Assembly (NCBI RefSeq): GCF_014762705.1
Contig: NZ_JABURL010000098.1
Span: 1 to 41,642, forward strand
Reading direction: 5' to 3'
DNA: 41,642 nt
DNA from: Cyclobacterium sp.
Lineage (GTDB): Bacteria; Bacteroidota; Bacteroidia; Cytophagales; Cyclobacteriaceae
Shown one piece after another: positions 1-41,642 of the stretch. The first letter of the stretch is position 1, and each line of letters starts with the position of its first letter. The position numbers were made by a program, and so were the translations under genes. The notes under the pieces were generated by a model, which saw nothing but the letters and a program-made list of their open reading frames with translations, had not been told where the DNA came from and ran no database searches.

Positions 1-579
1 ATTTAACAAACACACCATCGGTAATGAGCAAATCCCTCCGCCGCGGCGGAGGGCAGAGCCTGTCCCGACCAAAGTCGGGAGGGGATTTTTTCGGTAACAT
101 TTTAAAATATCAATTCGTTAATTGTTACTTATCTTGAAATCTTTACAGATACCGAGCTTTACTGTCACAGCGAAAATATACCTTTTAAAAACACAGAAAT
201 CGGGATCGGGAAATGGGTTTTTATCATGTAGATTTTCAACGACTTAACAAACACCTCATCGGTAGGCTTTAAGGGGATTTTTTACAGTGGAAACTGTGGG
301 AATCCTGAGTAAAACGAGACTGCCAAACCATAGCTACCACAAAAAAGGGTTCGCAGTGATAATATAGCCGGTTTTAAAATCGTTCTTGAATCAAACATTG
401 TTAATGTAAAACATAAAAAACAATTATCATATTTAATATAATGTATGCCCGGTTAAAATACTAAATTGGCAGTTTTTAATGGCCGGTTGAATCGCTTTTG
501 TTTGGGACTTCTATTAGGAGCCTCAAAGAAAAAATCCGCAAGGCGGAATAATTCAATGGTATTTTTTTACCTTTTAAAT
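1..579. other. Non-coding region with direct repeats and a three-way-junction fold
   Basis: I see no convincing gene here. Two imperfect copies of a 21-nt sequence (TTAACAAACAC..CATCGGTA) lie at 3-23 and 244-264, and each is followed at differing distance by GGGGATTTTTT (81-91 and about 273-283). Between them, 30-88 can fold into a cloverleaf-like structure: outer arms AAATCCC (30-36) and GGGGATTT (81-88), a perfect 20-nt palindrome at 34-53, and a hairpin TCCCGAC/GTCGGGA (63-69/74-80). Positions 89-240 and 285-527 show nothing I can name. The end carries the terminator of the hydrolase gene. Confidence 0.5.
528..547 (-). terminator. Rho-independent terminator of the glycoside hydrolase gene
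   Basis: Read on the minus strand, the hairpin TCCGC-ctt-GCGGA is followed directly by six T residues. It lies about 35 nt beyond the hydrolase stop codon. The stem is short (5 bp) but GC-rich. Confidence 0.6.
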
Positions 580-3500
580 TTATTTTTTGATGAATTTTTG
601 CCTTTCCTGGTAATTGCCGTTGTCCAGGTGGAGGATGTAAGAACCGTTTTTTAAATGGGACAGATCCATTTCATAGGAACGGACCTTCTCCGGCACCTGA
701 AAGGCATTGAAAAGAAATCCGTCCATTCCCACTACCTGTATGTGGCTGACACCGCTAAGCCCTGGGGCCAGGCGTAAATGGCTCCTACCTGTAGTTGGAT
801 TGGGGAAAAGGATCATTTTATGTGGAACCTCAAAGCTTACCCTGTTGGTGAGGTGGTTCCGGCTATCCAGCATGGCCCTTACCTCATACCTTCCGGGAGG
901 AAGGGTCGTCAGCCTGGCCTGCCATTCCAGGTCGTTTTTCTTCTCCCATACCAGGTCCATTTTTTTCAGCCGGGTGTCGCCGGACAAGCCTTTGAGTTGG
1001 GATTTGCCAATGGGACTGTTGGTGCTTACAATGAGCAGCGTCTCTTCTTCCAACTGCCTGACCCGAAGGTTTGCCTGCAGGGAATTGTCTTTACCTGCAC
1101 TGGCCAATTCGATCAGGAGTGGCTTGGACGATAATGGGAGCATGAGCTTGCCTTGCTCGTAAGTTACTTCAGCCGGCTCGCCGTTGGGGTCAAGCCCTGA
1201 GAGGTGCCAGGCCTGGGCTGCAACATGGTCACCTGGAAGGGAAAAGGTCACCGCCAGGGAGTCATCCCCGCTGACGGGCCGCCAGGCGAGAAGATGGGAC
1301 AATACTCCCTCCCGATCCCTTAACTGATAAATATGGGCCTGCTCATCTTCCCGGATCACATTTTCGAAATACAGATCGGCCATCCTGTTTTGCATGGCTT
1401 CTGCGGCAATGAAGGATCTCTTTTCTTTGAAATTATAATGAAGCGACTCCGTTAGTCCCGATCTTTCGTAATTGACAGGGCTATTTCCGGGCAGGGTGCC
1501 CACATTGGCATAGAAAAACCAATGGGCCCGGTCCACGCCCATTCTGCTCAGCCAAAACAGGCCTCGCAACGCATAAACTGCCTGCGACAGGTGGCTGACG
1601 GATTCTGTATTGACGGCGGTTTCGTTGGCGCTGGAGGCATCCCAGCCCCATTCGGTGACATGCACCTCTTTTCCGGGCATGTTTTTGTCCCTGAACCGCA
1701 AACCTGCAAAAAGGGCCCTCATCTCAGATGCAGGATGTTCGGGATGAACTGCCAGCCGAACACCCGCTTCATTTCGGAAATAACTGTACAGGTGTAAATT
1801 GATACCGTCCAGGTGGGCTGCGGCTTTTTCGGAAAGTTTGGTGCCCATGTAATGTTTGATGCTGCCCGAGTTGCTACTCTCCGGCTGGTAGGCCTGTAAG
1901 GCGGCAGGTAGCACCTTCAGGTCTGGGTCTCCGGTTTTAAGGCCTTTGGCCATCCCTTCCAATATCAGGCGGTAGGTGGAATCACTGTAAGACCAGGGTT
2001 CATTTCCCACTTCTACCGTTCGGATGAGGTTTTCATGACTGGGGCCAAAAGTGGTCGCAAAAGCATATCCCAGGTCATGCCCGGAGGTATAAGGCTGGTC
2101 CCAGTCCGATTCTTTAAACCGGTCAAAGGTATAAGTGGCATCGACGGTAAACCCTTTGTTTTTCCAATCGGCATATTCCTGAACCCATTGGGTCCAGGGG
2201 AGCCGCACATCCGGGTTTTCCCCGCTATAGGTCGGTATGTGATCCGGGTCGCTGGTATCCCAGTGGATGTTGTGGTAATTTCTGGCCTGACTGGCAGTGC
2301 GGATGAATTTTTGGGCTCCCTCATCGGGTCCCTGCAGATTGGGTACTTTCTTTGTGCCCCAGGCCCAGACCGTATTGAGTCCGAAGAGCTCACCGAAACT
2401 ATTGCTTTGGGGTTTTGGAGATGGTGGAGGGCCGAAACTACCGTATTCATCCAAAATGCTGATTTCCTGTATACTTGCTTTTTTGTAGTTCTCGTCTGCC
2501 AGTTGTTGCTCCATGCGGATATACCTGGCAAGGATTGGTGCTTCAGGCTGTACATTGAGCATTTCCAGCTTTGAGGGATCCAATGTTGCGATAAGTTGGA
2601 GGTCTTCCAGGGATTTTCCCGCTTTCAGGAGGGTTTTCAGGGCAGTACCGTTTCCATTCCACTGCCTGGTCCTGATCCAGGATACTGATTTTTCCTCCCC
2701 CAGGTCCAGGGTGATGTATTCCGAAAGCGGAGCCGCATATGCTGCGATTTCCTGAATGCTGAAAGCTGCTCCGGAAGAAAGCTTTACTTCTACGGCATCT
2801 TTCAGGTCTATAGGAAACCGGAGGTGGCCCTGATCATAGACCTCATAGGTATGCCGGACGGTTTCTCCCTCCTGTGAGCGTACCTCAATAAGTACCGGCA
2901 GGGAAAATCCGGCAGCCAGCCGCAATCCCAGCCGGTAAATGGGTGTGGATGCCAGGTCCAGTCTAAACCATGCTTCTCCCGCTATGGGTTCGATCAATGG
3001 ACTGCTGTTGCCCAAAAGCCCATCAGTGGCTTTTGCCATGGGGGCTTCATTACTTGCATAGCCGCTGCTACCGAGAAAAATATTTTGTTCCGGATTGCGT
3101 ACATAGGCGTCGGGAAGGGGGTTGGTTGAGATCCAGGCGGTGGATGGATTCCCGTCCAGGACGTTTTGGGGGCTGTTGTGGTTCAGGTTTACACTTGAAC
3201 TGGCAGTTGCGGAAGCCTGCTCGGAAAGGGGTAAATACAAGCCGGCATCCGGATCCCAGGGGGATGGGGGATCAACTGCCGGAACAGGTTCACCAAATAC
3301 CTCCAGCTCAAAGATGGAGGCCTTGTTGTAATCCCTGCTGACCAGGCTGTGGGCTATGCGTAGGTACCTGGCCACTATAGGGCTGTCAAAAGAGGTGAGG
3401 ACTGCAGCGGGATCATTGGTCTCCAGGTTGGCGACTACTTCCAAACTGTCTGCAGCTGTTCCCAAAAGCAGCTGTGTTGCCTGGCTGCTGTTATGACCTG

Positions 3501-4167
3501 ACCAATGTTTGCTTTTCACCTGACTGATCAATTGGGGGCTTCCCAGGTCTACGGTGATGTATTCCTGGGCGGGAGCTTCCATGGCCGCCATGTCAAAGAT
3601 AAAAAAAGGATGGGGGCTTTGAAGCCGGATGCTGAGGATATTTTCCAGGTCCACCTCAAACCTGACATTGGCATAGTTTTGATAGGCCCCATAGGTCAGG
3701 GTCGTCAACTCTCCTGACTGCTGTTCCAGCAGGATGTCTACTTTTTCCTTTACGCCGCCCAGTTTCAGCCCGATCAGGTATATTTTTTGGGCTTGATTGA
3801 AATGAATCGCTGCGGATGCATATCCCTGCACCAGCGGTACGGAACCCGTATGAGAACCCAGGTTACCATCTGTTGCAGCCTGGAGCATGGTAGTGCCATC
3901 GGCCAGGAGCTGCCGGTGGAGCAGGATATTTTGAGCGGGATTGGAAAAATAATTGGAAGGGAAAGGGTGGCTGGAAGTCCATGAAGTATTCAAATTTCCG
4001 TCCAGCACATTTGCCGGATCAGAGGAGCCAATGGAAGAACTTGCACTAATGCTTGCCACTGAAATTTTAGGAGGATTGTCTTCGGATGCCAGGGCTACAT
4101 TAGCCTGAATGAGCAAAAAACAATAGGCCAAAAAAGCCCGGGTCAATAGCGAAAGCCTTGAAATCAT
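580..4167 (-). CDS. Secreted clan GH-A-like glycoside hydrolase with two discoidin-like domains and a T9SS sorting domain
   Basis: 1195 aa. A signal peptide (about residues 1-27, ending NVALA) is followed by two similar beta-rich segments (about 30-300 and 315-630). Both contain the NVLDGN...W pattern of F5/8 type C (discoidin-like) carbohydrate-binding modules and a later YITLDLG-type strand. Residues about 640-960 resemble a TIM-barrel glycosidase: GNEP places the likely acid/base at E723, and HVTEWGWD places the likely nucleophile at E839, the usual clan GH-A arrangement. A beta-domain follows. The last ~80 residues, starting FPNPTTG, match the type A C-terminal sorting domain of the type IX secretion system, so the enzyme is probably released or surface-attached. 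The substrate cannot be read from the sequence. It may be monocistronic, with its own terminator at 528-547. Confidence 0.85.
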   Translation of the reverse strand: MISRLSLLTRAFLAYCFLLIQANVALASEDNPPKISVASISASSSIGSSDPANVLDGNLNTSWTSSHPFPSNYFSNPAQNILLHRQLLADGTTMLQAATDGNLGSHTGSVPLVQGYASAAIHFNQAQKIYLIGLKLGGVKEKVDILLEQQSGELTTLTYGAYQNYANVRFEVDLENILSIRLQSPHPFFIFDMAAMEAPAQEYITVDLGSPQLISQVKSKHWSGHNSSQATQLLLGTAADSLEVVANLETNDPAAVLTSFDSPIVARYLRIAHSLVSRDYNKASIFELEVFGEPVPAVDPPSPWDPDAGLYLPLSEQASATASSSVNLNHNSPQNVLDGNPSTAWISTNPLPDAYVRNPEQNIFLGSSGYASNEAPMAKATDGLLGNSSPLIEPIAGEAWFRLDLASTPIYRLGLRLAAGFSLPVLIEVRSQEGETVRHTYEVYDQGHLRFPIDLKDAVEVKLSSGAAFSIQEIAAYAAPLSEYITLDLGEEKSVSWIRTRQWNGNGTALKTLLKAGKSLEDLQLIATLDPSKLEMLNVQPEAPILARYIRMEQQLADENYKKASIQEISILDEYGSFGPPPSPKPQSNSFGELFGLNTVWAWGTKKVPNLQGPDEGAQKFIRTASQARNYHNIHWDTSDPDHIPTYSGENPDVRLPWTQWVQEYADWKNKGFTVDATYTFDRFKESDWDQPYTSGHDLGYAFATTFGPSHENLIRTVEVGNEPWSYSDSTYRLILEGMAKGLKTGDPDLKVLPAALQAYQPESSNSGSIKHYMGTKLSEKAAAHLDGINLHLYSYFRNEAGVRLAVHPEHPASEMRALFAGLRFRDKNMPGKEVHVTEWGWDASSANETAVNTESVSHLSQAVYALRGLFWLSRMGVDRAHWFFYANVGTLPGNSPVNYERSGLTESLHYNFKEKRSFIAAEAMQNRMADLYFENVIREDEQAHIYQLRDREGVLSHLLAWRPVSGDDSLAVTFSLPGDHVAAQAWHLSGLDPNGEPAEVTYEQGKLMLPLSSKPLLIELASAGKDNSLQANLRVRQLEEETLLIVSTNSPIGKSQLKGLSGDTRLKKMDLVWEKKNDLEWQARLTTLPPGRYEVRAMLDSRNHLTNRVSFEVPHKMILFPNPTTGRSHLRLAPGLSGVSHIQVVGMDGFLFNAFQVPEKVRSYEMDLSHLKNGSYILHLDNGNYQERQKFIKK

Positions 4168-4368
4168 AGCATTTATTTTCTTTTGGGGACCGAAGAAAGC
4201 GGTATAGCCTGTGCAAGTGCCTGACCTGCGGGTGAAATGATCGCGGAAATTTACTCAGGAAATGCGTCATTTGTACCTGCATCCTGAAAAATAAATCTTT
4301 CTTTTTGTGAAAACCTGATGGACATTTCAAAATGCTTTTATTTATTGCGGCCATAAAACGGCCAGATC

Positions 4369-5187
4369 ATGTTAAGAAGAAAATATTTGACCCTAATGCT
4401 CTTGGCTTTAGGGCTGTTCATCCAAGTGGAAGCGCAAGAACAGATGGATAAGCGAGTGCATCCCCGTTTTCAACCGATCTTGGATTCGGCTGGGGTCCAT
4501 GGTGTTTTGCTGCTGGCTGACTTTCAGGGCAGCATGCTGTGGTCCAACGACTTTTCCCTGGCGGAGCAGGGCCAGTTACCTGCCTCTACTTTCAAAATCC
4601 CCCATTCCCTGATAGCCCTGGATTTGGGCATAGTGGAAGATGAAGCTACGGTATTTCCCTGGAACGGAGAGGAAAGAGCCATGTCCCAATGGGAGCAGGA
4701 TTTGACGTTCAGGCAGGCATTTCACCTGTCCTGTGTGCCCTGTTATCAGGGAATCGCCCGGCAGATAGGGGTGGCGCGAATGAGGGATTACCTGGATCGC
4801 CTGGATTATGGGCACATGGATGTGTCGGAGCAAAACCTGGATCAATTCTGGCTGCGGGGGCAGTCCCGGATCAGCCCGATGGAGCAGCTGGGCTTTTTAA
4901 GAAAGCTGTACGAAGGAGACCTGCGCCTGGCACCGGAAACCTTGTCTGTTTTTCGGGAGATGATGGTGGTGGAAGAAACCGATAGCTACCGGCTGAGCGG
5001 GAAGACCGGCTGGTCGGTGGACCAGGGCATAGACAATGGCTGGTTTGTGGGATATTTGGAAAAAGGGGGCAGCGTTTATTTTTTTGCCAGTAATCTGGCA
5101 CCCGGACCCGAAACCAGCGATGCCGATTTTCTTCAGGCCAGAAAAGGGCTGACGATGGAGGCGCTGCGGGTACTGGGGTTTTTGTAG
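4369..5187 (+). CDS. Class D (OXA-type) beta-lactamase
   Basis: 272 aa with an N-terminal signal peptide (about 1-22), so periplasmic. It shows the class D serine beta-lactamase motifs in order: the active-site S73-T-F-K76 (Lys normally carboxylated), S121-C-V (SxV), Y147-G-H149 at the place of the YGN motif, the omega-loop-like QFWLRGQSRISP, and K212-T-G214. The reaction is hydrolysis of beta-lactams by an acyl-serine intermediate. Asn to His in YGN is a departure from most OXA enzymes. The length fits the family. It is divergent from the hydrolase gene across a 200-nt gap, and its base composition matches the chromosomal flank, so it looks resident. It could alternatively be a BlaR-type sensor domain, but there is no membrane-sensor part. 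Confidence 0.9.
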   Translation: MLRRKYLTLMLLALGLFIQVEAQEQMDKRVHPRFQPILDSAGVHGVLLLADFQGSMLWSNDFSLAEQGQLPASTFKIPHSLIALDLGIVEDEATVFPWNGEERAMSQWEQDLTFRQAFHLSCVPCYQGIARQIGVARMRDYLDRLDYGHMDVSEQNLDQFWLRGQSRISPMEQLGFLRKLYEGDLRLAPETLSVFREMMVVEETDSYRLSGKTGWSVDQGIDNGWFVGYLEKGGSVYFFASNLAPGPETSDADFLQARKGLTMEALRVLGFL

Positions 5188-5200
5188 GGGAAAGGCGCAG

Positions 5201-5614
5201 CTATGGCCGATTGGTCTCCGGATCGTCGATGGTAATCTGGTACCTGACCAACTGTTGGTTCATGTATTCCTGCCAGGTCACCACGTTGATTTTCTCTTTT
5301 TCGGCATAGGCGTACCCGTATTCGTAGCAAAAATAATAATAATTGCCCTTTTGGGTGACGTATTGGTGGGTAAAGAAATTGAAGTCAAAGCCCTGCCGGG
5401 TGAGGATTTCCCTGCGAACAGCCGTAAGTCCTATTGGGTTGAGGTTTTGCAAGATCCGCCGATTTTTCCGAAGTATTTTATTGATATCCAGAATGGTTTT
5501 TTCACTTCTCCGCTTGTTTCGGTTATGTCGTTGAAAGCGGCATTGGTCCGAGCAGAAAATTTTATCCTCTCTACCATGGATAACGTCTCCACATTCGGGG
5601 CATTTTCGATCCAT
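5201..5614 (-). CDS. Small zinc-ribbon protein of unknown function
   Basis: 137 aa if it starts at the ATG at 5614 (MDRKCPECGDVI). A longer frame reaches 5695 but would run through a 50-bp inverted repeat, so I prefer the short start. The N-terminus has a C-x2-C...C-x3-C pattern (CPEC, then CSDQC), typical of a treble-clef or zinc-ribbon finger, followed by a very basic stretch (QRHNRNKRRSEK) and a helical and aromatic C-terminal part (YYYFCYEYGYAY). A nucleic-acid-binding role is possible but inferred. It ends 13 nt from the convergent beta-lactamase gene and faces away from the recombinase. Confidence 0.75.
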   Translation of the reverse strand: MDRKCPECGDVIHGREDKIFCSDQCRFQRHNRNKRRSEKTILDINKILRKNRRILQNLNPIGLTAVRREILTRQGFDFNFFTHQYVTQKGNYYYFCYEYGYAYAEKEKINVVTWQEYMNQQLVRYQITIDDPETNRP

Positions 5615-5615
5615 A

Positions 5616-5665
5616 TCCGTATTATTAAACAAGTATAAACGTTTATACACGTGTAATAATACGGA
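5616..5665. promoter_or_regulatory. 50-bp near-perfect inverted repeat between divergent genes
   Basis: The left arm 5616-5640 and right arm 5641-5665 are reverse complements at 22 of 25 positions, with the centre between 5640 and 5641. The innermost 16 nt, GTATAAACGTTTATAC (5633-5648), and the outer CCGTATTATT/AATAATACGG (5617-5626/5655-5664) are perfect. It abuts the start codon of the zinc-ribbon gene and ends 45 nt before the recombinase start codon. It could be an operator controlling both genes or a binding site of the recombinase; either role is inferred. Confidence 0.85.
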
Positions 5666-5710
5666 AATTATTTTTAGAATTCTTTTTTTTACCACAAAAA
5701 AAGGATCAAA

Positions 5711-7150
5711 ATGGAAAAGAAAGCCACCATTTATCTGAATTTCTGTGAGGAGAGCAACAAGGAAAGGGTGTATTTTTGGCTAAAAGCAGTCCATCCGCTA
5801 AGAAGCAAGGTTACCGGTCACGCGTGGTTGGAATTCAAGGCGGATCGGGGCCGCTGGGAAATGGACTATTCGGATCACAGCCTTCAACTGCTCAGGCAAT
5901 TATGTCTTCCCGACATCCTGGTAAATACGTATTACCTGAACCGTGAACCCGTGACTTATTCATCGGGGTGTAAGGTTCTCAAACCCTTATCAAATAACAC
6001 GGTAGGTGGCGATGGGACGGATTTGCCAACCTTATGGGCGATGCCTATAGTACACGAGGGGCATACAATGATCAGGTACTCCTTTTCCTACAGCAAGCCC
6101 ATCTACCGACTCCTTAAAGCCCAAGCCTTCTTAAAATGGAATGAATCGTACCGGTGTTTTGTGGGCAATAACGACTCCGGCGATTTCAAGGTCCTAATCC
6201 GGGAGCTTAAAGGAATAGCCCTGTTGAATTTCCGGAAAGGGATTGAGATCAGGGACATGGAATTGCTGCAGCACTACCAGGCCCAGTGGGACAAGGGTAG
6301 TCATAGAAAAAGTTGCCAGGTGGATTTCCTGGAGATGATGCAGGCCAGGAATTACAGTGACCGAACGGTGGTAACCTATAAAAAAATGATTGAGCGTTTT
6401 ATCAACGATCGTCGTTGGGTGGATCGGAATATGGGTGAGGTTACCGTGTCCGACATCAACCAGTACCATGAGGATTGGGCTTCCCGGGGAGGGTCTTCCG
6501 CCTCTATCCATCAGTCTGTAAATGCGCTGCGATTGTATTTCACTCATTTGGGCAAAGGGAAGCTGGTTCTTAATGCTATCAGCAGGCCAAAGAAAGAAAA
6601 GAAACTTCCGAAAGTATTGAGCAAGGAAGAGGTAAAAGCCTTGCTCAAAAAGGCGGGGATGGAAAATGAAAAGCATTACCTGATACTGATGCTACTCTAT
6701 GGAGGAGGATTGCGAATAGGGGAGTTGATACGCCTTAAAAAGGAGGACCTCGAGCCGGACCGGAAAATGATACGAGTAAAACAGGGGAAAGGAAAGAAAG
6801 ACCGCTACACTTTACTCCCGTCAAACATCCTGGAACGGCTGCAACGCTATATCAGGAGGCCGGATGAAGGAGGCTATGTATTTGAGGGGCAATTTGGCGG
6901 CATGTACAGCAGCGGCAGTATTCAGCAGTTCATCCGGAAGTACGCCGGTGCCGCGGGGATAGGGAAGCGGGTGACCCCTCATATGCTCCGTCACAGTTTT
7001 GCCACGCATCTACTGGAGGCGGGCACAGATCTGCGGTATATTCAGCAGCTTCTGGGGCACAATTCCAGTAAGACTACGGAGATATATACGCATGTAAGCA
7101 GCAAGCAGCTGGGGCAGATTGTATCTCCCGGAGATATGCTGGACAGCTAA
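5711..7150 (+). CDS. Tyrosine recombinase (XerC/D-like) with an N-terminal extension; candidate cassette integrase
   Basis: 479 aa. Residues 1 to about 200 are an extension of unknown fold (contains PIYRLLKAQAFLKWNESYR at about 130). A SAM-like core-binding domain lies at about 205-290, and the catalytic domain at about 300-470. The complete active site is visible: R335 (GLRIGE), K360 (GKGKKDR), H424-x-x-R427 (HMLRHSFATHLLE), H450 (LLGH) and Y459 (IYTHVS). The R-to-Y distance (124) and K-to-H distance (64) match XerC/XerD, not integron integrases, which carry an extra insertion before patch III. It has its own ribosome-binding region (AAAGGA) and stands immediately upstream of, and in the same direction as, the cassette array. 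Its role in moving the cassettes is inferred from this position. Confidence 0.9.
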   Translation: MEKKATIYLNFCEESNKERVYFWLKAVHPLRSKVTGHAWLEFKADRGRWEMDYSDHSLQLLRQLCLPDILVNTYYLNREPVTYSSGCKVLKPLSNNTVGGDGTDLPTLWAMPIVHEGHTMIRYSFSYSKPIYRLLKAQAFLKWNESYRCFVGNNDSGDFKVLIRELKGIALLNFRKGIEIRDMELLQHYQAQWDKGSHRKSCQVDFLEMMQARNYSDRTVVTYKKMIERFINDRRWVDRNMGEVTVSDINQYHEDWASRGGSSASIHQSVNALRLYFTHLGKGKLVLNAISRPKKEKKLPKVLSKEEVKALLKKAGMENEKHYLILMLLYGGGLRIGELIRLKKEDLEPDRKMIRVKQGKGKKDRYTLLPSNILERLQRYIRRPDEGGYVFEGQFGGMYSSGSIQQFIRKYAGAAGIGKRVTPHMLRHSFATHLLEAGTDLRYIQQLLGHNSSKTTEIYTHVSSKQLGQIVSPGDMLDS

Positions 7151-7273
7151 GATGAATGGGAATGAAAAAGCTAGTTGAGTTTTATTGGATTTTTTATATA
7201 TTTAGGGGATTTAACTCCCATGGCCAAAAGGGAAGTAACCGCAACGGCTGGGGTTAGCCAGTAGTTGTGTGCA
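7151..7273 (+). promoter_or_regulatory. Candidate attI-like primary site and leader of the array
   Basis: This segment separates the recombinase stop codon from the first cassette. It has no attC-like palindrome of the kind found between cassettes, yet it ends with the cassette A end sequence GTTGTGTGCA (7264-7273). The bases before the GTT are CCAGTA rather than the ACC seen in most internal sites. A small inverted repeat TAACC/GGTTA (7236-7240/7251-7255) is present. By analogy with integrons, this is where new cassettes would enter. Confidence 0.6.
7175..7204 (+). promoter_or_regulatory. Candidate common promoter (Pc-like) of the cassette array
   Basis: TTG (7175-7177) is followed after 19 nt by TATATTTA (7197-7204), one mismatch from the Bacteroidota -7 element TAnnTTTG with a usual spacing. 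It lies 76 nt upstream of the first cassette gene and points into the array, whose forward genes mostly lack visible promoters. Confidence 0.5.
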
Positions 7274-7279
7274 ATTAAA

Positions 7280-7678
7280 ATGAAACACCAAGTTCAAATA
7301 ATATCGGTCGACCTAATGGACAAGTACGAAGGGACTGTTCACTTTGAGATAAACGGAAATGACTACAAAGCATTTTTCTATGGAGAAGAATACGAGCCTG
7401 GACAAAATGTTGAAGTTGAATTTGACCAATTGGAATCACCGCTTGAATGGGATGTGATTTTTAACGAGAACAAGGACAAAGAATTAAGAATTGAAAAAAC
7501 GGAGAACTCGGAATGGAGTTACTACGGATATGGGAGAATAAAATCAATATCCCCAATAACCGCTGACTTTGGAGACCTTAAACTTGAACTTGGGGATTGG
7601 ACAAACGACCCGAAAGTAGTTGGAGAATACATTTATTGGACAATTGACCGATTAGATATAAGTAAGATAAAAGAATAA
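7280..7678 (+). CDS. Small acidic protein of unknown function (cassette A)
   Basis: 132 aa from the ATG at 7280. An in-frame TTG at 7265 lies inside the cassette end sequence and is an unlikely start. The protein is acidic, with several beta-strand-like segments (KAFFYGEEYEPGQNVEVEFDQ, SYYGYGRIKSI) suggesting a small beta-barrel or OB-like fold; no family is recognised. It has no signal peptide or membrane segment. The coding region starts 7 nt after the cassette boundary and stops 5 nt before the next palindrome, so the cassette holds one gene and almost no other DNA. Transcription probably depends on the upstream promoter at 7175-7204. Confidence 0.75.
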   Translation: MKHQVQIISVDLMDKYEGTVHFEINGNDYKAFFYGEEYEPGQNVEVEFDQLESPLEWDVIFNENKDKELRIEKTENSEWSYYGYGRIKSISPITADFGDLKLELGDWTNDPKVVGEYIYWTIDRLDISKIKE

Positions 7679-7683
7679 AAAAC

Positions 7684-7819
7684 TGCACACAACAACGCAT
7701 ATAGCTTATGGCGGGTGAACGTCTGCCAGCAAGATTTTCGCTCTGTAGCCAGCTTTGGTTTCGGTGGACAGTTAAGTGCTTCGAAACCGCCACAAGCCAT
7801 ATGCAAACCGTTGGCATTA
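7684..7819 (+). repeat. attC-like palindromic site 1 (between cassettes A and B)
   Basis: 136 nt. The left end TGCACACAAC belongs to cassette A; the right end GTTGGCATTA belongs to cassette B. The outer arms pair as CATATAGCTTATGGCGG (from 7698) with CCGCCACAAGCCATATG (ending 7804). The centre is mostly unpaired and contains GGACAGT...TGCTTCGAA (7776-7794), which recurs in other copies. Confidence 0.9.
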
Positions 7820-7831
7820 ATTTAACTAACC

Positions 7832-8476
7832 ATGAAAAAAACTAAAAAACCGAAAAGAAATAACCTTTACACCAAAAACTATTTTTTTGTATTAAGTGTT
7901 ACTGTTCTAATTCTAGGACTAATAGCTTTTTCAGACAACTATTTGTTTGATATTCATCAAGAGAGCAATAGTAACCCCTTTTATGTCATTCACGGATTAA
8001 TAATGTTCTCGTGGTATACAACAATTGTAATTCAAACAAATCACATTCGAAAATTGAATGTCAAAGCTCATAAAAAATTAGGAATCGTTGGCTTTTTCAT
8101 TGCTTGTTTAGTCATCATAAGTATAGCTTATTTAAACTTCATTGATGTTCCCTACTCTGAACTGCCATTTTTCGGAAAAGCCAATCGAATATTCTTTCCT
8201 GTCTTTATTTTACTAATTGGCTTGGCTTATCTAAAAAGAGATAAACCTGAACTACATAAACATTCTATTTTTGTAGCTATTCTTTTAATGATGGAACCTC
8301 TGTTAAGTAGAGTAGGAATGAATACAGGGACAAATGCAGCAGTTGTTGCACCTATCATCTGGCTTGCTTTATGGATATCATTATTCGTTTATGATATCAT
8401 CAGATTAAGAGGATTACATTTTTTAACTTATTCTGGACTTATTTTTTGGTTCGTGGTTTATGCAATTGTATCATAA
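7832..8476 (+). CDS. Multi-pass membrane protein of unknown function (cassette B)
   Basis: 214 aa with about six hydrophobic segments (about residues 18-35, 50-67, 84-104, 125-140, 150-165 and 175-212). A basic N-terminus (KKTKKPKRN) suggests the start faces the cytoplasm. Histidines lie near membrane edges (FYVIHGLIMFSWY, NVKAHKKLGIVGF, ELHKHSIF), a pattern seen in uncharacterised Bacteroidota membrane proteins resembling the DUF2306/cytochrome-like group; haem binding is only a guess. It is the only gene of its cassette, beginning 22 nt after the boundary and ending 5 nt before the next site. Confidence 0.8.
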   Translation: MKKTKKPKRNNLYTKNYFFVLSVTVLILGLIAFSDNYLFDIHQESNSNPFYVIHGLIMFSWYTTIVIQTNHIRKLNVKAHKKLGIVGFFIACLVIISIAYLNFIDVPYSELPFFGKANRIFFPVFILLIGLAYLKRDKPELHKHSIFVAILLMMEPLLSRVGMNTGTNAAVVAPIIWLALWISLFVYDIIRLRGLHFLTYSGLIFWFVVYAIVS

Positions 8477-8481
8477 AAAAC

Positions 8482-8619
8482 TAATGCCAACAATGTATAA
8501 CCGCAATTACGGCGGATTCGACTACGTTCGAATCCACTCGGAATTGCTAATATCTGTGCTAAACCGAAAATTAACGCATATTAACCCGTAACTGACGGTT
8601 ATACGAGACCGTTGGGCGT
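8482..8619 (+). repeat. attC-like palindromic site 2 (between cassettes B and C)
   Basis: 138 nt. The left end TAATGCCAAC pairs with the start of cassette B; the right end GTTGGGCGT is the start of cassette C. Arms TATAACCGCAATTACGG (from 8496) and its near-complement CCGTAACTGACGGTTATA (8586-8603) form the stem, with a secondary hairpin GGATTCGA...TCGAATCC (8513-8534) inside the loop. The right end shows the shared ACCGTTG. Confidence 0.9.
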
Positions 8620-8664
8620 CATGCAAAAGGGACAGTACAACATATCAATCATTGAAATAGAAAA

Positions 8665-11220
8665 ATGAAATCAATGACCACCAGTAAAAAAGAACTTGTT
8701 GATTTCCTTTGGGAATGGGCAGAAAATCATGGGGAATGGAGTAAACTTCTTGTTGACAAGGTCGTAACTACAGAAAGCTCCCTTTCACCCTCTGACAGAG
8801 CAACAATTTTCAATTATTTCCTACAGACTATCAAACTACATACAGGCTTGCCCAGCTTGACGATTACTAAGCCTACATATACACCAACAAGTAAAAGGAT
8901 AGAATTAACTTCACTTTCCAACATTACGGGTGTTAACAGGCTTGCAAAAAATCAGACCTTAAATTTTGCACCCAACATCTCAATCATTTATGGAGAAAAC
9001 GGAACGGGAAAAACAGGCTATGGACGGATATTAAAATCCCTTGGGTTTAGCTATGATAGCAACAACTCTATTTTTTCTAACGTCTTTGGAAGTTCAGAGC
9101 CGAAGTCCGCATTAATCAACTTTGAAGCAAATGGAGTAGCGGACACATTTGCTTGGGATGGAACAAATAGAAATGAAGAATTAGAGAGTATTTCAGTCTT
9201 TAACAACAATTGCGTTCAAATTTCTCTTTCCGACAGACAACTCATTGTTTCCCCAATTGGGTTTCATCTTTTCAACATTATTTCGGGTGAATTAAAAGAG
9301 CTAGAAAAGCTCTTGCAAACAAAAATCGCAAGTCATCCGACTGCATTAGCATGGGCTGAAACTTTGCACGAAGGAACGCCACAACAGATATTTATCAATG
9401 GCTTAAAAAGCACTTCTACAGAGGAAAAGCTAACTGAATTATCTTCCTTCTCATCGGAACAAGAGAAAGAATTAAAAGTCAAAGAAACAGAACTTAACAA
9501 CCTGAATAGACAACTACTGCAAAATGAAATACAGAACTTAACCGCACAGGAAACGGAAATAAACTCACTAGTTGCCAAAATGCAAACGGCTCAATCTCTA
9601 TTATCCCCTAACAATTGGGATAAGCTAATCAAGATAAATGAAGAGCTTGCCGTATTACAAAATCAAGCTAAGAAAGGCATTCAAGAAATAGCAGAGATCA
9701 ATGGGATTGAATTCTATGAAACCAGTGAATTTCAGTTATTCATTCAATCTGCAGAAAACTACATTAAAATTCTCAACAATCCAGAATACCCAAATCAAGA
9801 AGACCTTTGCGTGTATTGCAAGCAACCACTTGAAAAATCCGCTGAGGAATTATTGAGAAGCTACAGAAAACTGCTCAATGACAAGACTCAAGAAAGTATT
9901 GAGCAATTAAAACAACAAAAAGAACAACTGATAAATCAAATATCACAGGTTGACACCAATTTATTGTTGCATCAATCTTCATTCGGCTTGGATAATGACG
10001 AGAGGCCAATTCAACCAAAAGAAATAACTGATTACAACAAAGAGTTAGGTATGTTCAAGACAACTTTTGTTTCTGATAAAATTGTCAAAGGCTCAACCTT
10101 TGATTTCGATTATAATAGGCCATCCGAATTTCTAAAAACCAAAAGCAAAGCAATTAAAACCACACTTGTTCAGAAAAAAGAAGTGTTGTCCAATCTCGCG
10201 GCTAAAGAGGATGAACTTAAAAAGAAAATTGCGGAATTGAAGGACCGCAAGCTTCTTTCATCGAAGCAGGCTGAAGTAAAAACGGCAATTGCAAATCATA
10301 AGATTGTGTCCGTACTAAATTCAAATTATAACAACTTTAGTACTAGCTCCATCAGCCGTAAAACAACAGAAGCAAGAGAAGCATTAGTAAAGCAAAACTT
10401 CAATGACATATTTCAGGACGAACTGAAAGCACTGAGAAAATCTAACATTAAAATAGAGCTGAATTTTGCGACTGACAGAGGGAAGTCAAGGGTTTCACAG
10501 AAGATAGAAAACCATGTATTGACAGACATTTTAAGTGAAGGTGAACAAAAAGCTATTGCGTTGGCAGAGTTTCTAACTGAACTGCAACTTGACAACATAG
10601 AAGCGCCAGTAATTTTTGATGACCCTGTAAACAGCCTTGATCATCGAATAATTGATGAAGTTGCAAAAAGGTTAATCGAGTTATCTAAGCAAAGACAGGT
10701 TATCGTCTTTACTCATAGTATTTTGCTTCTCAATAGCTTCATTCAACAATCTGAGTTAGATACAAACAAACAGGCAGGGGTTGAATTTACTTTTCGCAGT
10801 GTATCAAGCAGTTTCGGGGAAACCGGTATAATAGACGATGTTGAGGAAATTAACTCATACACTTATTACACTAAGAAACTTAACCTTCTTTTGGGAACAA
10901 AACCGAATGGGCAGAGTGAAGAGGAAGTTGCTCGTAAAGGCTATGGACATTTACGTTCCGCTATTGAAGTGGCAGTTGAGGAGAATCTACTCAAAAAGAT
11001 AGTAAAAAGATATGGGAAAGGTGTTGCTTTCCCTTCTTTACTGCGAATTGAGGGTGATAAAATTGATAAGCATAAAGGAAAACTAAACGACATTTACGAG
11101 AAGTGTTGCGTATCCATTGACGGACACAGCAGTCCAGGAGTAATACACACAACTCCAACAATTGACGAGTTGAAAATTGATTATGAGGAGTTCAAGAAAT
11201 TGAGAAAGGAATTTACATAA
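8665..11220 (+). CDS. SMC/Rad50-like ATPase with CxxC hook, RloC/PrrC-like (cassette C)
   Basis: 851 aa. Walker A G110-ENGTGK-T117, a long coiled coil (about 210-600) interrupted by C382-V-Y-C385 at the position of a Rad50/RloC zinc hook, signature LSEGEQ (623-628), Walker B VIFDD (649-653) and a THS H-loop follow in the order of AAA_13/RloC-type ATPases. The C-terminal domain has R764-x-x-x-E768 and H821, consistent with the Arg-Glu-His triad of PrrC/RloC anticodon nucleases, but with different spacing, so nuclease activity is inferred. Such proteins sense phage or DNA damage and cleave tRNA to abort infection. It is the sole gene of its cassette, 46 nt after the boundary. No restriction-modification genes lie beside it, unlike classical PrrC. 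Confidence 0.85.
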   Translation: MKSMTTSKKELVDFLWEWAENHGEWSKLLVDKVVTTESSLSPSDRATIFNYFLQTIKLHTGLPSLTITKPTYTPTSKRIELTSLSNITGVNRLAKNQTLNFAPNISIIYGENGTGKTGYGRILKSLGFSYDSNNSIFSNVFGSSEPKSALINFEANGVADTFAWDGTNRNEELESISVFNNNCVQISLSDRQLIVSPIGFHLFNIISGELKELEKLLQTKIASHPTALAWAETLHEGTPQQIFINGLKSTSTEEKLTELSSFSSEQEKELKVKETELNNLNRQLLQNEIQNLTAQETEINSLVAKMQTAQSLLSPNNWDKLIKINEELAVLQNQAKKGIQEIAEINGIEFYETSEFQLFIQSAENYIKILNNPEYPNQEDLCVYCKQPLEKSAEELLRSYRKLLNDKTQESIEQLKQQKEQLINQISQVDTNLLLHQSSFGLDNDERPIQPKEITDYNKELGMFKTTFVSDKIVKGSTFDFDYNRPSEFLKTKSKAIKTTLVQKKEVLSNLAAKEDELKKKIAELKDRKLLSSKQAEVKTAIANHKIVSVLNSNYNNFSTSSISRKTTEAREALVKQNFNDIFQDELKALRKSNIKIELNFATDRGKSRVSQKIENHVLTDILSEGEQKAIALAEFLTELQLDNIEAPVIFDDPVNSLDHRIIDEVAKRLIELSKQRQVIVFTHSILLLNSFIQQSELDTNKQAGVEFTFRSVSSSFGETGIIDDVEEINSYTYYTKKLNLLLGTKPNGQSEEEVARKGYGHLRSAIEVAVEENLLKKIVKRYGKGVAFPSLLRIEGDKIDKHKGKLNDIYEKCCVSIDGHSSPGVIHTTPTIDELKIDYEEFKKLRKEFT

Positions 11221-11235
11221 AAGAAAAAAGCACGA

Positions 11236-11370
11236 ACGCCCAACAATGGGTATAAAACATAGGGCGGATGGCGGTTTCCGCAAGTTTCAGGTTCTTAACA
11301 AGCTATGTCTCGTTGGACAAGTACACTGCTCCGAAATGCCCTACGTTTCATACCCGATACCGTTGTGCTT
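11236..11370 (+). repeat. attC-like palindromic site 3 (between cassettes C and D)
   Basis: 135 nt. The left end ACGCCCAAC matches the start of cassette C; the right end GTTGTGCTT starts cassette D. The stem is formed by GGGTATAAAACATAGGGC (11248-11265) and GCCCTACGTTTCATACCC (11338-11355). The shared loop motif appears as GGACAAGTACACTGCTCCGA (11315-11334). Confidence 0.9.
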
Positions 11371-11389
11371 CATGTAAAAGAACCTACGA

Positions 11390-13306
11390 ATGAAAATTGA
11401 ATCATTAAGAATAGAGAACTTTCGAGCCTTTAAAGACGAGACAATAGAATTTGATGATTACACCTCTTTTGTAGGTCCAAATGGAGTTGGTAAATCGACA
11501 GTTTTTCATGCTCTTAACTTATTCTTTAGACAGAGTAAAGACAGTCAAACCGATTTGCTAAAGCTTTCCGCAAATGACTTTCACCATGCAAATACAAGTC
11601 AACCTATTAGAATTACAGTTACTTTTTCTTCATTATCAGACCAAGCTAAAGAAGACTTAGCTGATTATGTAAGACAAGAGAAGTTGATAGTAACAGCTGT
11701 TGCTGTTTATGACACTATCACAGAGAAGGCGGATGTAAAGCAGTTTGGAAACAGACTAGGAATGGAAGAATTCCGAAAATTTTTTGAAGCTGAAAAAAAC
11801 GGAGCAAAAGCAGCCGAGTTAAAAGAAATATTCAAATCATTTAGGGAAAAATACGAAGACATAACCAGCGCTAATTCAAAGGGCGATATGATTTCTGCTT
11901 TACACGAATACGAAGGCAAAAACCCTGAGAGTTGCGTTTTAATACCGAGTGAAGACCAATTCTACGGAGTTTCACGGGGTGTAAATAAATTGGAGTCTCA
12001 CATTCAATGGATTTTTGTTCCTGCGATAAAAGATGCTACAGAAGAAAGTGAAGAATCTACTAGATCAGCTTTAGGTCAGTTACTAGCTAGGACTGTTCGC
12101 TCTCAAGTATCTTTTGATGAGAATATCAGAGATTTAAGAAATAACGTACGTGCAGAGTATCAAAAACTCTTAGACGCAGAACAAAAAACTCTAGATGACA
12201 TTTCAGGTTCTCTACAAAATAGATTATCTAATTGGGCACACCCAAATATAACCGCTTCAATTCAATGGAAACAAGACCCAGATAAATCAGTAAAAATTGA
12301 AGAGCCTCTAGCAGCGCTTAAAGTTGGTGAAAGGGGATTTGAAGGTGAATTATCAAGATTTGGTCACGGTTTGCAACGCTCGTATATGCTTGCGCTACTT
12401 CAGGAGTTATCTATGTTTGACCCAGAAAATGTGCCAACATTATTAATGGGAATTGAAGAACCAGAGTTATTTCAGCACCCACCGCAGGCAAGGTATTTAG
12501 CAGAAACTCTACTAGAGCTATCTGAATCAAATTCTCAAATTATAATTTGTACACATAGTCCGCTGTTTATTCCAGGTGATAACTTTGATAAAATTAGGCT
12601 TGCAAGAGAAGAAGGAGAACCCAGCGAAACAAAAATTAAAAGATTAACCTATGAGTCTTTAGCAGCAGAATTACATGCTGTTGGTGAAAAGCTTGTAACT
12701 GAAAGCGGAATGGTGGCCAAACTTTATCCTTCGCTAAATCCAGTTGTGAATGAAATGTTCTTCTGTAAAAAACTAATTTTAGTTGAAGGTCATGAAGATA
12801 TTGCATACATAAGCTCTTACTTGCTCCTAACAGGTGGTATGACCGAGTTCAGACGCCATGGTTGTCACATTGTTCCCGTAGAAGGGAAAAACAAGTTAAT
12901 CAAGCCGTTAGCAATGGCAAAACTTCTTGACATACCAACTTTAGTTGTCTACGATAGTGATACTGATAAAACAACGGAACATGAGGTTCCAAAACATAAA
13001 AAAGACAACAAAGCAATTCTCTCATTAAAAAACTATGCAGATGTTGACGAGTGGCCTGCAAGTACGGTAATTAAAGATGACTTGACCGCATGGCAAACCA
13101 ACTTGACAAATGAAATTATTAATGAACTCGGACAGGATTTAAAAAAATATGAAGACGAAGCAGCTGCATTTTATGGAAATTCAGGTGGATTAAAAAAGAA
13201 TCCTCTAGCGATTGCAAAAACTTTAGAGTTAGCATGGAACGAAGGAATCAAATCTCAAATTCTAATAGACTTAACTGCAAGAATTATAGAATTTGTCAAT
13301 AAATAA
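11390..13306 (+). CDS. OLD-family ATP-dependent nuclease, ATPase plus TOPRIM (cassette D, gene 1)
   Basis: 638 aa. The N-terminal ABC-type ATPase has Walker A G29-PNGVGKS, a GHGLQRS segment in the signature region, Walker B LLMGIEEPE and H-loop CTHSP. The C-terminal TOPRIM domain shows LILVEG with E466 and YDSD (D522, D524), the metal-binding pattern of OLD endonucleases. The family cleaves DNA, and relatives (P2 OLD, GajA of Gabija) act in anti-phage defence. No UvrD-like GajB partner is present. Instead, the next gene, 9 nt downstream in the same cassette, encodes an HD plus Hsp90-type ATPase protein, so the two probably form one system. The start lies 20 nt after the cassette boundary. Confidence 0.9.
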   Translation: MKIESLRIENFRAFKDETIEFDDYTSFVGPNGVGKSTVFHALNLFFRQSKDSQTDLLKLSANDFHHANTSQPIRITVTFSSLSDQAKEDLADYVRQEKLIVTAVAVYDTITEKADVKQFGNRLGMEEFRKFFEAEKNGAKAAELKEIFKSFREKYEDITSANSKGDMISALHEYEGKNPESCVLIPSEDQFYGVSRGVNKLESHIQWIFVPAIKDATEESEESTRSALGQLLARTVRSQVSFDENIRDLRNNVRAEYQKLLDAEQKTLDDISGSLQNRLSNWAHPNITASIQWKQDPDKSVKIEEPLAALKVGERGFEGELSRFGHGLQRSYMLALLQELSMFDPENVPTLLMGIEEPELFQHPPQARYLAETLLELSESNSQIIICTHSPLFIPGDNFDKIRLAREEGEPSETKIKRLTYESLAAELHAVGEKLVTESGMVAKLYPSLNPVVNEMFFCKKLILVEGHEDIAYISSYLLLTGGMTEFRRHGCHIVPVEGKNKLIKPLAMAKLLDIPTLVVYDSDTDKTTEHEVPKHKKDNKAILSLKNYADVDEWPASTVIKDDLTAWQTNLTNEIINELGQDLKKYEDEAAAFYGNSGGLKKNPLAIAKTLELAWNEGIKSQILIDLTARIIEFVNK

Positions 13307-13315
13307 AATATTAAA

Positions 13316-15733
13316 ATGAACGATGACTATAAGGACGAGTTTTTATTAAGGCTGAAAAAAAGTGAGTTATATAAAGCTCTTAAGGAGAATTGTTCTGATA
13401 AAGACGCTAATGTAATACCGCTTGTTGAAGATTGTACCTCTTATGCATTTCAAAGGACCAAGACCATTGTGAGACACATGGGGGAATTTACTCTTCATGA
13501 TGGCGACCATCTTTTTAGAGTTCTAAACTTAATGGAGCGATTGATTCCTAAGGAAACTATTGATGAACTCACTAGTCCTGAATTATTATTGCTAATAATC
13601 AGTGCCTTTTTTCATGACATTGGAATGGCTCCTGATGAAAAAGAAGTTTTAGCGTGGAAAAAAGTTTGGGATATTGAACCGATAATTGATGATAATGAGC
13701 AAAACACATTCAATGATTTCAAAAGGTTTTACAACTCTCGACCGGAAGATGAGAAAAGATTGAAAGATTTGATATCTAAAGGTAATATTTCACAGGCAGA
13801 CACTATAAAATCATATCTCATTACAGAATACATCCGTCAGACACATACTGATAGGGCAAGAGATATAATTGAGCAAGATTGGTCGGAGAAAATCAAATTT
13901 AGAGATACTGACTTAACCGTTGAATTAGCTCAGATATGTTACAGTCACAATGAAGACGCATTATCTCTATTGGATTTAGACAAAAACTTACTTTGCGGTT
14001 CAGGAGTTTATGCTTGTTTACCGCTAGTCGGGGTGATTCTAAGGCTAGCCGATATTCTAGATTTCGATGGGAAAAGGACTCCTTCAGTTCTGTTCTCGCA
14101 TTTGTATGTTAGAAATCCTATTTCAATTATTGAATGGAACAAACATAGAGCAATAGAAGCTTGGGACATTAGTCCTGACTTAATTCAATTTAGTGCAAAA
14201 TGCACGCATCCAGTTATTGAGTCATCGATACATGAATTCTGTTCTATGATTGATCATGAACTAAGCTTGGCAAATAACATTATTTCTACTCTAAACGAAT
14301 TTCACACAGCAAAAGATAGAAACTTACAAATCAAGTTACCTCTCAAGGTAAATCGGGAAAAAATAAGAACCAAAACAGACATTAAAAACAGACCAGTTTA
14401 CATCTATAAAGACACTAAATTCAATCTAAGCAAAACCCAAGTCATTGAAATATTGATGGGTACAAAGCTTTATGGAAATCCTGAAGTCGCATTGAGAGAA
14501 CTTTTGCAAAACTCAATTGATGCTTGTTTACTTCGAAAGGCGCAGGAAGACAAATGGGGTAATTTGTATCAACCTAAAGTTCTTGTTAAGTATTACACTG
14601 AAAATGAAGAAGATGTTCTTGAGGTAATCGACAACGGGACAGGAATGGATGAGTATATTATAGATAATTATTATTCTAAAATTGGCTCCTCATTTTATAA
14701 GTCCAAAGATTTTTACAGTCTGAAAGCTGAAACTAATGCTGATTTTTCACCTACCTCTAGATTTGGTATAGGCATTCTCTCATCTTTTATGATTTCGGAT
14801 GTTTTAATTGTAGACACTAAAAGAGTGTATGGTCCTCACAAATCAAGCGACCCAATGAACATTACAGTTGAAGGTCAGGAAAGTATATTTTGGATAAAGT
14901 CCGGAACACGTGAAACACCAGGAACATCAACTAGATTAATCCTGCGAAAAAGTCATAATCCTTGGGATAGAATGACCGAGAATGAGTTTATTGAGAATGT
15001 TGAAAATGTTATCCCAAATCCACCTTTTGAAATCAGTATTGAAACCCAATCTCATAAAAAGAAAAGGGATGAAAATAGTTTTAAGGAAATAACATCATAC
15101 TCACTTAAGGACTACACTTGGCAAGAAAATGAGAATATTAAATTTATAGACATTCCTATTGACAGAAAGGATATAGGATTGGTAGGGTCTGCTACTGTTG
15201 CTATTTTAGAAAGCAAGAATAGACCAGTTGAAAGAATTGAATTAAACTCCAGAGATATTGAAATAGAAGGAGAGTCTTACACCTTAGAAAGAGAACTTAG
15301 AATTGATGTTAACTCTATAAAAGAATCATCAAAGACAATCACAATTAGTGATGATGGAGACATTCGAACAGATGACTCGTCCAGTAAATTGGCAAGTTCG
15401 AATTCAAAAATTTCTTTACATGGTATTGAAATTCCTTCAAGTCTTTTTCCAGAAATATGGAGAATGAAAAACAATCAAGTGAAAATAAATTGGCCATTTC
15501 CGCTGATAATCGTAATTGATGTTTGCGGCAATCGAGATTTAGACTTGAACTCTCCAAGAACAGAAATAATAATAAGTGAGAAATGGACTGATTTTGAAGA
15601 GCAATTGGCACGTATTGTTTGTCAACATATTAAGGACTCCGTTGAAATAGAATATTGGAATAACCTTTTTGAAATATTCAATAGCTCAAACAGTAGCGAA
15701 AATTTCAAAAGAGCTCTAAATGAATTGAAATAA
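13316..15733 (+). CDS. HD-domain plus Hsp90-like (GHKL) ATPase protein (cassette D, gene 2)
   Basis: 805 aa. The N-terminal part has an HD phosphohydrolase-like pattern: H61-DGDH65 and H100-D101 in FFHDIGM. A GHKL/Hsp90-type ATPase domain follows: N-box E395-LLQNSIDA, D439-N-G-T-G443 and SRFGIG (R482-G486). Residues about 570-805 are unassigned. Together with a distant resemblance to predicted conflict-system HD/Hsp90 proteins, this suggests an ATP-driven sensor or switch. HD domains often hydrolyse nucleotides; whether this one does is unknown. It is translated from the same cassette as the OLD nuclease with a 9-nt gap, so a joint defence function is a reasonable inference. No signal peptide or membrane segment. 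Confidence 0.8.
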   Translation: MNDDYKDEFLLRLKKSELYKALKENCSDKDANVIPLVEDCTSYAFQRTKTIVRHMGEFTLHDGDHLFRVLNLMERLIPKETIDELTSPELLLLIISAFFHDIGMAPDEKEVLAWKKVWDIEPIIDDNEQNTFNDFKRFYNSRPEDEKRLKDLISKGNISQADTIKSYLITEYIRQTHTDRARDIIEQDWSEKIKFRDTDLTVELAQICYSHNEDALSLLDLDKNLLCGSGVYACLPLVGVILRLADILDFDGKRTPSVLFSHLYVRNPISIIEWNKHRAIEAWDISPDLIQFSAKCTHPVIESSIHEFCSMIDHELSLANNIISTLNEFHTAKDRNLQIKLPLKVNREKIRTKTDIKNRPVYIYKDTKFNLSKTQVIEILMGTKLYGNPEVALRELLQNSIDACLLRKAQEDKWGNLYQPKVLVKYYTENEEDVLEVIDNGTGMDEYIIDNYYSKIGSSFYKSKDFYSLKAETNADFSPTSRFGIGILSSFMISDVLIVDTKRVYGPHKSSDPMNITVEGQESIFWIKSGTRETPGTSTRLILRKSHNPWDRMTENEFIENVENVIPNPPFEISIETQSHKKKRDENSFKEITSYSLKDYTWQENENIKFIDIPIDRKDIGLVGSATVAILESKNRPVERIELNSRDIEIEGESYTLERELRIDVNSIKESSKTITISDDGDIRTDDSSSKLASSNSKISLHGIEIPSSLFPEIWRMKNNQVKINWPFPLIIVIDVCGNRDLDLNSPRTEIIISEKWTDFEEQLARIVCQHIKDSVEIEYWNNLFEIFNSSNSSENFKRALNELK

Positions 15734-15740
15734 AACACGA

Positions 15741-15805
15741 AAGCACAACAACACCTATACGCAATGCCCTTCGGGACACTGCGCATAGCCAAACCGTTAT
15801 ATGCC
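15741..15805 (+). repeat. Shortened attC-like palindromic site 4 (between cassettes D and E)
   Basis: Only 65 nt. The left end AAGCACAAC matches the start of cassette D; the right end GTTATATGCC starts cassette E. The outer stem is kept: CCTATACGCAATGCCC (15753-15768) pairs with GGGACACTGCGCATAG (15773-15788), closed by a tiny TTC loop. The roughly 70-nt centre of the other copies is missing. Confidence 0.9.
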
Positions 15806-15827
15806 ATTTTAGGACGACCCAACAACA

Positions 15828-16397
15828 ATGACAGAATTAGAGAAATATATTCATACTTACTTCGGTGTTAATAAGGACGACTTAATGAAAATTAGTTCTT
15901 TCTTCAAACCTATAACATTGAAAAAAGGGGACTATTTTTTAAAAACTGGCAGATATTCTGATAGACTTGGTTTTGTTCAGACTGGTATTATAAGAGAGTT
16001 TGTTTTAATTGACGACAATGAAGTAACAAAATGGATTTCAACCAAAGGCTATTTCGTTGTAGACTTATCAAGTTTTTTATTTCAACAAACAGCTCGTTGG
16101 AATATCCAAGCCTTGACAGACTGTGAACTTTATGTTATTGACAGTAAAGACTATCAGAAAATTGGTCAAGTAATTCCACGCTGGACAGAGTTAGAAAAAC
16201 TATTTATTGCAAAGTGTTTTACGGTTCTAGAAGACAGAATTTTACAACACCTTTCAATGACAACAGAAGAAAGATATAATCAACTTTTCAATTTCAATAA
16301 AGAATTGTTCAATCAAGTACCATTACAATACTTAGCCTCAATGCTTGGTATGACACCTGAAACAATGAGTAGAATAAGAAAAAAAGCGGCTGGCTAA
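15828..16397 (+). CDS. Crp/Fnr-family transcriptional regulator (cassette E, gene 1)
   Basis: 189 aa. Residues about 10-115 form a cyclic-nucleotide-binding-like beta-barrel (KPITLKKGDYFLKTGRYSDRLGFVQTGIIREF); the C-terminal helix-turn-helix is recognisable in PLQYLASMLGMTPETMSRIRKK, typical of Bacteroidota Crp/Fnr relatives. There is no Fnr-type cysteine cluster at the N-terminus. The start is 22 nt after the cassette boundary. Directly downstream, at 16402-16417, lies an inverted repeat CTTGA-N6-TCAAG, likely its own binding site, ahead of the SRPBCC gene in the same cassette. Confidence 0.88.
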   Translation: MTELEKYIHTYFGVNKDDLMKISSFFKPITLKKGDYFLKTGRYSDRLGFVQTGIIREFVLIDDNEVTKWISTKGYFVVDLSSFLFQQTARWNIQALTDCELYVIDSKDYQKIGQVIPRWTELEKLFIAKCFTVLEDRILQHLSMTTEERYNQLFNFNKELFNQVPLQYLASMLGMTPETMSRIRKKAAG

Positions 16398-16401
16398 ACT
16401 T

Positions 16402-16446
16402 CTTGATTTTTGTCAAGAGCAAGGATTGATTTTGTGCAGACCTTTG
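16402..16446 (+). promoter_or_regulatory. Crp/Fnr-type operator and promoter of the SRPBCC gene
   Basis: The palindrome CTTGATTTTTGTCAAG (16402-16417) is followed 21 nt later by GACCTTTG (16439-16446), one base off TAnnTTTG. The operator would be centred about 41 nt upstream of transcription start, the class II Crp activator position. The same operator and the same 21-nt gap recur at 23578-23622. Confidence 0.7.
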
Positions 16447-16473
16447 CATCGTTAACTAAAAACAATAACGACA

Positions 16474-16986
16474 ATGTTCACAAAACCAATTTTACTAATC
16501 GCAATTGGCTTGACAATCTCAGCAGGTTCATTTGCACAAAGCAATTCAAAAATGAAAAGTATCAACAACAACGCACCAGTAAAGTGCAGCAAGACAATCA
16601 CTATCAATGCAAGTAGTGAAAAAGTATGGAAAGTTATGACCAACATTGACAATTGGGCAAGATGGCAGACAGACATAACCAAAGCCAAATTGAATGGAGA
16701 ACTAAAACCAGAAACAACATTTGACTGGAAAACAGGAGGAGTAAAAATCCATTCGACACTGCATACCGTTGAACCATTTAAGAATTTCGGTTGGACAGGA
16801 AAAACATTTGGTATGTGTGCAATACATAACTGGACTTTAACAGAAAACAACGGTCAAACAAAAGTTTCGGTTGACGAAAGTATGGAAGGTTTTTTTGCTA
16901 AACTTTTAAAAAAATTATTCAACAAGAACTTAGAAAAAGGAATGCAAAACTGGCTTGACTTACTAAAACAAGAATGCGAAAAATAA
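16474..16986 (+). CDS. Exported SRPBCC-domain protein (cassette E, gene 2)
   Basis: 170 aa. A signal peptide (about 1-22, ending SAGSFAQ) precedes an SRPBCC/polyketide-cyclase-like fold: KTITINASSEKVWKVMTNID, WARWQTDITKAKL, and a C-terminal long helix (GMQNWLDLLKQEC). Such domains bind hydrophobic ligands; the ligand here is unknown. The gene lies 76 nt after the Crp gene and has its own operator and promoter, so cassette E is a regulator-target pair. It ends 18 nt before the next attC-like site. Confidence 0.8.
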   Translation: MFTKPILLIAIGLTISAGSFAQSNSKMKSINNNAPVKCSKTITINASSEKVWKVMTNIDNWARWQTDITKAKLNGELKPETTFDWKTGGVKIHSTLHTVEPFKNFGWTGKTFGMCAIHNWTLTENNGQTKVSVDESMEGFFAKLLKKLFNKNLEKGMQNWLDLLKQECEK

Positions 16987-17004
16987 GGTGACAGAAAGAA
17001 AAAC

Positions 17005-17141
17005 GGCATATAACAGCACCTACCCAAAAGGCGGGGTTTCGTGTTTCGCAGACACATTTGTGCAAGCCGAAAGTTCAGTGCTCCGAATGAAGTTTAGTGG
17101 TAAAAATCCCGCCCTTTGGGTAGCTGCAAAACGTTGGCATT
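17005..17141 (+). repeat. attC-like palindromic site 5 (between cassettes E and F)
   Basis: 137 nt. The left end GGCATATAAC matches the start of cassette E; the right end GTTGGCATT starts cassette F. The stem arms are CTACCCAAAAGGCGGGGTTT (17020-17039) and AAATCCCGCCCTTTGGGTAG (17104-17123). The loop motif appears as TTCAGTGCTCCGAA (17074-17087). The right end reads AACGTTG instead of ACCGTTG. Confidence 0.9.
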
Positions 17142-17159
17142 CATTTATAAATAATAGAC

Positions 17160-18896
17160 ATGAATATTAAATTCACAGGAACATACAAATCAATTACTGA
17201 TTTTGAATGGACTGATGTTCCAATGTTTTCCGTGATAACTGGACCAAACGGAACTGGAAAAACACAACTCTTAGAATTGTTATACAATACTGTAATTAAC
17301 AAGAGGGGAACGACAGAAAGAGTGCAGATTGAAAATGAAACTTTAAGAGAAGATGAAATAACCTTTTTAAAAGGTGAATGGCAGCTAAATAATACTGGTG
17401 ACATTAATCTTTCTAGTATCCAGCAACAAATAGGCAATCACTACAATAAATTTGTTAAGAATCAGGTAAATAGAGATAATGAACAACAGGTAAAGCTCTT
17501 CTATGCTTTTCAGGAAATTCAAAGAAAGTCAGGAAAGGAAAATCGAAATGATGTTTCACGTGAGGAATTTATTGACCTCTTTCCTGAAATATTAATTGAG
17601 CAAGAACCTCAACTCAGCCAAAAAATTGCTGAAGTTTTTTATAATTACCGGTTATCGGAAATTGAATTACAAGCCAAACAAAAATCGGAAGTTGAAATTA
17701 TCAATGAAATTGGTGAAAAACCTTGGTTAGTTCTGAAAGATATTCTTAAGGAATCTAAATTACCATTCTCATTTAATAATCCGTCTGAACTTGGATTTAG
17801 GGATAGTTTCCAGCTCAAGGCTATTAACGAAATTAGTGGAGATCCTGTTAATTTCAATGATCTATCTTCTGGTGAAAAAGTTCTTATCTCTTTAGTTTTT
17901 TATCTATACAATTCTCAAGAGAAAAATGTTTTTCCAAAGATTCTTTTAATGGATGAACCAGATGCCCACTTGCATCCAACTATGTCGCAACAGTTCATAA
18001 ATGTTGTGAAAAATGTACTTGTTGACAAATTTGGGGTTCGTGTAATAATGACAACTCACTCACCTTCAACTGTAATTTTAACTCCTGACGAGTCACTTTT
18101 TGAAATGTCACGAGAACATCCTCGAATAAAATTATCGAATTCAAAAAATCATACTGTATCACTACTCACATCTGGCCTTGTCTATGTTGGAGAAGGCACA
18201 AAATATATGCTTGTTGAGGATAAAGATGATGCTAATTTTTACTCTTACTTGTTCGACAGTCTAACGAAAGACGATTCAATTGATGGTAGTATCCCCCTTG
18301 TTTTTATACCTGCCTCAACAAGCAATAAATCAGGTGGAAAAGATGTCGTGCAGGATTGGGTTAATAAATTACAAGACTCCGGATTGGAGCAAATTATTCA
18401 AGGAGTCATAGATAAGGATAGTGGCAATGAAACATCTGATGGGGTCCATTTATTGGGTAGATACAGTATAGAAAATTACTTGGTTGACCCAATTATTATT
18501 TATGCTGCATTGATTGATAAGGAAAAGCATAATGAGGTAATTGACGTTGGTTTAGCTGTAGGGGAAGAATACAAATTAAAATCTATGTCAAATGAAGAGT
18601 TGCAAAAAGTGTGTGATGCAATCTTCAAGAAGACAGTACCATTGCTAAAGAAATATTTCAGCGATTTTAATGAAGTTGAGGAAATTGTAACCCAAAAAAT
18701 TAAGTTTACTAATGGAATAGAATTGGATTATCCTGTTTGGTTAATTAACCGAAGAGGAAAAACATTGCTACATCAGGTATACAATGAGCTTTTCACAAGC
18801 CCCGTGATCAATTTCAAAACACTATTTAAGGCCTTGAAGAAAGTTAATTTTATTCCAGAAGACATCATTTACCTGTTAGAGAATTTAAGATCATAA
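17160..18896 (+). CDS. ABC-type ATPase fused to a DUF4435/TOPRIM-like domain, PARIS-like (cassette F)
   Basis: 578 aa. Walker A G28-PNGTGK-T35, signature LSSGE (235-239), Walker B LLMDEPD (D265, E266) and H-loop TTHSP mark an ABC/AAA_21-type ATPase. The C-terminal part carries LVEDKDD (E353), GGKDVV, GVIDKD (D418, D420) and R434-YSIENYL, the pattern of DUF4435, a TOPRIM-like nuclease domain. The PARIS defence system pairs an ATPase (AriA) with a DUF4435 protein (AriB), so this may be a fused form. An OLD-like nuclease is the alternative. It is the single gene of cassette F, 18 nt after the boundary and 9 nt before the next site. Confidence 0.85.
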   Translation: MNIKFTGTYKSITDFEWTDVPMFSVITGPNGTGKTQLLELLYNTVINKRGTTERVQIENETLREDEITFLKGEWQLNNTGDINLSSIQQQIGNHYNKFVKNQVNRDNEQQVKLFYAFQEIQRKSGKENRNDVSREEFIDLFPEILIEQEPQLSQKIAEVFYNYRLSEIELQAKQKSEVEIINEIGEKPWLVLKDILKESKLPFSFNNPSELGFRDSFQLKAINEISGDPVNFNDLSSGEKVLISLVFYLYNSQEKNVFPKILLMDEPDAHLHPTMSQQFINVVKNVLVDKFGVRVIMTTHSPSTVILTPDESLFEMSREHPRIKLSNSKNHTVSLLTSGLVYVGEGTKYMLVEDKDDANFYSYLFDSLTKDDSIDGSIPLVFIPASTSNKSGGKDVVQDWVNKLQDSGLEQIIQGVIDKDSGNETSDGVHLLGRYSIENYLVDPIIIYAALIDKEKHNEVIDVGLAVGEEYKLKSMSNEELQKVCDAIFKKTVPLLKKYFSDFNEVEEIVTQKIKFTNGIELDYPVWLINRRGKTLLHQVYNELFTSPVINFKTLFKALKKVNFIPEDIIYLLENLRS

Positions 18897-18905
18897 GGAA
18901 AACGA

Positions 18906-19041
18906 AATGCCAACATTGTATAAGCGTAATGCTGGCTGAACTGCTAAAATTGAGCATTTTTGTTCCTAAGAAACTTTGCGGTGGACGGACAGTGAATCGC
19001 TCTGGAACCCGCAATACGCTTATACTTGACCGTTGTGCAAC
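18906..19041 (+). repeat. attC-like palindromic site 6 (between cassettes F and G)
   Basis: 136 nt. The left end AATGCCAAC matches the start of cassette F; the right end GTTGTGCAAC starts cassette G. The stem is TATAAGCGTAATGC (18919-18932) with GCAATACGCTTATA (19011-19024). The loop motif appears as GGACAGTGAATCGCTCTGGAA (18995-19015). Confidence 0.9.
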
Positions 19042-19160
19042 ATTTGACTCATAATCATTATTTAAACTATTTAACGATTATTTTTTAGAAATATTTACCA
19101 CATTTTATTATTAATAGTTTTGCTTATATGAGTCATTTATAGTGTCTCTATTTTTCTTAG

Positions 19161-19195
19161 AAAAAAAAAGGCAAATACAAAAGGTATCTGCCTTT
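19161..19195 (-). terminator. Terminator of the monooxygenase gene
   Basis: On the minus strand a stem AAAGGCA-g-ATAC (mirrored at 19184-19195 and 19167-19178; 11 of 12 pairs) is followed by a run of T residues (19161-19169). It lies just beyond the stop codon at 19213. Confidence 0.8.
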
Positions 19196-19212
19196 AAGGG
19201 AAAAGATTTTTT

Positions 19213-19626
19213 TTAATGTGTATTAAAGTTTGTCATTCTATTCACATTCATTTCCATAGTTGTGAAACCTTCGATAGCATCAAACCAATCTTGCACGTAA
19301 GTTGCTTGCTGATGGTTTTCAAAAGCAGCTTCATCAGCAAAAACTTCATAAAACAATACTAATCCAGGTGCTGTTTCTCCTTGATGTGCTTCAAAAATCA
19401 AACATCTGGGTTCATTTTTTCTGATTTTATCCATCATTAATTTTGTGGCTTTCATAACTTTTTGCTCACTACCTGCTTTTATTTTTGTCCACGCTATAAT
19501 AGTTACAGCATTTTTAGGAATTGAAAAATGACTTGATTTATTGCTCGGTATTTTTATGTCAATCTGTTGTGCATTACCTATTAAAGAGAATAATGCCATT
19601 GTTATTGTTATTAAAAATGTTTTCAT
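19213..19626 (-). CDS. Exported antibiotic-biosynthesis-monooxygenase-like (YgiN-like) protein (cassette G)
   Basis: 137 aa. A signal peptide (about 1-19, ending IGNAQ) precedes a ferredoxin-like ABM domain: VTIIAWTKIKAGSEQKVMKATKLMMDKIR, a central IFEAHQGETAPGLVLFYEVFADEAAFENHQQATYV and a C-terminal amphipathic part. This matches the dimeric alpha-beta barrel of quinol monooxygenases such as YgiN. In E. coli, ygiN accompanies mdaB; an MdaB-like gene is also in this cassette. An export signal is unusual for the family. It lies 128 nt downstream of the cyclase gene, which has its own terminator, so it may have a separate promoter. No promoter was identified for it. Confidence 0.8.
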   Translation of the reverse strand: MKTFLITITMALFSLIGNAQQIDIKIPSNKSSHFSIPKNAVTIIAWTKIKAGSEQKVMKATKLMMDKIRKNEPRCLIFEAHQGETAPGLVLFYEVFADEAAFENHQQATYVQDWFDAIEGFTTMEMNVNRMTNFNTH

Positions 19627-19699
19627 TGTATATAATATTTTTATTAATCATTTTACTGTTACTTGTCGAATAAAATTTGTTTTCTGTTATATTCGATTT

Positions 19700-19743
19700 T
19701 AAAAAAAAGCTGTACATCTGATATCTATATAAATGTACAGCTT
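19700..19743 (-). terminator. Terminator of the cyclase gene
   Basis: A perfect 11-bp stem AAGCTGTACAT/ATGTACAGCTT (19733-19743 and 19707-19717) is followed on the minus strand by eight T residues, 12 nt beyond the cyclase stop codon. Confidence 0.9.
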
Positions 19744-19754
19744 GTTAATTATTG

Positions 19755-20696
19755 TTATCTTATTCCTACCGGATTAATTTGAACTTGAGTTGACCCTTCG
19801 TAAAGTGGGTGACCAAGTATAAAAAGAAACTCAAAAGCCTTATCAGCTACCAGCTCATCAACAAGTATATTCTCTAAAACTTGCACACCAAATTCTGTAG
19901 CCATCATTTGATTTACAGGAAAAGAAAGATTAGCGTTTTCGTGTGGAACAGCTTCAAAAGACCAATTATCTGCTCCAACCGCAACAACACCTTTTTCTCC
20001 AAGATAACGAGCAGCTTCTGTACCTATACCGGCACCCCCTGCAAGATAACGTTCATTATCTACTCCCATAAGTTTTGTCCATCCTGTATAGAATAATACA
20101 ACATCTCCTTTACGAATTTCTGTACCTTGTTTTTTAGCCACTTTTTCAATGTCTTTCACCGAGAATACTGTACCTTCCTTAACAATATCTTGATTATAAT
20201 AAGAGCGCATATCTAATACCACACCACGTGCTACAATAGGCGGTAGCTTTTCCAATCCTAATTTTTTCACTCCTCTTACACTAAGAAAATCTTCTACTTT
20301 ATGTCCGTTATAATGTACATTATCTCGACCATAATGAGAAAGCCCATTTATTTGAGAACCTACACCCGTCCAACCTATTAATTGGTCATCTACATATGTA
20401 AATTTGTTGGAACCTTCTGCTTTAGTTTCAGGTTGTAGTGTTTCAATATGAAAATATCTATGACGAAATGCGGGTGTTTTTTCGTTAACCACCATTCCCA
20501 AGCGATATACTTTACCATTTTTAACAAGTTTCATTGCATTTAATACAGACTCTTGTGTTATTAGGTTTAATGCCCCTATTTCATCATCTGGTCCATAAGG
20601 GGACATTGGCACTTCTTGTGCGTAAACATTTATGAAGCCTATAGTTAATGCTATGGCAACAATACCATTTCTTAATTTTTGTTTTAAACTTTTCAT
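19755..20696 (-). CDS. Exported cyclase-family (kynurenine formamidase/isatin hydrolase-like) protein (cassette G)
   Basis: 313 aa. A signal peptide (about 1-26, ending NVYA) is followed by the cyclase-family fold (PF04199-like): GPDDEIGALNLITQESVLNAM, then QINGLSHYGRDNVHYNG, where the H of LSHYG is the likely metal ligand region, and RGVVLDMRSY, GDVVLFYTGW. The strict HxGTHxDxxxH metal motif of KynB is not present; the shape is that of the longer cyclase subfamily with a modified motif. Members hydrolyse cyclic amides or lactones such as isatin; the substrate here is unknown. A LysR-type operator and a TACTTTTG promoter box lie upstream at 20811-20856. Confidence 0.82.
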   Translation of the reverse strand: MKSLKQKLRNGIVAIALTIGFINVYAQEVPMSPYGPDDEIGALNLITQESVLNAMKLVKNGKVYRLGMVVNEKTPAFRHRYFHIETLQPETKAEGSNKFTYVDDQLIGWTGVGSQINGLSHYGRDNVHYNGHKVEDFLSVRGVKKLGLEKLPPIVARGVVLDMRSYYNQDIVKEGTVFSVKDIEKVAKKQGTEIRKGDVVLFYTGWTKLMGVDNERYLAGGAGIGTEAARYLGEKGVVAVGADNWSFEAVPHENANLSFPVNQMMATEFGVQVLENILVDELVADKAFEFLFILGHPLYEGSTQVQINPVGIR

Positions 20697-20810
20697 CTTT
20701 AAAATTTTATAATTATTAATACTCTAATTTAGAATCTATTAAAAGCTAAAAAAATGGGTTGCTGCAACATAATATATTTAACCATTTATAGTTTTATTGA
20801 TTCCTTGGTA

Positions 20811-20856
20811 CAAAAGTATGTTGAATAGTTGTATTATAAAAATAATGTAATTTATA
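20811..20856 (-). promoter_or_regulatory. LysR-type operator copy 2 with -7 box of the cyclase gene
   Basis: On the minus strand the -7 box is TACTTTTG (20811-20818). The 31-nt segment 20826-20856 matches the segment at 22207-22237 at 28 of 31 positions. In both, it begins exactly 7 nt upstream of a minus-strand TAnnTTTG box. Confidence 0.8.
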
Positions 20857-20934
20857 TATGTCTATTAATTATTTAATAGATAAAAATGCTTTATCATACG
20901 AGATTTTTCAATCTAATTTCAAAATTTGAACTAC

Positions 20935-20965
20935 AAAAAAAAAGCACATACATTTTGTACGTGCT
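20935..20965 (-). terminator. Terminator of the MdaB-TMEM175 operon
   Basis: The stem AGCACGTAC/GTATGTGCT (20957-20965 with 20943-20951, 8 of 9 matches, loop ATTTT reversed) is followed on the minus strand by a T run. It lies 28 nt past the TMEM175 stop codon. Confidence 0.8.
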
Positions 20966-20992
20966 CTTTAGATTTAGTTTTGTTTTTATCTA

Positions 20993-21571
20993 TTAAATAT
21001 TACTTACCACATTTTCTACTTTTTTACTAGGAATAAACCATATAAACAGTATAATTACATATATTAATAATGCAATTAACGGAAAGAAAAAGCTAACTCC
21101 AATACCCAAAATATATAACAGTAAGGTTATGTAATTCTTAAATTTGTTGTAAAGAATTTCACTTATACAATCATCATTTTTATGATGTGCAATAATTGCT
21201 TTTTCTAATATAAAATAGGAAATGGTTTTCATAAGTAAAATAAAACCGTAAAACACCATCGGAATATCTTTGCTATAATCTTCGCCCACCCAAGCTGTTG
21301 CAAACGGTACTATCGACAACCAAAATAATTGATGATGATTTGCCCACAATATTTTGCTGTTAACACTTTTTGAAATTTGCAACAGATGATGATGATTATT
21401 CCAATGTACTACAATTAGTATAAAGCTAATGGTGTAAATACCAAATATTGGCAGTAAATTTATTAAAGACTGAAAATCAGCATTTTCAGGCACTTTAAAC
21501 TCTAATACCATAATGGTTATTATAATAGCAAGAACACCGTCCGTAAATGCTTCTAATCTATTTTTATTCAT
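20993..21571 (-). CDS. TMEM175-family (DUF1211) membrane protein, putative potassium channel (cassette G)
   Basis: 192 aa. The first helix carries the family signature RLEAFTDGVLAIIITIMVLEF (F-[ST]-D-G pattern, about residues 5-25). Further hydrophobic segments (about 38-58, 80-97, 108-125, 145-165, 165-187) give roughly six transmembrane helices. Bacterial TMEM175 proteins are potassium channels lacking the classical selectivity filter; some assort with stress genes. A histidine cluster (HWNNHHHLL) follows the second helix, as is common in the family. The start overlaps the end of the MdaB-like gene by 8 nt, so they are translationally coupled in one operon. Confidence 0.88.
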   Translation of the reverse strand: MNKNRLEAFTDGVLAIIITIMVLEFKVPENADFQSLINLLPIFGIYTISFILIVVHWNNHHHLLQISKSVNSKILWANHHQLFWLSIVPFATAWVGEDYSKDIPMVFYGFILLMKTISYFILEKAIIAHHKNDDCISEILYNKFKNYITLLLYILGIGVSFFFPLIALLIYVIILFIWFIPSKKVENVVSNI

Positions 21572-22169
21572 AGTTCAAAGCAAATATGTTTTTAGTTAAA
21601 AAAGCACTGTAATTATTTAATTCAAAAGGAACATCTGCATTTTTTTCCATATCGTGAAAATGATGTGTTGCTAATAATTCCATTCCTGTAAAAGCATTCA
21701 TTCTGTGAAACCCAAACATAACACCTTCATCTACACTTTTTTGATTAAAAAATTCATTTTCTAAAGTAAATGCGGTTTTAGGTGCATTCCAACTTGTAGT
21801 AAGTATATATTTTTTTCCGTGCATTAAACCACCTGTTCCGTAATTGATGTTTGGATTTTTTCTACTTCTTCCATCATTTACATAAATTCCATTTTGATGA
21901 CCTTCCGTAAAAACTTCATCTATATATTTTTTAAATCCAAAAGGAATTTGAAACCACCAAATTGGAGTGTGATAAATCACTAGATCTGCCCACTTAAATT
22001 TTTCTACTTCTTCTTGTGGGTTATAGTCTTCTCCTACTTGGGTCGATTTCACTTCATAATCCTCTAATGACTCAAAAAATGAAATCGTAGTATTGAAAAG
22101 TGTTTCGTTAAATCTTCCACCAGAATGTGCAAATGGATGACTTCCATTAATTATAAATATATTTTTCAT
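21564..22169 (-). CDS. MdaB-like NAD(P)H quinone reductase, flavodoxin fold (cassette G)
   Basis: 201 aa. The N-terminus IFIINGSHPFAHSGGRFN is the flavin-phosphate-binding loop of NAD(P)H quinone oxidoreductases, followed by ADLVIYHTPIWWFQIPFGFKKYIDEVF, a characteristic MdaB/KefF segment, and YGTGGLMHGKKYILTTSWNAP. The length and these motifs fit MdaB (modulator of drug activity B), which reduces quinones by two electrons using FAD. It is cytoplasmic. It is the first gene of a two-gene operon with the TMEM175-like channel. It is divergent from the LysR gene across 99 nt that contain a LysR-type operator, so it is probably the regulator's main target. Confidence 0.87.
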   Translation of the reverse strand: MKNIFIINGSHPFAHSGGRFNETLFNTTISFFESLEDYEVKSTQVGEDYNPQEEVEKFKWADLVIYHTPIWWFQIPFGFKKYIDEVFTEGHQNGIYVNDGRSRKNPNINYGTGGLMHGKKYILTTSWNAPKTAFTLENEFFNQKSVDEGVMFGFHRMNAFTGMELLATHHFHDMEKNADVPFELNNYSAFLTKNIFALNYE

Positions 22170-22191
22170 TTGTCTATTATTTAATATTTGA

Positions 22192-22243
22192 CAAAATTAA
22201 AGCACTTAGTTGTATTGTAAAAATAATATAATTCATACCTTTG
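22192..22243. promoter_or_regulatory. Divergent mdaB-like/lysR promoters with LysR-type operator copy 1
   Basis: Minus strand: TAATTTTG box (22192-22199) for the MdaB operon. Plus strand: TACCTTTG box (22236-22243) with TTG 18 nt upstream (22215-22217) for LysR. The 31-nt operator 22207-22237 lies between them and contains the imperfect dyad TTGTATT-N8-AATATAA. It is repeated before the cyclase gene. Confidence 0.8.
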
Positions 22244-22268
22244 CATTAAAATATTAATAATATGAATT

Positions 22269-23195
22269 ATGGTCAGTTTAGAATGGTATCGAACGTTTAA
22301 AGAAATTTACGAAAACGGGACATTGACAAAGGCTTCCGTAGCTTTGTATTCATCACAGCCAGGTGTAAGCGTACATTTGAATGCTTTAGAAGCCTATGTT
22401 GGTAAAAAATTATTTGAGCGAACCTCTAGAAAAATGATTCCGACCGAAGAAGGAAAAGCACTATACAATTTTATTTTAAGCAGCATTAAACAACTTGAAA
22501 AGGCGGAGCAGCATTTTAAAAAAACATCAAAAGATATGGTTCCTTCAATAAGTATTGGAATGTGTACCGAAACATTTCAAACTATTTTAGAACCGGAAAT
22601 TTCCAATCTTAATTTTAATCTTGTAGCTAGATTTGGAACTAATCAAGATTTAATAAAAGATTTAAATAATGGTATTCTCGACCTTATCATTACACCAAAA
22701 GTTGATAACAGCACAAATTCTCTTGTTGAATATGAAGATTTCACAAAAGAAAATATTGTTTTAATTGCAGGTAATCAAAGTGATTTGGAAGAAATAAATA
22801 AACTGATAAAAAACAAGGAATTTTCGTTGTTAGAAAAAACACTAAAAAATAAAACTTGGTACAGTGCCTCCAACGAAATGGAGCATTTTAATAGGTTTTG
22901 GTATGAAAATTTCAATAAAAGACCCGATTTTAAACCTAATTACATACTTCCTAATATTGGTTCAATTATAAGATGTGTTGAAAACAATAAAGGATTTGCT
23001 ATTGTTCCAGATTTTTTGGTCAATAAATCAATCGAATTAAATAAAATACATTTAGTTTGGAAAGGTAAAAAAGATGTTTCTAATACCTTATACTTCGCAA
23101 CTAGAAGCGACCTTCTATTTAAAAAAGAAATTGACATTATAAAGGAGGTTTTTCAAAGAAAGATGAATATAAAAACGTTGCACAACAATGTATAA
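22269..23195 (+). CDS. LysR-family transcriptional regulator (cassette G)
   Basis: 308 aa. The N-terminal winged helix-turn-helix is clear: FKEIYENGTLTKASVALYSSQPGVSVHLNALEAYVGKKLFERTSRKMIPTEEG begins at about residue 10. Residues about 90-300 form the periplasmic-binding-protein-like effector domain. An out-of-frame ATG at 22262 is ignored; 22269 gives the full family start. It is divergent from the MdaB-like gene, as is usual for LysR regulators and targets. Its final codons (L-H-N-N-V-stop) are read from attC-like site 7, so cassette recombination could alter the C-terminus. It probably controls the MdaB-TMEM175 operon, the cyclase and itself. Confidence 0.9.
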   Translation: MVSLEWYRTFKEIYENGTLTKASVALYSSQPGVSVHLNALEAYVGKKLFERTSRKMIPTEEGKALYNFILSSIKQLEKAEQHFKKTSKDMVPSISIGMCTETFQTILEPEISNLNFNLVARFGTNQDLIKDLNNGILDLIITPKVDNSTNSLVEYEDFTKENIVLIAGNQSDLEEINKLIKNKEFSLLEKTLKNKTWYSASNEMEHFNRFWYENFNKRPDFKPNYILPNIGSIIRCVENNKGFAIVPDFLVNKSIELNKIHLVWKGKKDVSNTLYFATRSDLLFKKEIDIIKEVFQRKMNIKTLHNNV

Positions 23196-23313
23196 AAATA
23201 ATAGCCGGTATAGTAGTAAATTCAAGGATTGTAGCTCGATTCAGCTTTCTTGTAACTTGACAGGAAAGTGCCACGCAGTCGGCTACTATTCTTATACGTA
23301 ACCGTTGTGCAAA
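23177..23313 (+). repeat. attC-like palindromic site 7 (between cassettes G and H)
   Basis: 137 nt. The left end GTTGCACAAC matches the start of cassette G; the right end GTTGTGCAAA starts cassette H. The stem is TATAAAAATAATAGCCGG (from 23191) with GTCGGCTACTATTCTTATA (ending 23296). The centre is more diverged (GACAGGAAAGTGC, 23259-23271). The left part overlaps the end of the LysR coding region. Confidence 0.88.
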
Positions 23314-23333
23314 ATTTAAAACCGAAATCGAGA

Positions 23334-23504
23334 ATGAAATACCTTACTAAATTTTCATTACTATTAACAATAGTATTTTTATTGAATTGTTCGCCAGAGA
23401 AAGAACAAGTTTTGCAAATCAATGGAAAAGTAATCGGAACTGAAACTGCGTCTATTCTTTTACGAAAGCCAAATCAGGACATGAGATTTGACTCTTTAAT
23501 TTAA
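23334..23504 (+). pseudogene. Truncated lipoprotein, DUF4369/TlpA-like N-terminus (cassette H remnant)
   Basis: 56 aa from the ATG at 23334. It begins with a lipoprotein signal (KFSLLLTIVFLLNC, lipidation Cys at about 19), followed by LQINGKVIGTETASILLRKPNQ, the start of the DUF4369 domain found at the N-terminus of Bacteroidota thioredoxin-like lipoproteins. It then stops abruptly and is joined to a fragment of a Crp-type gene. The intact family is several times longer. It starts 21 nt after a cassette boundary, as in the intact cassettes. Confidence 0.7.
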
Positions 23505-23574
23505 TCTTGGGCATATTGCCTCCTATGTGGGTATAACACCAGAAACCTTAAGTCGGTTTAGGAAGCAAAAGTGA
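23505..23574 (+). pseudogene. C-terminal fragment of a Crp/Fnr-family regulator
   Basis: The reading frame LGHIASYVGITPETLSRFRKQK followed by TGA matches the recognition helix and end of Bacteroidota Crp/Fnr regulators and resembles the end of the intact regulator at 15828-16397 (LASMLGMTPETMSRIRKK). No N-terminal part is present; the sequence upstream belongs to the lipoprotein fragment. Confidence 0.8.
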
Positions 23575-23577
23575 TTT

Positions 23578-23622
23578 CTTGATCTATGTCAAGAGCATTG
23601 CTAAACTTGTTTCTTAGCTTTG
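23578..23622 (+). promoter_or_regulatory. Orphan Crp/Fnr-type operator and promoter
   Basis: CTTGATCTATGTCAAG (23578-23593) is followed after 21 nt by TAGCTTTG (23615-23622), a perfect TAnnTTTG box. The layout is identical to 16402-16446. It now drives only gene fragments. Confidence 0.7.
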
Positions 23623-23627
23623 CAATG

Positions 23628-23846
23628 ATGTTTTCGAAAAGTTTGTCATAAATATTTCCGCCAAAAAAATCCTCTTATTCGATGGGCTTGGTGCGCTTAT
23701 ATCTTGTTGAGTCAGGTGCTTGCCCGATTCGAAGGACTTTTTGGAAGGCCCAAAATGGCAATTCCCAACGTGGGCTGGATAGCAAAGTTTTTGGACACGC
23801 AAGGAAACCTGATTTGTGCGATGCAATACGATGACAGTGCAGAATG
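23628..23846 (+). pseudogene. Fused remnants of a membrane protein and a VOC/glyoxalase-type protein
   Basis: The stretch around 23666-23738 reads KILLFDGLGAL in one frame and, after a frameshift, LLSQVLARFEGLFG in another, resembling small Bacteroidota membrane proteins. It then runs into 23754-23846, MAIPNVGWIAKFLDTQGNL followed by ICAMQYDDSAE and a stop, which looks like the last strands of a VOC (glyoxalase/bleomycin-resistance) domain. Both are incomplete, so this is decayed and recombined DNA. The exact junctions are uncertain. Confidence 0.5.
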
Positions 23847-23917
23847 ACAAATATCGAAACTATAAGCCAAGACTGGTGCATGGCAAGTTATGACTTTTAA
23901 AATCAAATGATAAACAC

Positions 23918-24370
23918 ATGAAAACAATTTTCAACAAAAATAATCGAAAGGACCTGATTTATAGAATTAAACGAATCGATCAAGATAACAAAGCAGCATG
24001 GGGAAAAATGAACGTTATCCAAATGCTAATGCATAATACGTATTGGAATGGGTGGATTCTTGGAAAGGATAAGCACCGCTATAAACAAACATTTTTGGGC
24101 AAAATATTTGGAAAGATGGCGTTAAAAAAAATGATAAAAGACGAAAAACCCTTTGACAAGAATATTCCTACATCCGCCCAGTTCAAAATAAAGGAATTGA
24201 ATGGTGATTTGGAAGCCGAAAAATCAAAATGGATTTCATTGTTAGGTGAATATGAAAACTATAGCAATCCGGATTTTGTCCACGACTTCTTTGGTAAAAT
24301 GACTAAGGAAGAGATAGGAATATTAGCTTACAAGCATACTGACCACCATTTGAGACAATTTGGAGTATAA
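23918..24370 (+). CDS. DUF1569/DinB-like protein
   Basis: 150 aa. The pattern RIKRIDQDNKAAWGKMNVIQMLMHN near the start (W-G-x-M-x-x-x-Q-M-L-x-H) and the closing KHTDHHLRQFGV (HxxHHxRQFG) are the metal-site signatures of the DUF1569 branch of the DinB/YfiT four-helix-bundle superfamily. Members often act as metal-dependent thiol transferases or remain uncharacterised. Function here is unknown. It is AT-rich like the cassette array but is not enclosed by attC-like sites; it lies after the gene-fragment zone. Confidence 0.8.
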   Translation: MKTIFNKNNRKDLIYRIKRIDQDNKAAWGKMNVIQMLMHNTYWNGWILGKDKHRYKQTFLGKIFGKMALKKMIKDEKPFDKNIPTSAQFKIKELNGDLEAEKSKWISLLGEYENYSNPDFVHDFFGKMTKEEIGILAYKHTDHHLRQFGV

Positions 24371-24409
24371 AAACGGGCATTTGTCAATAATTTTCAGAAA
24401 CATACAGCC

Positions 24410-25108
24410 ATGATCGAAATAATAGATTTGAGTCAGGAAATATATGAAGGTATGCCAGTGTATAAAGACCTTCCTCAAGTAAAAATGACGATTCATAATG
24501 CTCATGAAGAATGGAATGGGATTAGGAATCCGGCCACCAAAACTCCTGCTGTTCATAAATTGGAATTGGGAGAACATACAGGAACCCATGTTGATGCCAT
24601 TAATCACATGGAAATTCAACATAAAGGAAAATCAATCGATACGATGCCCTTATCTATGTTTTATACAGAAGGTATTTGTCTTGACTTTTCGCATAAAAAA
24701 TTGAAAGAATTAATTGAACCTGACGAAATTGAAAAAGCTTGTTCTAAAGCAGATTTAAAAATAAATCAAGGGGATACTGTTTTACTTTATACGGATCATT
24801 ATCGAACACATTTTAATACTGCTAATTGGGGAATTGGCCCTGGAATATCCATTTCCTGTGCGAGATGGTTTGGAGAGAAGAAAATAGCTGCATTTGGTGT
24901 AGAAACAATGTCTCCCGGTGTTTCTGGAATATCAAATAGGGAAGTACACCATATCTGTGGAGAAATGAATTTTACACATTATGAAAATATGGTGAATCTT
25001 CATAGGCTGTTAGGAAGAGGCAGGTTCCGGTTTATAGGATTACCACTAAAAATACGCGGAGGCACTGGTTCACCAGTAAGAGCCGTTGCAATTTTCGAAA
25101 ACAAATAA
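24410..25108 (+). CDS. Cyclase-family metal hydrolase (kynurenine formamidase-like)
   Basis: 232 aa. It carries the complete metal-binding motif HTGTHVDAINH (HxGTHxDxxxH, about residues 60-70) of the cyclase/KynB family (PF04199), with GDTVLLYTDHYRTHF and GIGPGISISCARWFGEKKIAAFGVETMSPG further on. There is no signal peptide, so it is cytoplasmic, in contrast to the exported cyclase at 19755-20696. Likely reaction: hydrolysis of an amide, formamide or lactone; N-formylkynurenine is one candidate but no tryptophan-degradation genes are nearby. It is 39 nt after DUF1569 and 9 nt before the DHFR-like gene, so the three may be one operon. Confidence 0.87.
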   Translation: MIEIIDLSQEIYEGMPVYKDLPQVKMTIHNAHEEWNGIRNPATKTPAVHKLELGEHTGTHVDAINHMEIQHKGKSIDTMPLSMFYTEGICLDFSHKKLKELIEPDEIEKACSKADLKINQGDTVLLYTDHYRTHFNTANWGIGPGISISCARWFGEKKIAAFGVETMSPGVSGISNREVHHICGEMNFTHYENMVNLHRLLGRGRFRFIGLPLKIRGGTGSPVRAVAIFENK

Positions 25109-25117
25109 AAACCAACA

Positions 25118-25651
25118 ATGCGAAAATTATTCCTTTTTATAGCGACAAGTTTAGACGGGTACATTGCCAAACCAAATAATGACCTTGGTTTTTTGAAGAT
25201 GGTGGAAAAAGAAGGAGAAGACTATGGTTATGAGGCATTTATAGCAAACATGGATACCATAATACTTGGAAGAAAAACTTATGATTACGTGCTTCAGCAT
25301 ATTGGTGCCTCTCATTACGACAATGGACAACATGAGGTGTATGTAATAACAAGAACTGAAAAACCAAGTGTAGGCAAAACCAACTTTTACACAGGAAAGC
25401 TGGCAGAACTGGTACATCAGCTAAAATCTGAAAATGGAAAAAACATTTATTGTGACGGGGGATCAGAAGTTATACATGAACTTTTGCAACATGACCTCAT
25501 AGACGAATATATCATTTCCATAATACCGGTTTTGCTTGGTAGTGGCACAAAATTATTCCAAGATGACAGACCTGAACAGGAACTGACATTGGTGAAGGCA
25601 AAGTCTTTTGAAACAGGACTAGTACAACTTCATTACCAACGAAAAAGGTAA
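25118..25651 (+). CDS. Dihydrofolate-reductase-family (RibD C-terminal-like) protein
   Basis: 177 aa. The start RKLFLFIATSLDGYIAKPNNDLGFL and the segments NMDTIILGRKTYDYVL, YVITRTEKP, IYCDGGSEVIHELLQHDLIDEYIISIIPVLLGSGTKLF are the standard landmarks of the RibD_C/YwjB/YyaP family, which binds NADPH in a DHFR-like fold. The substrate is unknown; these proteins are not generally the housekeeping folate enzyme. It follows the cyclase gene by 9 nt and is the last gene before the terminator and tRNA. Confidence 0.87.
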   Translation: MRKLFLFIATSLDGYIAKPNNDLGFLKMVEKEGEDYGYEAFIANMDTIILGRKTYDYVLQHIGASHYDNGQHEVYVITRTEKPSVGKTNFYTGKLAELVHQLKSENGKNIYCDGGSEVIHELLQHDLIDEYIISIIPVLLGSGTKLFQDDRPEQELTLVKAKSFETGLVQLHYQRKR

Positions 25652-25764
25652 CCTGAGCCACACGCTTACAATGAGCGATAAAAATTAATATGAAAAAACC
25701 AGGTAAAATTGATGTCCTTCAGTTGATGCATGAGCTTGACAGCTGATATGCTTGCGGTAATGGC

Positions 25765-25799
25765 ATAAAAAAACCCGTATCTGAATCAGTTACAGGTTT
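25765..25799 (-). terminator. Terminator downstream of tRNA-Ala
   Basis: Minus-strand stem AAACCTGTAACTGA (25799-25786) with TCAGATACGGGTTT (25784-25771), 12 of 14 positions complementary by sequence, followed by seven T residues. It sits 17 nt beyond the tRNA 3' end. Confidence 0.85.
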
Positions 25800-25815
25800 T
25801 GTGAATAATTAAAAG

Positions 25816-25889
25816 TGGAGGATAACGGATTCGAACCGATGACCTCTACACTGCCAGTGTAGCGCTCTAGCCAACTGAGCTAATCCCCC
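25816..25889 (-). tRNA. tRNA-Ala (anticodon GGC)
   Basis: 74 nt on the minus strand. Acceptor arm GGGGGAT pairs with ATCCTCC (one G-U), the D arm is AGCTCAGTTGGCTAGAGC, the anticodon stem CTACA/TGTAG encloses CTGGCAG with anticodon GGC, and the T arm contains GGTTCGAATCC. The discriminator base is A. CCA is not encoded (the next bases are C then T). It marks the border between the AT-rich region and core genes. Confidence 0.95.
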
Positions 25890-25931
25890 GATTGGGAGTG
25901 CAAATATATGTAGGGAATTCTATTCCCCAAA

Positions 25932-26555
25932 TTATTCCGCAGAATATTTTATTCTGGAAAGAATACTTCGGCCTAGTGTGATTTCGTCTGTATATTCCAA
26001 TTCGCTGCCCACAGGAATTCCCCTGGCAATGGTACTCACCCTAACCCCTTGGTCTTTTAGCTTTCTGGTAATAAAAAAGGAAGTTGTATCTCCTTCCATG
26101 GTGGCAGGAAGGGCCAGGATAACCTCTTCCACGGCTTGTCCTGAGGGTGGGTGGAGGATTCTTTTGATCAGGGAATCAATGTTGATTTCATCAGGACCTA
26201 TACCCTGTATGGGTGATATTACCCCTCCCAGAACGTGGTAGAGCCCGGTGTATTGATTGGTGTTTTCCAGAGCAAGAACATCGGGCAGATCTTCCACCAC
26301 ACAGATAAGGCTTTTATCTCTTTTGTGGCCTTCGCAGATACTGCAAACCTCTTTGTCCGAGACATTGTGGCAGACGGAGCAGTATTGAATGTCGTTCCGA
26401 AGTTTGATCAGGGCATCTGTTAAAGCGGTAGTTACCGGGGCTTTTTGTTTGAGCAGGTGTAGTGTCAACCTGAGTGCTGTTTTTTTGCCTATGCCCGGCA
26501 GGCGACTAATCTCAGTAACAGCATTCTCAATAAGTTTGGAGGAGAAATTCACCAA
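25932..26555 (-). CDS. recR: Recombination mediator RecR
   Basis: 207 aa, the usual length. The N-terminal helix-hairpin-helix (SRLPGIGKKTALRLTLHLL), the four-cysteine zinc finger (YCSVCHNVSDKEVCSIC) and the TOPRIM domain (ICVVEDLPDVLALENT) with the closing RGIPVGSELEYTDEITLGRSI are all present. RecR with RecO loads RecA onto SSB-coated single-stranded DNA during gap repair. It lies 8 nt downstream of clpS on the same strand and 42 nt before the tRNA gene. Confidence 0.97.
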   Translation of the reverse strand: MVNFSSKLIENAVTEISRLPGIGKKTALRLTLHLLKQKAPVTTALTDALIKLRNDIQYCSVCHNVSDKEVCSICEGHKRDKSLICVVEDLPDVLALENTNQYTGLYHVLGGVISPIQGIGPDEINIDSLIKRILHPPSGQAVEEVILALPATMEGDTTSFFITRKLKDQGVRVSTIARGIPVGSELEYTDEITLGRSILSRIKYSAE

Positions 26556-26563
26556 AGGGGAAT

Positions 26564-26851
26564 TTATACGATGGTAGCTTGTATGCCAGCATCAAGGATG
26601 GATTCACACATAGGCTTTAATTTGCTGATGCTGCCTTTCTTTACAGAACACTTTCCCTTGTAATGAATGATCATGGTACACTGCTCAGCTTGTTCCTGGC
26701 TATGTTTGCAAACCTTGATCAAAATCTTGGTGACATGATCGAAGGTATTGAAATCATCATTGAAAACAACCAGGTCATGCTCTTCCTTATCTACCAGCTC
26801 ATCAAGTAGTAGTTCTTCTTCGGTTTCCACTAAATGTTCTAAAGGTTTCAT
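26564..26851 (-). CDS. clpS: ATP-dependent Clp protease adaptor ClpS
   Basis: 95 aa. The core DLVVFNDDFNTFDHVTKILIKVC contains the NDD-x-(N/T)-x-x-(D/H)-V pattern of the N-degron pocket, and the MIIHYKGKCSVKKG segment is the second family block. ClpS delivers N-end-rule substrates to ClpA/ClpC. The two serial lysine and acidic stretches at the N-terminus are the flexible extension. It lies directly upstream of recR on the same strand, with an 8-nt gap. Confidence 0.93.
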   Translation of the reverse strand: MKPLEHLVETEEELLLDELVDKEEHDLVVFNDDFNTFDHVTKILIKVCKHSQEQAEQCTMIIHYKGKCSVKKGSISKLKPMCESILDAGIQATIV

Positions 26852-26904
26852 TTTGCAAAGTTAATAATTAATCACAACTTTATCGGCCTTTAGCCTCAGT
26901 CAAT

Positions 26905-28350
26905 ATGGATTCAAATTTAGTATTAATTGTTATAACGTCCTATTTTTTACTGTTGTTCCTTATTTCCTGGCTTACTTCCAGAAAATTGACCGCAGATACT
27001 TTTTTTACCGGTGACAGGCAGTCTCCCTGGTTTTTAGTGGCATTTGGCATGATAGGCGCTTCCTTGTCCGGTGTCACCTTTATATCTGTACCCGGAGAGG
27101 TGGGAAACAGTAACTTCTATTATTTTCAATTGGTGCTTGGGTATACGGTGGGGTATACCGTGATCGCAAAAGTACTCCTGCCCCTATACTACCGGCTCAA
27201 CCTGGTGTCCATTTACTCCTATCTGGAAAGCAGGTTTGGTTTTTGGTCCTATAAGACCGGTGCTTTCTTTTTTATTCTTTCCAGGACTCTGGGCTCTTCC
27301 ATCAGGGTTTTCCTGGTTGCAGGTGTATTGCAACTGATTTTATTTGATCATTGGGGGATACCCTTTTGGGTTTCGGTGTTGATCACAGTTACCCTGATCT
27401 GGTTGTATACCTTTCGTGGCGGAATAAAAACAGTGGTCTGGACGGATACCCTGCAAACCTTTTTTATGTTACTGGCTGTTGTGGTGAGTATCATATTGGT
27501 GGCAAAAGAACTGGGATTGAGTGGCTTGGGAGAATTGATGGTTACGGTTTCAGAGCAACCCTATTCCAGGGTTTTTGACTGGGACTGGAAATCCGGGACA
27601 AATTTTTTCAAGCAGTTTTTCTCCGGGGCATTTATTGTGATCGTAATGACCGGATTGGATCAGGACATGATGCAAAAAAACCTAACCTGCAGAAACCTGA
27701 AGGATGCCCAGAAGAACATGTTTTGGTTTACCAACATCCTGGTCTTTGTGAACCTTATTTTCCTGGCTCTGGGTGTTTTATTGTACATGTATGCAGCGGA
27801 ACATCAGATTGCTTTTCCAGAAAGAACAGATGACCTGTATCCGTTATTGGCTACTTCCTATTTTTCGACCTTTGTGGGATTGGTTTTTGTGCTTGGCATC
27901 ACAGCTGCAGCCTACAGCAGTGCTGATTCCACCCTTACTGCCCTGACCACTTCTTTTTGTTATGATTTCCTTGAGATCGATAAAAAATATACCCAAAAAG
28001 AAGGGGTAAGCCTGAGGAAAAAAGTGCATCTGGGCTTCACCCTGATTATGTTTTTGGTTATTCTCGGATTCCGGTGGATCAATGACCAGAGCGTGATCAA
28101 TGCAGTATTTACCATTGCCGGCTATACCTACGGTCCCCTGCTTGGACTCTACTCCTTTGGGTTGTTTACAAAATTCCAGGTTCGGGACAAGTGGGTGCCG
28201 GTATTGGCAGTATTGGCCCCGTTAATTTCCTTTATTCTCTCTTTACGGTCGGAAGCCTGGTTTGGAGGCTATCAATTTGGCTTTGAATTACTGATTTTGA
28301 ATGGTTTATTGATGTTTATCGGGCTGTTGATCCTAAGAAGGAAAAGCTAA
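26905..28350 (+). CDS. Sodium:solute symporter (SSS family)
   Basis: 481 aa with about 13 hydrophobic segments covering nearly the whole length. Family landmarks include DTFFTGDRQSPWFLVAFGMIGASLSGVTFISVPG near residue 30-60, the RGGIKTVVWTDTLQTFFML segment (about 170-190), and GLDQDMMQKNLTCRN (about 250). These are typical of SSS proteins (SLC5-like) that couple Na+ to the uptake of sugars, amino acids or other solutes; the solute cannot be assigned. It is divergent from clpS across 53 nt. Confidence 0.9.
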   Translation: MDSNLVLIVITSYFLLLFLISWLTSRKLTADTFFTGDRQSPWFLVAFGMIGASLSGVTFISVPGEVGNSNFYYFQLVLGYTVGYTVIAKVLLPLYYRLNLVSIYSYLESRFGFWSYKTGAFFFILSRTLGSSIRVFLVAGVLQLILFDHWGIPFWVSVLITVTLIWLYTFRGGIKTVVWTDTLQTFFMLLAVVVSIILVAKELGLSGLGELMVTVSEQPYSRVFDWDWKSGTNFFKQFFSGAFIVIVMTGLDQDMMQKNLTCRNLKDAQKNMFWFTNILVFVNLIFLALGVLLYMYAAEHQIAFPERTDDLYPLLATSYFSTFVGLVFVLGITAAAYSSADSTLTALTTSFCYDFLEIDKKYTQKEGVSLRKKVHLGFTLIMFLVILGFRWINDQSVINAVFTIAGYTYGPLLGLYSFGLFTKFQVRDKWVPVLAVLAPLISFILSLRSEAWFGGYQFGFELLILNGLLMFIGLLILRRKS

Positions 28351-28355
28351 ACATT

Positions 28356-28374
28356 AGCCTTTAATAGGCTTTGT
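28356..28374. terminator. Weak bidirectional hairpin between convergent genes
   Basis: AGCCT (28356-28360) and AGGCT (28366-28370) can pair around TTAAT and are followed on the plus strand by TTGTCTTT. It lies after the symporter stop and overlaps the end of the sugar transferase gene. The stem is only 5 bp. Confidence 0.35.
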
Positions 28375-29050
28375 CTTTGTCTATCAGCAATGAGACAATG
28401 GTCCAGAATATGATTTTAAGGTCAAGGAATGGAGACCAGTTGTTGACATAAAAGATGTCCAGTTTGCATCTGGAGTAAATATCGTAGAAGTCTCTGGTTT
28501 CTCCTCTAAAACCTTTCGCCTGGGCAAGTCCGGTGATGCCGGGTTTAACAGTGTGCCTGAACATGAAATTGTCGATTTCAGCAGAGAATTTGTAATTCAT
28601 AGGGACTGCATGAGGCCGGGGGCCCACAATAGACATGTCTCCCATGATGACGTTAAAAAATTGAGGCAGCTCGTCCAAACTGGATTTTCTTAAAAATTTA
28701 CCTATCCAGGTAACTCTGGGATCATCTTTAGTTGCCTGTTTGACATCAGCCTGATCATTCACGTACATGGTCCTGAACTTGAAGCAGTAAAAGGGCACAT
28801 TGTCCTTGCCATGCCTGAGTTGCTGGAAAAATACGGGTCCTTTTGATGTTACTTTTATTATAAAAGCAATTATTGGGAAGAGCCAGGAGAATACAAAAAT
28901 GACCAGTCCCACACTTATGGATAGATCTAAAGCTCTTTTTACCACTAATTGATATTCATCGAAAAAAACCACGGGAAAGGATTTAAAGAATCTACCCCTG
29001 TTATTCATGCTTTTTGAGGCTGGTTTTCTCTCCGTAATTGTAGAGGCCAT
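28361..29050 (-). CDS. Undecaprenyl-phosphate sugar transferase (WcaJ/PglC-like)
   Basis: 229 aa. After a basic N-terminus and a membrane helix (about 40-68: LDLSISVGLVIFVFSWLFP), the bacterial sugar-transferase domain (PF02397-like) shows FKFRTMYVND, FLRKSSLDELPQFFNVIMGDMSIVGPRP, and PGITGLAQAKGFRG in their usual order. These enzymes place the first sugar-1-phosphate on undecaprenyl phosphate for capsule, exopolysaccharide or O-antigen. The short form (no CoA-binding-like N-terminal domain) is a monotopic PglC-type. No other polysaccharide genes are adjacent, so the partner locus lies elsewhere. Confidence 0.93.
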   Translation of the reverse strand: MASTITERKPASKSMNNRGRFFKSFPVVFFDEYQLVVKRALDLSISVGLVIFVFSWLFPIIAFIIKVTSKGPVFFQQLRHGKDNVPFYCFKFRTMYVNDQADVKQATKDDPRVTWIGKFLRKSSLDELPQFFNVIMGDMSIVGPRPHAVPMNYKFSAEIDNFMFRHTVKPGITGLAQAKGFRGETRDFYDIYSRCKLDIFYVNNWSPFLDLKIIFWTIVSLLIDKDKAY

Positions 29051-29370
29051 ATTTTTTCAGTTTTAAATAATCAATTTAAGATGTTCCCTTAACCATTATC
29101 GTGCCACAATACCAACCGTGTAATTTTGTATTTTTAAAAATGTATTTCAAATGTAGAATAAAGGTTTTTAATTTCCTAATTTTTAACTTTTGTTTTTAAA
29201 TTTGATAATATTTAAAGCGGGTTTCTTAATAAATTTTTAATATTATGACCGATATCATAAAAATCTAATAATTTTCAAACTTTTTTTATCAAAATTAAAA
29301 AGTTTACCGTTTAAGTAATTCTTTTTTAGAATTAACTCGTTTGCTGAAAAATATGGCATTTCATGGATCC
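29051..29370. other. AT-rich intergenic region
   Basis: About 320 nt between two minus-strand genes. It is very rich in A and T with several T runs and would contain the sugar-transferase promoter, but I see no clear TAnnTTTG box with correct orientation, no repeat and no gene. Confidence 0.5.
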
Positions 29371-29703
29371 TTATAAAAATAGGTTTTGATTGGGATCCCA
29401 AAAATGGATATCAAAATCCTGAACCTGGTCCTTAATCACCCGAACACCTTCTTTTTCCAATAGCCTTTGCATTTGGTCTTTGTCGGCAAAGTGAGATTTA
29501 CCTGTCAACAGACCCAGCCTGTTGACTACCCTATGGGCAGGGATATCTTTGTGTTGGTGTGCTGCATTCATTGCCCAGCCGACCATTCTGGCACTGCCTT
29601 TACTTCCAAGGTAGTTTGCGATGGCACCATAAGTACTGACCCTGCCTTTTGGAATCAACCTGACTACCTGATATACCAGGTCAAAGAAATTTGTTTTATT
29701 CAT
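29371..29703 (-). CDS. Alkyltransferase-like (ATL) protein, MGMT family without the active-site Cys
   Basis: 110 aa, the short length of ATL proteins. RIPKGRV-type start (VVRLIPKGRVSTYGAIANYLG) and GWAMNAAH are the DNA-binding helix-turn-helix of the MGMT C-terminal domain. At the catalytic motif it reads PAHRVV instead of PCHRVI, so the alkyl-accepting cysteine is replaced by alanine. ATLs bind O6-alkylguanine lesions and hand them to nucleotide excision repair. The start overlaps the end of the MscS gene by 8 nt, so it is co-transcribed and probably translationally coupled with a mechanosensitive channel, which is odd for a repair factor. Confidence 0.93.
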   Translation of the reverse strand: MNKTNFFDLVYQVVRLIPKGRVSTYGAIANYLGSKGSARMVGWAMNAAHQHKDIPAHRVVNRLGLLTGKSHFADKDQMQRLLEKEGVRVIKDQVQDFDIHFWDPNQNLFL

Positions 29704-30574
29704 GTCCCAAATCGATGATGCTTTGATTGATACTTCTTCTGATTTTCTTTTCCTGTTCTTTAGAATTGGTGTTGAGTTGGACCTGAAGCTTCATTTTTAC
29801 GATATCCTTATGTATTTCAAGCGCTTTAAGTGTTATGCTTTGTAATTTTACCTCGTGCCCAAAGGGTTTAATGGCATTCTTAAGGTTTTGCTCTGTCTTG
29901 TCTACGTTCAGACCAGCCTGATTTTTAAGTTCAAATTCGAAAGTTAACCGCCTTACACTCTGCCTGCTGTGATTGATTATGTGAGAGGCAAGGATCAGGC
30001 TGTTGGGCACCATGACCAAATCACTGTCATCATTGGTGAGCACCACATTCAATAAGGTGATATCCTGTATTTTACCCTTATGTTCTGCCACCTGTATATA
30101 GTCCCCAAGGGTAATCTGATCAGAGAACATGATGATCAGACCATTGATCATATTGGTAATGTAATCCTTGGACAATAAGGCAATGGCGGCTGCCACCAAT
30201 GTGATGCTACCCAGAAATTCTGAAGGTTTGATCTGAATGAAGATCATGATGGCAAATAGAAAAACAATTACATTCAACAGGCTGGCGATGTAATTGATGC
30301 CCAGAACAAAGTTGTTGTGCAGGGAGTCGGATTTCTTTTTTCTCAGGTAAAACCGAACCAAGAATAGCCGGCCCAATGAAATCAGTACACTTCCGGCCAG
30401 GAGCAGAGACAGCGCATCCATTAAAGGAGTCAACCGGATGAGCAAAGGTTCATTTTCCCAGTCCAGGTATTCCCTGAGGAATACCAAAACCAGGTAGGTG
30501 AGCACTTTTATCACAAAAATAATTCGTTTTCGTCTTTCCGTGGCCTCAATCTTGCTTTTTCCTAATTCCACCAT
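29696..30574 (-). CDS. Small-conductance mechanosensitive channel (MscS family)
   Basis: 292 aa. Hydrophobic helices at about 20-35, 45-68 and 85-112 precede the pore helix (GSITLVAAAIALLSKDYITNMINGLIIM, about 118-145) and the MscS beta domain (LGDYIQVAEHKGKIQDITLLNVVLTNDDSDLVMVPNS, about 155-190), which is the most diagnostic block. It releases solutes upon hypo-osmotic shock. The C-terminal domain is charged and helical. It is upstream of, and overlaps, the ATL gene. Divergent from the SDR gene across about 80 nt. Confidence 0.93.
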   Translation of the reverse strand: MVELGKSKIEATERRKRIIFVIKVLTYLVLVFLREYLDWENEPLLIRLTPLMDALSLLLAGSVLISLGRLFLVRFYLRKKKSDSLHNNFVLGINYIASLLNVIVFLFAIMIFIQIKPSEFLGSITLVAAAIALLSKDYITNMINGLIIMFSDQITLGDYIQVAEHKGKIQDITLLNVVLTNDDSDLVMVPNSLILASHIINHSRQSVRRLTFEFELKNQAGLNVDKTEQNLKNAIKPFGHEVKLQSITLKALEIHKDIVKMKLQVQLNTNSKEQEKKIRRSINQSIIDLGHE

Positions 30575-30656
30575 GTTTCTTAAAAATAAATATTAATTTT
30601 ATGTTTTTGCATTTGTCATGCAAAAGTATCGGATTGTAACCAAACTAAACAATAGC

Positions 30657-31337
30657 ATGAATAGAAATATTATCATCACGGGAAGTGCAGGAAATCTGGG
30701 AAGAGCAGTTGTGGCCAAATTCAAGCGGGAAGGATTTAAAGTGATTGCCATAATCGAGCCTGATAGCGGGGATGAGGTGGAGGATGCCGATGATGTATAC
30801 CAGGTGGATGTTACCGACGAATATTCAGTGCAGGAATTTAGTAAAGAATACCAGATGCAATATGGTGAACTGGAGTGCATGGCATTGCTCGTGGGAGGTT
30901 TTGCCATGGGGGGTATAGAGGAGACCAGCTCAAGAGACCTGGAGAAAATGATTCGTTTGAATTTTTTCAGCGCATTTAATATGGTAAAATATTTTCTTCC
31001 CATGATGAAAAAGGCCAATAATGGCACTTTTCTTTTTGTAGGAGCTAAACCTGCCCTTCAACCCAACGAGGGGAAGGACGTCCTGGCCTACGCTTTGAGC
31101 AAGGGCCTGGTGATAGATTTGGCTGAATTTACTGCCAATGAGACATCTGATTTCAAAGTCAGGTCCCATGTATTTGTTCCCAGCATCATAGACACCCCTC
31201 AAAACAGGGAGTCCATGCCGGATGCCGATCATGGGCAATGGGTAAAACCATCCGAAATAGCCGAAGCCATGCACTATGCAGCCAGCAATGTATCGCTCAG
31301 AAACATGACATTTAAATTATACGGAGGCGTATATTAA
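30657..31337 (+). CDS. Short-chain dehydrogenase/reductase (SDR) family protein
   Basis: 226 aa from the ATG at 30657 (MNRNIIITGSAGNLGRAV); an in-frame ATG at 30618 adds 13 residues that do not fit the family. The N-terminal TGSAGNLG is the NAD(P)-binding glycine motif. The catalytic YxxxK appears as YALSK (LAYALSKGLVIDLAEF), with a preceding FVGAKPA block where the Ser would usually be, so the Ser of the catalytic triad is not obvious. Substrate unknown. Followed 30 nt later by the DUF2807 gene, possibly one operon. Confidence 0.85.
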   Translation: MNRNIIITGSAGNLGRAVVAKFKREGFKVIAIIEPDSGDEVEDADDVYQVDVTDEYSVQEFSKEYQMQYGELECMALLVGGFAMGGIEETSSRDLEKMIRLNFFSAFNMVKYFLPMMKKANNGTFLFVGAKPALQPNEGKDVLAYALSKGLVIDLAEFTANETSDFKVRSHVFVPSIIDTPQNRESMPDADHGQWVKPSEIAEAMHYAASNVSLRNMTFKLYGGVY

Positions 31338-31366
31338 TTCAAAAATCAATTAACCAAATAACTGAT

Positions 31367-32047
31367 ATGAAAAATTTGTGCTTAGCCTTTGTGCTGCTAT
31401 TATCCTTTACATGGGTTCAGGCTCAGACAGCCTCTGAATCCAGAACTTTGAAGGCATTTGATCAGGTATTGGTGAGCAATTCCATTGAAGCCGAGTTTGT
31501 TCGGGGAGATCAACATGAAATAGAAATCACCGCTTCCGGGATCGGGTTGGGTGAGATTTTGACAGAAGTGGACAAAAGGAAACTTGAGATCAAGGTCTCC
31601 GGGTCCAATCCAAAATCCAGCTCGGTAAAGGTAAAGGTGACCTATACCAAGCTGGATGTGGTAGAAGTGGAAACCGGAGCCCGTGCATTTTTCAGGGATC
31701 CCCTGGAAAGCAAGACCGTCAGTTTGTCAGTGGCTACCAATGGCTACCTGGAAGCAGAAGTAAAAGCCGGTGAATTGAAATTGGAGGCAAAGACCAATTC
31801 CAAAATGTATGTGAAAGGAAGTGCAGATGATTTGGATTACAATGCCTTTACCAATGCGGAAATAGATGGGGAAAACCTGGTCGTAAAAAACGCTAATGTA
31901 AGGACCAATACCAACGCATTTGGCACATTTGAAGTGTTGGAGTCTCTTAAAGGGACGGCGGCAACCCGGGGAAGAATAAAATACAAAGGTGATCCCGATA
32001 AGATTGATGTAAAGGAAAGCATTGGGGGGGTGATAGAAGAATTCTAG
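31367..32047 (+). CDS. Exported DUF2807 (GIN-like) beta-helix protein
   Basis: 226 aa. A signal peptide (about 1-20, ending WVQAQ) precedes a repetitive strand-rich region: FDQVLVSNSIEAEFVRGDQHEIEI, KLEIKVSG, VKVKVTYTKLDVVEVETGARAFF, SLSVATNGYLEAEVKAGELKLEAKTNSKMYVKG. This is the head GIN/DUF2807 pattern, a putative auto-transporter adhesin-like right-handed beta-helix common in Bacteroidota. Function is unknown, probably in the cell envelope. It lies 30 nt downstream of the SDR gene. Confidence 0.88.
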   Translation: MKNLCLAFVLLLSFTWVQAQTASESRTLKAFDQVLVSNSIEAEFVRGDQHEIEITASGIGLGEILTEVDKRKLEIKVSGSNPKSSSVKVKVTYTKLDVVEVETGARAFFRDPLESKTVSLSVATNGYLEAEVKAGELKLEAKTNSKMYVKGSADDLDYNAFTNAEIDGENLVVKNANVRTNTNAFGTFEVLESLKGTAATRGRIKYKGDPDKIDVKESIGGVIEEF

Positions 32048-32302
32048 ACAATTTGCCTAGCGGGTTATTTCTTCTCCTGCCAAAAGGCAGGGCATGGAAT
32101 TCAGGGGCTGAAAGTAAGGTGATCAAAGCCAGGTTGAATATGTGGCAGAGACTCCGTCCGAACCAGGAAAGCCCCGGGTTCCGGTTCTGGTTTTCTGGTT
32201 TGGCAATCAGGTTTTTATCTGCGGGCAGCCGGGTATTTCTAATCAAAAAAACTTGTGATATATAAAATTTGTCCTTAGAATTGTCCCTTCAAACAAATAA
32301 TC
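32048..32302. other. Intergenic region before the thr leader
   Basis: 255 nt without a supported gene. Together with the leader feature that follows it makes up the 450-nt gap before thrA. No convincing -7 box was found by eye. Confidence 0.4.
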
Positions 32303-32420
32303 ATGGTTTTCGCAGTAAAAATTATTTCAAATCTTTCTAATACCGAAACTATTCGGGTAGCATACTGCAGTCTATTTTTTAGCCGTATTAGCACCACTTT
32401 CATTACGGGGTAATCCCGTG
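32303..32420 (+). promoter_or_regulatory. Putative thr operon leader peptide and attenuator
   Basis: A 36-codon reading frame at 32303-32413 ends SRISTTFITG-stop. Its tail closely resembles the regulatory part of E. coli ThrL (RISTTITTT), with Thr and Ile codons just before the stop. A hairpin ACGGG-gtaat-CCCGT (32405-32419) overlaps the stop codon, and an upstream hairpin TACCGAA/TTCGGGTA (32341-32359) could be its competitor. Stalling at Thr or Ile codons would then control entry into thrA. There is no T run after the hairpin, so the mechanism may be different from classical termination. The exact start codon is uncertain. Confidence 0.65.
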
Positions 32421-32497
32421 TTTGATCCATATTATCCCAATACCAAAAGGTCTTTTGCAGATCTCAAAGATTACATTTTAACCGATAATAAATAACA

Positions 32498-34945
32498 ATG
32501 AAAATATTAAAATTCGGAGGTTCGTCAATCGCTGATTTGGAAAGAATAAAAAATGTTCTCTCCATTGTTAAAGGATCATCCCAAAAAGATGATATAGCTG
32601 TTGTTTTTTCAGCCTTTGGTGGAATTACGGAGGATTTATTAAAATGTGCAGAGCTGGCCAAGCAGAATGATCCGGATTATCAGCCCCTGTTGCTTTCGAT
32701 GGAAAAGCGGCACCTTCAATTGGTCAAAAACCTGATAACGGTCCAAAAGCAATCTGCTGTACTGACATATGTCAAAATCAGGTTCAATGAACTGGAGGAT
32801 CTTTATCACGGAATCTACCTGATCAAGGAGTTTTCTCCGCGAACGTCAGATTATGTAGTGAGTTTTGGAGAGCGGATTTCTGCCTTTATCATGGCGGAAG
32901 CTTTGAAAGAGAATGGACTCAACACGCATTTTGTTGATGCAAGGGATGTGATTCGTACCAACGACCGCTTTGGTAATGCCAAGGTGGTTTTTCCCACCAC
33001 AAATCAGTTGATCTATGATTATTACTCCAAAAAGAAGGGGCTGTCAGTTATCACCGGCTTCATTGCGTCCACCGATAAAGGAGAGACGACTACTCTGGGA
33101 AGAAGTGGGTCGGACTACACAGCTGCCATTTTTGCTGCAGCGCTGAAGGCTGACGTTTTGGAAATCTGGACGGATGTTTCAGGTGTCATGACTGCAGATC
33201 CCAAATTGGTGTATTCAGCCATTACCATACCACAGCTGAGCTATAGCGAAGCCATGGAGCTTTCTCATTTTGGGGCGAAGGTGGTGTTTCCCGCTACCAT
33301 GCAGCCTGCCATGAAAAGGAAAGTGCCCATTTATATTAAAAATACTTTCAAACCAGAGGATGAAGGTACCCTCATCTGTGAAACTTCAGAAACCAACAAG
33401 CTGATCAAAGGCATTTCCTCACTGAGCCATATCTCCCTGCTCAACGTGCAGGGGTCAGGATTGGTGGAAGTAGTAGGGGTAAGCAGCAGGGTTTTTGGTG
33501 CTTTGGCCCAGTCGCTCATTAATGTGGTACTGATCAGTCAGGCTTCTTCAGAGCATAGCATTTGTATCGCTATCAAAAGCGAAGATGCAGAAGTGGCTAG
33601 AGAAGTACTGGAGAAGGAGTTTCATTATGAAATTCTGGCAGGTGAGATGGACAAGGTGCAGATCATGCCCAACATGGCTGTGATAGCCGCGGTAGGAGAG
33701 AACATGAAACATTACCCCGGTGCCAGTGGCAGGTTATTTCAGGCCCTGGGGAGAAACAATATCAATGTTTCAGCCATCGCACAAGGAAGCTCTGAATTGA
33801 ATATTTCCGCTGTAATCAAACAATCGGACCTTCAAAAAGGCTTGAATGCATTGCATGAAGCTTTCTTTTTGTCAGACAATAAAGTACTGCACGTATTTTT
33901 GGTGGGTGTAGGGCTAATTGGCAAAACCCTGATAAAAATGATCCAAAGCCAATTGAACAAATTGCAGGAAGAATACATGCTGGATATCAAGATCCACGGC
34001 CTGGCCAATTCCAGGTTTATGGCTTTTGACGAAGACGGCTTTGATTTGACCACGGTTCCGGTACCATCTGAAAAAGATTTGCCCATGAACCTCCCCGTTT
34101 TTCTAAACACCATGAACAGCATGAATTTCTCCAATTCTGTTTTGGTGGATTGTACTGCCAGTCAGGAAGTCGCAGATACCTATGAAAGGGTGTTGGAATC
34201 TAAAGTGGCCATAGTTACTCCAAATAAAAAAGCCAACTCGGGTTCGCTGGAAAAATACAAGTCATTAAAGAAACTTTCCGGGCAGCGAAATATCAAATTT
34301 TTATACGAAACCAATGTGGCGGCAGGATTGCCGGTAATCAACACCCTTCAGGATCTCATATTAAGTGGGGACAAAGTCCTCAAAATTGAAGGAGTACTGA
34401 GTGGGTCGATGAATTATATTTTCAGTGAACTGAGTAAGGGAATTCCATTTAGCAAGGTAGTGGCTCAGGCAAAAGAGAAAGGTTACACTGAACCTGATCC
34501 CCGGGATGACCTGAGCGGAATGGATGTAGCCCGAAAAATATTGATTTTGGGTAGGGAGGCCGAGCAGGAATTACATTTTGAAGATGTATCCGTACAAAGT
34601 ATGGTGCCGGAGGATTGTGCCCATATTGAATCGGTAGAAGAATTTTTGGAAAAGCTGGCTTCTCATGATGGCCACTTTACGCAATTACTTGCAGAGGCCG
34701 ATAAAAAGAAAGAAAAACTTAGGTTTATGGCCGTTTTGGAAAACGGAAAAGCTACCGTGGGCTTGAAATCAGTTGGCAGCAACCATCCTTTCTATTCTCT
34801 GGTGGGAAGCGATAATATGATTTTGTTTACCACAGAGAGGTACCACGAATTCCCCATGATCATCAGGGGACCAGGTGCGGGCGCAGATGTCACCGCAGCG
34901 GGAGTTTTTGCAGACATCATCAGGTTAGGTAATTATTCAAGGTAA
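32498..34945 (+). CDS. thrA: Bifunctional aspartate kinase/homoserine dehydrogenase I
   Basis: 815 aa. The aspartokinase domain begins KFGGSS (about residues 5-10) and contains GRSGSDYTAAIFA and FGAKVVFPATMQPA; tandem ACT regulatory domains lie at about 310-460 (VEVVGVSSRVFGALAQSLINVVLISQASSEHSI; YPGASGRLFQALGRNNINVSAIAQGSSELNIS). The homoserine dehydrogenase part starts FLVGVGLIGKTLIK (about 467) and includes NKKANSG, EGVLSGSMNYIFSEL, EPDPRDDLSGMDVARK. It catalyses the first and third steps from aspartate to homoserine. The order kinase-ACT-dehydrogenase and length match ThrA. Followed by thrB after 1 nt. Confidence 0.97.
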   Translation: MKILKFGGSSIADLERIKNVLSIVKGSSQKDDIAVVFSAFGGITEDLLKCAELAKQNDPDYQPLLLSMEKRHLQLVKNLITVQKQSAVLTYVKIRFNELEDLYHGIYLIKEFSPRTSDYVVSFGERISAFIMAEALKENGLNTHFVDARDVIRTNDRFGNAKVVFPTTNQLIYDYYSKKKGLSVITGFIASTDKGETTTLGRSGSDYTAAIFAAALKADVLEIWTDVSGVMTADPKLVYSAITIPQLSYSEAMELSHFGAKVVFPATMQPAMKRKVPIYIKNTFKPEDEGTLICETSETNKLIKGISSLSHISLLNVQGSGLVEVVGVSSRVFGALAQSLINVVLISQASSEHSICIAIKSEDAEVAREVLEKEFHYEILAGEMDKVQIMPNMAVIAAVGENMKHYPGASGRLFQALGRNNINVSAIAQGSSELNISAVIKQSDLQKGLNALHEAFFLSDNKVLHVFLVGVGLIGKTLIKMIQSQLNKLQEEYMLDIKIHGLANSRFMAFDEDGFDLTTVPVPSEKDLPMNLPVFLNTMNSMNFSNSVLVDCTASQEVADTYERVLESKVAIVTPNKKANSGSLEKYKSLKKLSGQRNIKFLYETNVAAGLPVINTLQDLILSGDKVLKIEGVLSGSMNYIFSELSKGIPFSKVVAQAKEKGYTEPDPRDDLSGMDVARKILILGREAEQELHFEDVSVQSMVPEDCAHIESVEEFLEKLASHDGHFTQLLAEADKKKEKLRFMAVLENGKATVGLKSVGSNHPFYSLVGSDNMILFTTERYHEFPMIIRGPGAGADVTAAGVFADIIRLGNYSR

Positions 34946-34946
34946 G

Positions 34947-35891
34947 ATGGAAAAGCAAAAAGTGACTGCCTTCGCACCTGCTACCGTGGCCAATGTTTCC
35001 TGTGGCTTCGATATTTTGGGTTTTGCAGTGGAAGATTTAGGGGATAAAGTAGCGGTGACCCTTTCTGATAAACCCGGTGTCAGGGTTACGAAAATTGAAG
35101 GAGATAAAGGTAAACTTCCCTATGAAGCGGAAAAAAACACCTGTAGTGTGGCCATAATGGCCATGATGAAAGAACTTGATTTTAAAGGAGGACTAGAGAT
35201 AGAACTCTTTAAGGGCCTGCCTTTGGGAAGCGGAATGGGTTCCAGTGCTGCCAGTGCGGTAGCTGCATTGATGGCCACCAATACCTTGCTGGGAAACCCT
35301 TTTGAAAAAAAGGATTTGTTGCCTTTTGCGATGGAATCAGAACGAATTGCCTGTGGTGCGGCTCATGCCGATAACGTCTCCCCCGCACTCCTGGGGGGAT
35401 TTGTTTTGATCCGGGAATATCATCCACTGGATGTCATCCCCCTCCATGTGCCCAGGGGATTGTACTGTACATTGGTACACCCTCACCTGGTACTCAATAC
35501 CTTTGATTCCAGGAGTGTGTTGAGAAGAAATGTTTCCCTGCAGGATGCCACCACCCAATCCGGAAATATTGCCGGACTGGTTGCCGGTTTGTTTCAGGAG
35601 GACATGGCACTCATCAGCAGATCCCTGAATGATGTTATCGCTGAGCCCTCCCGCTCGGTTTTGATACCCGGATATGATGAGGTCAAGGAGGGGATCAAAC
35701 CTGCCGGTGCGCTGGGGTGCGGCATCTCCGGTTCCGGGCCCACCATTTTTATTTTATCTCCCTCTGAGGAGATAGCCTGGGAGGTCAGCCGCCTGGCCCA
35801 AAACGTATTTGATAAAATGCAGCTCCCCATAGATCTTTACGTTTCCGCCATCAATACGCGTGGGGCCTATATTATCGAAGAAGAGATTTAA
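34947..35891 (+). CDS. thrB: Homoserine kinase
   Basis: 314 aa. The GHMP-kinase start is FAPATVANVSCGFDILGFAVED, and the phosphate-binding loop is LPLGSGMGSSAASAVAAL (about residues 90-107). The C-terminal ALGCGISGSGPTIF is the third GHMP motif. It phosphorylates homoserine to O-phosphohomoserine with ATP. It starts 1 nt after thrA and 29 nt before thrC, so the genes form a classical thrABC operon. Confidence 0.97.
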   Translation: MEKQKVTAFAPATVANVSCGFDILGFAVEDLGDKVAVTLSDKPGVRVTKIEGDKGKLPYEAEKNTCSVAIMAMMKELDFKGGLEIELFKGLPLGSGMGSSAASAVAALMATNTLLGNPFEKKDLLPFAMESERIACGAAHADNVSPALLGGFVLIREYHPLDVIPLHVPRGLYCTLVHPHLVLNTFDSRSVLRRNVSLQDATTQSGNIAGLVAGLFQEDMALISRSLNDVIAEPSRSVLIPGYDEVKEGIKPAGALGCGISGSGPTIFILSPSEEIAWEVSRLAQNVFDKMQLPIDLYVSAINTRGAYIIEEEI

Positions 35892-35920
35892 CATCCTATT
35901 ACCCTTGGGTTACTTTTGCA

Positions 35921-37216
35921 ATGAAATATTACAGTACCAATAACGCAGATCATAAAGTAGATTTAAAAGAGGCTGTCATCAAAGGACTTGCACCCGATCA
36001 GGGTTTGTACATGCCTGAGAAAATACCGGTATTGTCTGCTGATTTCTTTGACCGCTTGCCTGGACTTTCTTTCAGGGAGATGGGCTATGAAATCATCGGA
36101 TCTCTTTTTTCCGATGACCTTAACCAGCAACAAATCAATTCATTGGTAGACCATACGCTGACCTTTGATGCCCCATTGGTACAAGTGGAGGAGGGAGTGT
36201 ACAGTCTGGAATTGTTTCATGGGCCTACCCTTGCTTTCAAAGATTTCGGTGCCAGATTTTGTTCCAAATTGATGAGCATGCTCCAGGATAAGCGGGACTT
36301 GAAAGTTTTGGTGGCAACTTCCGGCGATACGGGAAGTGCAGTGGCCAACGGGTTTTTTGGAGTGGATGGGGTAGAAGTGATCATTCTTTATCCGTCGGGA
36401 AAGGTGAGTAAGTTGCAGGAAAAACAATTCACGACTTTGGGAGGCAATATCAGGGCAATTGAAGTGGCCGGTGTTTTTGATGATTGCCAGAAAATGGTCA
36501 AGCAAGCCTTTCTCGACCCGGATCTGAACAGTAAAATGTTACTTACATCTGCCAACTCGATCAATATTGCCAGGTGGATTCCCCAATGCCTTTATTACTT
36601 TTATGCTTATTCCAGATTACCAAAAAAGGAAAGGGAAATAGTATTTTCCGTTCCCAGTGGAAATTTCGGAAATCTTGCCGCAGGAATACTGGCGGAAAGA
36701 ATGGGGTTGCCCATTTCCTATTTTGTGGCTGCAACCAATATCAACAAAGTAGTACCGGATTACCTGCAAGGGGAGAATTTTATGGCAAAACCCTCCCTTC
36801 AAACCATCAGTAACAGTATGGATGTAGGGAATCCCAGTAATTTTTACCGCTTATTGGCCCTTTTTGGAAACGAAGAATCTCAATTGAAGGAAAAAGTCAA
36901 AGGGTATTTTTATACCGATGACATGACCCGACAGGCCATGCTGAAGGTAAAAAACCAAACCGGTTACACGATGGATCCACATGGCGCTGTGGCCTATTTG
37001 GGCCTGAAGGATTTTATGGGAGCTCAGCCTGCTCCCTGTACGGGTATATTTCTGGAGACGGCCCATCCCGGAAAATTTCGGAATGTAGTGGAAGAAACCT
37101 TGTCCATCAGGCTTGATCTTCCGGACCGCTTACAGGCTTTCATGGAAAAAGACAAAAAGGCGGATAAAATGGAGAATGATTACCTTGAGTTTAAAAAGTA
37201 TTTGTTGAGCATTTGA
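35921..37216 (+). CDS. thrC: Threonine synthase
   Basis: 431 aa. The PLP lysine lies in the segment FHGPTLAFKDFGARF (about residue 108), followed by LVATSGDTGSAVANGF, the phosphate-binding loop, and FSVPSGNFGNLAAGILAERMGLP. N-terminal YYSTNNADHKVDLKEAVIKGLAPDQGLYMPE is typical of the long threonine synthase class. It converts O-phosphohomoserine to threonine. Last gene of the thr operon. No strong terminator is visible after it. Confidence 0.97.
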   Translation: MKYYSTNNADHKVDLKEAVIKGLAPDQGLYMPEKIPVLSADFFDRLPGLSFREMGYEIIGSLFSDDLNQQQINSLVDHTLTFDAPLVQVEEGVYSLELFHGPTLAFKDFGARFCSKLMSMLQDKRDLKVLVATSGDTGSAVANGFFGVDGVEVIILYPSGKVSKLQEKQFTTLGGNIRAIEVAGVFDDCQKMVKQAFLDPDLNSKMLLTSANSINIARWIPQCLYYFYAYSRLPKKEREIVFSVPSGNFGNLAAGILAERMGLPISYFVAATNINKVVPDYLQGENFMAKPSLQTISNSMDVGNPSNFYRLLALFGNEESQLKEKVKGYFYTDDMTRQAMLKVKNQTGYTMDPHGAVAYLGLKDFMGAQPAPCTGIFLETAHPGKFRNVVEETLSIRLDLPDRLQAFMEKDKKADKMENDYLEFKKYLLSI

Positions 37217-37376
37217 ATGGGGTTCATGTCCTGTTTTCGAAAGCTCCTGCTATTTCAATTATTTTACTTCAAAAAACCTTGATCAACGCAGTTAATCCTG
37301 GGCAAGATAGGCCATATTTGTCCTGAGGTTCCTGCCGGGGTCTTTTTATGTAATATAGTATAACAAAATAAAATCT

Positions 37377-38291
37377 ATGGTTAAGGGGACACATCAGGCA
37401 AAGCAAGACGAAAGAAATAAGTCGGTAAAGATCTTAGTAAACGGAGCGTTTCTTCCCAGGGAGGAAGCCAAAATATCTGTTTTTGACAGTGGATATCTGG
37501 TAGGTGATGGAGTTTGGGAGGCTTTTCGTGTCCATAAAGGCTGCTTGATTTTTATTGACCAGCACCTGGACCGCTTGTGGCAATCGGCTAAAGTCGTGGG
37601 TATAGCCATTCCATTCAGTAAGGAAGAATTGATGGATCAAATCCGTCAAACACTTGCCATCAATGAGATGAAAGACCATATCCATGTCCGGGTGATGCTG
37701 ACCCGTGGAATAAAGGCAACCCCATCCCAGGATCCCAGACTCACCATTTCCGGGCCCAACCTGGTGATCATTGCAGAGCATAAACAAGCTGCAGATGAAA
37801 GTAAAAATCAAGGCATCAGCCTGTTTACCAGTACCATCAGGAGAGGGTCTCCGGATTACCTGGACCCAAGGCTAAACTGTCATAGCAAACTTCACGAAGT
37901 ACAAGCTCTGATACAGGCTATAGAGGCCGGGGCCGACGAAGCCCTGATGCTGGATATTCACGGTTTTGTATCCACCTGTAATGCGACTAATTTTTTCATG
38001 GTAAAAAACGGAGAAGTGTGGACTTCTACCGGGCAATATTGCATGAACGGCATTACAAGGGGAAACATCATCCGTGTATGCGAACAAAATGAGATTACCT
38101 GCCATCAGAAGAATTTTTCCCTGTTTGACGTTTATGGTGCTGATGAGGCATTCGTAACCGGAACTTTTGGCGGACTTACTCCTGTAATAAAAATCGATGG
38201 CAAGCCAATAGGAAAGCAGGAGGCAGGACCCTTGACAAAACAGCTTAGGAAGGGGTATGAAAGTTTAATAGAAAAAGAAATCCAATCATGA
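37377..38291 (+). CDS. Class IV PLP aminotransferase (branched-chain or D-amino-acid type)
   Basis: 304 aa from the ATG at 37377; homology to the fold begins around residue 17 (VKILVNGAFLPREEAKISVFDSGYLVGDGVWEAFR), so a later start is possible but no in-frame ATG is present before it. The PLP lysine is in NCHSKLHEVQAL (about residue 172), and the EALMLDIHGFVSTCNATNFF block is the second signature of the class. Substrate (branched-chain amino acid, D-alanine or 4-amino-4-deoxychorismate) cannot be told apart here. It overlaps the sulfotransferase gene by 4 nt (ATGA). Confidence 0.9.
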   Translation: MVKGTHQAKQDERNKSVKILVNGAFLPREEAKISVFDSGYLVGDGVWEAFRVHKGCLIFIDQHLDRLWQSAKVVGIAIPFSKEELMDQIRQTLAINEMKDHIHVRVMLTRGIKATPSQDPRLTISGPNLVIIAEHKQAADESKNQGISLFTSTIRRGSPDYLDPRLNCHSKLHEVQALIQAIEAGADEALMLDIHGFVSTCNATNFFMVKNGEVWTSTGQYCMNGITRGNIIRVCEQNEITCHQKNFSLFDVYGADEAFVTGTFGGLTPVIKIDGKPIGKQEAGPLTKQLRKGYESLIEKEIQS

Positions 38292-39019
38292 GTAAGCTGC
38301 AATACCCCAAAAGACTTTTCCTTTGGTCCGGCCCAAGAAATATTTCAACAGCCTTGATGTATGGCTTTGCCCAAAGAAGGGATACAGTAGTTGAAGACGA
38401 ACCCCTATATGCCCACTACCTGAAGCTTTCACCTGCAAAACCCTATCACCCCGGAGCAAACGAAATTCTGGCCCGGATGGAAAATGATGGTAAAAAAGTG
38501 GTGCAGCACATGCTTGGAGAATTTGACAGACCCATTGTCTTTTTTAAAAATATGACCCATCACCTGATTGGATTGGATTGGTCTTTTATGAAGAATGGCA
38601 TCAATATTATTTTGACCAGGGACCCCAAAGAAATGCTTTTGTCCTTCTCCAAAATTATAGAAAAACCGGTCATGGAGGATATTGGCTATGCCATGCAGTG
38701 GGATTTGCTTCAATACCTTAAAGGCAATAAATACCCTTGTCTGGTAATGGATGCAAAAAAATTCCTAATGGATACTGAAGGGCAAATCACCAAATTATGT
38801 GAGGCTTGTGAAATACCCTATGATCAGCAGATGCTCAAATGGAAGGCCGGTCCTATTCCGGAAGATGGGGTATGGGCCAGGTATTGGTACCAGAACGTGC
38901 ACAAGTCTACCGGTTTCCAGCCCTATCAGGAAAAAAAGGAAACCATGCCCGGGCATTTGCTCCCCCTTCTGGCTACCTGTGAACCTTTGTACCGGAAGCT
39001 GCTGGATTATTCCATTTAG
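38288..39019 (+). CDS. Sulfotransferase-like P-loop protein
   Basis: 243 aa. It begins LQYPKRLFLWSGPRNISTALMYGFAQRRDTVVEDEPLYAHYL, where SGPRNISTAL corresponds to the 5'-PSB (PAPS) loop of sulfotransferases and DEPLYA is a typical companion segment. NIILTRDPKEMLLSFSK matches the 3'-PB region (R-D-P). Proteins of this type pair with class IV aminotransferases in many genomes. The gene overlaps the aminotransferase gene by 4 nt, so the two are coupled. Actual sulfuryl transfer is inferred. Confidence 0.83.
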   Translation: MSKLQYPKRLFLWSGPRNISTALMYGFAQRRDTVVEDEPLYAHYLKLSPAKPYHPGANEILARMENDGKKVVQHMLGEFDRPIVFFKNMTHHLIGLDWSFMKNGINIILTRDPKEMLLSFSKIIEKPVMEDIGYAMQWDLLQYLKGNKYPCLVMDAKKFLMDTEGQITKLCEACEIPYDQQMLKWKAGPIPEDGVWARYWYQNVHKSTGFQPYQEKKETMPGHLLPLLATCEPLYRKLLDYSI

Positions 39020-39225
39020 GCCAATCCTGATTAAATTTTTGATCGAAATAGCGATTATTTGAGAAAGGTTGGGTTTCATACTTGCTTTGTGGTTTTTTAA
39101 AACATAATTTTGAATATTATTCCTTCCGCCCGGTAATTCAGGAGAAAAATGAAAAATTGTCCGGGCCAGCACTTCGGAAATGTACATGAACTAAGTACAT
39201 ACTCAAATTTGAAAAAAGTTAAGCA

Positions 39226-40272
39226 ATGGAAAACGACCAGCCTGTTGATGTTAATGTTACGCCCAAGGGATTGATTTACCTTCCTGAACCTGCAAAAGGT
39301 GCCAGGTTTGTCAATGAGTGCCCTTTGGAAACTTTGTTTTATGATCCGGAAAAGTTTCCTGATGAAAACATGAACTATAAGTTTTTATTGCCCGCATTGG
39401 AGAAAATTAAGGGACAGGATTTTGACTTTGTTTTGGGCTTTGACCATGATTTGAAACGAACCATTATTGGTTATCCCAATCCCGAAGAAAGGTTTCTGGT
39501 ATTCAATGCCCATCAACAGGCCGCTTTGTTTGCTCACTCATTTTTGGCCGGTGATGGATATCCAGGTATGGATGTGGATAAGACCAAACTTGTGGTCAAA
39601 AGTATCGTCCTTTCCCAGCAAATAGATAAAATCATTACCAAAAATAATGGGGCCTACAAAGAATCCCATGCCGGCTATGATGACCTTAAGGAAAAGATCA
39701 TGAGCATGGATGATGGCATTCAGGAGTTTCTAGCTTTCGATGAGAAAAATCATGTCATCTTGGATTTGGATAAGGATGCCAATGTTGAAAAACAGTTTGA
39801 TCTTATTTATTCCCTTGTAAAAAAACTTAAAGCGGAAGAAAAAAGCCTGTATGATTTTCATGTAGATCTTCAGATCAGGTATAAATTGTATGGGGAGAAA
39901 ACCTTTAACATTACCTCAGAAGGAGAAAACAAAAAAATATTTGACCGCTTCAGAAACAAACCACCTTCTGATGCCATGCACGAGGAGTTGGTGAGCATAT
40001 CGGATTACAAAAAGCAGCTATTTTTTAATAAACTGACAGGCCGGAAAAGTGAACCTGAGCTCAGGCAAATGGATATGGTACAATTGGAGTATTCCAGTGG
40101 CCTTAAGATAAGTGTGGAATTGACCGACGGTGGGGAAAAACTTTTTCTTCACCTGAGCGATTTTACCGATTGTTACAACAAGGAATCCTACGCCACCTCC
40201 AGGAAAAACATACATGACCGCTTGTTGAAAGTGGTGGTATCCCTGGGTAAAATGGTGATTGATGTCAATTAA
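39226..40272 (+). CDS. Protein of unknown function, 348 aa
   Basis: I do not recognise the family. It is soluble-looking, acidic, with no signal peptide and no membrane segment. The middle has charged helical stretches (VEKQFDLIYSLVKKLKAEEKSLYDFHVDLQ), and two segments suggest mixed alpha-beta folds (GQDFDFVLGFDHDLKRTIIG; KISVELTDGGEKLFLHLSDF). No catalytic motif was seen. It is separated by 206 nt from the sulfotransferase gene and is probably on its own. Base composition matches the chromosomal flank. Confidence 0.75.
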   Translation: MENDQPVDVNVTPKGLIYLPEPAKGARFVNECPLETLFYDPEKFPDENMNYKFLLPALEKIKGQDFDFVLGFDHDLKRTIIGYPNPEERFLVFNAHQQAALFAHSFLAGDGYPGMDVDKTKLVVKSIVLSQQIDKIITKNNGAYKESHAGYDDLKEKIMSMDDGIQEFLAFDEKNHVILDLDKDANVEKQFDLIYSLVKKLKAEEKSLYDFHVDLQIRYKLYGEKTFNITSEGENKKIFDRFRNKPPSDAMHEELVSISDYKKQLFFNKLTGRKSEPELRQMDMVQLEYSSGLKISVELTDGGEKLFLHLSDFTDCYNKESYATSRKNIHDRLLKVVVSLGKMVIDVN

Positions 40273-40994
40273 GCGTGCGCAATTTCCACCAAAATCCGGC
40301 TTAAATCCATTCTTATTTGATTCTATACGGGTGTTTTAAGAATAATTGGAATTTAGCATAGCAAGTGGTTCGGAAGGAAACCAAATTGCGTAAGGATAAT
40401 CGTTTCTCTCCGTACATTTAATGTACAGGACAAGCAGCAAATGGCTATGGTAGTGGAAGAGATGGTCGCTTAGACAAGTTGATTGAATGGAATAGAATTG
40501 AGCTTCAAAACCAATTTACCTTTTTCTCGGCTTTACCATCCTTTCAGCAGGACTGGTAGCTGAAGGATGGGTTATGATCCGTTTTTTTCCGGGAAAATAG
40601 GACCTCATATTCAAGTTCATTCTTTTTTCTTTTTTTTCTGGGGTTTGTCGTCCTCCTGGTCCGGATATTCATTTCTTCTTGGTGGTCGTGGTCCATCTCC
40701 CGATGTTCCAGGCGTTTTTCTATTGGATCTTTTGTCCACCTTGTCACCAGTAAGGTTCAGGAAGGGAAGGTTTATGGGATGTTGTTGTACAAGTATCATT
40801 TTTTTTATTTTTAGTTACAGTCTGTTAAGCTGACCAAAATCATGCCATTAATATGTAGCAATCGGATTGATTTTTGCGTCATTGAAGATAAAGGTTCCGG
40901 ACTTCCTGTCTTTGGATTCCATTCGGAAAAACGCGTGGATTGAAGAATGCGTTTAGGGGTCCTGGAGTCATAGAAAGGAGTTAAAATAACAAAA
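40273..40994. other. Intergenic region with a long hairpin
   Basis: 722 nt. A stem CCATCCTT(T)CAGC/GCTGAAGGATGG (40536-40548/40559-40570; 12 bp, one bulge) stands out, without a T run. A small palindrome TACATTTAATGTA is at 40415-40427. The rest holds only the doubtful minus-strand frame at 40617-40799. Confidence 0.5.
40617..40799 (-). CDS. Possible small charged, Pro-rich protein
   Basis: 60 aa, minus strand. A hydrophobic start (MILVQQHPINLPFLNL) is followed by a highly charged, disordered tail ending DDKPQKKKKKE. The tail composition is protein-like (many K, D, P, R), and it fits neither of the frames on the other strand. There is no recognisable family and no clear promoter. It could be a chance frame caused by the T-rich stretch of the plus strand. 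Confidence 0.3.
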   Translation of the reverse strand: MILVQQHPINLPFLNLTGDKVDKRSNRKTPGTSGDGPRPPRRNEYPDQEDDKPQKKKKKE

Positions 40995-41438
40995 TTGATG
41001 ATGACAAAATATTATATTCCCATAATCTGGGCTTTGCTTATGCTTGCCTTAATTTTTCCATATAAGGAGAGATGGACTAAAACACCCAGGCCAATGGTAT
41101 CCCTGGCGCAGTCCACCTGGGAATTTGTACCAGCCAAACTGGGGGATTCTTCAGGAAGATTGTTAAAGGGCCCGCGGTATTATCTGGAATTTGTCAATGA
41201 TTCCATTTTTCTGGTTCAGCTCGAGGCAACAAAGGTTTATGGTCTATATAGGTACCAGGGAGATAACCAAAGTATTACATTCGGGAATATACAGCACACT
41301 AACCAGCAATGTTGCAATAGCCAGTTTTCGTTATCCTTGATAGATGAACTTCGTACCATTCAATCCTGCCAGCTATCGAATGGGCATTTGAAGCTGCATG
41401 GAAAAACCGATTTAACCTTTAAGGCCAAATATATATAA
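40995..41438 (+). CDS. META-like domain protein, membrane-anchored or exported
   Basis: 147 aa. An N-terminal hydrophobic segment (YYIPIIWALLMLALIFPY, about residues 6-23) suggests a signal anchor or uncleaved signal. The rest contains TWEFVPAKLGD, YYLEFVNDSIFLVQLEATKVYGLYRY, FGNIQHTNQQCCN, and LSLIDELRTIQSCQLSNGHLKLHGKTDLTFKA, a beta-rich pattern like META/HslJ-type domains. The closing LTFKA is also typical of them. Function unknown, possibly envelope-related. Confidence 0.65.
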   Translation: MMMTKYYIPIIWALLMLALIFPYKERWTKTPRPMVSLAQSTWEFVPAKLGDSSGRLLKGPRYYLEFVNDSIFLVQLEATKVYGLYRYQGDNQSITFGNIQHTNQQCCNSQFSLSLIDELRTIQSCQLSNGHLKLHGKTDLTFKAKYI

Positions 41439-41642
41439 AATCGGACATGAAGAGAAGGTCATATAGGGTGAGGTTTTAAAGTATGCAAACATCTCCCGGG
41501 AGCTGGGGCAGGCTCCCAGGATCTTGGGTAACAGAAATATTTAGGTCAAAAAAATATAAATTAAAGAAATCGACAGCATTAAAATAGTCATTAAACACAC
41601 AGGGCAATGATTATTTTAATCGTCAAAGATTCCCTGTCTGCC
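41439..41642. other. End of window, no feature seen
   Basis: About 200 nt with no supported gene. CTCCCGGGAG (41494-41503) and GGCTCCCAGGATCTTGGG (about 41511-41528) are short GC-rich inverted segments without a T run. Whatever follows lies outside the window. Confidence 0.4.

Follow-up and report, generated by a model that had tools for sequence, protein, structure and literature searches.

We describe, in Bacteroidota, an integron-like system in which rows of gene cassettes stand behind a tyrosine recombinase that lacks the I2 helix of integron integrases and is tailed with HARP-like repeats; we put the probability of this reading at about 0.85, with the circular cassettes, the exchange of strands and the function of the repeats inferred from sequence comparison. 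Genes are likely to be inserted one at a time as DNA circles, as in integrons. By the features tested the system is not an IntI integron, its recombinase being without I2, but by its anatomy it appears to work like one. The original prediction left out two parts of this description: the departure of the recombinase from standard integron integrases, and the conserved wobble pair at which the exact run of complementarity at the cassette ends stops.

Cassette Starts Pair with the Left End of Their Own Palindrome

The window (the whole stretch of Cyclobacterium DNA analyzed, 41,642 nucleotides) contains a recombinase gene, an insertion site, seven complete cassettes read in the same direction as the recombinase, and the start of an eighth:

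5711–7150, plus strand: tyrosine recombinase of 479 aa; residues 1–195, two predicted tandem HARP-like repeats; residues 205–479, Xer-type core without the IntI insertion
7235–7276, plus strand: attI-like insertion site, an imperfect inverted repeat with the end GGTTAGCCAGTA, then GTT at 7264
7264–7809, plus strand: cassette A; start box 7264–7273, own R'' 7684–7693, match 10
7810–8610, plus strand: cassette B; start box 7810–7819, own R'' 8482–8491, match 10
8611–11361, plus strand: cassette C (PDC-S06-like gene); start box 8611–8619, own R'' 11236–11244, match 9
11362–15795, plus strand: cassette D; start box 11362–11370, own R'' 15741–15749, match 9
15796–17132, plus strand: cassette E; start box 15796–15805, own R'' 17005–17014, match 10
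17133–19031, plus strand: cassette F (AAA ATPase/Toprim-like gene); start box 17133–17141, own R'' 18906–18914, match 9
19032–23303, plus strand: cassette G; start box 19032–19041, own R'' 23177–23186, match 10
7684–7819, minus strand: attC-like palindrome P1, better predicted fold on the bottom strand
8482–8620, minus strand: attC-like palindrome P2
11235–11371, minus strand: attC-like palindrome P3
15740–15805, minus strand: attC-like palindrome P4, the short one
17005–17142, minus strand: attC-like palindrome P5
18905–19041, minus strand: attC-like palindrome P6
23177–23313, minus strand: attC-like palindrome P7
23304–23504, plus strand: eighth cassette, start only, GTTGTGCAAA, with A at position 11 and a short broken reading frame

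No palindrome was found 3' of the eighth start within the window. Cassette D encodes an OLD/Gabija-like ATPase and an HD-CE/HATPase protein, cassette E a cNMP-binding regulator and an SRPBCC-type protein, and cassette G contains five genes, of which four lie on the minus strand. Genes resembling antiphage defense genes are present in three of the seven cassettes, in a scan of genes outside cassette G.

As originally predicted, the start of every complete cassette is the exact reverse complement of its own palindrome's left end, over 10 bases in A, B, E, and G and 9 bases in C, D, and F. Among the 42 pairings of a start with a palindrome other than its own, two reach 9 bases, through a box common to B and F, and the others 3 to 7. 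The own pairings sum to 67 bases, a value attained by one of the 5,040 possible permutations, the true one, which confirms that agreement across the seven pairs exceeds chance. The accompanying claim that the two ends of a palindrome usually do not match each other is correct for P1–P6 (3–5 bases) and incorrect for P7 (9 bases). The outer box of integrons is 7 bases long.

The Rule Extends to Other Recombinase Loci

We searched for further sites with a palindrome detector built on the inner stem alone, leaving the outer boxes unused, at a threshold of 16.5 (window sites score 18.7–23.7, and four Markov-shuffled versions of the window reach at most 16.0). The search covered 94 loci encoding the recombinase or a relative, namely the window, 80 loci from other genomes (among the matches listed), and 13 stretches of the window's own and related genomes; one stretch without a recombinase (L126) was excluded from this count. 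The sites are strongly co-oriented, with 154 of 170 lying downstream of the recombinase on the same strand, compared with 3 downstream on the opposite strand, 5 upstream on the same strand, and 8 upstream on the opposite strand. A downstream same-strand site is present in 42 of the 94 loci.

Adjacent downstream sites delimit 112 candidate cassettes, six of them in the window, and in 95 the start matches the cassette's own left end over at least 8 bases, mostly over 9 (35 cassettes) or 10 (56 cassettes). The same length of match is found between a palindrome's own two ends in 1/112 and in 17/534 of the other pairings within a locus. The longest reading frame lies on the strand of the site in 81 of the 95 cassettes. 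The rule first noted in the window thus persists when cassette ends are aligned across many genomes, although not everywhere: 17 pairs in homologous arrays fail, 9 of them because a weaker intervening site with a matching box had been missed, and the remaining 8 are without explanation. Stretches fetched later for their shared cassettes obey the rule in 21 of 29 adjacent pairs (5/6 in L171, 16/19 in L174, and 0/2 in both L169 and L170). Altogether, 38 loci, including the window, have a confirmed cassette or first cassette.

A Conserved Top-Strand Mispair and a Better Predicted Bottom-Strand Fold

Aligned over the 95 rule-obeying cassettes, the start and the reverse-complemented left end are identical in 100% of cases at positions 1–8, 97% at position 9, 63% at position 10, and 1% at position 11, before identity returns to 85% and 91% at positions 12 and 13. 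Position 11 of the cassette start is A in 94/95 cassettes, and the reverse-complemented left end places a G opposite this A in 91/95, at position 11 itself in 78 and one place later in 13. On the top strand this position is a conserved A/C mispair, which becomes a G.T pair when the bottom strand folds, and this is why the exact run halts at 9–10 bases; with identity restored at positions 12–13, pairing on the bottom strand is predicted to extend over ~13–14 bases with one wobble. One pair, in L121, has A opposite A at position 11. The ends fall into patterns of a 10-base match (54 cassettes), a mismatch at position 10 (20 cassettes, A/T in all 20), an extra base (13 cassettes, T in all 13), or none of these (8 cassettes).

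Similar regularities mark the rest of the site. In the inner stem, position 15 counted past AAC is an A in 118/124 sites, and in the window this A stands opposite C in 6/7 sites, as read from the arms; a C directly precedes GTT in 123/124. The bottom strand gives the better predicted fold in 90/95 cassettes in circle form, 80/95 in integrated form, and 92/94 when the arms alone are folded with the loops cut. In the window, it is the better predicted fold for all seven integrated sites.

Cassettes Change at the GTT of the Insertion Site

Within the genus, the recombinases of two other genomes are 92% (G067) and 83% (G195) similar to that of the window, and their left flanks 91% and 84%. Both loci resemble the window up to TA-GTT and differ beyond it, with BLAST alignments extending 10–30 bases past GTT; their first cassettes follow the rule with 10 bases, and the left boxes lie 2,313 and 659 bases on, respectively. 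A third genome (G123) keeps the end of the recombinase and the insertion site (80%), followed by a first cassette with a C-like gene, a match of 9 bases, and a palindrome core 91% like that of P6. The left flank is common up to GTT and then divergent at four same-genus loci. When the start of the first cassette was sought from the first palindrome at the 43 loci with a downstream site, it was found in 35, with 8–10 matching bases, and was not found in 8. In 26 of the 35 it lies 27–152 bases past the recombinase stop codon, and in the other 9 at 233–1,991 bases, a distance at which an earlier site may have escaped detection. The insertion site resembles the right half of the palindromes just before GTT.

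Individual cassettes and palindromes recur elsewhere. Of 295 genomes in the family, 168 contain pieces of array DNA; among the matches listed, most are palindrome cores. Cassette D has a counterpart in G314 that is 92–95% identical, and the homology stops at 15794, adjoining the GTT at 15796, with different DNA beyond. The core of P1 is 95.7% identical over 116 bases in G067, where its outer boxes differ. The window's own genome contains a second array (G000:C34) behind another recombinase, in which a first cassette following the rule with 10 bases precedes a homolog of cassette E (80%); an end site for this E-like cassette was sought and none was recognizable.

The Recombinase Has an Xer-Type Core and Predicted HARP-Like Repeats

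The window recombinase scores 206.7 bits against the integron integrase model TIGR02249, below the cut-off of 265, and 242.1 bits against the XerA-type model NF040815, above the cut-off of 220; its nearest solved structure in fold is an archaeal Xer. The region of the IntI insertion spans 22 residues, versus 65 in IntI4. None of the 36 array recombinases measured has an insertion of I2 size: the spacing of this region is 62–67 in all of them, compared with 104 in L117, the only true IntI among the sequences, where the insertion is present. Eight IntI sequences form a separate branch of the tree with support of 100/100, with the array recombinases outside it, although IntI sampling is narrow and the deep order unsettled. 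A search with the IntI model at E 1e-40 gave no match in the window's own genome, and across 60 genomes of the class no match scored above the cut-off.

All 36 measured array recombinases carry an N-terminal extension and are at least 345 aa long. The long form is also found in 30/50 recombinases without a visible array, so the extension by itself is not diagnostic, and short contigs may hide arrays in that group. Comparison of sequence profiles suggests that the extension is a repeat related to the DNA-structure-binding HARP domain. At E values up to 1, 10 of 34 N termini match Pfam HARP (PF07443), one of them (L075) above the gathering score (29.4 versus 25 bits), and the N terminus of the window recombinase gives no hit to this model; hhalign profiles tie the HARP-matching N termini to the window type. 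Fold comparison of the repeats with the HARP structure (4o66) gives a weak match. SMARCAL1 is described as binding forks, single-/double-strand junctions, and bubbles (PMC4035279).

Proposed Mechanism and Alternatives

In the integron-like mechanism we propose, the bottom strand would become exposed as a single strand, and the two outer boxes of a circular cassette would pair, so that the outer stem closes the hairpin site. The recombinase would then exchange one strand between this hairpin and the insertion site, joining them at GTT, and the shared GTT would be the crossover or border it. The HARP-like repeats may stand in for the I2 helix of IntI in reading the hairpin, a step to which, taken alone, we give about even odds. 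The earlier suggestion of a circular cassette with a complete site that opens at GTT is supported by the own-start rule in both sets of pairs (95/112 and 21/29) and at first cassettes (35/43). Insertion in the manner of integrons also agrees with the four left flanks shared up to GTT and with the shared cassette whose homology halts at its border.

The alternative that survives best, though we consider it improbable, is ordinary double-strand Xer-like recombination at a dif-like site composed of the palindrome's right half and the cassette start, the hairpin serving some other end such as terminating transcription. It would suit a recombinase that is XerA-like by family model, nearest to archaeal Xer in fold and without I2, as well as the likeness between the insertion site and the palindrome right halves right before GTT. 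Such recombination, however, has no need of agreement between left box and cassette start, which is seen in 95/112 cassettes, or of strand-biased pairing, which is seen in the better bottom-strand fold of 92/94 and in the A/C at position 11.

It is far less probable that these are ordinary integron sites acted on by a standard IntI from another locus of the genome. The attC-like layout (AAC on the left, C-GTT on the right, bottom strand favored) is what such sites would have, but it is an I2-less recombinase that stands ahead of the arrays, and the IntI searches of the own genome and of the class described above came back empty at their thresholds. Least credible is the copying of ends by hairpin-primed gene conversion, or a mobile palindrome landing beside genes, without site-specific movement of cassettes: unrelated cassettes do have common palindrome cores, as with P1 in G067, but copying inside a palindrome should make its own two ends match, which happens (at least 8 bases) in 1/112 compared with 95/112 for ends one gene apart, and it leaves the site behind the recombinase and the one-sided arrays without account.

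Discussion

The integron-like system shares much of its anatomy with sedentary chromosomal integrons (IntI, attI, attC): an integrase adjoining the insertion site, a co-oriented row of cassettes with hairpin ends, a favored bottom strand, and cassette starts that pair with the left end of their own site. It differs from them in a recombinase that lacks the IntI insertion, carries a HARP-like N-terminal extension, and shares the reading direction of the cassettes, and in its conserved marks, which are fixed G.T pairs, with a predicted outer pairing of ~13–14 bases including a wobble. Integron attC sites have two extrahelical bases on one arm. In the sites here G.T pairs are conserved, and an extra T is present on the outer arm in 13/95. 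Archaeal XerA and bacterial XerC/XerD share the catalytic core and are the nearest solved structures. The core-only relatives in the set have neither the N-terminal extension nor rows of cassettes, and whereas Xer proteins are ~300 aa long without such an extension, the window recombinase has 479 aa. SMARCAL1 HARP (4o66) resembles the repeat in sequence pattern, weakly in fold, and in its one or more N-terminal copies, but is fused to an SNF2 ATPase, whereas the predicted HARP-like repeat here is fused to a tyrosine recombinase. The complete integron of Salinibacter ruber M1 was reportedly detected with a tool that searches for standard integron integrases. As described in PMC9024848, which presents complete standard integrons as seldom reported in this phylum, that integron is alike in having a Bacteroidetes host and an integron layout.

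Published accounts regard the I2 helix as necessary for single-strand recombination (PMC7790495, PMC8138268). In the account of PMC7790495, acquisition of this helix, absent from Xer proteins, gave integrases the ability to recombine single strands; an I2-type insertion is described as incompletely conserved within its subgroup yet essential to integron function (PMC8138268), and the IntI-specific additional domain as a defining feature (PMC9668308). The bottom strand of attC and its extrahelical bases are treated in PMC3053210; PMC2426708 and PMC8618304 were also consulted as background. Because the integron-like arrays stand behind I2-less recombinases, whether I2 is essential becomes directly testable.

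Beyond the core reading, we see an equal chance for and against single-strand cassette recombination having a second mode. In it, widespread Bacteroidota “HARP-integrons” would rely on an Xer-type recombinase without I2 whose HARP-like repeats recognize the hairpin with its G.T pairs, a task that falls to the I2 helix in IntI. If this is true, I2 would be dispensable for integron chemistry, and cassette systems would be older than IntI or would have arisen twice. The arrays point to a platform for gene exchange that has likely been overlooked by searches for standard integrases.

Cargo and end of the array

Genes resembling those of anti-phage defence lie in cassettes C, D and F, within 8611-19031:

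Cassette C, within 8611-19031: gene like PADLOC PDC-S06
Cassette D, within 8611-19031: OLD/Gabija/AriA-like gene
Cassette F, within 8611-19031: AriA/Toprim/PtuA-like gene

Cassette G (19032-23303), 4.3 kb long, includes four genes on the minus strand as well as a LysR regulator, and may consist of fused cassettes that have lost the sites between them. Beyond the last palindrome, at 23304-23640, lie a disrupted reading frame and a remnant that matches the terminal part of the regulator from cassette E at 71% across 49 bases; judged by its sequence, this stretch is the decayed end of the array.

Inverted repeat 5' of the recombinase gene

Closely 5' of the recombinase gene lies a near-perfect inverted repeat (5613-5668; 28-base arms, 86%), which might be a binding site for the recombinase or for a regulator, since its centre is similar to the part of the palindrome stems that reads GTATAA/TTATAC.

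Related loci

The window's own genome contains a second array (L127, on contig G000:C34) behind a recombinase that is 36% identical; its second cassette is a homolog of cassette E (80%), and its insertion site is unlike that of the window. At a Bacillota locus (L098, 3397-4686), long hairpins lie 5' of the recombinase on the opposite strand, and their starts do not match the reverse complement of the hairpin's left end. A Spirochaetota contig (L075) has the same layout as the window, with 10 matching bases at its first cassette and a recombinase N-terminus above the HARP cut-off (29.4 against 25 bits, Pfam PF07443); the range of the cassette system may extend past Bacteroidota.

On the reverse strand of another recombinase-relative locus (L118, 19880-19996), a palindrome core is 95.7% identical to that of P1, the cassette A palindrome, and its outer boxes differ; core and boxes seem to be exchanged separately, a possible clue to the origin of cassettes.
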